From NCBI GenBank assembly GCA_029570205.1, contig JAKQSI010000056.1, positions 1-48,108 on the forward strand: a stretch of 48,108 nt of DNA. The letters are read 5' to 3'. Shown here piece after piece: positions 1 to 48,108 of the stretch (position 1 is its first letter; each line of letters starts with the position of its first letter). A program made the translations under genes and the position numbers. The notes beneath the pieces were generated by a model that made no database searches, was not told the origin of the DNA, and worked only from the letters and a program-made list of their open reading frames with translations. This DNA comes from Candidatus Omnitrophota bacterium (GTDB taxonomy: Bacteria; Hinthialibacterota; Hinthialibacteria; Hinthialibacterales; JAKPRU01).

Positions 1-1
1 C

Positions 2-109
2 AAGCAGGTAGAGGAAGCGCAGCAGAAAATTGTCGCGATTATCCGCCGCCTGGAAGATGCCGGAGAAATCATTATTTCCCGCGGCGGCGAAGAGGACATG
101 ATGGTGTAA
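2..109 (+). CDS. fliG: Flagellar motor switch protein FliG, C-terminal end (partial)
   Basis: This is the last 35 codons of a gene entering from the left edge; the stop is TAA at 107-109. The peptide carries AQQKIVAIIRRLEDAGEI followed by an RGGEED tail, the usual ending of FliG, the rotor protein that binds FliM and MotA at the cytoplasmic face of the flagellar basal body. Only the last helix and tail are visible, so this is a recognition by ending rather than by domain. It implies that the organism is, or recently was, flagellated and that a flagellar operon lies to the left. Confidence 0.75.
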   Translation, partial: KQVEEAQQKIVAIIRRLEDAGEIIISRGGEEDMMV

Positions 110-146
110 CAATGGGGGATTGCGGATTATGAATTATGAACGGTAG

Positions 147-394
147 GACAGGCCTCCGTGCCTGTCAGATTGAGGAACAGTAGGACAGGCCTCCGTGCCT
201 GTCAGATTGAGGAACAGTAGGACAGGCCTCCGTGCCTGTCGAAGGAAGATGAACGGTAGGACAGGCCTCCGTGCCTGTCGAAGGGAGATGAACGGTAGGA
301 CAGGCCTCCGTGCCTGTCAAAAGAAGATAAACAGTAGGACAGGCCTCCGTGCCTGTCAGATTGAGGAACGGCAGGACAGGCCTCCGCGCCTGTC
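147..394. repeat. Seven-copy hairpin-repeat array (family A)
   Basis: Seven copies of GACAGGC-CTCCGT-GCCTGTC are spaced about 38 bp apart. Each can form a 7-bp stem with a 6-nt loop; the last copy has loop CTCCGC. Spacers are also similar (AGATTGAGGAACAGTAG or GAAGGAAGATGAACGGTAG types), so whole units have duplicated in tandem. The array directly follows fliG and is not coding: the apparent ORFs across it on both strands only translate the repeat. Further copies lie at 31407-31426 and 31875-31894. Confidence 0.95.
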
Positions 395-434
395 GAAAGA
401 AGATAAACCTCCACCTGTCATCGTATTCTTACTC

Positions 435-2609
435 TCACCTTGACCGCGCCCGCCTCCTTGGCATGTCGATATCAGGTTCCGTGATGTTGTCCTGCTCTTC
501 GGCAATGCTGAATTGAATGCGGTAAGGGGTATTGGAGAACAACTGCCCGTCTATTGTGCGAAGTTTCTTCCCGATCGTGATCGAATACCGTGTCCCGGCA
601 TTCAATCCTACCTCCACCTCGATTCTTCCACCTGATCCGCGAGGTCGTGTAAAGAATTCCGGCACGGATTGTGCGTGCGGATTAATCTGGAACGCTGCGC
701 TCAGACTGGCCAGATCAACGGGCGCATTGGTGTCGATAATCAGGCGGTGTATCGGAAACAGAAGCACATTCCTTGCCCCGTCTTTCGGGACACTGCCGAC
801 GATCAGAGGGCCATCCGTCGTAAATCGAAAAACATAATCGTTGCGTAACGGTATCCCTTTCGGATTGGATGCCGACCGGCGGATGGCAACCTCATAGGTT
901 GTTTTAAACTGGAGCCCCTGAGGTCCCTGGCGCAATAAACGGAGGTGCAGTGTATCGTGATCCGATAGCTCACTCTCCCGACCGAAAAACATGTCCAGGG
1001 CAACGGCCGGTGAAACAAGAACGCTGCTCTTGACGGAATTCCCATCCATCGTCTCGCTGAACTTGACCGTAACATCGAGGAATTGATCGAAACCCACGTT
1101 CCGTGCCCGATTCGGAGGATTCGAGCTGACTACGTAAGGATGCTCGACCTCTCGTTTCAGTACCACTGGAGGAAGGGAAACGGTTTCTTCGGGAAAGACA
1201 GTTACGTCTTCCAGGTATTCGGTCTGATACCCCGCCTTTTCAAAGATAACCAGGTGTTTTCCTGCCGGAACATCCTGAAAGAAAAAGAGGCCTCCGGGTG
1301 CGGATAAGGTTACCTGGCTCGTGGTCTGAACGGCCACCGTCACGCCACCGGCAGTGTTGTTATCTTCCAGTGTCACCATTCCTTCGATGGCTCCGTATCC
1401 CTCCACACCCTGTTCCAGGTCCTCTTCCGTGACTCGGCCCAGCGTCAGAGGGGGCGCTTCACTGATGATGCTCGCGCCGATCTCCACATCGAACAGCCGC
1501 TCGGTCCGGTATCCCGGATGCGAAGCTTCCACCACATACTTCCCGCTTGGAATATCCACGAAAATATACCGGCCTTCCGCGTTTGTTATCACGCTTTGCT
1601 GGATTCCGATCAGCCGCACCGTCGTCCCTTCGTGACTTGTTTGATCCTGAAGAGTAACGATTCCCTGCAAAACGCCACGACCGACCTGTCCGGCGCTTCG
1701 GCGCAGGGTCACAAAAAGCCCGATCCCCTCCGTCGCAGAGAAAGGTGTCACATTAGGCACTTGTTCCGTGTTGAATCCCGCATGAGAAAACTCCACTGTG
1801 TATGGGCCTTCTCCAAGATTCTCCAACCGGAAACTGCCGTCTACCGAAGTAGTTGTTGCAGACCCCGGAACTTCAAGCACGCTCACCATGGAGCCGCTGT
1901 GATTGATCTCCCCATCCAGCAGAACTCTTCCCCATAAGCGCCGGTCACCGAGAACCGGCTTTTCAATCTCCGCCGCGAGAGTGGGTACAATGGACGGAGA
2001 AAGCACGATATCCGGCAGAATTACCGCCGCCGGTTCGTCTACAGTCACCTGAAGATCGCTGACACTCTGGTATCCGTCTTTAAGGGCGATGAGTTGATAC
2101 GTGCCCATTTCCACTTTATCGAATCGAAAGACACCGCTTTCGTCGGTGGTTGTAGAGTGCGGGGTTCCCAGGAGCAGAACAATTGCGCCGGAATGATCTT
2201 CCCGACCTTCCAGTCGGATTCGTCCCCGGATACTGCCTGTTTTGGGCGGAAGAGGAATCAGGGGCTGGCTCGCAAGAGTAACCTGTGCCCCGGCCGGAAT
2301 CTGTACGGTTTGCCGGATTTCTTCATACCCCTCTTCGCTTGCGACCAGCTCATACTCTCCGGCCATAATCCCCCGGATGTGGAATCGCCCCTGGCGGTCG
2401 GTGAAAGCCTGGTGGGATGTACCGGGCAGGAATACGTGAATTCCTTCGCTGTCCGCCGTATCCGCGAGAACAAACTGCCCCGACAAATCGCCTTCCGGGC
2501 TTGTTCGGGCGCAACCGAACAGAAGCGAGGCGGCAATGATCCCGCACACAAGGATCAATCCGGCCACGGCTCTCGGTAACCTCTTAGAAAAACGATGAAT
2601 CGACCGCAT
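435..2609 (-). CDS. Lipoprotein with five carboxypeptidase-regulatory-like repeats and two SbsA Ig-like domains
   Basis: The 724-aa protein begins with a long hydrophobic signal ending in the lipobox LLFGC, so Cys33 is the probable lipidation site. Five beta-sandwich repeats of the carboxypeptidase-D regulatory-like type follow, starting near residues 42, 125, 225, 313 and 406. Each has the pattern G..V.L......T...G.F.F.....G.Y.L......Y. Two SbsA/Big_5 Ig-like domains follow, starting with VSSNPPNRARNVGF near 491 and VGSVPKDGARNVLL near 605. No catalytic domain is visible, so I infer a surface-exposed binding or structural protein. A GGAGG lies about 14 nt before the ATG. It stands alone on the minus strand, with a chemoreceptor remnant upstream of it. 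Confidence 0.85.
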   Translation of the reverse strand: MRSIHRFSKRLPRAVAGLILVCGIIAASLLFGCARTSPEGDLSGQFVLADTADSEGIHVFLPGTSHQAFTDRQGRFHIRGIMAGEYELVASEEGYEEIRQTVQIPAGAQVTLASQPLIPLPPKTGSIRGRIRLEGREDHSGAIVLLLGTPHSTTTDESGVFRFDKVEMGTYQLIALKDGYQSVSDLQVTVDEPAAVILPDIVLSPSIVPTLAAEIEKPVLGDRRLWGRVLLDGEINHSGSMVSVLEVPGSATTTSVDGSFRLENLGEGPYTVEFSHAGFNTEQVPNVTPFSATEGIGLFVTLRRSAGQVGRGVLQGIVTLQDQTSHEGTTVRLIGIQQSVITNAEGRYIFVDIPSGKYVVEASHPGYRTERLFDVEIGASIISEAPPLTLGRVTEEDLEQGVEGYGAIEGMVTLEDNNTAGGVTVAVQTTSQVTLSAPGGLFFFQDVPAGKHLVIFEKAGYQTEYLEDVTVFPEETVSLPPVVLKREVEHPYVVSSNPPNRARNVGFDQFLDVTVKFSETMDGNSVKSSVLVSPAVALDMFFGRESELSDHDTLHLRLLRQGPQGLQFKTTYEVAIRRSASNPKGIPLRNDYVFRFTTDGPLIVGSVPKDGARNVLLFPIHRLIIDTNAPVDLASLSAAFQINPHAQSVPEFFTRPRGSGGRIEVEVGLNAGTRYSITIGKKLRTIDGQLFSNTPYRIQFSIAEEQDNITEPDIDMPRRRARSR

Positions 2610-2639
2610 CGATGAGTATTTTTCCTCCTGAACTCCTGC

Positions 2640-3015
2640 AGGAAACGGACCGCCTCACGCCATCCCCCACAATGAATGCCGACCGTCGCGCACGGCCTGT
2701 CACACCGTTCAACTTTGCCACGAACGAGATGAACAATCTCGCCGGCTCCCCGATTTCGTCTTTCGTCCGAATTTCCACACGATGGGCCAGATCTCCTTCA
2801 TCCCGGTCGAACTTCTCCAGAAAATGCGTAAACTCCGCCCACAGCCTCCGGACATACTTTCGAATCGGAAGATACATGGGGCAATCAGTGCCACGATAAT
2901 CACCACAACCGTCAGGATCGTGGTCTGCAAACTCCTTCCGACCAGTTCGGTCATACTCTGTTTTGCCCGCTCTTTTGCATCCGACAACGCCTGAGTGGAA
3001 AACCGGCAATAGGAT
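2640..3015 (-). pseudogene. Frameshifted remnant of a methyl-accepting chemotaxis/HAMP sensor protein
   Basis: Two minus-strand frames join into one sensor-like protein. The first reads STQALSDAKERAKQSMTEL and then a transmembrane stretch (TTILTVVVIIVALIAP). The second picks up at the same spot with PIRKYVRRLWAEFTHFLEKF and DLAHRVEIRTKDEIGE, which is a HAMP domain with its conserved proline and DEIGE box. It continues briefly as FISFVAKLNGVTGRARRSAF. The frame changes near 2870-2880, at the membrane/HAMP junction. No periplasmic sensor domain and no full signalling tip remain, so this is a decayed fragment of a chemoreceptor (or, less likely, a histidine kinase). Confidence 0.65.
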
Positions 3016-3177
3016 GTACCCCCCCAATTCTCCCGTTTTCCAGGTGAAAACGTATCGGATACAATCCGGTTTACATGCGGGTAGAATAATGGATGGACCC
3101 CTCAGACGGCAAGCCCGCCGAAAACAGACTGCCTGAACAGGGCAAACCACATCGCAACCGAAGTTCTACAAAAGAGC

Positions 3178-3250
3178 TGGGGATACCCCCCTCTCCGTTC
3201 TTGGCGAGGGTCTGGGGATACCCCTCCTCTCTCCATCCTTGGAGAGGCGC
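3178..3250. repeat. Intergenic direct repeat and hairpin between sensor remnant and rtcB
   Basis: The non-coding stretch 3016-3373 holds two copies of CTGGGGATACCCC (3178-3190 and 3212-3224). The second is followed by a short hairpin, CTCTCCA-loop-TGGAGAG. The C-rich/G-rich style resembles the CCCCACCT hairpin family found at 14132, 24906, 31679 and 33154. No gene was recognised in this stretch. Confidence 0.6.
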
Positions 3251-3373
3251 CGGGTGGTGAGGCGAAGGGCTTGGAAATAGGCATTATATCGTGCCCCTGA
3301 AGTCGCCCCCTGTGCCTGTCGGTTGTCCGGCGATACACTGTTTTCAGACAAACAACACAGGGAATAATTAACC

Positions 3374-4564
3374 ATGAAAATCCGAAATGTCCCCGGGGGC
3401 GTGCCCCTCTATCTCTATATTGAAAACCTCGAACCCGGTGCGCTGGAACAGGCCGAGAACTGCGCACGGCTCCCGTTTGTTTTTCATCACATTGCGATCA
3501 TGCCGGATGCGCACGAGGGCTATGCCATGCCCATCGGTGGCGTCATGGCCTGCCGGGACCATGTGGTTCCTTACGCGGTGGGGGTGGATATCGGCTGCGG
3601 AATGCTCGCCGTGCGCACCTCCCTGAAAGCGCACGAGGTACAGGGTGATCTGGAGAACGTTGTCAATGAAGGATTCCGAAGAATCCCTGTCGGATTCGAT
3701 TGGCACAAGAAACCCCAGAGCGCCGATCTCTTCTCTATCTGGGATGATGGAAAAAACAAAAAACGGCGGCACGGTGAAGAGACCCTGCCTGTTGTCACGG
3801 AACATCTGGACGAAGTCCGAAAGCAGCTGGGAACCCTGGGTGGCGGGAATCATTTCATTGAAATCCAGGTGGACCAGGAGGGGCATGTCTGGATGATGCT
3901 CCATTCCGGGTCACGGAATATCGGCCTCAAGGTCGCGAACCATTATCACAAGCGCGCCCAGGAGTACGTGAAAAGCAGGAACATCCGTGTCGGCAAGGAC
4001 TATTCCTATCTGCCCGTGAGTCATGAGGACGGCCGACTGTATCTCGATGAAATGGATTTCTGTGTCCGGTTCGCGTTCGAGAACCGCGACCGGATGCGCG
4101 CCGTTATGTTGGACATAATACGCGAAGTGCTGCGAAAAGATTTTCAGATTCTCGAAGATGTCCGCACGGCTCATAATTACGCAAGCTGGGAGGAGCACTA
4201 CGGTGAGAGAGTGCTGGTCCATCGTAAGGGCGCCGTGCGGGCGCGTAAGGGTGAACTGGTTACAATCCCCGGTTCTATGGGCACGGCGAGCTATATCGCG
4301 CGCGGAAAAGGCGCTCCCGAATCGTTCGAGTCCTGCTCCCATGGCGCGGGACGGTCCATGGGGCGACGGCAGGCCCTCAAAGCAATCTCAAAGGAGGAAT
4401 TCGAACACCAGATGGGTCACGTTGTTCTTGGTTGCCCCAAGATCAAAGACGCGATCCAGGAAGCGCCTGCCGCATACAAGGATATCGACGAGGTGATGCG
4501 TCAGCAGGCAGACCTGGTGGAAATTGTGCATCGACTCACACCCTTGGCGGTTTTGAAAGGATAA
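3374..4564 (+). CDS. rtcB: RNA-splicing ligase RtcB
   Basis: At 396 aa this is a normal-length RtcB, the GTP- and Mn2+-dependent ligase that joins RNA 3'-phosphate (or 2',3'-cyclic phosphate) to 5'-OH ends. Metal-site residues are visible: Cys75 in VGVDIGCGM, His160 in GTLGGGNHF and His177 in LHSGSRN. His323 in SCSHGAGRSMG is the family's guanylylated histidine. The ATG is preceded by AGGGA about 10 nt upstream. There is no archease or RtcA next to it, so it is solitary here. Its 3' end overlaps the 3' end of the convergent DNA methyltransferase gene by 29 bp. Confidence 0.95.
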   Translation: MKIRNVPGGVPLYLYIENLEPGALEQAENCARLPFVFHHIAIMPDAHEGYAMPIGGVMACRDHVVPYAVGVDIGCGMLAVRTSLKAHEVQGDLENVVNEGFRRIPVGFDWHKKPQSADLFSIWDDGKNKKRRHGEETLPVVTEHLDEVRKQLGTLGGGNHFIEIQVDQEGHVWMMLHSGSRNIGLKVANHYHKRAQEYVKSRNIRVGKDYSYLPVSHEDGRLYLDEMDFCVRFAFENRDRMRAVMLDIIREVLRKDFQILEDVRTAHNYASWEEHYGERVLVHRKGAVRARKGELVTIPGSMGTASYIARGKGAPESFESCSHGAGRSMGRRQALKAISKEEFEHQMGHVVLGCPKIKDAIQEAPAAYKDIDEVMRQQADLVEIVHRLTPLAVLKG

Positions 4565-5915
4565 TCGGAACCGAAACGGTGGTTTCATTCCCGAAAACAT
4601 CCACAATGCGCACGCCGACCCGCTCAATTTCCGACGGCAAGGGAATCTCTCGAATCTCTTTTTCAACAGGAGCGCTGTCCCGCTTGCCGTTTCGACTTCG
4701 ATAAAATCGACTTTGAAAAATACCTTCCTCGGATTCGTAACCCACACACCAGGAATCCAGCGCGTACGCAAAGTCCGCTTGCAGGATGTTCCGGGTGCGC
4801 TCTTCCTGTACGGAGCTCTTCAAGGGGATCTCCGCCAACCGATAATCCCTCAGACGCACGGTGACCGGGCCGGTCTGTCCGTATCGAACGGCTTCCACGG
4901 CGACCGTCGCAGGGGATTCCTCCGGCATTCGATCCTCACTCCGCTCCAGTACGAAACCGTGGACTTCTGAATGCAGCAGCCGTCTGCGTGTTACCTGGAT
5001 CGCCGGTGCGCTCTGATCGACCGCGATCCATCGCCGGTCCAGGTTTTCTGCGGCTACAGGCGTTGTCCCGGAACCACAGAAAAAATCCGCCACCCAGTCA
5101 CCGGGACGGGAACAACATCCGATAATTCTCTCCAGCAGCTGCAAAGGTTTCTGGGTCGCAAAGCCCTCACGCTCCGTGCGGTCGTTCTGCGCAATGTGTG
5201 GGATCTCCCACACATCGCCGTGTATCTTCCCCAGCGGGTGATAATAATGCGCCTTGCAGGCCGGAATGTTGATATTCGGACTGTACGGTGTCCGGGCGTA
5301 TGGGGATTCGCTGTCCAGAAAGGCCGTGTCAGGATTCTTCGCGTAACGCAGGATGGTGTGGTGACGGCGTCCGAATACATTTCGTTCGCGAGGCCCGCTG
5401 TTGAAATACCAGATAATCTCGTTGAGAAATCCATCCGGCAGAATCCCATCCATCACCACTTTCACGTAATGCACACGCCGATGATCCAAATGAATAAACA
5501 GATTTCCATCTTCGGCTAGAAGGTCGGCCATCAGACGCAGGCGCGGTGCCAACATGGAAAGATACGATTCGATGCCTCCCTCCCATGTATCCCTGTACGC
5601 GAGACGGTCCACGAGGGGAGCCTCACGTGTGATTTTTGTTCCATCCAGCACAACGCGGTGCCGATAGTCGCTCTGGGAATCGAATGGAGGATCGACATAA
5701 ATCAGGTTGATTTTCCCGGCGTACCCGTCGTCCAGAAGGTTTTCCATCACTTCCAGGTTATCGCCGTGAATCAAGCGGCAGGGGGAGTCGGGGAAGGGAC
5801 GGGAAGGGGAACCGATCTGTTCCACTGGAACCGCACGCACGCCCGACCGACGCAGGCGCAACGGCCCCGTTGGAAATTCGCCCGGTAAAACCTTCGATAA
5901 CGGAAGGGCGGCCAC
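4536..5915 (-). CDS. Solitary beta-class (Mod-like) DNA methyltransferase
   Basis: This 459-aa protein starts at GTG. DPPF (residues 75-78) comes before the SAM-binding motif DFFCGSGTT (277-285); that order defines beta-class amino-methyltransferases acting on adenine N6 or cytosine N4. The C-terminal third (roughly 330-459), with the ending VRIVDVFGNETTVSV, resembles the accessory domain of Mod-type enzymes. No restriction endonuclease or specificity subunit is adjacent, so this is probably an orphan methylase for regulation or protection, or one half of a split restriction system encoded elsewhere. It converges on rtcB. Confidence 0.85.
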   Translation of the reverse strand: MAALPLSKVLPGEFPTGPLRLRRSGVRAVPVEQIGSPSRPFPDSPCRLIHGDNLEVMENLLDDGYAGKINLIYVDPPFDSQSDYRHRVVLDGTKITREAPLVDRLAYRDTWEGGIESYLSMLAPRLRLMADLLAEDGNLFIHLDHRRVHYVKVVMDGILPDGFLNEIIWYFNSGPRERNVFGRRHHTILRYAKNPDTAFLDSESPYARTPYSPNINIPACKAHYYHPLGKIHGDVWEIPHIAQNDRTEREGFATQKPLQLLERIIGCCSRPGDWVADFFCGSGTTPVAAENLDRRWIAVDQSAPAIQVTRRRLLHSEVHGFVLERSEDRMPEESPATVAVEAVRYGQTGPVTVRLRDYRLAEIPLKSSVQEERTRNILQADFAYALDSWCVGYESEEGIFQSRFYRSRNGKRDSAPVEKEIREIPLPSEIERVGVRIVDVFGNETTVSVPIILSKPPRV

Positions 5916-6096
5916 GATCCGATCTCAACCCCTTACTGGCCGTGGAACCTCTCACGGCAGGATCGCTGTCGCCTCCACGAAATTACAGCAGATGTAATTT
6001 GGACTATAGTCCTTGTGATCTCATTTGACAAGACCATGCGCCTTGTCTTATTGAGATCAACCGTTAGGCTGGCGGGGAAAAGGGCGACCCTGGAGT

Positions 6097-6115
6097 GCGG
6101 GAGCGCAGCTCCCGC
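6097..6115. repeat. Palindromic hairpin in the queG upstream region
   Basis: GCGGGAGC-GCA-GCTCCCGC forms a perfect 8-bp stem with a 3-nt loop, 28 nt before the queG start. It is preceded by GGAGT, as is a degenerate GGAGTGCGGCAG motif at 34614, so it is probably another dispersed repeat rather than a queG-specific regulator. Confidence 0.6.
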
Positions 6116-6142
6116 CTTTCTCCGGCTGGAATCGGACACACC

Positions 6143-7093
6143 ATGGATCCAATCCACTTGTCAAACGCCATCAAACACGAAGCCTGGCGACTTGGCTTCG
6201 ATCCGGTCGGCATCACCGGCCCGGAACCGCCCGAATCCGCCCCCCAATTTCTGGACTGGATCCGAAAGGGGTACCACGGAGAGATGCTCTATCTGGAACA
6301 GCGCGCGCAACAGCGGCTTGACTTGCGTTCCGTCTTTCCTCCTGTTCGCTCCGTGATCGTTGTCGGCATGAACTATGCGCCCGATCCCACAACCGCTCCG
6401 GCAGGGAAGGGAAGAGTCTCCTGTTATGCGTGGGGGAAAGATTATCACATCGTGATGCGCTCCCGCATGAAGCATTTATTAGCCCGTGTGCGGGAACAAA
6501 CGGGTGTTTCTTTCGCAGCCCGAATCTGTGTCGATACGGCGCCGGTGCTGGAACGTGACCTGGCCCGACGCGCGGGCTTGGGATGGATCGGCAAGAATAC
6601 CTGCCTGGTCAATCGCAATCTCGGAACATGGCTTTTCCTGGGAGTAATTCCGACAAATTTGGATCTCCCGCCGGACACGCCGCAAAAGGACCGATGCGGC
6701 ACATGTCGAAAATGCCTGGATGCCTGTCCCACCGGCGCTCTGATCGCGCCCAGAATCCTGGATGCACGCAAATGTATCTCCGCCCTGACTATCGAATGCA
6801 GAACAAGCATTCCAACAGAATTGAAACCTTCCATCGGCAACCACCTGTTCGGCTGTGATGAATGTCTCTCCGTCTGTCCGTGGAATCGTTTCTCCCGGCC
6901 CACCAGAGAGCCGTCTTTTCAGCCGATCAACCGGGACATCCTGTTCGATCCGCCGTTCTTTCTGAATGTCGGCGAATCCGAGTTCCGTAAGAGATTTCAG
7001 AATACCCCGCCGGCGAGAACGGGACGTGCAGCCCTGGCCCGCAACGCCGCCATCGTCCTGGACAACCTGCGGAAAAAGGAATCGACAGCCTGA
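6143..7093 (+). CDS. queG: Epoxyqueuosine reductase QueG
   Basis: QueG carries out the last step of queuosine tRNA modification, reducing epoxyqueuosine to queuosine with a cobalamin cofactor and two [4Fe-4S] clusters. In this 316-aa protein the cluster cysteines are in CGTCRKCLDACPTGAL (185, 188, 191, 195) and CDECLSVCPWN (238, 241, 245), with Cys211 between. Asp131 in VDTAPVLERDLA is the expected catalytic acid. I chose the ATG at 6143 (MDPIHLS) because the upstream in-frame extension is low-complexity and crosses the hairpin at 6097. No other queuosine gene is nearby. Confidence 0.93.
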   Translation: MDPIHLSNAIKHEAWRLGFDPVGITGPEPPESAPQFLDWIRKGYHGEMLYLEQRAQQRLDLRSVFPPVRSVIVVGMNYAPDPTTAPAGKGRVSCYAWGKDYHIVMRSRMKHLLARVREQTGVSFAARICVDTAPVLERDLARRAGLGWIGKNTCLVNRNLGTWLFLGVIPTNLDLPPDTPQKDRCGTCRKCLDACPTGALIAPRILDARKCISALTIECRTSIPTELKPSIGNHLFGCDECLSVCPWNRFSRPTREPSFQPINRDILFDPPFFLNVGESEFRKRFQNTPPARTGRAALARNAAIVLDNLRKKESTA

Positions 7094-7192
7094 CCTCGTC
7101 CTCCCGTCGCTTCTGTCTCATTCGTCTCATCGGTCCTATTGCTCCCATTAACACCTCATTACAAAACCATTACCCCTCCGCATAATGCCACC

Positions 7193-9169
7193 ATGTTAAA
7201 TGATCCAATCTCTTTCCGCAGCCTGGACCCGGCAATCTTCAGCAAGAATTGGGATACCCTCGCTTTCTATCATCCCGATGTCGCAGATTCCCTGCGATCC
7301 CTTCTCGGTCCGAGTGATCCTCAATTGGGATGTATCCCCCCGATACACGGCATCCAGGATGTTCTGATCGATCAAACCGCAAAAAGAGTGATTACAATTT
7401 CCGAGATTGGCCGAGCTGTCGAGATCATCGGTCCGCAGATTCGCAAGTCCGTAGGGCTGGAGATCGAACGGATTCTTACCGGCACAAATCCGCACGTATT
7501 GGTTTTCTTTTCCTGCGGGGATTTCTCCTGCCTGGACTTCTGCCGTGAGCATGGCGGTCTGGACCGGCGCATGATCTTCGTTCTTGAAATGCGGGAAATG
7601 CTGTTTCTGGCGGCGCTGGCCATGAGGGATCTGACCGACTTCCTGTCTCACCCGAATGTTCTCTTTTGTGTCGGTTCTCACTCTGAGACTATAGAAAGAC
7701 ACGCAGATATGAGTGAGGAAATGTCTCCCCCAAGATTGGGGGAGATACAGAGCGGGGTGACTCCGAATCTCTCCGAACAGGCCCTCTGCCTCCTCCCTGC
7801 AAATGATTTCGTCGGCACGGCGGGAGCGGGATTCTTTGATCCGGCGGACCGGGATGCCTGTCTTAACGCCGTACGCCAGGCTTTTACTTCCGTCGCCAAA
7901 GAACGTTGGGACTTCATGCCGCGCTATGAGCGTTTCCTGAGCGGTCTTGATAATCCTGTTTCTCATGCCGTGCGCAAAATCTGGGGCTATGCGGTGGCCC
8001 CGGAGCGAATGGTGTATTCGATTCATCTGGAAATGCTTCGAACACTCTTCGCGGGATTTGCGGCAAACGGGATGGACTCCCGCCTGTGGATCGAGCAGCG
8101 GGAGCGCTGGTCCACACGGTTGAGAATGATCCGAGACACGGTTCTATTTGAGCCGGACATTTTCTTTTTCCTCAATACGGTTCCTGACTTGGTTTTTCGG
8201 ATGCTGTATGGACCGGGGAAACCTGTCCGCCGTCCCAGAATCGTGTGGCTGGTGGATGAGTTTGCTTTCTCCCCCATCGGCACGGCGGAGGGACTCGGCA
8301 AGTGGGACCATGTTTTCGCTATGGACCCCGAATATGTGAACCGTCTGCGCGGGCGGGATATCGGTTCTGTCAACTATCTGCCGGTTGCCGCCACGATCCA
8401 AAGGAAAGGTAGGCTGCGCGAGTGTTATCGGCATCCCATATCCTTTGTCGGGTCTGTGGTGGACCTTTCAGGGGTACTGGACGCCCTGAGTCCGGAAGAT
8501 CGAAATGTCTTGGAGGACCTGATTTCACGGACGCAGACCGGACAGACTCTTTTTGATGTCTTGCCGGACACGTTTGAGCCGATTCCGGTTGATCTGATTC
8601 GTGCAGCAGAACGATACGCAGCGGAAGTGCGGAAACCGTTCTTGCGGGGAGTCGCCGCCTTGAGATATCTCCTCTCGGTGGAGGCAAACACCCGCAAACG
8701 GGTGCGTGCAATCCGTGCCTTATTACCTTACGGCGTGGCGGTTTGTGGCCCCCCGGATTGGACTCGTCTGCTGTCTTCCGCAGCTCGGGATACCTATCAC
8801 GGCCCGCTTCCTTATTCCGAACTGCCGGATCTTTTTGCCAGCTCGAAGATCAACCTGAATCTCCACAGCCTTCAATGTCCTGACTCATTGAATCCTCGTG
8901 ACTTCGATATTCTCGCTTCAGGCGGTTTCTTGCTCAGTGATTACGTCTCGGAGGCCGATGGCGGCTTACTTGGCAATGAATCTCACGCTGTCTTTTTCAA
9001 GGGCCAAACCGATCTTCTTGAAAAAACCGCTTTATTCCTCGATGATGAAAACCGACGCCGCGCCGTTGCCGAGGCTGGTCATCGGCACGTTCTTAAAAAC
9101 CATCTCCTGCGCCACCGCGCCGCAGAGATAATGAAACAGTTCAATCGGATATTCGAGGCACATCGCTGA
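7193..9169 (+). CDS. Maf-like N-domain plus CgeB-like glycosyltransferase, paralog 1
   Basis: The 658-aa protein starts at MLNDPISF. Its first third has the pattern seen at the front of Maf-type flagellin glycosyltransferases: HVLVFFSCGDFSC, then MIFVLEMREMLFLAALAMRD, then a strand ending FLSHPNVLFCVGS. The C-terminal half resembles CgeB/DUF3880-type GT-B enzymes, with FVGSVVDLSGVL, NLNLHSLQCPDSLNPRDFD and ILASGGFLLSDY, the nucleotide-sugar-side loop of that family. A full-length paralog lies at 45660-47450 on the other strand. With fliG in the window, flagellin or surface-protein glycosylation is a reasonable inference, not shown. The stop codon overlaps an ATG of the IS3 remnant (TGATG). 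Confidence 0.75.
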   Translation: MLNDPISFRSLDPAIFSKNWDTLAFYHPDVADSLRSLLGPSDPQLGCIPPIHGIQDVLIDQTAKRVITISEIGRAVEIIGPQIRKSVGLEIERILTGTNPHVLVFFSCGDFSCLDFCREHGGLDRRMIFVLEMREMLFLAALAMRDLTDFLSHPNVLFCVGSHSETIERHADMSEEMSPPRLGEIQSGVTPNLSEQALCLLPANDFVGTAGAGFFDPADRDACLNAVRQAFTSVAKERWDFMPRYERFLSGLDNPVSHAVRKIWGYAVAPERMVYSIHLEMLRTLFAGFAANGMDSRLWIEQRERWSTRLRMIRDTVLFEPDIFFFLNTVPDLVFRMLYGPGKPVRRPRIVWLVDEFAFSPIGTAEGLGKWDHVFAMDPEYVNRLRGRDIGSVNYLPVAATIQRKGRLRECYRHPISFVGSVVDLSGVLDALSPEDRNVLEDLISRTQTGQTLFDVLPDTFEPIPVDLIRAAERYAAEVRKPFLRGVAALRYLLSVEANTRKRVRAIRALLPYGVAVCGPPDWTRLLSSAARDTYHGPLPYSELPDLFASSKINLNLHSLQCPDSLNPRDFDILASGGFLLSDYVSEADGGLLGNESHAVFFKGQTDLLEKTALFLDDENRRRAVAEAGHRHVLKNHLLRHRAAEIMKQFNRIFEAHR

Positions 9170-9520
9170 TGGCACGACAACAAGTATTGGCAGAACCCTG
9201 TCGCGAACATCCGGAACGATTTGTCCGAGGAACTCCGGCTGTTCCTGCGCCAATGTCATTAAGTTAAACGATCCTGAGATGGGCCGGTCCCCGATCTTAT
9301 CGAGTGGCCGGTCATTCGCTTTTCAGCAAGCTCAGCGCACGCAGGCTCAGGAACCGGCCTTTCGACAGGCCGTTCCTTCCCATTGTGCTATCTTCCCCTG
9401 AACTTAATGACATTGGTTCCTGCACTACCGGAAGCGGTCCGGATCAATCCTCCGGACCAACCAAGTTTAACACACAAAAAACTCACTAACTTCCAAACGG
9501 AGATGTCTCATTGCACTTGA
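9169..9520 (+). pseudogene. IS3-type transposase C-terminal fragment, split by a MITE
   Basis: From ATG 9169 the frame reads ...VLAEPCREHPERFVRGTPAVPA and is cut by a TAA at 9265-9267 inside the inserted element. Beyond the insertion, from 9416, a frame shifted by one resumes with VPALPEAVRINPPDQPS and ends at TGA 9518-9520. Joined at the shared VPA (the target duplication), the protein reads HPERFVRGTPAVPA-LPEAVRINPP, the signature ending of many IS3-family OrfB transposases (HPERFV.....P.LP..VWINPP). Only about 58 codons remain, with no DDE core. The fragment starts exactly at the stop of the upstream glycosyltransferase gene. Confidence 0.75.
9250..9416. mobile_element. 167-bp MITE with 16-bp perfect terminal inverted repeats
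   Basis: The left end CCAATGTCATTAAGTT (9250-9265) is the exact reverse complement of the right end at 9401-9416. Flanking it directly are TTCCTGCG (9242-9249) and TTCCTGCA (9417-9424), an 8-bp target duplication with one later change. There is no ORF inside, so it must have moved with a transposase supplied in trans. Removing the element plus one duplication (175 bp) restores the reading frame of the interrupted transposase, which confirms the insertion boundaries. The 8-bp duplication fits several DDE families; I do not assign one. Confidence 0.85.
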
Positions 9521-9546
9521 CGCATTCCGAAATTCTTCATCCTCTC

Positions 9547-11022
9547 CTACCCCGCCTTCCGAAACGCGAAATCAAACACATTCATGCCCGCCAGGATCAC
9601 CCGCTTCAGTTCATCCGTGCTGCGAATCCGTTTCAGCCACTTGAGTAAATACCTCGGGCGAAAATAAAACTCGCGATAAATCCGACGGATATTGCGGGAC
9701 AGTTCTTCGTTGCTGAGTTCGGTAAAGAATTGGTTGAAAAACGCATCCGTGTGCAGGCGGGTCAAGTCCAGACCCGTGCCGTCGCCGATTTCAGGATGCT
9801 CTGCCTGGACCTGTTCGAATAGCGCTGTCCCCGGATAGGGCGTGGTAATCCCAAATGTGATAATAGTCGGATCAATTTCCTTTACAAATGCAAGGCTCCG
9901 GTCGATGGTGTCCTGGGTTTCACCCGGACTGCCGATCATGCAATGGGCATGTGTATCGATATCATACTGATGGCAGAGGCGAAAGGCTTTTCGGGTATCC
10001 TCAATGGTAATTTTTTTGTTGATGTTGTCGAGAATCTCTTGAACACCGGACTCGACGCCGAACCGGATCATGTGACAGCCCGCCTTTTTCATCAGAGGCA
10101 GGATTTCCTCATCGACATTGGTAACGCGGGAACTGCAAATCCAGGTCAGGTCCAGCCCGCGTTCCCGAATGCCCTCGCAGATTTCCTGTACCCGTTTCTT
10201 GGAGGCGGTAAACAACTCATCCCGAAAAAAGATTTCCCGGTAGCCGAGTGCGGCGCATTCCGTCATCTCCTCAATAACTTTTTGTGCGCTGCGGAACCGA
10301 ACCTTCTTTCCGTAGAACGGCGGCGAGGCGCAATAGGTACATCGCGCCGTGCATCCCCGCGTTGTAAACATCGTGGTAAACGGCATCCGTTTCACAACCG
10401 GATTAAAGTAATCGATGTCCGACGGAAGCAGGCGTCGATCCGGTATTGGAAGAATATCCAGGTCCTCCAGGAACGGCATGTACTCATTTAATCGGATACT
10501 TCCATTTTCTCGGTATCCGATACCGAGTGTTTCTTTCCAGGAATCATCGCCCCGCGCAAGACGATTCACCAGTTCCTTGAGAACCGGCTCGGCCTCCCGG
10601 CGTACAATAATATCGATCCCCGGAATCGCCAGGCTGGCCTGCGGCATAAACGTCGGTTGCGATCCCCAGACAACCGTTTTCAGACCCGGACGTGCCTCTT
10701 TACATGCGCGCAAAACCTCGGCATCTTCCCGAATGGTCATGGTCGAGGTCAGCATCATCACCAGGTCGTATTCCTTCTTGCGAACCTCTTCCTGAATATC
10801 CGCCACGGACATGCGCATGGCGGCGGCATCGAGCAGGTCCGCTTCGTGCCCGTCCTCGCGGATAAAGCAGGTCACCTGCAACTGCGAAATCGGGGGGAAC
10901 TCGATCCCGGCGATCCGTTTCCCCTTGCACCAGCACCCATACACAAGATCGCGAGCAACATTCTTGCTGTATTTACTGGGCGGAATAAGTGTCAGCGTTT
11001 TCATACAGGTCTTTTCATTCAT
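9547..11022 (-). CDS. B12-binding radical SAM protein
   Basis: The 491-aa protein has an N-terminal cobalamin-binding-like Rossmann region (residues 1-180) and a radical SAM core with CTARCTYC binding the [4Fe-4S] cluster. The signatures FRDELFTA and HCMIGSPGET follow. Such proteins methylate or rearrange unactivated carbons or rebuild cofactors and lipids; hopanoid, carotenoid and glycan tailoring enzymes are among them. The substrate here is unknown. Met7 (11004) is an alternative start. It is the last gene of the minus-strand operon that begins with the toroid protein at 14079, 79 bp after the GT2 gene with a hairpin in the gap. Confidence 0.85.
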   Translation of the reverse strand: MNEKTCMKTLTLIPPSKYSKNVARDLVYGCWCKGKRIAGIEFPPISQLQVTCFIREDGHEADLLDAAAMRMSVADIQEEVRKKEYDLVMMLTSTMTIREDAEVLRACKEARPGLKTVVWGSQPTFMPQASLAIPGIDIIVRREAEPVLKELVNRLARGDDSWKETLGIGYRENGSIRLNEYMPFLEDLDILPIPDRRLLPSDIDYFNPVVKRMPFTTMFTTRGCTARCTYCASPPFYGKKVRFRSAQKVIEEMTECAALGYREIFFRDELFTASKKRVQEICEGIRERGLDLTWICSSRVTNVDEEILPLMKKAGCHMIRFGVESGVQEILDNINKKITIEDTRKAFRLCHQYDIDTHAHCMIGSPGETQDTIDRSLAFVKEIDPTIITFGITTPYPGTALFEQVQAEHPEIGDGTGLDLTRLHTDAFFNQFFTELSNEELSRNIRRIYREFYFRPRYLLKWLKRIRSTDELKRVILAGMNVFDFAFRKAG

Positions 11023-11050
11023 GGAATGAACGTCTTGTAAGTAAATTGAT

Positions 11051-11069
11051 CACAGGCCGGAAGCCTGTG
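11051..11069. repeat. CACAGGC hairpin between GT2 and radical SAM genes
   Basis: CACAGGC-CGGAA-GCCTGTG gives a 7-bp stem with a 5-nt loop in the only real gap of the five-gene operon. The stem resembles family A (GACAGGC/GCCTGTC) with the outermost pair changed from G-C to C-G, so it may be a diverged relative. No T-run follows in the direction of transcription. Confidence 0.6.
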
Positions 11070-11101
11070 TCGGCCTCTTTTCTATGTCGCATGGCGCAAA
11101 G

Positions 11102-12019
11102 TCAATCCTTGTTGAAATTGCGCGCGCGGCCCTGCGCCACAATCAGGTCCGCGAGAAGGCCCATCACACAAGTGATAAATCCCACCATAATCATCGTAAT
11201 ATCCGCCTGCTCCAGCCCTTTCCGCAGTACCAGCGCATCCCAGAGTCCGCGCGCGATACCCAGGAGAATCACAGCAAATCCGGCGGGCAGAAAAACCTTG
11301 AGCGGATTGAAATACATAATCATCCGAATCACGGTGAACAGGTATTTCGAGGTATCTTTGATCGGATGGAACTTGGACTTGCCGATTCGCTTGTGATACG
11401 TGGTCGGAACCCATTTCACAGCGTACCCGTTACACAAAAACGCCAGCGTCATCGTGGTAACACACGAAAATCCATCCGGGATGACCCAGAGGTACTTCAG
11501 CATGATATCCCGCTTGAACGCTTTCAGGCCGGTATTCAGGTCCGGAATGTATGTTCCTGAAAGGTAGATCGCCAGCCGACGAATAAACCACTTCGCCGGA
11601 ACCCGCAGAAATTTCAGCGTTCCCTCCTCGGAGGTACGCGCGCCGTTCACCTGGTCGAACTCCGGTATTTCTTTGAGCAGCGCAGGGATATCAGGCGCAT
11701 TGTACGACCCATCGCCATCCAGCATAACAATGATCTTGCCGCGTGCCTCTAAAATGCCGCTTTTGCGTGCCGCACCCGATCCGCCCTTGATGGACCGACA
11801 AATCACCGTAACTCCCTTGCTGCGGGCAACTTCGGCGGTTCGGTCGGCGGAACAGTCATCCACCACAAGAATCTCATAGCTGTGGGGATCGCCTTCCATT
11901 GCCGCGCGAATATCATCGATCACCTTCCCGATTGCCGCTTCCTCATTGTAACACGGAACGATGATGCTGACTTCGGGCCGTTCTTTGCTTTGCCGATCCT
12001 TGACTTCCACAGTCTTCAA
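11102..12019 (-). CDS. GT2 family glycosyltransferase with two C-terminal membrane helices
   Basis: The catalytic domain opens with VSIIVPCYNEEAAIGKVI, followed by VVDDCSADRT and the DXD-type metal site DGDGSY. It looks like dolichol-/polyprenyl-phosphate sugar synthases (DPM1/ArnC-like). Two hydrophobic helices near residues 233-252 and 270-292 anchor it in the inner membrane. The expected reaction is transfer of a sugar from a nucleotide donor to a polyprenyl phosphate. The start is uncertain: TTG at 12019 or GTG at 12010, both after a GGAAGG motif. Only 15 bp separate it from the flippase-like gene upstream, which fits synthesis of a lipid-linked sugar followed by its flipping. Confidence 0.88.
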   Translation of the reverse strand: MKTVEVKDRQSKERPEVSIIVPCYNEEAAIGKVIDDIRAAMEGDPHSYEILVVDDCSADRTAEVARSKGVTVICRSIKGGSGAARKSGILEARGKIIVMLDGDGSYNAPDIPALLKEIPEFDQVNGARTSEEGTLKFLRVPAKWFIRRLAIYLSGTYIPDLNTGLKAFKRDIMLKYLWVIPDGFSCVTTMTLAFLCNGYAVKWVPTTYHKRIGKSKFHPIKDTSKYLFTVIRMIMYFNPLKVFLPAGFAVILLGIARGLWDALVLRKGLEQADITMIMVGFITCVMGLLADLIVAQGRARNFNKD

Positions 12020-12034
12020 ACACCTTCCATCCGT

Positions 12035-12958
12035 CTATGTCCGCCGAGCAAGGATACCGAACCAGATCGCTCCACTGAAGAGCAGATTCAACACAAACAC
12101 CAGCGCGAAAATCAGGGAAAATGCCACCGCCTGTTCCGCCGGGTATCCCCAGAACGCCAGAAATTGCATCAGCGCCAGCTCCTTCGTTCCCAGCCCGGCA
12201 ACCGAAACGGGAATAGCCGTGACCGCTGTGGATAGCACAAAACAGAACAGGGTCATCGCCGGTCCCATGGGAATCCCCAGCACACCACGAACCCAGAACA
12301 CAATCAGATACAGAATCGCCCAGCTCGCCACGGTATGCCCGCCGCACAGCAAAACCAGCCTCCAGTCCCCGAATGAACCGTCCTCCTGGGCAATCCATGT
12401 CCGCAGATACTGGAACCGCCACAAAATCCAAACACCAATCCCGCACACCAACGCCACTGCAATAAACCCGTACACAGCCCCAGAATAGGCCGGATACGTG
12501 GAATAAAACCCCAGCGTGAACAGTCCCAGGTTCGCCAGGAATGCGATATCCATCCCCCGCTCTACCAGCAGATTCCCTACCGCCCGTTTCATCCCCAATC
12601 CCCATTGAGTCAGGTGACGCATCCGGTAGGCCTCTCCCAGACGCGCCGGAGTCAGAAATCCGTAAAAATACGCTTCCGAAAAAGCAAAAAAGACCTCCCA
12701 CCAGGATGGTTCGATCCCCTGGAACCGAAGCAGCAGTTGCCAGCGATGAACCTTGGTCCAGAAAGACACCAGCAGACCCGCCAGCATTCCCAGCGCCGTA
12801 AACAGCCCCAGCCGCTGATAAATGGAAAGAACCTCACCCCAGTCGATTCTCCAGATCACGTAAACCACAAACGGAATCCCCGCAAGTCGCAGAACACGCC
12901 AGACCCACGGGGGAATCGACCGGGTGCGGGTGGGAGACTGTGTAGCCACAGAAGTCAC
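12035..12958 (-). CDS. Flippase-like membrane protein (UPF0104/lysylphosphatidylglycerol synthase TM family)
   Basis: I place the start at GTG 12958, overlapping the TGA of the 61-aa gene as GTGA, because the longer reading frame upstream only reads through that gene in another frame. The 307-aa protein has about eight hydrophobic segments. It carries the family hallmarks EAYFYGFLTPARLGEAYRM, LLVERGMDI and the glycine-rich VSVAGLGTKELALMQF near the C-terminus. Members of this superfamily move or modify lipids (MprF membrane part, AglD-like). Its place directly before a polyprenyl-phosphate GT2 suggests flipping of the lipid-linked product. Confidence 0.85.
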   Translation of the reverse strand: MTSVATQSPTRTRSIPPWVWRVLRLAGIPFVVYVIWRIDWGEVLSIYQRLGLFTALGMLAGLLVSFWTKVHRWQLLLRFQGIEPSWWEVFFAFSEAYFYGFLTPARLGEAYRMRHLTQWGLGMKRAVGNLLVERGMDIAFLANLGLFTLGFYSTYPAYSGAVYGFIAVALVCGIGVWILWRFQYLRTWIAQEDGSFGDWRLVLLCGGHTVASWAILYLIVFWVRGVLGIPMGPAMTLFCFVLSTAVTAIPVSVAGLGTKELALMQFLAFWGYPAEQAVAFSLIFALVFVLNLLFSGAIWFGILARRT

Positions 12959-13140
12959 TTCCCGCTTTCTTTCAGTTGGTCGGGAGTGAAAAACCGGGCG
13001 GAGGGGACATGCGGTTCGGAGGCTTTTCGGATCATACGCCGCACCGCTATCCGCTTCAATAGCCTGCCAAACCACGCGAACCTTCCAAACGTGGTCAGGT
13101 AAAGCCGAAGCGCCGCCATGCGTAACGGTGTCATATACAT
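12955..13140 (-). CDS. 61-aa basic protein between toroid and flippase genes
   Basis: The short ORF reads MYMTPLRMAALRLYLTTFGR and later RMIRKASEPHVPSARFF. It is rich in Arg/Lys, with an amphipathic N-terminal helix and no membrane span. GAGG precedes the ATG and sits within the end of the upstream gene, whose stop is 6 bp away. Its own TGA overlaps the flippase GTG by 2 nt (GTGA). That packing, and reading-frame integrity between two clearly real genes, argue that it is translated. I recognise no named family. A membrane-surface adaptor is only a guess. Confidence 0.7.
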   Translation of the reverse strand: MYMTPLRMAALRLYLTTFGRFAWFGRLLKRIAVRRMIRKASEPHVPSARFFTPDQLKESGK

Positions 13141-13146
13141 CGCAAT

Positions 13147-14079
13147 TCAATCCTCAAGACCGGCAATCAGGTAATCCGTCCCGAGCTGAAAACAATAGCG
13201 ATCATCCATCCAGGATGGAAGCAGCGCCGTTCCCGCCCGGCAACCGTTCCAGTGCCGTAACAACAGATTCATTTCCCGCATTCGAACTAAACCGGAAAGG
13301 TAAAAGAACTGAGTTTGACGGCTGCAAGCCTTGTAATCGAACGTCCCATCCTCGCACAATCGTCTATCAAGAAACTCCACCGCTTTCCGCAGCGCCGAGG
13401 CAATGGCCTCACCGGGCGCTTTGGTCCTGTATGCAGCCAGCAGGCTGACCGTGAGACTCTGGTAACCGACATCGCCGCCTCCATACTCGGGGAAAAACCC
13501 CGCCGGGTCCTGCTGATCAAGCAGGCCGCGCACACGCTCTTCGGCTTTCCGCGCCGGAAACTCCTCCCCAAGCAAGTCCGCAACGGCACGCAAAGCCAGG
13601 GCCGATGCGGCCACCTGGTTACCTACCGCCGGATTGTTGTTCTTGCAGAGCCATTCCGCCGCGCGATCAAAGGCCTGCATGGGAGGTGTCAGCCCAAGAA
13701 TCCGCACCGTCTCCACCGCCGCATACGTTGAGAACGAGGTCGCACAGAAAGACCGCTCCCCAGGCCACCATTCGTTAAAACTCCCGTCGCGGTTCTGAAT
13801 CTGCGACCAGAACCGAACAGCGGCCTCCGCCCATTTCAGAATCATCGGCTCGCCCGCATAGCGGTTTCCTTCAAAGCAATTCGCATAGAGAACGGCGAGA
13901 TAATGCCCGATCTCCTGAGCGCGGGCATTCGGAAAATCCAGCGCCTTATAGTGCCAATAGTATCGGTCGAAGCAACCGAATGTCGGTGAGGCAGGATCGC
14001 GGTCGCCAAGGCCGAGAACCCGCTCGGCAATGGCAAGCCCCTGGCGGAGGTAGAACGATTGCGCCTCTGGAAGCAACAT
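13147..14079 (-). CDS. Alpha/alpha-toroid protein, prenyltransferase/squalene-cyclase-like
   Basis: I start this 310-aa protein at ATG 14079 (MLLPEAQSF), because the in-frame extension upstream (repeated FQVG units) is only translation of an intergenic repeat. Its helical repeats include QIQNRDGSFNEWWPGE, AAEWLCKNNN, LLDQQDPAGFFPEYGGG and DRRLCEDGTF. These are QW-like turns of terpenoid cyclases and other (alpha/alpha)6 barrels such as glycan lyases. The DXDD acid motif of squalene-hopene cyclase is absent, so it is unlikely to be a standard cyclase. A glycan- or lipid-processing role within the operon is inferred from the flippase, GT2 and radical SAM genes that follow. Confidence 0.7.
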   Translation of the reverse strand: MLLPEAQSFYLRQGLAIAERVLGLGDRDPASPTFGCFDRYYWHYKALDFPNARAQEIGHYLAVLYANCFEGNRYAGEPMILKWAEAAVRFWSQIQNRDGSFNEWWPGERSFCATSFSTYAAVETVRILGLTPPMQAFDRAAEWLCKNNNPAVGNQVAASALALRAVADLLGEEFPARKAEERVRGLLDQQDPAGFFPEYGGGDVGYQSLTVSLLAAYRTKAPGEAIASALRKAVEFLDRRLCEDGTFDYKACSRQTQFFYLSGLVRMREMNLLLRHWNGCRAGTALLPSWMDDRYCFQLGTDYLIAGLED

Positions 14080-14131
14080 ACAAAAAACCTTTGTTTTTTT
14101 CACCGGCAGGATGCCGTTGCCACCCGGAAAT

Positions 14132-14228
14132 CTCCCCACCTGAACCCTCCCCACCTGGAAGCTCCCCACTTGGAAAACCCCCACCTGGAAAACCCCCACC
14201 CTGACCCTCCCCCGTAAACGGGGGAGGG
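14132..14228. repeat. CCCCACCT tandem repeat and CCCTCCCCCG hairpin
   Basis: The 302-bp gap 14080-14381 has four tandem CCCCACCTGGAAAAC-like units of about 17 bp. Then comes a perfect 10-bp-stem hairpin, CCCTCCCCCG-TAAA-CGGGGGAGGG (14205-14228). A partly matching second hairpin (CCCCGTTTACGCGGGG) follows. The same leader-plus-hairpin style recurs at 24906, 31679 and 33154. No gene was recognised in the gap. Confidence 0.8.
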
Positions 14229-14381
14229 AGAGGTCCCCCCCCCCGTTTACGCGGGGATAAAGGAGGGGTATCTCAATCCCGCCTTCAGTCGATGGCCCGG
14301 TCTCTCGACAACCTCAAGAACCGGCCCATCCTTGATTCATCCAACGTTATGATATTGCCCTTTCCGGACAAATCTCAGAAA

Positions 14382-15605
14382 TCAGGCAATGTCCAACTTC
14401 ACACCGAATCGCTGGTTGGATTGCATCATCTTGTTCCAGGTATATTCCCGGCCTGTATAGGCGGCCATTCGACCCAGAATGCAACTCAGGGCGCTGTTCG
14501 CGCCGCTTTCGGCGCTGTTGACCGGCTTTCCCGTGACGATGCTGTCCACAAATCCCGATACACGACGTTCTTCGACCGTATCGAACGGATCACCCTCCCA
14601 TTTATAGGCATGATCCCCTGTGATCTGGTTGTTGGCGCTATAATGAGTCTCCAGGACACCTTTCGACCCGTAAATCCGCACCGCTACATCTCCCCAGCCT
14701 TTCAGGAATTGCGTGGAAGTAAATGAAATCTGGACATCGTTCGGATACATATAAAGCACCTGGAAATGATCATAGCAATCCCCCAGGCCGGTGCGGACAC
14801 TCTGACCCCCGTTGCCGATCGCCTTCACCGGAAGCGAACCCAGGAACCAGTTCGCCATGTCGATGCAGTGGACGTTCTGCTCGACAATAATGTCCCCGGA
14901 AAGCGCAATATCAAACACCCAGTTCCGCAACCGGGTCTGGTCTTTGGACTCACCGGGTTTGGATCGGTCTCCCAGCGCCCCCGTGTGATAATAGACCTGC
15001 CCGCACACAGATTTCCCGATATCTCCCTGTGCGACACGCTCCGCGGCTTCCTGATAAATCTTGCTGCTACGCAGCTGGAACCCGACTTCAATTGAGATAC
15101 CGTTTGCCTTCGCTTTCTCCCCGGCTTTGATTACCCGTTTCGCCCCGAAAACATCCGTGGCAACAGGCTTTTCGGAATAAGCGTGAATCCCGCCGTCAAC
15201 AGCGGCCTCAATCTGCTCCGCATGGTAGTACGGTGGGCTGGTAATCAGCACGGCATCCAGCCCGGACGCAAGAAGTTCCTTGTATGCCTCCATGCCCACA
15301 AATAGATGGTCAATCTTCGCGCGGCCCTGCTGAAGTAATTTCTCATCCAATTTGGCCCTGGCCTGGTCTAATCGGTCCTGAAACGCATCCGCGAGACCCG
15401 TGATCTGGACATTGCTGCTGGTGACAAACACGCCTGCGTCATGCGTTCCACGGCCTCCCGGCCCAATGACCCCCAGTTGAATCCGGGAATTCGCCGTCGC
15501 GCCGAATGCAGACCCGGATTTCACAAGCACCAGGCCTGCCGTCGCAACCGTCGAGGCTTTCAAAAAATCCCGCCGCCGGACTCCTGTTTTCTGTTCCTTA
15601 CTCAT
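14382..15605 (-). CDS. Tat-exported Gfo/Idh/MocA-family oxidoreductase
   Basis: A twin-arginine signal (RRRDFLKAS, residues 10-18) leads a Rossmann NAD(P)-binding domain, LGVIGPGGRGTHDAG. The EKP motif (YSEKPVATD) and the C-terminal alpha/beta substrate domain with NVHCIDMANWF follow. At 407 aa it has the family's usual length for exported members, which oxidise or reduce sugars or inositols with tightly bound cofactor. It is followed by a Tat-type sugar isomerase/epimerase gene upstream on the same strand (31-bp gap), so the two probably act on one periplasmic carbohydrate. A third relative is at 33286. Confidence 0.9.
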   Translation of the reverse strand: MSKEQKTGVRRRDFLKASTVATAGLVLVKSGSAFGATANSRIQLGVIGPGGRGTHDAGVFVTSSNVQITGLADAFQDRLDQARAKLDEKLLQQGRAKIDHLFVGMEAYKELLASGLDAVLITSPPYYHAEQIEAAVDGGIHAYSEKPVATDVFGAKRVIKAGEKAKANGISIEVGFQLRSSKIYQEAAERVAQGDIGKSVCGQVYYHTGALGDRSKPGESKDQTRLRNWVFDIALSGDIIVEQNVHCIDMANWFLGSLPVKAIGNGGQSVRTGLGDCYDHFQVLYMYPNDVQISFTSTQFLKGWGDVAVRIYGSKGVLETHYSANNQITGDHAYKWEGDPFDTVEERRVSGFVDSIVTGKPVNSAESGANSALSCILGRMAAYTGREYTWNKMMQSNQRFGVKLDIA

Positions 15606-15636
15606 TCGTATTCTCTCCTCTCTGTGTATGGCCGCT

Positions 15637-16551
15637 TTATAGCGTCTCGATAATTTTCAACAATCCCTCAATGGACATCCTGGAACCGTCTGCCTTCGTT
15701 CCGTTCGGAGGAGTGTAATGCGTCTCCAATGTCAGCGGTCCCGTGTAACCGTTGTTCCGCAGATGCTTCATTATCCCGGCATCGTCGATCTCCCCCTCGC
15801 CGACCGGACACCATTCAAATTTGCCTTCCGCGTTGTGACGCCCGTCACGAAGATGGACATCCAGAATCCGCTTGACATCCACACGTAACAGACCGTTCAA
15901 AGGCGAAAAATCCCCCGCCATGGCCGCATTGTTGGGTTCCCAGATCACCCCCAGGCGCGGGGATGGGATGTCGTGCAGCATTCGCTCCACATCCGCACCG
16001 ATCTCAACATGGTTCTCAAAAATGTTTTCCACTGCCAGCGAAACGCCTTCGGCTTCCGCGATCCGCACCGCCTTCTCCAGTTCCCCCATAGCGTCATCCC
16101 AGATCCGTTTCGACGGATCCTGAACAGTGAAAGCAAACACACGGATGCGATCGGTTTCAAGAATATGCGCGTTCCGAATCGCCGCCTGCAATTCGGCATG
16201 TTGCTTCTTGAGAAGCTCGTCTCGCTCCGCTCCCTTGGGCGGCAAAACCTGCTTGAAAATACCGGTTGCCAGAAGGGAGACCTTGAGATTGTATTGATCG
16301 ATCAAGCCTTTCGCTTTCCGGACAGTATCCGCATCCTGAAGCGCGTTGGGCTTGCCCCAGAGGTTTTTTACCTCCACCCAGTCGAGCTTGTACAACTTGA
16401 TGAACCGGAGAGATTCCTCGAAATCGTCGGAAATCTCCGAGTTAATGATTCCCAGTTTCACCGCGCTGAGCGGCAGCGCATACCCGGGCTGTGCGAGCGT
16501 GAACGCGCCGAGCGTTCCCAACGCACCTCTGACAAAATCGCGGCGGTCCAT
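15637..16551 (-). CDS. Exported sugar phosphate isomerase/epimerase-like TIM barrel
   Basis: The N-terminus MDRRDFVRGALG is a short twin-arginine signal ending near PGYA. The rest is an AP-endonuclease-2/xylose-isomerase-like TIM barrel, with metal-site segments VSLAVENIFENH, VIWEPNNAAM, ILDVHLRDGRH and TLETHY near the end. The expected activity is keto/aldo isomerisation or epimerisation of a sugar or inositol derivative. It is the first gene of a two-gene unit with the Gfo/Idh/MocA gene and is divergent from the NifU-like gene. Confidence 0.88.
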   Translation of the reverse strand: MDRRDFVRGALGTLGAFTLAQPGYALPLSAVKLGIINSEISDDFEESLRFIKLYKLDWVEVKNLWGKPNALQDADTVRKAKGLIDQYNLKVSLLATGIFKQVLPPKGAERDELLKKQHAELQAAIRNAHILETDRIRVFAFTVQDPSKRIWDDAMGELEKAVRIAEAEGVSLAVENIFENHVEIGADVERMLHDIPSPRLGVIWEPNNAAMAGDFSPLNGLLRVDVKRILDVHLRDGRHNAEGKFEWCPVGEGEIDDAGIMKHLRNNGYTGPLTLETHYTPPNGTKADGSRMSIEGLLKIIETL

Positions 16552-16713
16552 GGATGATGGTTCCTTCCTGGAGAATAATTCGATGATGCTGAATCATTAC
16601 ACTAAACGTGGCCGGAGGTTCCGTCCAGCTTTTCCCCAGGCAACTTGACCTGCCCTCAAGAGGTTCGTAAGCTGTCCGCAAGACTGCCTATCTATTCAAT
16701 TCAGGAGAATCAA

Positions 16714-16935
16714 ATGGAAGAGAAAGTACGTGACTTGATTGAAAAGGAAATTCGCCCGGCCCTGCAGATGGATGGCGGCGACATAGAATTGGTCGGGTTT
16801 GAGGGCAATAACGTGCAGGTCAGACTCCGCGGAGCCTGCTCCGGATGCCCGGGCGCCGCGATGACCCTCAAAATGGGTGTCGAACGTCGCCTGAAACAGG
16901 TCGTACCCGAACTGGGTGAAGTAATCGCGGTGTAA
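16714..16935 (+). CDS. NifU C-terminal-type Fe-S scaffold protein
   Basis: This 73-aa protein consists only of the NifU C-terminal/Nfu domain, with the cluster-binding CxxC in GACSGCPGAAM. It assembles or carries [4Fe-4S] clusters; possible clients in this window are QueG, the radical SAM protein and the RlmD-like enzyme. AGGAG lies 7 nt before the ATG, which settles the start against a longer frame. It is monocistronic, with its own terminator downstream. Confidence 0.93.
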   Translation: MEEKVRDLIEKEIRPALQMDGGDIELVGFEGNNVQVRLRGACSGCPGAAMTLKMGVERRLKQVVPELGEVIAV

Positions 16936-16967
16936 TACCGCAAGTTTCTCTTTTTTTCGCTTCCGAT

Positions 16968-17005
16968 GTCCTCCCCTGGGTCGATGATCTCAGGGGAGGA
17001 CTTTT
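16968..17005 (+). terminator. Intrinsic terminator after the NifU-like gene
   Basis: A perfect 11-bp stem, GTCCTCCCCTG (16968-16978) and CAGGGGAGGAC (16991-17001), with a 12-nt loop, is followed directly by TTTT. It lies 33 nt past the stop codon. Confidence 0.85.
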
Positions 17006-17227
17006 CAGTCCTGACCAATCCTCCAAAAGCCCTCCTTTTCTCGCAAATTGCCCTGTTCAATGTGCATTTTGCACTCCATGGTCATTATTGTTCATGTAAA
17101 CGTTAACGTTCACCACAATCTGTTCACTGGACATAAAATAAGAGCATTTATGGAAAAGAGCGTTACAATAGTAACTATCTATTATATAGCATCGCTTTTT
17201 TACATAACAACACACATCTATTCGATA

Positions 17228-17236
17228 TGCTATAAT
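17228..17236 (+). promoter_or_regulatory. Extended -10 promoter for the zinc-ribbon operon
   Basis: TGCTATAAT is an extended -10 element (TGn plus consensus TATAAT) in a strikingly AT-rich stretch (about 17050-17340). No good -35 is visible at the usual distance, as is typical for extended -10 promoters. The start codon served is at 17371, giving a leader of about 125 nt. Upstream, a palindromic ACGTTAACGT inside TGTAAACGTTAACGTTCAC (about 17095-17113) resembles LacI-type operators and could be a regulator site. Confidence 0.5.
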
Positions 17237-17295
17237 TATTTCTAAAAATAAACCACGAATTCTGTCGGCATAAATATTGCTAAAAGGAAAATAAC

Positions 17296-17338
17296 TTTCT
17301 CATTTTTGGAAAGACATTCCCAAAATTCCGATGAGAAA
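17296..17338 (+). promoter_or_regulatory. Stem-loop in the leader of the zinc-ribbon operon
   Basis: TTTCTCAT pairs with ATGAGAAA (17331-17338), and directly inside it TTTTGG pairs with CCAAAA (17320-17325). This makes a 14-bp stem with a 5-nt bulge on the 3' side and a 10-nt loop. A second CCCAAAATCGG copy follows about 5 nt past the stem, so the upstream CCAAAATTCCG segment has a near-duplicate. It could be an RNA leader structure or an operator; a good AAGGAG ribosome site lies between it and the ATG at 17371. Confidence 0.55.
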
Positions 17339-17370
17339 ACATCCCAAAATCGGTAAGGAGTAGATTCCTA

Positions 17371-18066
17371 ATGAGAAATGGGGGCGATCAACTTGACGAT
17401 GGTGGGGCGCAGGATATTCGTGGAATCATCCCGCAACGCAGCTTCGGCAACTGCCGTTGGTGCGCAGCCCAGGATGTGCGTCTCAGCTATCTGATGTGCG
17501 GAGATTGTTTTCGAATCGCTGAAATGATCCCGTCGAAGACCAGGATGTTGATAGGGCGTCCGAATGTCAGGAAACGACTGGGTCGTGATATCACAATCAA
17601 GACAGTAGCGGCGGAATTGCGTGAATTCTTATTGGATCCGAAAAACCGTTTTCCCGCCGAGCAGAGTCAACAGACCCATTGGGAGAAGATGGTCAGCCAA
17701 GTCCGGTCCGAGGTCAGCCCGGCGGATATCAGCCGGTGTGTTGCGGGGCTGATCGAACGGGGCATCGAAGAGCTGCCCTCCCAGTCCGATCTCGCCAAAC
17801 TTGCCGCTGTGGACCGCTTGCTGAGGTTCATGCTGCACATTTCCGTGTTAAGAGATCTGCTTCGAATCGAATTGGACCAAGAAGATGCCGCTTGTTGTTG
17901 CATCTGCGGAAGACCCGCAGCCCAGGGAAGCAAGGCCTTGTGTTCGCAATGCCGCAGCGAGATATTGCGGCAAAGCGGCCAGGAAGAAGTTCAGCAGGAA
18001 AGGCCCAAGCCGTACATGGGCATGAAGGCCATCGACATCATTATGAAAGACCGCGGTCGGCGGTGA
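17371..18066 (+). CDS. Double zinc-ribbon protein of unknown function
   Basis: The 231-aa protein has two CxxC...CxxC knuckles: Cys28/31 with Cys43/46 near the N-terminus, and Cys176/179 with Cys191/194 in CICGRPAAQGSKALCSQC. A helical middle (about 75-170) separates them. A clear AAGGAG ribosome site precedes the ATG by 10 nt. The TGA overlaps the GTG of the next gene (GTGA), so the two are translationally coupled. I do not recognise the family. Zinc-knuckle ends around a helical core loosely recall flagellar-operon proteins of the B. subtilis YvyF type, and also phage or conjugative regulators. The AT-rich upstream DNA suggests transfer. Confidence 0.75.
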   Translation: MRNGGDQLDDGGAQDIRGIIPQRSFGNCRWCAAQDVRLSYLMCGDCFRIAEMIPSKTRMLIGRPNVRKRLGRDITIKTVAAELREFLLDPKNRFPAEQSQQTHWEKMVSQVRSEVSPADISRCVAGLIERGIEELPSQSDLAKLAAVDRLLRFMLHISVLRDLLRIELDQEDAACCCICGRPAAQGSKALCSQCRSEILRQSGQEEVQQERPKPYMGMKAIDIIMKDRGRR

Positions 18067-18239
18067 GAAGAAGGTACAACGCAAAAGGATGGGACAAACA
18101 GCTCAGGATCCGCATCTCATCGAAAGACTTGGACAACATTCAGGCCATTGCCATCGAGGAAGGTATTCCTTACCGGACCCTCAGATCCGGCATCATTCAC
18201 CGTTACATTTCTTCTTACCATGAAAAGGCCCGTGAGTAG
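18063..18239 (+). CDS. CopG-like (ribbon-helix-helix) antitoxin-type protein
   Basis: This small ORF starts at GTG inside the preceding stop (GTGA) and encodes 58 aa. The core KQLRIRISSKDLDNIQAIA and GIPYRTLRSGIIHRYISSY matches the CopG/BrnA-like antitoxin pattern (LRLS..DL..L...A...G.PYQTLI.SI.HKY). It has a DNA-binding beta-strand near the N-terminus followed by two helices. Antitoxins of this group usually repress their own operon. No RelE/BrnT-type toxin lies beside it; its partner is the zinc-ribbon protein, which makes the pair unusual. Confidence 0.75.
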   Translation: MRRRYNAKGWDKQLRIRISSKDLDNIQAIAIEEGIPYRTLRSGIIHRYISSYHEKARE

Positions 18240-18336
18240 CGTGGGCCGGTCCACACGCAGGCTTGAGCCTGTTCTGCTTAACTACTCCCCTCCTTATTCC
18301 CCAATGTTTAATCTTTCCCCGAACTATCCCCCACGC

Positions 18337-19725
18337 TCACAAATCAAAATATTCCCCGCGCTTCGGAATGCGAATCTCTGAAATGCCCTGCGACGCAAGA
18401 CGCGCCCCCATGGCCTCACTCTGATCCGGCTCTCCATGTACCAGGAACAGATTCCTCAGGCTTTCCTTTGAGGCCATCGCAAATCGGTCAAGGCCGTCTT
18501 TGTCCGCGTGTCCGCTGTAGGCGTTGATAATTCGCACCTCCGCCTCCAGGTCATGCTCCAGCCCAAAAATCCGCACCGTCGGTTCCCGCTCGACTATTTT
18601 CCTGCCGAGAGTATGTTTCGCCTGGAATCCGACAATCAGAATAATATTCTTCGGATTACCGATATTATTCCGCAAATGGTGGAGAATCCGCCCCGCCTCG
18701 CACATGCCCGACGCCGAAATAATAACCATTGGACCCGACTGTTCGTTCAGCTGCTGGGAGTCTTCTTTACTTCGAATCAACTCCAATTCCGGAAAGTCGA
18801 ACGGATCTTCGTGCTTATCGAACAACGTGATGATTTCCTCGTCAAAGCATTCAGGATGCAGGCGAAATATCTCCGTTACTTTAATTGTCAGCGGGCTGTC
18901 CAGGTATACCGGCACGTGTGGAATCCGCTTCAGTTTCAGCAATTTATGAAAACTGTACAGAATCTCCTGGGCACGCTCCAGCGCGAAGGATGGAATAATC
19001 AGTTTGCTTTTTCGCGCAAATACCGTGTTGACCGCATCCGCCAGTTTCTCATCGGCTACTTCAATGGGATCGTGCTTCCGATTCCCGTAGGTGCTTTCAA
19101 GAATCATGTTGTCCGCATCATCGATCAAAGTCGGGTCTCTGAGAATCGGCAGTCTCCTTCGCCCGACATCCCCGCTGAACACCAGCCGCTGCTTCCTGCC
19201 GGATTCTTCAATATCCAGAACCACGACCGCCGATCCCAATACATGACCGGCATCGCGAAATGTCAGCGTTACCCCGTCCGAAAGTGGAAACGGCCTGTCG
19301 TAGTTGATCGCGATGAATTGACGCAGGGCTTTCTCTACATCCTCTGCGTCATAAATCGGAGAAATAAACTCTTCCGGTCGATGCGCAATTTTCTTGTTAA
19401 AGAATTCCGCATCCTTCTGCTGGATATGAGCGCTGTCCATCAGCATCACGGAGGCCAGATCCCGTGTAGCGGGTGTCGCGAGGATGTCGCCGTCGTATCT
19501 CCGGCACAACAGCGGGATATTGCCGCTGTGGTCGATATGCGCATGAGAGAGCGCCATTCTGTCGATATTTTCGGGGGCAAACGGAAGGTTACGGTTCAAT
19601 TCGTTGGATTCATCCCGATGTCCCTGGTACAAACCGCAGTCCAGCAGGATGCGCTTTCCATTCACTTCGAGCAGGTGCATCGAGCCGGTCACTCCACCGG
19701 CAGCGCCGAAGAAAAATATCCTCAT
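18337..19725 (-). CDS. MBL-fold beta-CASP RNA-processing nuclease
   Basis: At 462 aa this has the full length of bacterial CPSF73-like enzymes. The metallo-beta-lactamase motif HAHIDH (61-66) supplies zinc ligands, with DAGHVLGSA and SGDVG as further metal-site segments. The beta-CASP part has SPLTIKVTEIF, ISASGMCEAGRI and the C-terminal AYSGHADKDGL and LVHGEP boxes. The expected role is endo- or exonucleolytic RNA maturation or decay. It is a single gene, convergent with the CopG-like operon. Confidence 0.92.
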   Translation of the reverse strand: MRIFFFGAAGGVTGSMHLLEVNGKRILLDCGLYQGHRDESNELNRNLPFAPENIDRMALSHAHIDHSGNIPLLCRRYDGDILATPATRDLASVMLMDSAHIQQKDAEFFNKKIAHRPEEFISPIYDAEDVEKALRQFIAINYDRPFPLSDGVTLTFRDAGHVLGSAVVVLDIEESGRKQRLVFSGDVGRRRLPILRDPTLIDDADNMILESTYGNRKHDPIEVADEKLADAVNTVFARKSKLIIPSFALERAQEILYSFHKLLKLKRIPHVPVYLDSPLTIKVTEIFRLHPECFDEEIITLFDKHEDPFDFPELELIRSKEDSQQLNEQSGPMVIISASGMCEAGRILHHLRNNIGNPKNIILIVGFQAKHTLGRKIVEREPTVRIFGLEHDLEAEVRIINAYSGHADKDGLDRFAMASKESLRNLFLVHGEPDQSEAMGARLASQGISEIRIPKRGEYFDL

Positions 19726-19850
19726 TAACTATTCCTTTCCATTGTTGCCATCGTGGGCGGGCGCGAACACCCCCGCGCAAACATACAGAATGTGGCTACA
19801 ATATATGGAATCATACGGGAAGTCACGGCAGGCCGATGGGATCGCCGATC

Positions 19851-19979
19851 TCATCTGACAACGGTCTCTGTGTACCAGATGGCGTTAAGCATCAGGAGTA
19901 AAATCACCGTCATCCATGCGGGAACAGTCCGTTTCTCCAATCCGGCACGGCGCGGGAGCCATTGTGACGTTTTTTTCAT
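19851..19979 (-). CDS. Possible 42-aa single-span membrane protein
   Basis: From ATG 19979 the frame reads MKKTSQWLPRRAGLEKRTVP, then a hydrophobic span (AWMTVILLLMLNAIWY) and ends at TGA 19851. A GAGG lies 11 nt before the start. The positively charged N-terminus followed by one helix is a typical small inner-membrane protein. It sits in the 408-bp gap between the nuclease and the antiporter, pointing away from the latter. No family was recognised; it may be spurious. Confidence 0.4.
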   Translation of the reverse strand: MKKTSQWLPRRAGLEKRTVPAWMTVILLLMLNAIWYTETVVR

Positions 19980-20133
19980 TTCGATCAAACCTCGTCCGAA
20001 AATTTGGCTTTTCATGGATTGTGTAGTATCGTAGTCCATACAGTCGGTTTTCGCCAATAATCCGGGGATTTCTTCATTGTCTATTCAATCGATCCGATCT
20101 GTCATGGACACGAAACAGAAAGGAACCAGTCTC

Positions 20134-21786
20134 ATGAAATCGAGAACCGCATGTCTCATGGGCATTCTGATGTTGGGAATCGTTCAGGCCCTGCCGGTTT
20201 TCGCGGCATCGGACGGGGGAACAGGCGGCGAACCGGGTGAAGTCGTGATCGAAAGCCCCATGCAGCATTTCGTTCATGTGGCCGCGCATACCGTCCTCCA
20301 GCTGGGAGTCATTATCATCCTGGCGGTGATCGCACGACGGCTTTGCGAAGCCGTGAAACAGCCGCCGGTCGTTGGAGCGCTTCTGGCCGGTGTCGTGATC
20401 ACCAATCTCAGCAAGTTCGGCAACGATTCCATTCCCATTTGGAGCCATATCTTTCCGATTGATCCGGGGTCGGGGTTGGTAGTTACCGAGCCGTTGTGGA
20501 TTCTCGGAGGCATTGGGGCCATCATTCTCCTCTTCCTGGTTGGCGTGGAGATGGATTTCGAGCAGGTCAAGAGGGTCGGCACAAAATCAACCTGGATTAC
20601 GCTGGGCGGGATTGTGCTGCCGTTTATCGCAGCGCCTCTGGCGATGCTGTGGTTCTTCACAGAAGGACCCATCGCCAAGCCGGAAATGGCCACCGCCCTT
20701 TTCATGGGAGCGGTGTTCATAACCACAAGTGTGGGGATTTCGGTCAAAGTGTATTCCGAGCTCCGAATGCTGGACACGGAGGAAGGGCTGGCGGTTCTGG
20801 TGGCCGGGATTGTGGACGACATCGGCGGGCTTCTGGTTCTGTCCGGTGTTCTGGCTTACGCAACCGGCGGGGAGATGAACGAACTGCCGGTCATTGCCGG
20901 CAAGGCCCTGGTCTTTCTGGCAGTCATCGTCATCGGCGGCAAGATGATCGCGTTCCGCATTTCCGACTTCTCGATGCACCTGTTCGGGCGGGCCGGTGCG
21001 CCGGTCCTTCTGACAGGGATTGCGCTGGTTATTGCGGCAATTGCGGAATCACAGTTCCAGTTGGCTATGATTGTGGGTGCGGCGGCAGCCGGAATGGTTC
21101 TTTCCGGAACCCGTATCGGGCATCAACTGGAGGATTTCCTCAAACGTCCTGAAGAATTGCTTTCCCCGGTCTTCTTTGTCGTAATGGGAATGCTGGTAGA
21201 TCTCCGCACAGTCAACAGGGGTGTTCTTGTGATGAGCCTCGTTATGACTGTGATTGCGATCATTGGCAAGGTGGTCGGGTGCGGTCTTCCGGCAAAATTC
21301 TCCGGTTTCACCAATAAGGAAAGTCTCCGCATCGGGGTCGCGATGAATAACCGGGGCGAGGTGGGCCTGATTGTCGCCGGACTCGGTTACGCCACCGGCA
21401 ACTTCGATCCGGCGGAATTGGCCGTCGCAATCATCGTCATCCTGCTCACAACGGTCCCCACACCTTCCCTCTTGAAGATATTGAGCAAGCGGGCCGCCCA
21501 CGCGGAAACCGCCCGGACGATCACCATCCGTGAAATCTCCGAACCACTGCGCAACTTCATCGTCGTGGAGTTCCTGAAACTGGCCCACAGACGCGGATTC
21601 TCCACGCTCAGTTCCGAGCGAGACACCATCCACGAGGTGGTCAATGAAGACACCGGACAGCGCATCTCTCTGAGCGACACGGAAGATGGATTAGTTATCA
21701 ATGCTTCCGGGGGCGAATCGGTTGCTCGCGAGATTCTCGCGGCAATCAAAGAGAGCGTCAGCGAGCGTCTTTCGCAAGCCAAATGA
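20134..21786 (+). CDS. CPA2-type cation:proton antiporter (Kef/NapA-like)
   Basis: Choosing ATG 20134, with AAAGGA 9-10 nt upstream, gives a 550-aa protein with a cleavable-looking signal (KSRTACLMGILMLGIV...FA-AS). A monovalent cation:proton exchanger core of 11-13 membrane spans follows, including LLFLVGVEMDFEQV, GIVDDIGGLLVLSGV (the paired acidic DD motif typical of electrogenic exchangers) and AMNNRGEVGLIVAGLGY. The last ~100 residues form a soluble tail ending in a small domain rich in acidic residues. No TrkA-N/RCK domain is fused, which separates it from classic KefB/C. Expected role: Na+/H+ or K+/H+ exchange and pH homeostasis. Confidence 0.9.
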   Translation: MKSRTACLMGILMLGIVQALPVFAASDGGTGGEPGEVVIESPMQHFVHVAAHTVLQLGVIIILAVIARRLCEAVKQPPVVGALLAGVVITNLSKFGNDSIPIWSHIFPIDPGSGLVVTEPLWILGGIGAIILLFLVGVEMDFEQVKRVGTKSTWITLGGIVLPFIAAPLAMLWFFTEGPIAKPEMATALFMGAVFITTSVGISVKVYSELRMLDTEEGLAVLVAGIVDDIGGLLVLSGVLAYATGGEMNELPVIAGKALVFLAVIVIGGKMIAFRISDFSMHLFGRAGAPVLLTGIALVIAAIAESQFQLAMIVGAAAAGMVLSGTRIGHQLEDFLKRPEELLSPVFFVVMGMLVDLRTVNRGVLVMSLVMTVIAIIGKVVGCGLPAKFSGFTNKESLRIGVAMNNRGEVGLIVAGLGYATGNFDPAELAVAIIVILLTTVPTPSLLKILSKRAAHAETARTITIREISEPLRNFIVVEFLKLAHRRGFSTLSSERDTIHEVVNEDTGQRISLSDTEDGLVINASGGESVAREILAAIKESVSERLSQAK

Positions 21787-21843
21787 AGCAGCAGGAAAAC
21801 AACACAAGGCCTTCCTCATTCACCGGGGGAGGCTTTGTTGTAG

Positions 21844-21960
21844 ATGAGCATTCCGGCGTGGAATCCGGTAAGGGAGGTCCCGCCAAGTGAAATTGAAAAA
21901 GCGGTTGAGCGCAAGAGAAAATTTGAAGAAAATCCGACAGAACACACGTATGAGGAATAA
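21844..21960 (+). CDS. 38-aa ORF coupled to an XRE regulator
   Basis: The short frame starts at ATG 21844 after a strong GGGGGAGG ribosome site (11-nt spacing). It reads MSIPAWNPVREVPPSEIEKA and later KFEENPTEHTYEE, ending at TAA 21958-21960. The final A is the first base of the next ATG (TAATG), so the two genes are coupled. The protein is charged and helical with no membrane span. Toxins upstream of HigA/XRE-type antitoxins usually run 90-110 aa, so this is either a distinct small protein or a truncated toxin. It does not match RelE/HigB that I can see. Confidence 0.6.
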   Translation: MSIPAWNPVREVPPSEIEKAVERKRKFEENPTEHTYEE

Positions 21961-22289
21961 TGAAGATGTCCCGTAAACGGAAACCGACCACCGATGCGGT
22001 GGAAATCCTCCATCGCAGATACTACGAGGGCAACTCAGAAAGGATAGCGGATCTTGAGCAGACCCGCACAGACGCGGAAGTCGCCCACAGCATCCATGCC
22101 CTTCGAACACAGGCCGGATTGACTCAAAAAGAACTCGCCGCGTTGGTCGGTACCACTCCTTCCGTTATTTCACGGCTGGAGAATGCAGACTACACAAGGC
22201 ATTCTCTTTCCATGCTGCGTCGAATCGCTGCCGCTTTGGACCTTCGCATCGAGACCCGTTTTGTTCCGATATCCTCAACTGCCGCTTGA
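21960..22289 (+). CDS. XRE-family HTH regulator (HigA/antitoxin-like)
   Basis: The 109-aa protein has a helix-turn-helix of the Cro/C1 type in its C-terminal half: IHALRTQAGLTQKELAALVG, then TTPSVISRLENADY and HSLSMLRRIAAALDLR. This pattern is shared by HigA and other type II antitoxins and by small phage-type repressors. It starts within the stop of the 38-aa ORF (TAATG). It likely represses its own operon. Confidence 0.85.
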   Translation: MKMSRKRKPTTDAVEILHRRYYEGNSERIADLEQTRTDAEVAHSIHALRTQAGLTQKELAALVGTTPSVISRLENADYTRHSLSMLRRIAAALDLRIETRFVPISSTAA

Positions 22290-22348
22290 GACCTCCTTCT
22301 CTTTTCGTAAAGCATCACTCCATCTTCGGCAAAACCGAATAATTTGCA

Positions 22349-22867
22349 TCATTCCGCCCCCTCTTCCTTCGGCGGACTCAAAAACAGCAGGAACACCACC
22401 GTCGCCATCAGGGATGTCACCACCACAAAAACCAGAAACCCTCCGACATGGATTCGGAAAGCGACTTCCGGAAAACTTGCCTGAATAACCATCTGGTAGC
22501 CCACCAGGAAAATCAGGTTCGTCTCAATACCGATGGCGTGGAACATAATGGCCAGCCGGTTATAGATTCGTTCCCTGCGCTGCGGCGTCGCAAACCAGTA
22601 TTCCTTTTGCGGCAGGTTGACCCACGAGTCCGGCGCTCTTCCGATCAAAAGCGGAAATACCCCCAACATCAGCACATTCATCCCCAGGACAACCAGCAAA
22701 TATTGAACGAAAAATGAAGACTTATCGGACCAGCCGTTCGGCTGCCCTTTGCCGTCGAAATGCACCGCCATCCTCTCCGGCAACGCGCTGTAAGTCAGCG
22801 CCATGTACAACAAACAGGCCACCAGAAGCCCGGTCGAAACCCAGAATGTCACTCGCTTCGCGATCAT
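22349..22867 (-). CDS. DUF1648-domain membrane protein
   Basis: The ATG at 22867 overlaps the stop of the cyclase gene (ATGA), which fixes the start against a longer frame. The 172-aa protein has about four membrane helices. The DUF1648 hallmark LPERMAVHFDGKGQPNGWSD lies between helix 1 and 2, as in SdpI-like immunity or sensor proteins. Function is unknown. It is the last of four packed minus-strand genes. Confidence 0.85.
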   Translation of the reverse strand: MIAKRVTFWVSTGLLVACLLYMALTYSALPERMAVHFDGKGQPNGWSDKSSFFVQYLLVVLGMNVLMLGVFPLLIGRAPDSWVNLPQKEYWFATPQRRERIYNRLAIMFHAIGIETNLIFLVGYQMVIQASFPEVAFRIHVGGFLVFVVVTSLMATVVFLLFLSPPKEEGAE

Positions 22868-23502
22868 GTGTGTTCCGTCCTGCGCAATACGGCCCGGACC
22901 GGGGCCGCTTCGCCCCCGACAATCTTGAGCGGCAACGCGATCAGCTCGTAATCCCCCGGTTCCGCATTCCTCAAATCCAGGCTCTCCAAAACAATAACGC
23001 AATTCCCAAGAAGTATTCGGTGCACTTCCTCATCGTCCTCTCCAAAGGCGCCGATGGAGAGATAGTCCAGCCCCACCAGTTTCACCCCAATCTCGACCAG
23101 CTTTTCCGCCGCCGGAACGGTGAGCGCAATATAATCTTCCCGAAACAACGGCGCATCCCAGAGTTGGGAGTTCTTTGTTCGAAAGAGAACACGCTCCACC
23201 CCGTTGAGGTTCATCCGCCCGATATCCGTACTGTCAATGTGACGGTTTTCCTCGTGCAGCACAACACGACACGGGCCGATGAATATCCCAAGGTCCAGAT
23301 TCTCCACCGATTCCCCGCCCTCAACGACATGCAACGGCGCATCAATATGCGCTCCCGCATGGGCAGTCATCACCAGATGGGACAGGATGTATGACGAACC
23401 ATCCTCAAACAAATGCTCCACAACCCGCCGGAACGGCGTATCCCCCGGCCAGACAACAGTCCCGTCGTGCAGGGAAACCGTGATGTCGATGATCGAGTTC
23501 AT
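22864..23502 (-). CDS. Cyclase family protein (kynurenine formamidase-like)
   Basis: Starting at MNSIIDITVSLHDGT (ATG 23502), this 212-aa protein carries the metal-binding motif HAGAHIDAPLH (48-58), characteristic of the cyclase/bacterial kynurenine formamidase (KynB) superfamily. GLDYLSIG near residue 150 and ALPLKIVGGEAAPVRAV at the end also fit. These enzymes hydrolyse formamide or cyclic amide bonds, using zinc or manganese. The absence of other kynurenine genes argues for a different substrate. It is third in the four-gene operon. Confidence 0.85.
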   Translation of the reverse strand: MNSIIDITVSLHDGTVVWPGDTPFRRVVEHLFEDGSSYILSHLVMTAHAGAHIDAPLHVVEGGESVENLDLGIFIGPCRVVLHEENRHIDSTDIGRMNLNGVERVLFRTKNSQLWDAPLFREDYIALTVPAAEKLVEIGVKLVGLDYLSIGAFGEDDEEVHRILLGNCVIVLESLDLRNAEPGDYELIALPLKIVGGEAAPVRAVLRRTEHT

Positions 23503-23522
23503 TCCATGCCTCGGTGCGGGAT

Positions 23523-23711
23523 TCAGGGATGCGGGATTGCGCGCTTGAGGATCAAGTAGAAACCGACATCGAATCCCAGAATCAGCATGTTTTTGACCGC
23601 GGCGAACTCCCACCCTTCCTTCGCGTATGTGTTCAAGTGTCGCTCCATCTTCCTGGCCTTGTGAATGCTGGTCATGCAAAACCAATCCGAGATCACCTTG
23701 TATTCGGTCAT
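23523..23711 (-). CDS. DUF4177-like small protein
   Basis: This 62-aa protein begins MTEYKVISDWF and has a helix with AKEGWEFAAV and a final strand YLILKRAIPHP, the usual shape of DUF4177 (start YKVV, middle EGWELV, end LKR). The ATG overlaps the previous stop (ATGA). Function is unknown. Confidence 0.75.
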   Translation of the reverse strand: MTEYKVISDWFCMTSIHKARKMERHLNTYAKEGWEFAAVKNMLILGFDVGFYLILKRAIPHP

Positions 23712-24832
23712 GGTTTCGACTCCTTTTCACCGGCCAAAGTGCGGAATGCCCGCAGGGCCGGTTCCCATTTGTTTTCTTTGTCCAGATGTCCGGCGGTGAA
23801 AATGATCACTCCTGTCCCGGATGCCTTGCCGCTGTCGAGAATCACCTGTTCCAATTCTTCAGGGGGCAATTCGGATGGCTCATCCATGGCCTGCACAATC
23901 GGCCAGACCGGCTTGCCCGTGCGATGAATTGTTTCCTTTGTGAATTCGGCGGGCCAGGATGGACCTTTTCGGCACAGGAGGTGATAGACCATCGGAGAGA
24001 AAATATCTACATCCTCCGCCAACTTGACATAATCCTGGCCGACCACGCGAAAAATCGCCCCATTCTGCTCGTTCGGCGACCACGGCACTGTGAAAATGCC
24101 GATACTCGCGTTCGGGCGCACACGGTCTCGAATCAGCCGCGCCTCATGCACCCATGCCCCAATTCGCTCCGTTTTGAATTCAATCCACGACGGCAGGTGT
24201 TTCTCCAAAATCCAAGCCGCCAACTCCGTGCGTCTCAAATCCTGCGGAACTTCAAACTCACCGGCAACCGCCTCTCGGTACAGACGGATGCAGTCATCGC
24301 AAAAGCAATTATTCAGATGTGTCGGGTCCTGTTTCTCCCATCGAATCGGATACCGAATGAAATCCAGCCAGACCCCGTCGATTCTCGCATCGGCAATCCG
24401 CTTCTTGAACTCCTCCAGTCTCTTCTGACGCAAGTCCTCTTTATTCGGACAGAGTCCGTAATACCAGCCGTCCGGTTTCTGTTCCGTGCCGTCGGACGTG
24501 ATCGGTCGCCACTCCGGGTGTTGCCGGTAGAGGCTTTTCCCGGCGAATAGTGTCATCTCCCGATAAATACGAATCCCCGCCCGCCGAAGCGCCCCAAGGA
24601 CCTCATCCGATTCCTTCGTGATGAACACGCCGTTGACATGTCGCTCTTTCAGCCATACGGCGATCTGTTCCGGTGACATCCCCTTGACCAGGCTCAAGTT
24701 CGAGGAGAATCCATACAGGCATAATGCAAATGAGCGGTTCGGGTCCACAGCTGTTCCTTCTGCCATTGACGGTCCGGCAAGCATTATCACAGATGCGCAC
24801 AAACCGGCAAAGCGTAATCGGGCTATCATCAT
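23708..24832 (-). CDS. Secreted glycoside-hydrolase-like TIM-barrel protein
   Basis: A GGAGG 8 nt upstream selects ATG 24832 (MMIARLRFAG), giving 374 aa with a signal peptide ending near SMAEG. The barrel carries GVWLDFIRYPIRWE, a motif of putative glycoside hydrolases of the GHL10/DUF4015 group in which the Asp lies on strand 4. DIFSPMVYHLL and AMDEPSELPPEEL come later. Substrate unknown; a polysaccharide is likely. First gene of the four-gene operon with the DUF4177, cyclase and DUF1648 genes. Confidence 0.8.
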   Translation of the reverse strand: MMIARLRFAGLCASVIMLAGPSMAEGTAVDPNRSFALCLYGFSSNLSLVKGMSPEQIAVWLKERHVNGVFITKESDEVLGALRRAGIRIYREMTLFAGKSLYRQHPEWRPITSDGTEQKPDGWYYGLCPNKEDLRQKRLEEFKKRIADARIDGVWLDFIRYPIRWEKQDPTHLNNCFCDDCIRLYREAVAGEFEVPQDLRRTELAAWILEKHLPSWIEFKTERIGAWVHEARLIRDRVRPNASIGIFTVPWSPNEQNGAIFRVVGQDYVKLAEDVDIFSPMVYHLLCRKGPSWPAEFTKETIHRTGKPVWPIVQAMDEPSELPPEELEQVILDSGKASGTGVIIFTAGHLDKENKWEPALRAFRTLAGEKESKP

Positions 24833-24905
24833 TGCTTCATCCTCCATGGAATGTGATATCGTCGGATTCGGGAGGGCGAAGATGTCTCAAAAGTCTCCGA
24901 ATTTC

Positions 24906-24928
24906 CCTCCCCCGAAGATCGGGGGAGG
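24906..24928. repeat. CCTCCCCCGA hairpin of the CCCCACCT family
   Basis: CCTCCCCCGA-AGA-TCGGGGGAGG is a perfect 10-bp stem. On the reverse strand it is preceded by AACCCCCACCTAACC, the same leader as at 14132 and 31679. It lies upstream of the 25062 gene, in the divergent gap behind the 24832 gene. Confidence 0.8.
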
Positions 24929-25061
24929 TTAGGTGGGGGTTGAATTCACGGGACTGATCGACTCTACTCTCGCCACGCGTGACGATGAACGCCAAATATT
25001 GTATGCTAAAGAGAGCAGCGTGCGTACTGCAATAAAAATATGAATCGAAAGGGACAGAAAT

Positions 25062-26273
25062 ATGAAACCGGACCGAGCACGAATCGAAGAATGGTTCCAG
25101 GGACTGAACTCCACAACACAGCAGCGAATCAATCAGACAGTGGACATTCTCGCCGAAACCAAGGAAAAAGGCGGGAAAATCGCCGTGGTGACCGGAAGCG
25201 GTCCGAATGTCCATGAAGGAGTCACCACCCTTTTGGCGGAACTGATGCGGGTAGGCGTGGTGGATGGGATTACCACCAGTTCGGCGGTTGTCGCGCATGA
25301 AATGGGCGGTGTGCTGGACCGGGTAAAACGAGTCAACGGAATTGCGCTCGGCGCCGATAAAGCACTTCTGCCGCGCGGTGATGTCTTCGAATTCACGTTC
25401 ATGGATGACGAGCAACGGGCGATTGTGGAACAAGACCTGGAATTGGATCAGGCTCTGCTCGACGCCGGAGAGAAGATAGAAGGCAATGTTATCATCAAGG
25501 CCGCCGGGAACATGGGCTATCCGATGGGCCTCTGGATTGAGCAGATGTCGGACCGGATTTGTGCCGAAGCACAGGAAAAGGGCCTGGCGTTTGAGGCGGT
25601 TGCGGGCTGGTATGCCGACGAGCGTACCATGCTGGGTCGCGGTGCGCGTCTAGGTCTGCCGGTGCTGGTCAGCATTCCGCAGCTGGTCGGCGGCGGCAAT
25701 GTGGGCCTCGCGGTGGGCGACAGCATTTCAATCACGCAACGCGCGCGGTTGGTGGCGGACCTTTTGGCCTCAGCGGATGTCATCATCGAATCCGCTGTCG
25801 CGCTCACTCAGGAAATCCACGACGGGCCGTATGAAATGTATACCGGCCATGGAATCTGGGCCGCATGGCAGGGCATTCCCACCTACACACTCGAAAAGAA
25901 GCGGCTGATCCGTATTGACCTGGACTCCGCGCTGGACCGGGCCTGGAAATTCGAACGCGAATCGAAAACCGTTCAACAGGCCATCGACAAAGGCTTGCCG
26001 AAAACCAAACTGATGGAAATTCCGTTCCGGATGGAGATGTCGGGATTCGCGCGTCTGGAAGGCAGCTTGCCGTTGATTGGTGATATCGGTGTGATATGGC
26101 CCATTCTTGCATCCCGCCTGGAGCAGCGTCTTGGCCTGGATCTCGAGTTCATTTCCGCGCCGCAGCAGACCCCGGAAGGCCAGGCGATGCGGAACTGGAT
26201 TGTCGAGCAAATTCGTCCCATTACCAGCGTGGCCGCACCCGCTCAATCTCGGCAGGCAGCCCGTGCGCGCTAA
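25062..26273 (+). CDS. Unrecognised conserved-looking enzyme-like protein (Rossmann-like)
   Basis: The 403-aa protein starts after AAAGGGA (10 nt). It has a glycine-rich Rossmann-like opening, KIAVVTGSGPNVHEGVTTLL, then GVVDGITTSSAVVAHEMGG. Later blocks include IIKAAGNMGYPMGLWIEQMS, LPVLVSIPQLVGGGNVGLAV and ESAVALTQEIHDGPYEMYTG. The general style is like deoxyhypusine-synthase or COG1915-type NAD-binding folds, but I cannot place it in a family. It stands alone, with no obvious metabolic neighbour. Confidence 0.75.
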   Translation: MKPDRARIEEWFQGLNSTTQQRINQTVDILAETKEKGGKIAVVTGSGPNVHEGVTTLLAELMRVGVVDGITTSSAVVAHEMGGVLDRVKRVNGIALGADKALLPRGDVFEFTFMDDEQRAIVEQDLELDQALLDAGEKIEGNVIIKAAGNMGYPMGLWIEQMSDRICAEAQEKGLAFEAVAGWYADERTMLGRGARLGLPVLVSIPQLVGGGNVGLAVGDSISITQRARLVADLLASADVIIESAVALTQEIHDGPYEMYTGHGIWAAWQGIPTYTLEKKRLIRIDLDSALDRAWKFERESKTVQQAIDKGLPKTKLMEIPFRMEMSGFARLEGSLPLIGDIGVIWPILASRLEQRLGLDLEFISAPQQTPEGQAMRNWIVEQIRPITSVAAPAQSRQAARAR

Positions 26274-26321
26274 TAACTCTGCATAACGGATGTTCTGCAC
26301 TCTCCGGGCTGGATGTGAATG

Positions 26322-26525
26322 ATGAGACTACACAGCCGCCCGGAAGAGTCGGAACGAGAACTGCTCAAAGGCGCACAGGCGGCGGGGTTCCCGGTGATAA
26401 TTCAACTGGGATGTTGGCGCCGAGGAATGCAGACGGTTACTCCGCTGATTCAGGCGCTTAAAGTCCCAATCCGTGGACATGTCCGGGATGAGGAGTATCC
26501 GCATCGTTATTTGGCTGCCTTGTAA
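26322..26525 (+). CDS. Doubtful 67-aa ORF downstream of the 25062 gene
   Basis: The frame [20 protein letters not shown] continues to YPHRYLAAL and ends 19 bp inside the 3' end of the convergent sulfatase gene. Third positions are moderately GC-rich, as in neighbouring genes, and the spacing fits a short gene. No ribosome site or domain supports it. It may be a gene remnant. Confidence 0.25.
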
Positions 26526-27958
26526 ATCGCATGGGGACGCTGGCCTTTTCCGGGACGATCGCCATCTCCCAGGTCCTCGCGGAATGTTTCTGCAACTGCC
26601 TTGAGATGCTCCACTACATCAGGATGTTGCGCGGAGACATCCTGTGTCTGGCGGATGTCCTTTTCGAGATCGAACAACGCCAGTTCCGTGTGGGCCGTGT
26701 CATATTTCACCGGAACCCCGCCGGTTCCGCCGGGTCTTCCGTTCAGGGTCCGGTAATCATGCGGGAAGTGCAGAATCCATTTCCCGCTTCGGACAGCCTC
26801 CAAAGTATTGCCCCAATAGAAACAATAGGCTTCATGCGGGCATTTCGCGCCAGGCTCGCCCGCCATGAGCGGCCAGATATCCAGCCCGTCAATCGGATTC
26901 GGCGGCAGATTCACCTGCGCAAGATGTGCAAACGTCGGAAGAATGTCGATTGTCATCGCGGTCTCTTTGCACACCTCACCCGCCGGAATCTTGCCGGGCC
27001 AGCGCATGATGCACGGGACACGATGTCCGCCTTCCCACGTGGTTCCTTTGCCTTCACGCAGGGGATAGGCCGATCCTGCATGGTCTCCATAGCTGAGCCA
27101 GGGGCCGTTATCCGTAGTGAAAATCACCAGTGTGTTATCATCCAGTCCGCAGCGACGGATGGTCGATAGAACCTGCCCCACAGACCAGTCGATTTCCATA
27201 ATCACATCCCCATACATCCCCTGCTCCGATTTCCCCTTGAACTTGTCGGAGACATGCAAAGGTACATGCGGCATGTTGTGAGCGACATAGAGGAAAAACG
27301 GATGGTCACGGTTCTTTTCAATAAACCGTACCGCATGTTCGGCGTACCAGGTTACCAGTTGTGTCTGGTCGGGTTGGTACTCAATGACCCGGTCGTTGCG
27401 CACCAGGGGCAGGGGAGGGAACTGGTTGCCGACTTCCGGGTGCCTGGGCCACATGTCGTTCGAATACGGGATTCCGAAATACTCATCAAATCCATGCCGG
27501 ACAGGCAGGAACGGTGGATGGTGCCCCAAGTGCCATTTCCCGTAGATGGCCGTAACATAATCTCGTTGTTTCAGTACATCGGCAATGGTCTTTTCACTGT
27601 CGCTGATGCCGAATTCCGTTTTGGGACTGGGTGCGCCGAGAATCCCGATTCGATTCGGATAGCAACCCGTAAGCAGTGCGGCCCGCGATGCCCCGCAAAC
27701 CGGCTGCGCCACATGGAAATCGGTGAAGCGGATCCCTTCTTTCGCCATCCGGTCCAGGTTGGGCGTGGTGAAACCCTTCGCACCGGAAACTCCCACATCC
27801 GCATATCCCTGGTCGTCCGTGAAAATGATCACAAAATTCGGCGGCCGATCTTTCGAGGCTACGCTCTTTTTTCCGGTTGCGCAGCCGGGCAGACTCATCA
27901 GCGCCCAGCTTGCAGCGATTTTCTCCAGGAATTCGCGTCTCGGCAGGATTCTGTCCAT
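26507..27958 (-). CDS. Exported sulfatase lipoprotein
   Basis: ATG 27958 follows an AGGA six nt upstream. The N-terminus has both a twin-arginine RREFLEK (7-13) and a lipobox SLPGC, so Cys26 is probably lipidated after Tat export. The 483-aa body is a type I sulfatase: metal ligands [14 protein letters not shown] (Asp48/49), the formylglycine site CGASR at Cys88-Arg92, then [11 protein letters not shown] and [13 protein letters not shown]-x-A-S-R is the alternative to C-x-P-S-R accepted by formylglycine-generating enzyme or anSME, neither of which lies in this window. Substrates are sulfated glycans. Confidence 0.93.
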
Positions 27959-28133
27959 GTCCGTTCCTTTCTTTCTGCAAAATGAACCTCGGCCATTTTT
28001 ACCAAAATTCGCCGCCAATTTCTACAGGAAACAGAGATGGCGCATCGGCTCCCTACTCGCGTGTTGCGGCGGCACTAGAATATTGTTTTTCCAACTTCCG
28101 GTTGGGTATCCCGAATTTCCGAGTCCGTCTCCC

Positions 28134-29354
28134 TTGGAACAGAGAACCGTTTCTCGTTTGTTGCTGTGGTCGTGTAATGCCGCCATGGTGGGTGTTGCGG
28201 CGGCGGTGAATGTCACGCCGGTGTGTCTTTCCTCCGTGGCGGAGAAATTCGGCCTGGACTATTCCCAGCAGGGGATCCTGTTGGGATGCACTTTCTGGGG
28301 ATTCATCATTGCGCTTTTCCTGGTCGGGCCTCTTTCGGATCGCTATGGTCCCCGTCCGTTTTTCTATTGGTCCGCGTTTATGCAGATCGGAGGTTTTTTA
28401 TTGCTGGCATTGGCCTGGAATTATCCGACGCTCGCGTTTGGCGCAACCCTGGCCGGACTGGGAGCAGGTATATTGGAAACTCTGCTCACCCCGGTGATCT
28501 GTGAGACCTTTCCGACCCGTAAGACCTCGGCGGTCAACAGGCTTCATTCTTTTTATGCGCTCGGCGCGGTGGGGGTAATCCTGCTGACATCCGGCATTCT
28601 CCGGTGCTTCGGGCATAATGGTGACGGGCAGGGGTGGCGGTGGGCATACACGGCCATGCTGGTTGTCCCGATCACGTTTGGAGTGGGATTTTTTCTTTGC
28701 TTTCGCATTTACCGGATTCGTGTCTCGTATCCGCATTCCGAATCGTACACGCACACGCTGAAACGGTTGCGATGCGTGTGGTTCTTTGTGTTTGCGGGCG
28801 CGATGTTATGCGCGGGCGGCACGGAACTGGGCGCAGCACAATGGCTGCCGTCTTACCTGGAGAAAGTGCTCTCGTTCAGCCGGGAGACCGGCGCCGCCGG
28901 TCTGCTTCTCTTGAGCCTGGCGATGGGGCTGGGGCGAATAACCGGAGGTTGGGTGGCGAATTACCTTTCCGCTCCTGCCATGCTCATTCTTGCCGGTGTG
29001 ATGTGCGCCGGTTGTCTGATCGCAGCGGGGATTTCCTCATCAGGGGTCCTGACAATAATGATTTTTCTGGTATTCGGCTTTTTCGTCGGATGGATGTGGC
29101 CGACCACAATGGCGATCGCATCCGAGGCGTTCCCGCGCACCGGCTCCACCATGTTTGCGCTGCTTGCCGTATCGGGAAACGGAGGTGGAATCGTGTTTCC
29201 GGGTGCAGTGGGATTTTTGGCGGAGAGATTCGATTTGCGTATTGCCATGAGTAGCCTGGCCGTTATTCCTTGTGTAGTTTCGACGGTTTTCTTCCTGTGG
29301 CGACTACGGCAACATCGCAGAGGCCCGGTAGCGATTCCCTCAACGGAACCCTGA
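28134..29354 (+). CDS. MFS transporter
   Basis: About 12 membrane helices with the MFS loop motif VGPLSDRYGPRP after helix 2 and GRITGGWVANYL as its second-half counterpart place this in the major facilitator superfamily. It is divergent from the sulfatase gene and could import the sugars that gene releases, though that is inference. The start is unclear: no ATG with a ribosome site lies before helix 1. TTG 28134 is my choice (406 aa), since the longer frame runs antisense into the sulfatase gene. Confidence 0.8.
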   Translation: MEQRTVSRLLLWSCNAAMVGVAAAVNVTPVCLSSVAEKFGLDYSQQGILLGCTFWGFIIALFLVGPLSDRYGPRPFFYWSAFMQIGGFLLLALAWNYPTLAFGATLAGLGAGILETLLTPVICETFPTRKTSAVNRLHSFYALGAVGVILLTSGILRCFGHNGDGQGWRWAYTAMLVVPITFGVGFFLCFRIYRIRVSYPHSESYTHTLKRLRCVWFFVFAGAMLCAGGTELGAAQWLPSYLEKVLSFSRETGAAGLLLLSLAMGLGRITGGWVANYLSAPAMLILAGVMCAGCLIAAGISSSGVLTIMIFLVFGFFVGWMWPTTMAIASEAFPRTGSTMFALLAVSGNGGGIVFPGAVGFLAERFDLRIAMSSLAVIPCVVSTVFFLWRLRQHRRGPVAIPSTEP

Positions 29355-29487
29355 TTCAAGGCCGGTTCACAGAATGGCTTCCTTTAACCATGATGCAATG
29401 GCTGTGTCGGGGCGTGGGCGCTGTCACGATCCTCACCCCACCCTGTCCGGGACGACGAAGGAGAAATTTTAAGTTCTTAATTGATAA

Positions 29488-29518
29488 GGGGGACGCGGCC
29501 CGCAAACCGCGTCCCCCC
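29488..29518. terminator. Bidirectional-type hairpin between MFS gene and glnA
   Basis: GGGGGACGCGG (29488-29498) pairs with CCGCGTCCCCC (29507-29517), an 11-bp GC-rich stem with an 8-nt loop, between two convergent genes. On the glnA side TTATCAATTAAG follows, which is T/A-rich but lacks a strong U-run, so termination strength is uncertain. Confidence 0.65.
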
Positions 29519-29542
29519 AGCAACAAGGATCCAACAGGAGAA

Positions 29543-30955
29543 TCAGCAATCGTAGTACAGATAGAACTCGTATGGATGCGGGCGCAGTCGAACGGGATCG
29601 ACTTCTTTACTGCGTTTGTACTTGATCCAGGTTTCAATTACATCCGGTGTGAATACGTCGCCTTTTAGCAGGAACTCATGGTCCTTTTCCAGCGCATCAA
29701 GCGCATCGGAAAGGGAACCGGGAACCTGCGGGACATGGGCGAGTTCCTCCGGCGGCAAGTCGTAGATGTCTTTGTCCAGCGGATCGCCCGGATCGATCTT
29801 GTTCTGAATGCCGTCCAGGCCGGCCAGCAGAATCGCCGGGAAAGCCAGGTACGGATTGCAGGATGGGTCCGGAGGCCGGAACTCCACGCGCTTCGCTTTC
29901 GGGCTTGGAGAATACATGGGAATCCGCACGGCGGCGCTTCGGTTCCGCTGAGAGTAGGCCAGGTTCACCGGGGCCTCGTAGCCGGGCACAAGACGTTTGT
30001 ACGAATTGGTGGTTGGCGCGGCGAACGCAATCACCGCCGCCGCATGTTTCATAATCCCGCCGATGTAGTACAGCGCCATCTGTGACAGCCCCGCGTAACC
30101 ATCCCCTGCAAAAAGGGGCTTACCGTTTTTCCACAAACTCGAATGACAGTGCATTCCGGACCCGTTGTCCTCAAAGAGAGGTTTCGGCATGAAGGTCACC
30201 GTTTTCCCATGACGCTTGGCAACATTCTTGACAACGTATTTATAGATCATAAGTTTGTCGGCCATGCGAAGAAGGCTGTCGAATCGCATGTCGATTTCCG
30301 ACTGGCCCGCTGTGGCGACCTCGTGATGATGCGCTTCCGCTTCCACACCAAGAGACTCCAATGTCAAAACCATCTCCGTCCGCAGATCCTGATACACATC
30401 CGTGGGCGGCACCGGGAAATAGCCTTCCTTGAATCGCGGGCGATGGCCCAGGTTGGGAAACTCCTCACTGCCGGAGTTCCAAACTCCTTCCTCAGAATCA
30501 ATCTGGTGAATGCTGTAATTGGGACCGTACGCAAACCGCGCATGGTCGAAAATAAAGAACTCGGCTTCCGGCCCGAAAAACGCGGTGTCTGCAATACCCG
30601 TAGACTTGAGGTATTGCTCGCACTTGAGCGCGACGGTACGCGGGTCACGTGTATAAGGCTGTTTCGTAATCGGATCCAGGATCGTGCAGGTCAATGAAAG
30701 AGTCGGGACCTCACAGAACGGGTCGATAAACGCCGTCGTGGGGTCCGGCAACACTAGCATGTCGCTTTCATTGATTGCCTGCCAGCCACGGATGCTCGAT
30801 CCGTCGAACCCGAATCCGTCTTCAAAGGATTCCTCGGTCAGTTCCCGTGAGGGAACCGAAAAGTGCTGCCAGGTTCCGGGAAAATCCTGGAACTTGAAGT
30901 CGACGATTTTCACGTCCTGGTCCTTGACCATCGCAAGTATTTCTTTTGGATTCAT
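29543..30955 (-). CDS. glnA: Glutamine synthetase type I
   Basis: The 470-aa enzyme joins ammonia to glutamate with ATP. It shows the GSI features FDGSSIRGW (Asp51), FGPEAEFF, the ATP-site [26 protein letters not shown] and [25 protein letters not shown] places the regulatory tyrosine at 398, the adenylylation target in GSI-beta enzymes, so control by GlnE-type adenylylation is likely. AGGAG lies 7 nt before the ATG. It is co-transcribed after glnB. Confidence 0.97.
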
Positions 30956-31041
30956 CTTTTTCTCCTGTACGGTTATGTATGGCGGCAGATAAAAACGCGG
31001 TTCCGCCTTGAAGGGCTTGGAGCCGCTGTAATGACCTGAGA

Positions 31042-31599
<558 letters not shown>

Positions 31600-31678
31600 T
31601 CAGTTTTGAGCTTTCGAAGGAGTATACTAAGAAATCATTCATGCAACCGCCACGCCGAGGAGTCTTGTACAATCCGCT

Positions 31679-31713
31679 CAACCCCCACCTGACCCCCCCC
31701 GAACTTCAGGGGA
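31679..31713. repeat. CCCCACCT-family repeat upstream of glnB
   Basis: The leader AACCCCCACCTGACC is followed by CCCCCCCGAACTTCAGGGGA, an imperfect version of the hairpin at 14205 and 24906. The region 31500-31945 has no gene that I can support. Confidence 0.6.
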
Positions 31714-31787
31714 GACAGAGAGGGAGTTGCGCGTATCTCCACTCCCCGGCCTGCGGTGTCTGCGACCGTGCTTTCCACCTTTCTTTG

Positions 31788-31894
31788 CCAGGCAGAGACG
31801 CCTGGCCTACTGCCAGGCAGAGACGCCTGGCCTACTGCCAGGCAGAGACGCCTGGCCTACTGCAAAAATAGTAGGACAGGCCTCCGTGCCTGTC
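31788..31894. repeat. Mixed array: three family-B hairpins plus one family-A hairpin
   Basis: Three tandem copies of GCCAGGC-AGAGAC-GCCTGGC start at 31788, 31813 and 31838 (25-bp period, reverse to the 47612 array). A single GACAGGC-CTCCGT-GCCTGTC follows at 31875. The two families lie side by side here, with shared CTACT/AGTAGG junctions, which shows they are one related group. Confidence 0.9.
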
Positions 31895-31945
31895 GATGGG
31901 CGGGCTTTCTTGGAAGGAACGAAGCCACATGGAAATCTCGCTGTT

Positions 31946-33088
31946 TCAGGATACAAACATCCGGTCTATTTTTCGCACATTCCCGACTAGGGTGACAATC
32001 TCGTAATTGATTGTTCCGGCTAAACTGGCAAGTTCATCGGCGGAAATCGTGTCCCCCAGCAGTTCAACCTCCTCCCCGACCGCAATACCGGGAATATCGG
32101 TAACATCTATGCAAATTAGGTCCATCGACACCCTTCCCAGCAGCGGGCAACGCTTCCCACGAACGGCGACATGCGCCCGGTTCGACAGGCTTCGGAGATA
32201 GCCATTCGCGTACCCTACGGGCAAAGTGGCAATAAGGCTGTCTCTGTCCAGAGAGCGTGTCATGCCATACCCGACAGTCGTTCCCTTTTTCATTTTACGA
32301 ATCTGGATAACACGGGTTGTCCAGCGCATCACAGGCAGGACCCCATCCGGCAGTGGAACCGCATCCGAGGGCCGAAGACCATAAGAGGCAATCCCCAGGC
32401 GGACCATGGAATAATGCGCCTCCGGAAACCGAAGCAACACAGCGCTGTTCCCCACATGAATGACCGCATCCCTGGGCATTTCAGGCATTGATTTGAGAAC
32501 GGCATCGAACGTGTCGATCTGCCGCAGAGTGATATCCGGGTCCGGCTCATCGGCACAGGGAAAATGAGTCATCAACCCTCTTACCCGAATGCCGGGAGAG
32601 TTCAGAGCATGGGCGAGCAGGGACTTCATTTCCGAAGGGGCTGCGCCCATCCGGCCGATCCCGACATCCACTTTCAGGTTGACGGGTATGGTTCGATTCA
32701 GACCCTGGGCCAGGTGTGAGCCCTGTTCGAGAGAGAGCGAATCACCGATCAACTCCACGACATCGTACTGGGCTGTCTCGCGGATTTCCTCGATGGTCGC
32801 AGGGCGCAGACGAAAAATGGGGAGCGAAATCCCCGCATCCCGCAGGTCCCGGATTTCACTGTCATCGACAATGCCCAGCGCGGCCACATTCGCATTGACA
32901 GCGGTTTGCGCGATGGGAACCAGGCCATGCCCGTATGCATCGGCTTTCACTACAGCGCAAATTTGTGCCCCCGGACTCAGCAGCGAACCCAGGATTTCCA
33001 GGTTCCTCTGATATCGGTGCAGGTTGATAGTGAGAACGGATGGCATCCGCATTCGTGCAGCGCTCCTTAAGCCGGGCAGTTTTATCAT
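31946..33088 (-). CDS. alr: Alanine racemase
   Basis: This PLP-dependent enzyme makes D-alanine for peptidoglycan. Lys48 in VVKADAYGHG binds the cofactor, and VGYGMTRSLDRDS carries the catalytic tyrosine of the second domain. VDVGIGRMG and GNSAVLL also fit. At 380 aa it has the normal length. Met15 (MPSVLTINL) is a possible shorter start. It is a single gene, divergent from the oxidoreductase at 33286. Confidence 0.95.
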   Translation of the reverse strand: MIKLPGLRSAARMRMPSVLTINLHRYQRNLEILGSLLSPGAQICAVVKADAYGHGLVPIAQTAVNANVAALGIVDDSEIRDLRDAGISLPIFRLRPATIEEIRETAQYDVVELIGDSLSLEQGSHLAQGLNRTIPVNLKVDVGIGRMGAAPSEMKSLLAHALNSPGIRVRGLMTHFPCADEPDPDITLRQIDTFDAVLKSMPEMPRDAVIHVGNSAVLLRFPEAHYSMVRLGIASYGLRPSDAVPLPDGVLPVMRWTTRVIQIRKMKKGTTVGYGMTRSLDRDSLIATLPVGYANGYLRSLSNRAHVAVRGKRCPLLGRVSMDLICIDVTDIPGIAVGEEVELLGDTISADELASLAGTINYEIVTLVGNVRKIDRMFVS

Positions 33089-33093
33089 TCATT

Positions 33094-33189
33094 GAGATTC
33101 CTCACATTCGTTTGGAATGGCAAGGCTTGTGGCATTTTGTGTTATCCCCTCAGACCCCACCTCACCTCCCCTACCTTCGGGAGAGGGAA
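33094..33189. repeat. Two dispersed repeats between alr and the 33286 gene
   Basis: GAGATTCCTCACATTCG (33094-33110) with a CATTC-GTTTG-GAATG hairpin recurs at 47495. ACCCCACCTCACCTCCCC with a CTACCTTCGGGAGAGG hairpin (33154-33189) belongs to the CCCCACCT family of 14132, 24906 and 31679. Confidence 0.7.
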
Positions 33190-33285
33190 TGTAAAAAATC
33201 ACTCGGCGCACTACAGAAATTTTTCACAACCGATTACTATGGAAAGGACATATCCTATCTATTCCCGTCGAGAGGAACCTGCCCT

Positions 33286-34593
33286 GTGACGCCAGAATCC
33301 CCCCAATCCAACAATCGGAGAGATTTTCTGAAAACAACCGCGAGCGGCCTTACCCTGGCCGCCATGATCGGCCCGGCATCGCGTTCCGTGCCGGGGGCAA
33401 ACGACCTGATCAATATTGGTGTGATCGGCGTTGGAGGACGCGGGACCTCGCTGGTCGAGGAACTGGTTGATCGGAAAGACTGCAAAGTTGTTGCGGTCTG
33501 CGATGTGTATGAGAAACGGGTTAAGCGGGCCATGGGGATCTGCGGAGGAGCAGGCTATCGGTATTATCAGGAACTGCTGGACCGTCCCGATATCGATGCG
33601 GTGTTCATCGCAACACCGGATCACTGGCACGCACCGGTTGCCATTGACGCGCTCAAGGCGGGCAAAGATGTGTATCTCGAGAAACCGATGACCCGAACCG
33701 CCGAGGAGGCGAAAAGACTCTGGGAGGTCTGGCGGAAAACGGATCGTGTCCTGCAAGTGGGGGTCCAGGGGACCTCATCCGATCACTGCTGGAAAGCCCG
33801 ACAGGTGATTGGTTCGGATATGATCGGCAAACCGGTCTGGGCGCAGGCCAGTTGCTCACGCAATTCCGGCGACAGAGGCGAATGGAATTGGGATATCGAC
33901 CCGGAAGCCTCCCCGGATGCGACGGGCGATGCCAATGTGGACTGGAAAACCTGGCTCGGAAATGCGCCGCGACGTCCCTGGTCTCCCGACCGGTTTTTCC
34001 GATTTCGCAAGTTCTGGGACTATTCGGGCGGGATTGCCACTGACCTGATGTATCATAGTCTCGCGCCCCTCCATATCGCGCTGGGCCCCGACTTCCCCTG
34101 GCGAGTAGTCGGTACGGGCGGGATCTGGGTACAACACGACACCCGCGAGGTCCCCGATACGTTTTTCCTGAATGCTGACTACCCACGGGAATACTCGATT
34201 AATATCGTCTCGTCCATGGCAAACGACGTGGGGGTTGAAGACATTATCCGCTGTCAGAAAGGAACCATCTACTTCGAAAAAGGTCATTTGGTGCTTGAGG
34301 GCAACGGACCATACATTGACGAATTCAAAAAGAAATACGGCCATGAGAGCGTCTGGGTGGAGCTGGAACCGCGCGCCGACCACACAACCAATTTCCTGGA
34401 CTGCATGCGAAGCCGGGAGAAACCCGACCTGGATTGCGACACGGCATTCAAAGTAATGGTGGCTATTGCGATGAGTGTGGATTCGTATCGGAAAAGCAAT
34501 TTTCTCTATTACGACGACCGCTCGTTACGCGTGACCTCTCATCCGATCGGTCTGGCAAGCCAAATGCCGAGGGACACGAATCCGGTGGATTGA
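33286..34593 (+). CDS. Tat-exported Gfo/Idh/MocA-family oxidoreductase
   Basis: GTG 33286 follows AGAGGA nine nt upstream; the longer frame upstream runs through intergenic repeats. The 435-aa protein has NRRDFLKTTASGLTLAA as its twin-arginine signal, the Rossmann start INIGVIGVGGRGTS and the catalytic-region YLEKPMTRTAEEA. A C-terminal substrate domain follows with GGIATDLMYHSLAPLHIAL. The same general class as the gene at 14382, but with a different C-terminal domain; it is likely a glycosidase- or dehydrogenase-type sugar enzyme in the periplasm. Confidence 0.9.
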   Translation: MTPESPQSNNRRDFLKTTASGLTLAAMIGPASRSVPGANDLINIGVIGVGGRGTSLVEELVDRKDCKVVAVCDVYEKRVKRAMGICGGAGYRYYQELLDRPDIDAVFIATPDHWHAPVAIDALKAGKDVYLEKPMTRTAEEAKRLWEVWRKTDRVLQVGVQGTSSDHCWKARQVIGSDMIGKPVWAQASCSRNSGDRGEWNWDIDPEASPDATGDANVDWKTWLGNAPRRPWSPDRFFRFRKFWDYSGGIATDLMYHSLAPLHIALGPDFPWRVVGTGGIWVQHDTREVPDTFFLNADYPREYSINIVSSMANDVGVEDIIRCQKGTIYFEKGHLVLEGNGPYIDEFKKKYGHESVWVELEPRADHTTNFLDCMRSREKPDLDCDTAFKVMVAIAMSVDSYRKSNFLYYDDRSLRVTSHPIGLASQMPRDTNPVD

Positions 34594-34781
34594 ACTTGCA
34601 GTGATAATCCTTGGAGTGCGGCAGTAGGGCTGTCGCCTTTGTCTGCATTCCGCTTTATGTCGAGATGCGGGACCTGTAGCGGGGCAGCCACAGGATATTG
34701 TCCCTTTTGCCCCTGTGAATCATGTCACATGTAGGGACAGCCCCTAGGCCTGCCCGCTCATGCTTCTTAAAGAATAAAATC

Positions 34782-35618
34782 ATGCCAACCTTCCGCGAAC
34801 GAATTGCAGAACGCACCCGACTTACCGGCAGCTGCCTGTGTATCGGCCTGGACAGCGAACCGGATAAACTGCCGCGTGAGTTCCTCGGTCCCGGTGACCC
34901 ACAGGTTGAGTTTAACCGCGCGATTATTGACGCCACAAAAGACCTCGCGGTCTGCTATAAACCGAACACGGCATTCTACGAAAGCCGGGGCGTGAAAGGA
35001 TTCGCGGCCCTTGAACAGACCGCACGATACCTGTTCTCACTCGGGATCCCTGCAATCGCGGACGGCAAACGGGGAGATATCGGCAACACGGCACGGCAAT
35101 ACGCAAAGGCTTTTCTCGAAACAATGCCGTTCAGCGCAGTAACTGTGAATCCGTACATGGGAGAGGACACCATCGCGCCATTCCGCGATTACCCCGACGC
35201 CGGGATTTTTGTCCTGTGTTATACCTCCAATCCTTCACGGGTTGATCTTCAGGCAAAGACAATCCGCAAAAAAGACGGAACGGCGGAGGCGATGTATCAA
35301 TGGGTGGCGCGGAAAATCCACGACTGGGATACCGCGAAAAACCTGGGTGCGGTAGTCGGCGCAACCGCTCCGAAAGAGCTGGGCGACATTCGGGGTATTC
35401 TCGGTCCTGACATACCGATCCTCTGTCCGGGAATCGGGGCACAGGGCGGTGATCTGGAAGAAACTCTTCGATACGGGGAGGCATCACTCGACGGCAATAC
35501 CCTTATTAACGTATCCCGTTCCGTGCTGTTCGCTTCAAGAGGCAAAGATTTTGCAGAGGCTGCCCGAAACAAGGCGGCCGGAATCGTGGACCGGATGCGT
35601 GCCTATTTCAACCTGTAG
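34782..35618 (+). CDS. pyrF: Orotidine 5'-phosphate decarboxylase (type 2)
   Basis: This enzyme makes UMP in pyrimidine synthesis. The 278-aa protein has CIGLDSEPDKLP, YKPNTAFYES and the catalytic ADGKRGDIGNTA (Asp94, Lys96, Asp99). CPGIGAQGGDLEE and NVSRSVLFAS bind phosphate. Type 2 enzymes are about 275 aa, as here. ATG 34782 is chosen because the upstream frame crosses a degenerate GC-rich repeat. Alone; no other pyr gene is near. Confidence 0.95.
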   Translation: MPTFRERIAERTRLTGSCLCIGLDSEPDKLPREFLGPGDPQVEFNRAIIDATKDLAVCYKPNTAFYESRGVKGFAALEQTARYLFSLGIPAIADGKRGDIGNTARQYAKAFLETMPFSAVTVNPYMGEDTIAPFRDYPDAGIFVLCYTSNPSRVDLQAKTIRKKDGTAEAMYQWVARKIHDWDTAKNLGAVVGATAPKELGDIRGILGPDIPILCPGIGAQGGDLEETLRYGEASLDGNTLINVSRSVLFASRGKDFAEAARNKAAGIVDRMRAYFNL

Positions 35619-35883
35619 ATGATAAATTAAGAATTAACCCAAATTCGTCAAGGTTTGGTTTGGAAGAGGGCTGCAGAACACCGGATATGGGGGCTGGGGG
35701 ATTCGGGAAATAGTGCCGGTAATAAACACTCGCATCAGTAAAATCAACCACTTACAAACTTTGATGTCGAATTTGGATTGGCCCCCATTGTGTGGCAAGG
35801 GAGGTTCTTTTATGCGGTTGTGGCGGAAGGAGGAACCTTCACCCGGTCGCTTCTCCCGGGAGAAAAGAGGCATTTTCCGCCGT

Positions 35884-35907
35884 AGGGGCACGTTGCAACG
35901 TGCCCCT
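35884..35907. repeat. 24-bp perfect palindrome
   Basis: AGGGGCACGTTG is followed immediately by its reverse complement, giving a fully self-complementary 24-bp site within the 322-bp gap 35619-35940. No gene was recognised in the gap. It is probably a dispersed repeat; only one copy is seen in this window. Confidence 0.8.
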
Positions 35908-35940
35908 GCGGTACGGCGTAATGCGATGTTTCTTTGAATG

Positions 35941-36981
35941 TTATGCGACCGGATATTTTGCCAGGATGCGGTCGAGATCGTACGCGATACGCTCTATAAC
36001 ACTGTCATCAACGGGATCTTCTCCGAATCGGCCGTAGGTCGGAACATTCAAGCCCTTGCGTTTCAGATACGCCAGTCCCGAATAAGGGGCGGAGAGGCCA
36101 TCGAAAAGACGAAGGGCACGCTGAATGTCTTTTTGTGCCTCCAAAGCCCCCTTGTAATCACCTTGCACAAACCGGTCGAAAACGGCGCGGAGGATTTCCG
36201 GGTTGACATCGCATCCCTGCCCAATGACACCACACGCGCCTGACTGGATGGCAGGAAGCATGGCGGTTTCTGCCCCGGCAATCATAACCATATTGCTCCC
36301 CTCCATTGCCATCATCAGCTCCAATAGCCATTCATAATTGTTGGTGGAAAGTTTCATCCCGACGATGTTTTTCAGTTTGGAGAGGCGGGAGATCATCTGC
36401 GGGGTTGTATTGTACGGAGCGGGAAGCCCCGGCGTATTGTAAACGAAAATGGGTAAGTCAGTGGATTTGGAGACCGCTTCATAATAATTGAAGATGACGT
36501 CCTGGACTTTCATGCCGCGAGAAGGTAAAAGCGCGGCAGGGATCACCAGGACCGAGGCGACGGCTCCACGATTGCGGGCGTATTCGGTGAGTTCCAGAGT
36601 CTGGTCGAGATACTGCGCCGGGTCTGGGCGGTTCTTGCCGATGGTTTTGTAATGCCTCAAATCAACTCCGGGGGGAACTCCCTCGCGGAAGTATTCCCCA
36701 AAGGTCCCGAACATGGCAGGTTTCTTGCCTTCGAGAGCCTCCAGGGTGATGTCGATAGCCCGTTTGGTATCCGCTACGGTGTACGTATACATCTTGCCCA
36801 ACCCGCACCGAACGAACAGTGTGGTGATACAGGGGTGGTCACGCAGCCAGACAACAAAATGGCGAAATCCATCCCAATCGATCATTCCACCGGGGCCGCA
36901 AGGGGTAAACATGGGGACAATGACACCAGTGAGATACGGAGAGACCTCCTGGCCTGTAATGGGGTGACGGAATAAGCTCAT
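35941..36981 (-). CDS. Dihydrodipicolinate synthase-family (DapA-like) aldolase
   Basis: The 346-aa TIM-barrel protein has the class I aldolase hallmarks: Tyr181 in FVYNTPG and Schiff-base Lys210 in IVGMKLST. The family contains DapA, N-acetylneuraminate lyase and several sugar-acid aldolases. At 346 aa it is longer than DapA (about 295), with an insertion around residues 95-125, so a sugar-acid substrate is more likely than lysine synthesis. AAAGG precedes the ATG. Confidence 0.88.
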   Translation of the reverse strand: MSLFRHPITGQEVSPYLTGVIVPMFTPCGPGGMIDWDGFRHFVVWLRDHPCITTLFVRCGLGKMYTYTVADTKRAIDITLEALEGKKPAMFGTFGEYFREGVPPGVDLRHYKTIGKNRPDPAQYLDQTLELTEYARNRGAVASVLVIPAALLPSRGMKVQDVIFNYYEAVSKSTDLPIFVYNTPGLPAPYNTTPQMISRLSKLKNIVGMKLSTNNYEWLLELMMAMEGSNMVMIAGAETAMLPAIQSGACGVIGQGCDVNPEILRAVFDRFVQGDYKGALEAQKDIQRALRLFDGLSAPYSGLAYLKRKGLNVPTYGRFGEDPVDDSVIERIAYDLDRILAKYPVA

Positions 36982-37112
36982 AATTAAGACCTTTCACGAA
37001 AAGAAATTAAGAACCTTTAGTTTAGCGCTTTGGAAGCGTTCGGTCTGGAGTCGTCGGCGAAACCGATAAGATCATAAGCCAAACAGCACAAATGGATGCT
37101 GCGTAACGTGGT

Positions 37113-38156
37113 TTATGACCATTCCTGTGGGGATTTGAGCCAGGCAGTCAGCAGGTCCACTGCGCCCTGAAGATCCTTTTTATGGACGCTTTCCACGACG
37201 GTATGCACATAACGGCACGGAACACTGATGGTGATAACCGGTCTCCCGATGCCGGTGCGCTGCATGGGTCCGGCATCCGTCCCGCCGCGTGGCAGGACTT
37301 CCATCTGAAACGGGATTTTGTTGGATTCCGCTGTTTTGATAAACGAATCGACCAGCCCGCGGTGGGAGATAGAATGGCTGTCCATGATTTTGATCGCAAC
37401 GCCCTCACCCATCCGCGTTATGGCGTGATCCGGCTCCACACCGGGCGTATCGCAGGCCAGAGTAACATCGATGGCAATCCCGATATCCGGGTCCAGGCCG
37501 AAACACGATGGGCCGGCTCCTCTGGTTCCAACCTCTTCTTGAACGGCTCCCACCATATACACATCAAAGAACGAATCCGTTCCGAGATTCTTCATCACAT
37601 TCAATCCGACCCAGACCGCGACACGGTTGTCCATCGCTTTCCCGCTCACCACCTCACCATGATCGTAGAACGGTTGAACCAGGGTAACCGGGTCCCCCAC
37701 CCGAATGACCTCTTTGATTTCATCGGGTTTCATAAATACATCCACAAAGAATTCATCCACCTCATAAGTTTTCTTTTTGTCCTCCTCCTTGAGCGTATGA
37801 ATAGGGCGACCGCAGGGATTCATGATTCCGATCACATCCCGTTTCCCCTGGATCAGCACTCGTCGCGCAAACAGGTTGCGTGTGTCGAATCCGCCCAGCG
37901 GAACCACGCGAATGAATCCCTTGTCATCGATGTGTTTGACATAGAAACCGATTTCATCGATGTGGCAGGCCAGCATAACCTTACGGGCAGGTTCGGTGCC
38001 GCCTGACTTTGCTTTCTTGAGGGCGATCAGATTTCCCAGGGTATCGACAGTGATTCTATCGGCATTGGATTGAAGGTTCTCTTTGGCAATCTCTCGAATC
38101 CGTTCCTCACGTCCGGCAACACCGGATGCTTCGCATAGTTTTTTGAGTAGTTCCAT
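37113..38156 (-). CDS. M42-family metallo-aminopeptidase
   Basis: The start is ATG 38156 (MELLKKLCEASG), with AAAGGCAG eight nt upstream. The 347-aa protein has the M42 zinc sites: His65/Asp67 in ACHIDEIGFYV, SGKAMDNRVAVW, the catalytic VQEEVGTRGA and a final RYVHTVVESVH. M42 enzymes are dodecameric aminopeptidases or endoglucanase-M-like. Single gene. Confidence 0.93.
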   Translation of the reverse strand: MELLKKLCEASGVAGREERIREIAKENLQSNADRITVDTLGNLIALKKAKSGGTEPARKVMLACHIDEIGFYVKHIDDKGFIRVVPLGGFDTRNLFARRVLIQGKRDVIGIMNPCGRPIHTLKEEDKKKTYEVDEFFVDVFMKPDEIKEVIRVGDPVTLVQPFYDHGEVVSGKAMDNRVAVWVGLNVMKNLGTDSFFDVYMVGAVQEEVGTRGAGPSCFGLDPDIGIAIDVTLACDTPGVEPDHAITRMGEGVAIKIMDSHSISHRGLVDSFIKTAESNKIPFQMEVLPRGGTDAGPMQRTGIGRPVITISVPCRYVHTVVESVHKKDLQGAVDLLTAWLKSPQEWS

Positions 38157-38400
38157 TGTCAATTCTGCCTTTGCGAAAAGATGAGTTGAGGATAACCCTT
38201 CGATGTGTTCGGTGCGAGGGGAGGCAATAAGTCAGGCAGAACCAACCCGCATTGTATTTCCACCGGACTTCAGAAGAAAAAGTTGAGAGTATACTCGCGG
38301 GTTTTAAGGCAATTTCAGAATACGCTCCCTGCACCCCAGACACAGAAATTGGACGTCTCACATTGAGAATGTTTCATAATGAGATTGATGAAAAATGTTA

Positions 38401-38428
38401 TTGACAATGGCCAGGTATGTGATATAAT
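38401..38428 (+). promoter_or_regulatory. Sigma-70 promoter P1 of the zinc-finger gene
   Basis: TTGACA (38401-38406) and TATAAT (38423-38428) are both perfect consensus, 16 bp apart, in an AT-rich stretch. The gene start is at 38594, leaving a leader of about 160 nt. No gene is seen in 38157-38593. Confidence 0.75.
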
Positions 38429-38497
38429 ATACTTAATTGCAATACATCTTAGCAATATGATTTATCAAAAGAAATGATTATTCCTTCCAAAAAGGTG

Positions 38498-38527
38498 TTG
38501 CTTTTCCGAATGGAAATGGCATATAAT
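38498..38527 (+). promoter_or_regulatory. Sigma-70 promoter P2 of the zinc-finger gene
   Basis: TTGCTT (38498-38503) and TATAAT (38522-38527) are 18 bp apart, about 95 bp downstream of P1. GATGGT and ACCATC (about 38540-38563) can pair in the leader downstream. Confidence 0.6.
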
Positions 38528-38593
38528 GTGCGCATGTTGATGGTCGGGACGGCGCGTTACCATCTTTCAAAGGTTGAGGTGTGAGAAGGGGCG

Positions 38594-39268
38594 ATGTCTT
38601 CATCCGATCGAAACAAAGGCCCTGACACTCAATACTACACACGTGAGAGCCAGTCCAGGTATTCCCCCTCCGGGAAGAACCCCCAGGCAGCGGCGGTAAC
38701 CGAATCGAACCGGTTTGTGTGCCGGCATTGCGGGATACCGTTTGCTGTGATTCGGAATGCGCGGAAGTTGCAGCTGCTGCGTGAGGGGATCATCAAGCGA
38801 CCGTTGTGCGCACCGTGCCAGGAGCGGGATCGGGAATTGCTGACTGCCGTGAATCAGTGCCTTCGTGTGCTGGGCGGAGCGTGTACCGTGGCGGAGGTAG
38901 TGGGAATCTATTCGGATGAGACACTGGCACGATCCCTGTTCAAAGACCCTTTCGTGAAAGTCCGTGCCCGATATAACGGGAAAGAGACATTAACCGTTCA
39001 GGATATCGAGGGCTGGATCGAAGAAGGCGTGATTCAATTTGACGAACACGGTCAGATCAAACCGAAACCCAAGGGATTCCTGCACGACCTGGAGTTGCGC
39101 CAGCAGGTTCGGGAAGCGCGGGAGGAGATGATCGACAAGCAGAAACCGAAAGATACGTTTCCCGATGAAGGAGGCACGGTGTTTGTGTCGCGCAGAAGCA
39201 AGAAGGGCGGGGCTTCCATCGGGGCAGAGTATTGGGAGACGCTGAAAGATGCCGAGTCGGTCAAGTAG
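38594..39268 (+). CDS. Zinc-finger protein of unknown function, YvyF-like in outline
   Basis: The 224-aa protein has a disordered, Ser/Pro-rich N-terminus (1-40), then a zinc knuckle with Cys43/46 (FVCRHCGIPF) and Cys72/75 (PLCAPC). A helical domain with TVAEVVGIYSDETLARSLF and VQDIEGWIEEGVIQF follows, and a charged tail (QQVREAREEMIDKQKPK). The knuckle plus small helical domain loosely recalls flagellar-operon proteins of the B. subtilis YvyF type, but similarity is weak. Two strong promoters (P1, P2) suggest high or dual expression. AGAAGG precedes the ATG closely. It is the first plus-strand gene before the protease and TPR genes. Confidence 0.8.
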   Translation: MSSSDRNKGPDTQYYTRESQSRYSPSGKNPQAAAVTESNRFVCRHCGIPFAVIRNARKLQLLREGIIKRPLCAPCQERDRELLTAVNQCLRVLGGACTVAEVVGIYSDETLARSLFKDPFVKVRARYNGKETLTVQDIEGWIEEGVIQFDEHGQIKPKPKGFLHDLELRQQVREAREEMIDKQKPKDTFPDEGGTVFVSRRSKKGGASIGAEYWETLKDAESVK

Positions 39269-39403
39269 AAATTCCGCCTGATTTTCATACCATTCCTTTA
39301 TGCCTCAAATCCGAATAACGCGACTGGGGTCGCCCCGACAAACCGGCAGCGGCAAGCCACCGTGCTTGTCCGTATGAAATCACAACCGAAACGGGAATAA
39401 ACC

Positions 39404-41233
39404 GTGATCCCGATTCTCTTTCTCATACTCGTTCTCAGCCCGCTGCAATTGGAGATTACTCCGCTCGACTGGCAGACGGAGGGATCCAGGCAGTTGGAGC
39501 GAGAGCTGCGCAGCCGGGGTATTCCGATCCTTCGGGTAATTGACGTGCGAACCTCGGATATCGCTCCTCTGCCGGAAATCAGAAAATACATCCGTTTACC
39601 CCTGCCGGAGGATACCCGTGTGTTGCTGGTCGATGGCTCCAGCCCGGCTTTCAATGAGCAGTTCGCGGTACGTCTCCAGCCGGATGGGAACACCCAGAGT
39701 ATCGACGGATTCACACAGGGACGCCTGATCGCCATCCGTGTTCCCGGCTCGCTTGAGAAACGATTCAATGAGGTGTTTCGTCATGAGTTGGTTCATGCGT
39801 ACCTGAATGTCGTTGCGCCGGGAAGGAATCTGCCGCCGTGGTTGGAAGAGGGACTGGCCTGCTATTTCTCCGGCAGTCCCAATCATCTGAACCATGAAAC
39901 ATACCGCCTTTATGAGCGCGACATGCGGTACCTGTTTGACCACTACTCAGACCGGGTTCCGTATTTCCTGGCCGATGCCCTCTCCTCCATGGATACCAAC
40001 AATGCGCTTTTTCTGCATCTCCGCATTCCTGATTCGGTCCGTTTGCATATCATGCGGCTGTCCTGGGAAAACGCCTTGTGGATTTCAATTCTTCTGGTTC
40101 CCGTGTTGGCATTTATATTCGGCAGATTTCTCAGCGAGTTGCTCTATCCATGGTATGTCGGGGTACGACGCAGATATCTTGGATATCAATATATGAAACG
40201 GCTCCGAAAACTGGAGCGGAGAATACGTTCGGAGATTCCGCATCCTGTGGTGCAGTTTGTCGCCGCTGCACAAAAAGCGGCAGCGCAAGCGGATATTGCA
40301 AGGCGGTCTGCCGAACGGCTGGAGCATCGGCTGCACGAGATTTCCTGTAGATTTCTTGATTGCGCGGATTCTCTTGTCACATATTTCGCCCCCCGTTTCC
40401 CCGGATTCGGCGTCTATATGAATGCGTTGGGGGAGGCGCTCCATACCATTCATGTATTTCGTGACGCTGGTTCCGGGATTTCATCCGGTCTTGCGCAAGC
40501 AGAAGCCGGTCCGGTGATGATGGAACAAGCGCCGGCAGGGATGGACCGGGCAATTTCGGCAATCGGCAAGATCGCGCTTGCTCGACCGTCCTTTCCTCCC
40601 GACCGATGCGTTCGAAGATGGATCGGCGCCCAAGAGGACTGGAAAAGGGAACGGGAACAGCTGCGCGCGTTGTGGGCCGAGACAGCGAGCGAGTTTGAGG
40701 CTTTGCGCGGAAGGTGCAGAGAATTGGGTGAGTATTCGTCCGACCTGTCAATCCTACCTGAATCCTCGCCGGTCTCCGGGAGGGGCCTTTCGGAGACATT
40801 TTCGGATGTTCATCCGCTCCTCGCATACGGAATTGCCGTTCGGGATGCGCTTGACCAATGGCAGGCGGGGATGATCTCTCTGCCGGAAGCGGTGGAAACC
40901 ATACGCCATGCAGAGCAGAGACGGTTTCAGGATTTCCGAACCTGGATCGATGACCGGGATACCGGGGCGCTTTTTCGTGGGGACCAACGGGTTGCGGAGT
41001 TTGTCGAGGCGCTGGCGCAAGGGAACATGGGAGGTCCGGCGCGACGATGGGGGTATCAGGACTTTGTTCCGCGTATCCGCCGAGAGGGGTATTTGCGCTG
41101 GCTTTGTCCGCCTGATGCGCTGGAGGCCGCGTCATTTATGCTGTTTTTCTGCATTTTCGGCGCATCCTGGGTGTATCTCCGGCGCTTCTGTGCGTTCTTT
41201 CTTCAGGGTGTAGATCGTTTGCTTGGAGGATAA
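39404..41233 (+). CDS. Membrane-bound gluzincin-type metalloprotease of unusual architecture
   Basis: Starting at GTG, the 609-aa protein has a signal/anchor (IPILFLILVLSPL), then a peptidase-MA-like domain with the zinc motif HELVH (127-131) and downstream glutamate ligand E149 in PPWLEEGLACYF. A membrane helix follows at about 225-247, then a ~330-residue helical cytoplasmic region (coiled-coil-like), and a last membrane helix (about 580-600, SFMLFFCIFGASWVYL). So an extracytoplasmic protease domain is linked to a long cytoplasmic part. I know no named family with this layout. The TPR gene follows on the same strand after 244 bp. Confidence 0.8.
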   Translation: MIPILFLILVLSPLQLEITPLDWQTEGSRQLERELRSRGIPILRVIDVRTSDIAPLPEIRKYIRLPLPEDTRVLLVDGSSPAFNEQFAVRLQPDGNTQSIDGFTQGRLIAIRVPGSLEKRFNEVFRHELVHAYLNVVAPGRNLPPWLEEGLACYFSGSPNHLNHETYRLYERDMRYLFDHYSDRVPYFLADALSSMDTNNALFLHLRIPDSVRLHIMRLSWENALWISILLVPVLAFIFGRFLSELLYPWYVGVRRRYLGYQYMKRLRKLERRIRSEIPHPVVQFVAAAQKAAAQADIARRSAERLEHRLHEISCRFLDCADSLVTYFAPRFPGFGVYMNALGEALHTIHVFRDAGSGISSGLAQAEAGPVMMEQAPAGMDRAISAIGKIALARPSFPPDRCVRRWIGAQEDWKREREQLRALWAETASEFEALRGRCRELGEYSSDLSILPESSPVSGRGLSETFSDVHPLLAYGIAVRDALDQWQAGMISLPEAVETIRHAEQRRFQDFRTWIDDRDTGALFRGDQRVAEFVEALAQGNMGGPARRWGYQDFVPRIRREGYLRWLCPPDALEAASFMLFFCIFGASWVYLRRFCAFFLQGVDRLLGG

Positions 41234-41477
41234 AAGCGCACAGGGAATCTGAAAAATGGAGCTGTTCACGTATGGACGGCCGGGCAAAATTATGTCATAA
41301 TAGGTTTAGTATGCGAGTCGGGGTCTCCGATTCCTTGTGCGGCATGGTATTGGAAGGCGGTAAGGCGACGCGAAACCGGCAGCGCGTTCGTCGGTTGACA
41401 TATCGGGAGAATCCGGCGGGATTGCGCGGACCCGTCACCGACCTGCGGACGCGGCTGACTTGGATGATTGGGCATTC

Positions 41478-42857
41478 ATGATGGCACAACCGTCCAGCTT
41501 CCTGTATCACTACCGTCATGCACTGAACCTCTTCCAGAGCGGTCACTACGAAGAGGCGCTCACCGCTTTGAAAAATGCCCTCCTTATGGAACCTAATTTC
41601 CCGGACGCTTATGTCGCCATTGCGAAAATTCATGATGAACTGGGAAATTACGAAGACAGCATTTCTCTGTACAAAAAGCTGGAGAGCATGCTTCCGAACG
41701 ACCAGGAAATTTCCAAACGTCTGGCAGCGGCCTATGAGAAATCGGGCGACAAAAAACGCGCTGTCCGGAAGATGAGACAGGTGATTCGAAGCAATCCCCG
41801 TGACACCCAGGCCCGATGTCAACTCGCCCGGTGGCTGATTGCAGACCGCAGATTCCGGGCAGCGAACTCTCTTCTCCGCAAGGGGATTCGTGTCGTGGGA
41901 ACCTGCGCGGAGTTTTACAATCTCATGGGCGAAATCCGCCGTTACCAGAAAAAACTCGAGATGGCTCAGGAGTATTATGAGCAATGCCTGGAAATCGATC
42001 CGGACCATTCGGGCGCGAAACGCGGGATCAGCCAGGTAATTCGCGCGATGGATGCCGGAGACGCCGCTGTCGCCTCCGATCAGGACTCCCAGGACACGGA
42101 AGCCCGGGAAGAGCTGGTTGAAGCGGCTCAGCTGTTCACGGACGGCAAATACGATGTGGCAATTGTCAAGCTCCAGGCGCTTCGGGAGAAACGTGCGGTA
42201 AAACGTCAGGCATCCATCCTCTTGGGTCTGGCTTATGTCAGGAAAAGCCTGTTCAAACGGGCACGCGATATCTTTTATGATCTCGCCAATACGATGCGCC
42301 CGGAGACTCTTGTCCTGTTCAACCTGGGTCTTACGTCCAATCGGATCGGGGAATATGAGGTTGCCATTCGCGCATTGACAGAAGCGCTGGAGGCCGACCC
42401 GGAATACTATGAGGCCCTGCTGGAATTAGGATTTGCCTACCAGCGAACCGACAATATCAAAAAAGCCAGGGAAACCTATCTGCGGGCCATTCGCCTGACC
42501 GCAAGCGATCCGCGAGCGTACGCATTAATCGCGCGCCTGGAATATGATCTGAAACACAAAAAGCAGGCGGAACAGATCCTGATGCGGGGTCTCCGAATCG
42601 ACTCCCAATCCCCCGAACTGCTTTTGACCCAGGGGTATATTCTTCTGAAAGAGAAGCAGCCTCAACGAGCTGTCGGCCCACTTCAACAATGTGTGAAACT
42701 GGCTCCCAACTCCTTTGAAGCGCACAGGAACTTGGGGCATGTGCTGGAACTGCTGGGGAACACTGTCGCGGCAACCAAAAGCTACCGTATGGCCTATCAG
42801 CTCAATCCCAGCGATGAAGATTGCCGTCTGCAGATCGAGCGGCTGGAGAGCGTGTGA
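41478..42857 (+). CDS. TPR-repeat protein
   Basis: The 459-aa protein is built of roughly eleven tetratricopeptide repeats with the W/L-G-Y-A-P pattern, for example HALNLFQSGHYEEALTALKN, LGLTSNRIGEYEVAIRALTE and LGHVLELLGNTVAATKSYRM. There is no signal peptide or membrane helix, so it is a cytoplasmic scaffold for protein complexes. ATG 41478 overlaps the TGA of a doubtful short frame that starts at 41311. It follows the membrane protease gene and may serve it. Confidence 0.9.
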   Translation: MMAQPSSFLYHYRHALNLFQSGHYEEALTALKNALLMEPNFPDAYVAIAKIHDELGNYEDSISLYKKLESMLPNDQEISKRLAAAYEKSGDKKRAVRKMRQVIRSNPRDTQARCQLARWLIADRRFRAANSLLRKGIRVVGTCAEFYNLMGEIRRYQKKLEMAQEYYEQCLEIDPDHSGAKRGISQVIRAMDAGDAAVASDQDSQDTEAREELVEAAQLFTDGKYDVAIVKLQALREKRAVKRQASILLGLAYVRKSLFKRARDIFYDLANTMRPETLVLFNLGLTSNRIGEYEVAIRALTEALEADPEYYEALLELGFAYQRTDNIKKARETYLRAIRLTASDPRAYALIARLEYDLKHKKQAEQILMRGLRIDSQSPELLLTQGYILLKEKQPQRAVGPLQQCVKLAPNSFEAHRNLGHVLELLGNTVAATKSYRMAYQLNPSDEDCRLQIERLESV

Positions 42858-42871
42858 AGCCTTGTCTCAAC

Positions 42872-42899
42872 CGTCATTCCGGCTTTCGCCGGAATGACG
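42872..42899. repeat. CGTCATTCCGGC palindrome
   Basis: A 12-bp stem, CGTCATTCCGGC with GCCGGAATGACG, and a TTTC loop lie between the convergent TPR and RNA methyltransferase genes. This sequence style is widespread as a dispersed repeat in many bacteria. It may also act as a terminator, although there is no U-run. Confidence 0.8.
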
Positions 42900-42920
42900 C
42901 GCTCGCCTCAACGTTCTGTC

Positions 42921-44126
42921 TCAGACCGGCTCCAGCAGGGCCAGGACCTCGACATGCGGGGTATGGGGGAACATGTCGAAGGCTTTGAGGAAGAATGGGC
43001 GATAGCGACCCGCATCCGCGAATCGGGCCAGGTTGTCCGCCAATGCCTTCGGATTACAGGAAAGACAGGCGATGCGGCATGGGGGACAGGCATCGAGAAA
43101 GGCAAATACCTGCCTGCTCAGTCCGGCACGCGGCGGGTCCAGAATAATGACATCTTTTCCCCGCAGATCGAACGGTGGCCGTTGAACAGAGGCAACATCC
43201 GATTGCATGACACGCACATTGCCGAGTCCGTTTCGACGGATGAATTCGTGTGCCGTCTCGACATTAACCGGGTCTATCTCAATTCCAAGCGCTTCCGCTA
43301 CCCTGTCGGATAGCGATCCGCCGATCAACCCCATGCCGCAATACAAATCCAAAACTCTTTCCTGTCCGCTGAGATTCAGCGCGTCCGCCAGAGTTTCGTA
43401 GATTGTTGCGGCCACGGTCAGATTCGGCTGCATAAAGGTCCGTGAATAAATCGGCGCCTCCAACCCCAAAAACCTTTCTGTGATGAAAGGCTGACCGAAC
43501 ACCAACTCCGAACGCAGCGGCGCGGCGACATCCGCCACTCCCGGCACGTAACTCCAATATAATCCACGCAATTCGGGGCAAGATTGAGTCAGATGTTTTG
43601 CCAATCCGGCAATAACTTGCATGTTTTCCTCTGCGGTCATTATATCGGCAAGGAACCGACGGGTGGCGCAGGTCCCCCGAATCAAAAGGTACCGCCAGAA
43701 TCCATCGTGGCGGTTCTTGTGGTATGCGGGCAATCCTGAATCCCGTGCAAATTCGCGCACCGCCCAGAGAATCCGTGAAAACTCACTTGGGCAAAGATGG
43801 CATTCCTCCAAGTCGATTAAATCCCAATACTTTCCCCTCCGATGCAGTCCCAATACCAGGCGGTCATCCCGTGAGGAGAATGTAAACTCCATCCGATTCC
43901 GGTACTCCCACAGGATCGGGGAAGGATACACATCCAGGGTTTCCAGAAGGTCCGGAGGCACAACAGGAGCCGACAGTTCCCGCAAGTCGGAGCGTTTTTG
44001 CTCCAGTTGCAGGTGATAAGGGATGTCCTGAGTCCGGCAGCCGCCACAGGTCCCGAAATGCGGGCATCGGGCTGCGCTTTGTCGGTTTTCCTGGTCCATT
44101 TTACCGTTCAATTCAGAGTATGACAT
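42921..44126 (-). CDS. 23S rRNA m5U methyltransferase, RlmD/TrmA family
   Basis: The 401-aa protein makes 5-methyluridine in rRNA or tRNA. The N-terminal [4Fe-4S] cysteines lie in CPHFGTCGGCRTQ (21, 27, 30), with a fourth in ECHLCPSEF. The SAM domain has LDLYCGMGLIGG, DPPRAGLSRQV, the nucleophile region CLSCNPKAL and DMFPHTPHVEVLA at the end. These features point to the RlmC/RlmD subgroup rather than TrmA, but the exact target is unsure. It is divergent from the solute-binding protein gene, with starts 53 bp apart. Confidence 0.9.
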   Translation of the reverse strand: MSYSELNGKMDQENRQSAARCPHFGTCGGCRTQDIPYHLQLEQKRSDLRELSAPVVPPDLLETLDVYPSPILWEYRNRMEFTFSSRDDRLVLGLHRRGKYWDLIDLEECHLCPSEFSRILWAVREFARDSGLPAYHKNRHDGFWRYLLIRGTCATRRFLADIMTAEENMQVIAGLAKHLTQSCPELRGLYWSYVPGVADVAAPLRSELVFGQPFITERFLGLEAPIYSRTFMQPNLTVAATIYETLADALNLSGQERVLDLYCGMGLIGGSLSDRVAEALGIEIDPVNVETAHEFIRRNGLGNVRVMQSDVASVQRPPFDLRGKDVIILDPPRAGLSRQVFAFLDACPPCRIACLSCNPKALADNLARFADAGRYRPFFLKAFDMFPHTPHVEVLALLEPV

Positions 44127-44154
44127 TGATGGCGAATTGTATAAAAAATACTAT
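44126..44154 (+). promoter_or_regulatory. Sigma-70 promoter of the solute-binding protein gene
   Basis: TTGATG (44126-44131) and TACTAT (44149-44154) are 17 bp apart, with the -35 at the start codon of the divergent methyltransferase gene. Transcription near 44161 gives a leader of about 18 nt with GGAGGG 8-9 nt before ATG 44179. Confidence 0.6.
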
Positions 44155-44178
44155 AGTGATGACTGGAGGGAAATCGAA

Positions 44179-45192
44179 ATGATCCGGCTCATCCTGATCC
44201 TCATCTCGACATTCGGAATCGTTTTATCGGCATTTGGGCAAGAGGCAGAAGTGGTGGTTTACACTGCCCTGGACCGGATCTATTCGGAACCGTTGCTGAA
44301 AAAATTCGAACAACAAACGAATATCAAGGTCCTTCCGATTTATGACACGGAATCGAATAAAACTGTCGGTCTGGTGAATCGCCTGATCGCAGAAAAAGCC
44401 AGGCCACAGTGCGATGTGTTCTGGAACAACGAGGTTGTCCGAACACTGGTTCTCAAAGACAGGGGGGTTCTTGCGCCGTACGCTTCTCCCATGGCCGTGG
44501 AAATCCCCGAAAAATACCGTGATCCCGAGCATTTCTGGACAGGTTTCGCCGCCCGCGCGAGGATTCTCATCGTGAATACCGATCTGGTTTCGGAAGCGCA
44601 TCTTCCCGGTTCCGTCTGGGACCTCGCCGATCCCCGCTGGCACGGTCAGACTGCAATCGCCAATCCGATGTTCGGAACCATGGCCACACATATCGCCGCC
44701 CTGTTTGCTGTCCTCGGGCCGGAAAAAGCCAAGAAGTATTTCCAGGCAATCAAGAAGAACAAGACGGTTCTTGCGCCCAGTAATTCGGCGGTTCGAGACA
44801 TGGCCGCACGGGGCGAGATCGCTTTCGGCCTGACGGATACGGACGATGCCAACGGAGCCATTGAGGACGGCAAGCCCGTAAGAATTGTGATTCCTGACCA
44901 GGAAGACGGTGCAATGGGGGTTCTGGTCATCCCCAATACCGTTGCCCTGATCGCCGGGGCGCCACATGAAAGGGAGGGTCAGCGGCTGATCGACTTCCTG
45001 CTCTCAGAAGAAACCGAGGAGTGCCTTGCCCAGTGCCGATCTGCGCAGATCCCTCTGCGTCCCGGTGTAGAGAAGCCGGAAAACACGCTGGACCTGGAAA
45101 AACTGAGGGTCGTGGACATTTCCTATCCTCAAGTTGCGGAGACTCTTCCGAACTCGATGCAATTTGTTCACGAGGAATTGCCTGGTTTTTAG
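44179..45192 (+). CDS. Iron(III)-type ABC transporter solute-binding protein (FbpA-like)
   Basis: GGAGGG selects ATG 44179; 337 aa. A signal peptide (MIRLILILISTFGIVLSAFG) leads a two-lobe periplasmic binding fold: VVVYTALDRIYSEPLLKKFE, then IYDTESNKTVGLVNRLIAEK, VFWNNEVVRTLVLK and the hinge AARARILIVNTDLV. This is the group that includes FbpA-type Fe3+ and some thiamine or phosphonate binders. No permease or ATPase follows, so its transporter is encoded elsewhere or it is solitary. Confidence 0.9.
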   Translation: MIRLILILISTFGIVLSAFGQEAEVVVYTALDRIYSEPLLKKFEQQTNIKVLPIYDTESNKTVGLVNRLIAEKARPQCDVFWNNEVVRTLVLKDRGVLAPYASPMAVEIPEKYRDPEHFWTGFAARARILIVNTDLVSEAHLPGSVWDLADPRWHGQTAIANPMFGTMATHIAALFAVLGPEKAKKYFQAIKKNKTVLAPSNSAVRDMAARGEIAFGLTDTDDANGAIEDGKPVRIVIPDQEDGAMGVLVIPNTVALIAGAPHEREGQRLIDFLLSEETEECLAQCRSAQIPLRPGVEKPENTLDLEKLRVVDISYPQVAETLPNSMQFVHEELPGF

Positions 45193-45388
45193 CGGTCGTT
45201 ACCCCGGCTCCCTTTCTAGCCTCACCTTCAGATGCGCTAACTTAAGTGATTGATAGATCATGGTGGGAGTGGAGGAAGATATCGTAGAAAGGTGACTCAG
45301 ACCGGTATTTGCATGAAGGAGTAACGCGTTCTCCCTTGTGATTGATTGCGATCCGACAGAGTAAAAAGGCAATCGAACGGCCGTTCAG

Positions 45389-45622
45389 ATGTCGGAATTG
45401 TATCCGCTTCATCGGCAGATCGAGCGGATTTTCAAACGCTTGAAGACCATTCTTACATCACGAAATCTGTGTGTGAAGGACCCGCAATTAGCGAAGATAT
45501 ACCTCTTTTCGAAAACCCTCGGAGCGTTATTCATGGGGGATCAGACAGATAGGAACGAATACTTGTCTCTGGGAGGCATTCGAAAAGAACATCAGGAAAT
45601 TGAGGCGCCACCTGCGGGATAA
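45389..45622 (+). pseudogene. IS4-type transposase C-terminal fragment
   Basis: The 77-aa frame starts MSELYPLHRQIERIFKRLKT and continues ILTSRNLCVKDPQLAKIYLF and SKTLGALFM. It fits the C-terminal segment of IS4-family transposases, where the YREK signature reads Y..RWQIE..FKR.K. Tyr, Glu and Lys are in register, but the Arg is a His and the usual Trp an Arg, and the catalytic DDE core is absent. AACTTAAGTGATTG at 45239-45252 loosely resembles the MITE end at 9401, but it is too degenerate to call an IS end. Confidence 0.65.
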
Positions 45623-45659
45623 TCCAAGGCGGAGAGAGAAACAACAGTGGCCCATAACC

Positions 45660-47450
45660 CTACTGGCCTCCCTTGGACCAGTTGAAACCAGGCCGGTTGA
45701 GCATGGTGCGGACGCGGACCGTGTAAGTGTGACAGCGGGCAACATGTTCCTGTCCCGCAGAGGCGAGGCTTTCCCGCGCGGCTTTGTTTTCAAGAAGGTC
45801 GGCGACGGTTTCGTAGAGAGACTCCGGGGATTTTGGAAACCGCGCATGAACACTGTCGGTCAGGAGTCCCTGCTCGCAGTCTGCTACCCAGTCCGCGACA
45901 AGGCAACCCCCTGAAATCAGCACATCGAAATCTCTTGCGTTCAAACAGGTCGGGCATTGGCAACTATGCAGACCGATATTGACTTGGGTGGAACGATAGA
46001 GGTCCGGAACATTGTCAACGCCGATTCTTCCATGAATACGTTCCGGGGGCATTTCCGGGAACAGGACTCCCCAAGTGTCGGTTCCATACAGGTGCAAACC
46101 GAGAGGAATCAGGGGCCGGAGGTAACGGACTCGTTTTTCACTATTGGCGGCCACATAGAGGAAATAGGCGACTGCCGCCGTGTTTCGCAGAGGAGTTGCG
46201 CGCCAGACACCGACGACTTTCTCGATCATCCCCAGTGCCTGTTTCGATGGCGAGACCATCCGGGCGCATTCCATGGGGGTCTCGGCATTCCCGCTTACGA
46301 GACGGTCTACCTGATCTAGGATGGCACCGCGGTCAGCCTGCGGCAATACAGAGAAGACATCTTTGAGATCGGTCACATTCCCTACAAAAGCGACGGGGTG
46401 TTGAAATCTTTCCCGGACCTGTCCGGCTCGTGTCACACCGGCTGCGACGGGCAGAAATCCACCCTTTTGAGCAGGGGAACATCGCAATGCAGGTTCGAAT
46501 GTCCGATCCATCCAGAATACAGTGTCACGGTCATCGAACGAGTCCGGGCCGATTGTAGAGTAAAAATCCGAGTTATCGGAGAACCAGGCGACTCGTCGCA
46601 GCGATCGGAGAAAGGGATTGTCTTTCCGCATTCCGAGCGGCCGAACAAAGTCACCGCCCGGCGTGTTTAAAAGCACGACAAGATCCGGCCGGACCCGTGC
46701 CAGACTGGTCAAGATCCGCAGCGGCACGGTCCGGCAGGGCTGGATGGACTCGATATGGACCGAAAGACCATTCGCGCGGAACCCATCCGCAATAGCGTGA
46801 ACGATGGGCGCATGAAAACTGTTGGGGACATTGTATGTCCAGATTTGAGTCGGCCCATGTTCGGGGACGGTCACAGGCTCTCGCAGGGAACGGCATACCG
46901 AGGAATTATCCGGGGCAATTTCGGTATACGCGGAGGATATCGCGGTTTGATATGCCTGAGTTTCCTCGGCGGAGAGACCCGGAACAGGTAATGCGGCGAT
47001 CAGGTTCCAGCCGATCATGTAAAGCGATTCGCGTCGAAGAAGGTCGGCGAGTTTCGATCTCAGGTCAGGGCCAATACACCAATAAACATCCGGCGAACTG
47101 AGAACCGCGCGGAGATCGTACAGATGAAATGCGGAACGGACGGAATCCTCGGAATGCTCCAGGAGAACCACGACGGCATCGGGCCTTGTGTTCGGATTTG
47201 CTAAAACCGCCGGGACGAGTCCGGCGTGAATGCCCATAAAGAGAACGAGCTGAGCATGTTGGAGGCGCTGGATCTGTCGTTCCAGGTAGGCGCGAGGCCG
47301 TTGTGATTGCTCAGTGGGGGTCGGGAGCGGTTCGAAATCGGGACTGCTCTCAAGAATGTGTGGGTCCAGACCGGACTGCGGGCGTATGCAGGCCATATTT
47401 TGCGAGAGGATTTCATCCACTCGCGGGATATGTGAAGGGTGCTGGGGCAA
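45660..47450 (-). CDS. Maf-like N-domain plus CgeB-like glycosyltransferase, paralog 2
   Basis: This 596-aa protein is the full-length relative of the gene at 7193-9169. The N-terminal domain has LVLFMGIHAGLVPAVL, VVLLEHSEDSVRSAFHLYDL and VLSSPDVYWCIGP. The C-terminal domain has FVGNVTDLKDVF, VNIGLHSCQCPTCLNARDFD and VLISGGCLVADWV. The expected activity is transfer of a sugar to a protein or glycan in the cytoplasm; flagellin is the most likely acceptor in a flagellated cell. It lies between the IS4 fragment and the right-hand hairpin array. Confidence 0.75.
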   Translation of the reverse strand: MPQHPSHIPRVDEILSQNMACIRPQSGLDPHILESSPDFEPLPTPTEQSQRPRAYLERQIQRLQHAQLVLFMGIHAGLVPAVLANPNTRPDAVVVLLEHSEDSVRSAFHLYDLRAVLSSPDVYWCIGPDLRSKLADLLRRESLYMIGWNLIAALPVPGLSAEETQAYQTAISSAYTEIAPDNSSVCRSLREPVTVPEHGPTQIWTYNVPNSFHAPIVHAIADGFRANGLSVHIESIQPCRTVPLRILTSLARVRPDLVVLLNTPGGDFVRPLGMRKDNPFLRSLRRVAWFSDNSDFYSTIGPDSFDDRDTVFWMDRTFEPALRCSPAQKGGFLPVAAGVTRAGQVRERFQHPVAFVGNVTDLKDVFSVLPQADRGAILDQVDRLVSGNAETPMECARMVSPSKQALGMIEKVVGVWRATPLRNTAAVAYFLYVAANSEKRVRYLRPLIPLGLHLYGTDTWGVLFPEMPPERIHGRIGVDNVPDLYRSTQVNIGLHSCQCPTCLNARDFDVLISGGCLVADWVADCEQGLLTDSVHARFPKSPESLYETVADLLENKAARESLASAGQEHVARCHTYTVRVRTMLNRPGFNWSKGGQ

Positions 47451-47494
47451 GCAGGTTCTCCGGCTGAATGTTTCGTTCCCTTCTTTGATCTGCC

Positions 47495-47570
47495 GAGATT
47501 CCTCACATTCGTTCGGAATGACAACCGACCTGTCATTTCGATCAAAGGGAGAAATCTCACCGTCGGGACA
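47495..47570. repeat. Dispersed repeat with CATTC hairpin
   Basis: GAGATTCCTCACATTCG and CATTC-GTTCG-GAATG, followed by TGTCATTTCGATCAAAGG, recur in part at 33094. It lies just upstream of the paralog 2 gene and next to the large array. Confidence 0.65.
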
Positions 47571-47611
47571 CGGGCAGGGCGCGAGCCTGAGATCGCCACG
47601 TCGCAGCCCCC

Positions 47612-48108
47612 AGTAGGCCAGGCGTCTCTGCCTGGCAGCCCCCAGTAGGCCAGGCGTCCCTGCCCCTGGCAGCCCCCAGTAGGCCAGGCGTCCCTGCCTG
47701 GCAGCTAAGTAGGCCAGGCGTCCCTGCCTGGCAGCCCCCAGTGGGCCAGGCGTCCCTGCCTGGCAGCCCCCAGTAGGCCAGGCGTCCCTGCCTGGCAGCC
47801 CCCAGTAGGCCAGGCGTCCCTGCCTGGCAGCCCCCAGTGGGCCAGGCGTCCCTGCCTGGCAGCTAAGTAGGCCAGGCGTCTCTGCCTGGCAGCCCCCAGT
47901 AGGCCAGGCGTCTCTGCCTGGCAGCTAAGTAGGCCAGGCGTCTCTGCCTGGCAGCCCCCAGTAGGCCAGGCGTCTCTGCCTGGCAGCCCCCAGTAGGCCA
48001 GGCGTCCCTGCCCTGGCAGCCCCCAGTAGGCCAGGCGTCCCTGCCTGGCAGCCCCCAGTGGGCCAGGCGTCCCTGCCTGGCAGCCCCCAGTAGGCCAGGC
48101 GTCTCTGC
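47612..48108. repeat. Sixteen-copy hairpin-repeat array (family B), cut by the window edge
   Basis: Sixteen units, the last truncated at the edge, repeat AGTAGG-CCAGGC-GTCYCT-GCCTGGC with spacers AGCCCCC or AGCTA (32- or 30-bp periods). Each forms a GCCAGGC/GCCTGGC stem with a 6-nt loop (GTCTCT or GTCCCT). Two copies have C-insertions (GTCCCTGCCCC, GTCCCTGCCC). No gene was found here. Confidence 0.95.

Follow-up and report, generated by a model that had tools for sequence, protein, structure and literature searches.

Background

REPs that carry a GTAG tag are known in the PVC superphylum, where Opitutus terrae is rich in them, and the text of Di Nocera et al. (2013, PMC3733652) describes dimers of either orientation, tandem grouping, and subfamilies distinguished by alternative complementary residues of the stem. 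In the REPSm elements of Stenotrophomonas maltophilia (group 3), GTAG is followed directly by an 8-bp stem with a 3-nt loop, one base of which is critical (PMC8266576). Selection for complementary mutations has been inferred in REPs around genes for REP-associated tyrosine transposases, or RAYTs (Nunvar et al., PMC2817692). A phrase search of the literature returned no report of REPs or RAYTs in the Candidatus Omnitrophota lineage.

Here we analyse hairpin repeats in a stretch of 48,108 nt (the window), which is contig C116 of a 4.39-Mb genome assembled in 131 contigs. A blind reading of this DNA from its letters alone (the sequence-only reading) had picked out the repeats of what we interpret below as a REPtron before the enzyme was located.

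Hairpins in the window

The window holds 28 hairpin copies, including two with insertions in an arm and one truncated by the contig end; 25 matches are found at two mismatches or fewer, against 0.17–0.32 expected by chance from shuffled sequence. The stem consists of seven contiguous pairs and two forms occur, family A (GACAGGC-CTCYGT-GCCTGTC) and family B (GCCAGGC-GTCYCT-GCCTGGC). The sequence-only reading had placed both families correctly, apart from one start given as 31788 that lies at 31787; it had rightly set A-T against C-G at a single stem position, which is position 2, and had missed that the loops differ as well. Directly 5' of each copy, in the orientation of the element, stands a tag that reads GTAG, sometimes GTGG or GCAG, and, since GTRG precedes the hairpin in the window copies, the AGTAGG flank that the sequence-only reading had described as common to the two families resolves into this tag and the first base of the stem.

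Table 1. Hairpin elements of the window, by position
Feature	Position	Strand	Period (nt)
Seven family-A REPs, GTAG or GCAG tag, GACAGGC-CTCCGY-GCCTGTC	143..394	+	37-39
Lone family-A REP, GCAG tag (degenerate)	31407..31430	-	
Three family-B REPs, GTAG + GCCAGGC-GTCTCT-GCCTGGC	31787..31860	-	25
Family-A REP, tail to tail with the preceding B copies, tags facing, 10 bp between	31871..31894	+	
About 16 family-B REPs, array continues past the contig end	47613..48108	+	30-34

Tandem Repeats Finder reports 6.8, 3.1 and 15.9 units for the three arrays, with periods of 39, 25 and 32. The hairpins themselves, as distinct from the tagged elements of Table 1, span 147-394, 31407-31426, 31787-31856 and 31875-31894, and begin at 47617 in the last array. 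The first array separates two convergent reading frames, lying between their 3' ends. The last comprises 13 perfect copies, two with insertions and one truncated at 48108; the family-B copies at 47649-47670 and 47997-48017 have one or two additional C in the 3' arm. A CRISPR array was considered and rejected, the spacers being short, repeated and near-identical rather than unique. The lone family-A hairpin (within 31381-31430) precedes a P-II gene (glnB) by about 25 nt, counted to the start codon, in the sense orientation for that gene, and would thus be within the mRNA leader if transcribed; the P-II gene adjoins that of glutamine synthetase.

Copy number, placement and dimers

In the whole genome, 259 exact palindromes with the A stem and at least 451 tagged copies (pattern GTAGG-N-CAGGC-n6-GCCTG-N-C) were counted, with none for the reversed pattern that served as control; the spread of the hairpins is thus genome-wide. 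Their arrangement was followed in a sample of 20 stretches (about 0.36–0.4 Mb), together with three transposase loci, the window and short contig starts, a sample that is not random because the stretches were picked mostly around listed hairpin matches. The sampled element is 24 nt long, and its tag is chiefly GTAG, then GTGG, GGAG and GCAG. Although called open reading frames cover 87% of the sample, 167 of 178 copies are extragenic when frames created by the array periods are excluded; with those frames retained, 67 of 205 copies fall inside open reading frames, largely as an artefact of the periods. The clusters have no clear bias toward any single gene arrangement. Several long contigs, that of the window included, terminate inside hairpin arrays, and a hairpin is found at 4 of 40 unselected contig starts compared with 28 of 529 internal windows, an enrichment that is not clear since the internal windows come from stretches picked for matches.

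In about 0.4 Mb of this sample the copies form 45 clusters, of which 17 are singletons, in both orientations. Neighbours of the same type are head-to-tail repeats, mostly of 25, 30, 33 or 38 nt. Divergent neighbour pairs number 18. In 15 of them the two copies are exactly 26 nt apart in tail-to-tail arrangement, their tags pointing at each other with 2 nt between, and 13 of these 15 dimers combine an A loop with a B loop. In the nine close pairs that were read fully, one partner has A-T at stem position 2 and the other C-G, T-A or T-G. Given the unlike loops and stem pairs within dimers, we regard A and B as the partner units of a compound element, much as the y and z REPs are in the BIMEs of E. 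coli (PMC8266576).

A RAYT gene amid hairpin arrays

The window itself is devoid of a RayT-type enzyme, as the sequence-only reading had it. A search of the genome for Y1 transposases gives three intact genes, and a search with the RAYT model adds a fourth locus. The gene on contig C89 encodes a RAYT of 170 aa that scores 86.6 bits against NCBIfam REP_Tyr_transpos (cut-off 80), exceeds the Pfam cut-off too, and aligns its HVH motif and Tyr141 with those of the solved TnpArep structure 4er8 (a weak match, E 0.033). This gene is embedded in the hairpins, being bracketed by family-A arrays each of which includes an inverted B-loop hairpin with T-A at position 2; most of the flanking REPs are co-oriented and do not form simple inverted pairs.

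The association recurs in a sister species. A RAYT that is 90% identical to that of C89 and has the same two neighbour genes is encoded in a MAG labelled Candidatus Omnitrophota, with a B hairpin upstream and an inverted A hairpin downstream (locus L019). Among 41 genomes, the hairpin is nearly limited to the genus, being present in its three genomes and in one relative of the class, and the close RAYT is encoded in two of the genus's three genomes. In the sister genome G001, an assembly of 810 contigs, 52 hairpin copies and no RAYT match were found; the gene may have been missed by this assembly, or lost. The class relative, G012, also gives no RAYT match; its seven similar hairpins (loci L083, L171-L176) have loops such as ATCCCT, which would allow an A-T pair between positions 1 and 6.

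On this evidence we read the repeats, with their observed tag, copy number, extragenic placement, dimer rule, covariation and linkage to a RAYT here and in the sister species, as GTAG-tagged REPs that are organised as BIMEs or REPINs, with subtypes A and B pairing tail to tail in units of about 50 bp, non-autonomous and forming the REPtron of the C89 RAYT (probability about 0.93). The parallel with REP/BIME elements that the sequence-only reading had drawn is thereby borne out, and all three of the checks it had proposed favour it: the spread is genome-wide, the arms covary, and the genome has a RAYT amid hairpin arrays.

The other Y1 genes of the genome sit among different hairpins, so that every enzyme apparently has a hairpin family to itself. 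Contig C48 carries a second RAYT (L018 1250-2260), which scores 96 bits against REP_Tyr_transpos. It is flanked by arrays of another hairpin, GCGGGAGC-GTCA-GCTCCCGC, in which no GTAG tag is obvious; the genome holds 22 copies of this hairpin, and the two sister genomes 4-7. Long direct repeats with the palindromes CGTCCGAAGGACG and CCACCGTTTCAACGGTGG precede a gene for an IS200-like transposase (L016 840-1960, contig C51). The fourth, RAYT-like gene (L168 448-1077, minus strand, contig C126) contains two hairpins of a family of its own (GTAGGGGCACGTTGCAACGTGCCCCTAC) in frame, between its HUH half and its Tyr half; one hairpin of that family lies inside the window, at 35882-35907.

Covariation of the stem

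Position 2 of the stem was tabulated in 227 sampled copies, chosen by their 5' half with a loose filter on the 3' arm that allowed up to 3 mismatches in 6 and ignored position 2. The pair is C-G in 120 copies, A-T in 89, T-A in 4 and G-C in 1, against 13 mismatched, and when array copies are removed by taking a single copy per cluster, 40 of 45 are Watson-Crick versus 19 after shuffling. Loop positions 1 and 5 swap as well (G-C in 162 and C-G in 54 copies of the sample), family A having C-G and family B G-C; a 1-5 pair is compatible with both families, and the B loop can alternatively pair 1-6 as G-T, which is what its DNA fold favours. Both families of the sequence-only reading do occur, but they are not strictly separate, as the A-T stem pair is found in 31 of 150 sampled B-loop copies. 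Taken alone, A versus B is weak evidence of covariation because array copies are not independent; the strength of the case rests on the four pair types and on the relatives of the RAYT.

These relatives comprise sixty more distant loci, mostly of PVC-group genomes from Verrucomicrobia, Kiritimatiellae and Planctomycetes. A search in which the loop was not fixed found the gene to have GTRG hairpins both upstream and downstream in 22 of the 34 loci checked, with a loop that is nearly always TCY. In a further search, the tag and GTCYC were the only fixed elements and both arms could vary; it returned 137 matches, of which 128 have 6–7 of the 7 stem pairs. Each of stem positions 1-6 is occupied by three or four kinds of pair in appreciable numbers, and pairing among the 77 distinct sequences is 63–71 observed versus 25–39 shuffled; position 7 hardly varies and is therefore uninformative. 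This is strong evidence that pairing of the stem is maintained while the bases that form it are free to change. The earlier suggestion that secondary structure is what persists thus gains from arms that covary through four pair types in the genome and from covariation at six stem positions in the relatives.

The hairpins of the relatives have an 8-bp stem and a TCY triloop, and we infer that those of the window may represent that layout with a single T added on the loop's 3' side, a derivation that is put forward cautiously because the DNA fold of B favours the alternative pair. Within the genus, hairpins that have the window's stem but lack this T are all but absent, with a single match, GTAGGCCAGGCGTCCCGC, in G001.

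Alternative explanations

Template-switch correction of palindromes is known to occur during replication. If one arm were rewritten from the other in this way (quasipalindrome correction), the covariation would be mutational and would imply no need for the structure; the near-identity of copies within arrays, which reduces A versus B to a few events, and the scarcity of mismatched intermediates would both fit. We nevertheless hold this explanation to be unlikely, since the hairpins of the RAYT relatives vary at stem positions 1-6 while the loop and the tag are constant, so that the features that persist are the paired form, the tag and the loop. Template switching may still be a source of the double mutations without replacing the REP reading.

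Far less probable is that the hairpins persist because of a function in RNA, such as 3'-end protection, attenuation or termination, the RAYT being incidental. Their location outside genes, the stable RNA fold of the stems (-12 to -15 kcal/mol) and the copy just ahead of glnB would suit such a role, but T-tailed hairpins occur at chance level, a single terminator-like site being present in the window's first array and none in the last, and an Rfam search of the hairpins gave no match. The sampled clusters have no clear preference for a gene arrangement, and a role in RNA would leave unexplained the tag, the joining of unlike units in dimers and the hairpin arrays that surround the RAYT gene.

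Satellite-like tandem DNA that grows by slippage only, with no transposition, would account for the predominance of same-type direct repeats with fixed periods among neighbours, but it is very improbable in view of the many separate clusters, singletons among them, in both orientations and of tail-to-tail dimers made of unlike types.

A model for recognition and dispersal

Under the REP reading, the hairpin would form from one of the two strands where the DNA is single-stranded, as may happen on the lagging strand. By analogy with the enzymes of E. coli, Stenotrophomonas and Marinomonas, on which strand-specific recognition, cleavage and dispersal are modelled here (PMC8266576), the HUH/tyrosine enzyme would recognise the GTRG tag together with the folded stem-loop, cut near them, and move or copy the element into intergenic DNA. 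Head-to-tail arrays would presumably expand by slippage or recombination, as their fixed periods suggest. Compensatory changes in the stem would survive, we propose, since pairing is what the enzyme requires of the stem, and the sequence that it reads is mainly that of the tag and the loop.

A more speculative extension, which we consider less likely than not, is that a RAYT lineage found mainly in the PVC superphylum reads the GTRG tag and the TCY loop while the stem drifts through compensatory substitutions, and that in the genus studied here the loop acquired its extra T and the dimer partners came to have opposite base pairs at two positions. If so, these opposite pairs would weaken the pairing of the partners with each other and favour two separate, cuttable hairpins over one long one. 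A constant tag and loop with a freely covarying stem yield a clear prediction of what the RAYTs of this lineage read.

Comparison with known systems

As judged by the description in the text of Di Nocera et al. (PMC3733652), to which the comparison with their 24 GTAG families is limited, the window REPs share with those families a tag at one end that is GTAG, sometimes GTGG, and a stem length within the range of most of them (6-9 bp), and differ in the six-base loop with its extra T and in the Candidatus Omnitrophota-like host. The hairpins of the RAYT relatives have the layout of REPSm from S. maltophilia, and the loop, GCT in REPSm, is TCY in the relatives and has an additional T on its 3' side in the genus of the window (PMC8266576). 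As in the E. coli BIMEs with TnpAREP (group 2; PMC8266576), two unlike REP types are found in many places and around one RAYT; the GTAG tag is common to the window REPs and the y and z REPs, whereas the window stems are short and have no conserved AA-GC mismatch in mid-stem. REPINs (Bertels and Rainey 2011, PMC3116915) are likewise inverted REP doublets linked to a RAYT, some in tandem clusters, but in the typical dimer described here the spacer is only 2 nt and the partners are unlike.

GTAG REPs, subfamilies with alternative complementary stems and RAYTs are thus already in the literature, and the general picture of REP elements is unchanged. The family of the window is a well-documented addition to them, which places a REPtron in a lineage labelled Candidatus Omnitrophota, a label that is that of the nearest named relative.
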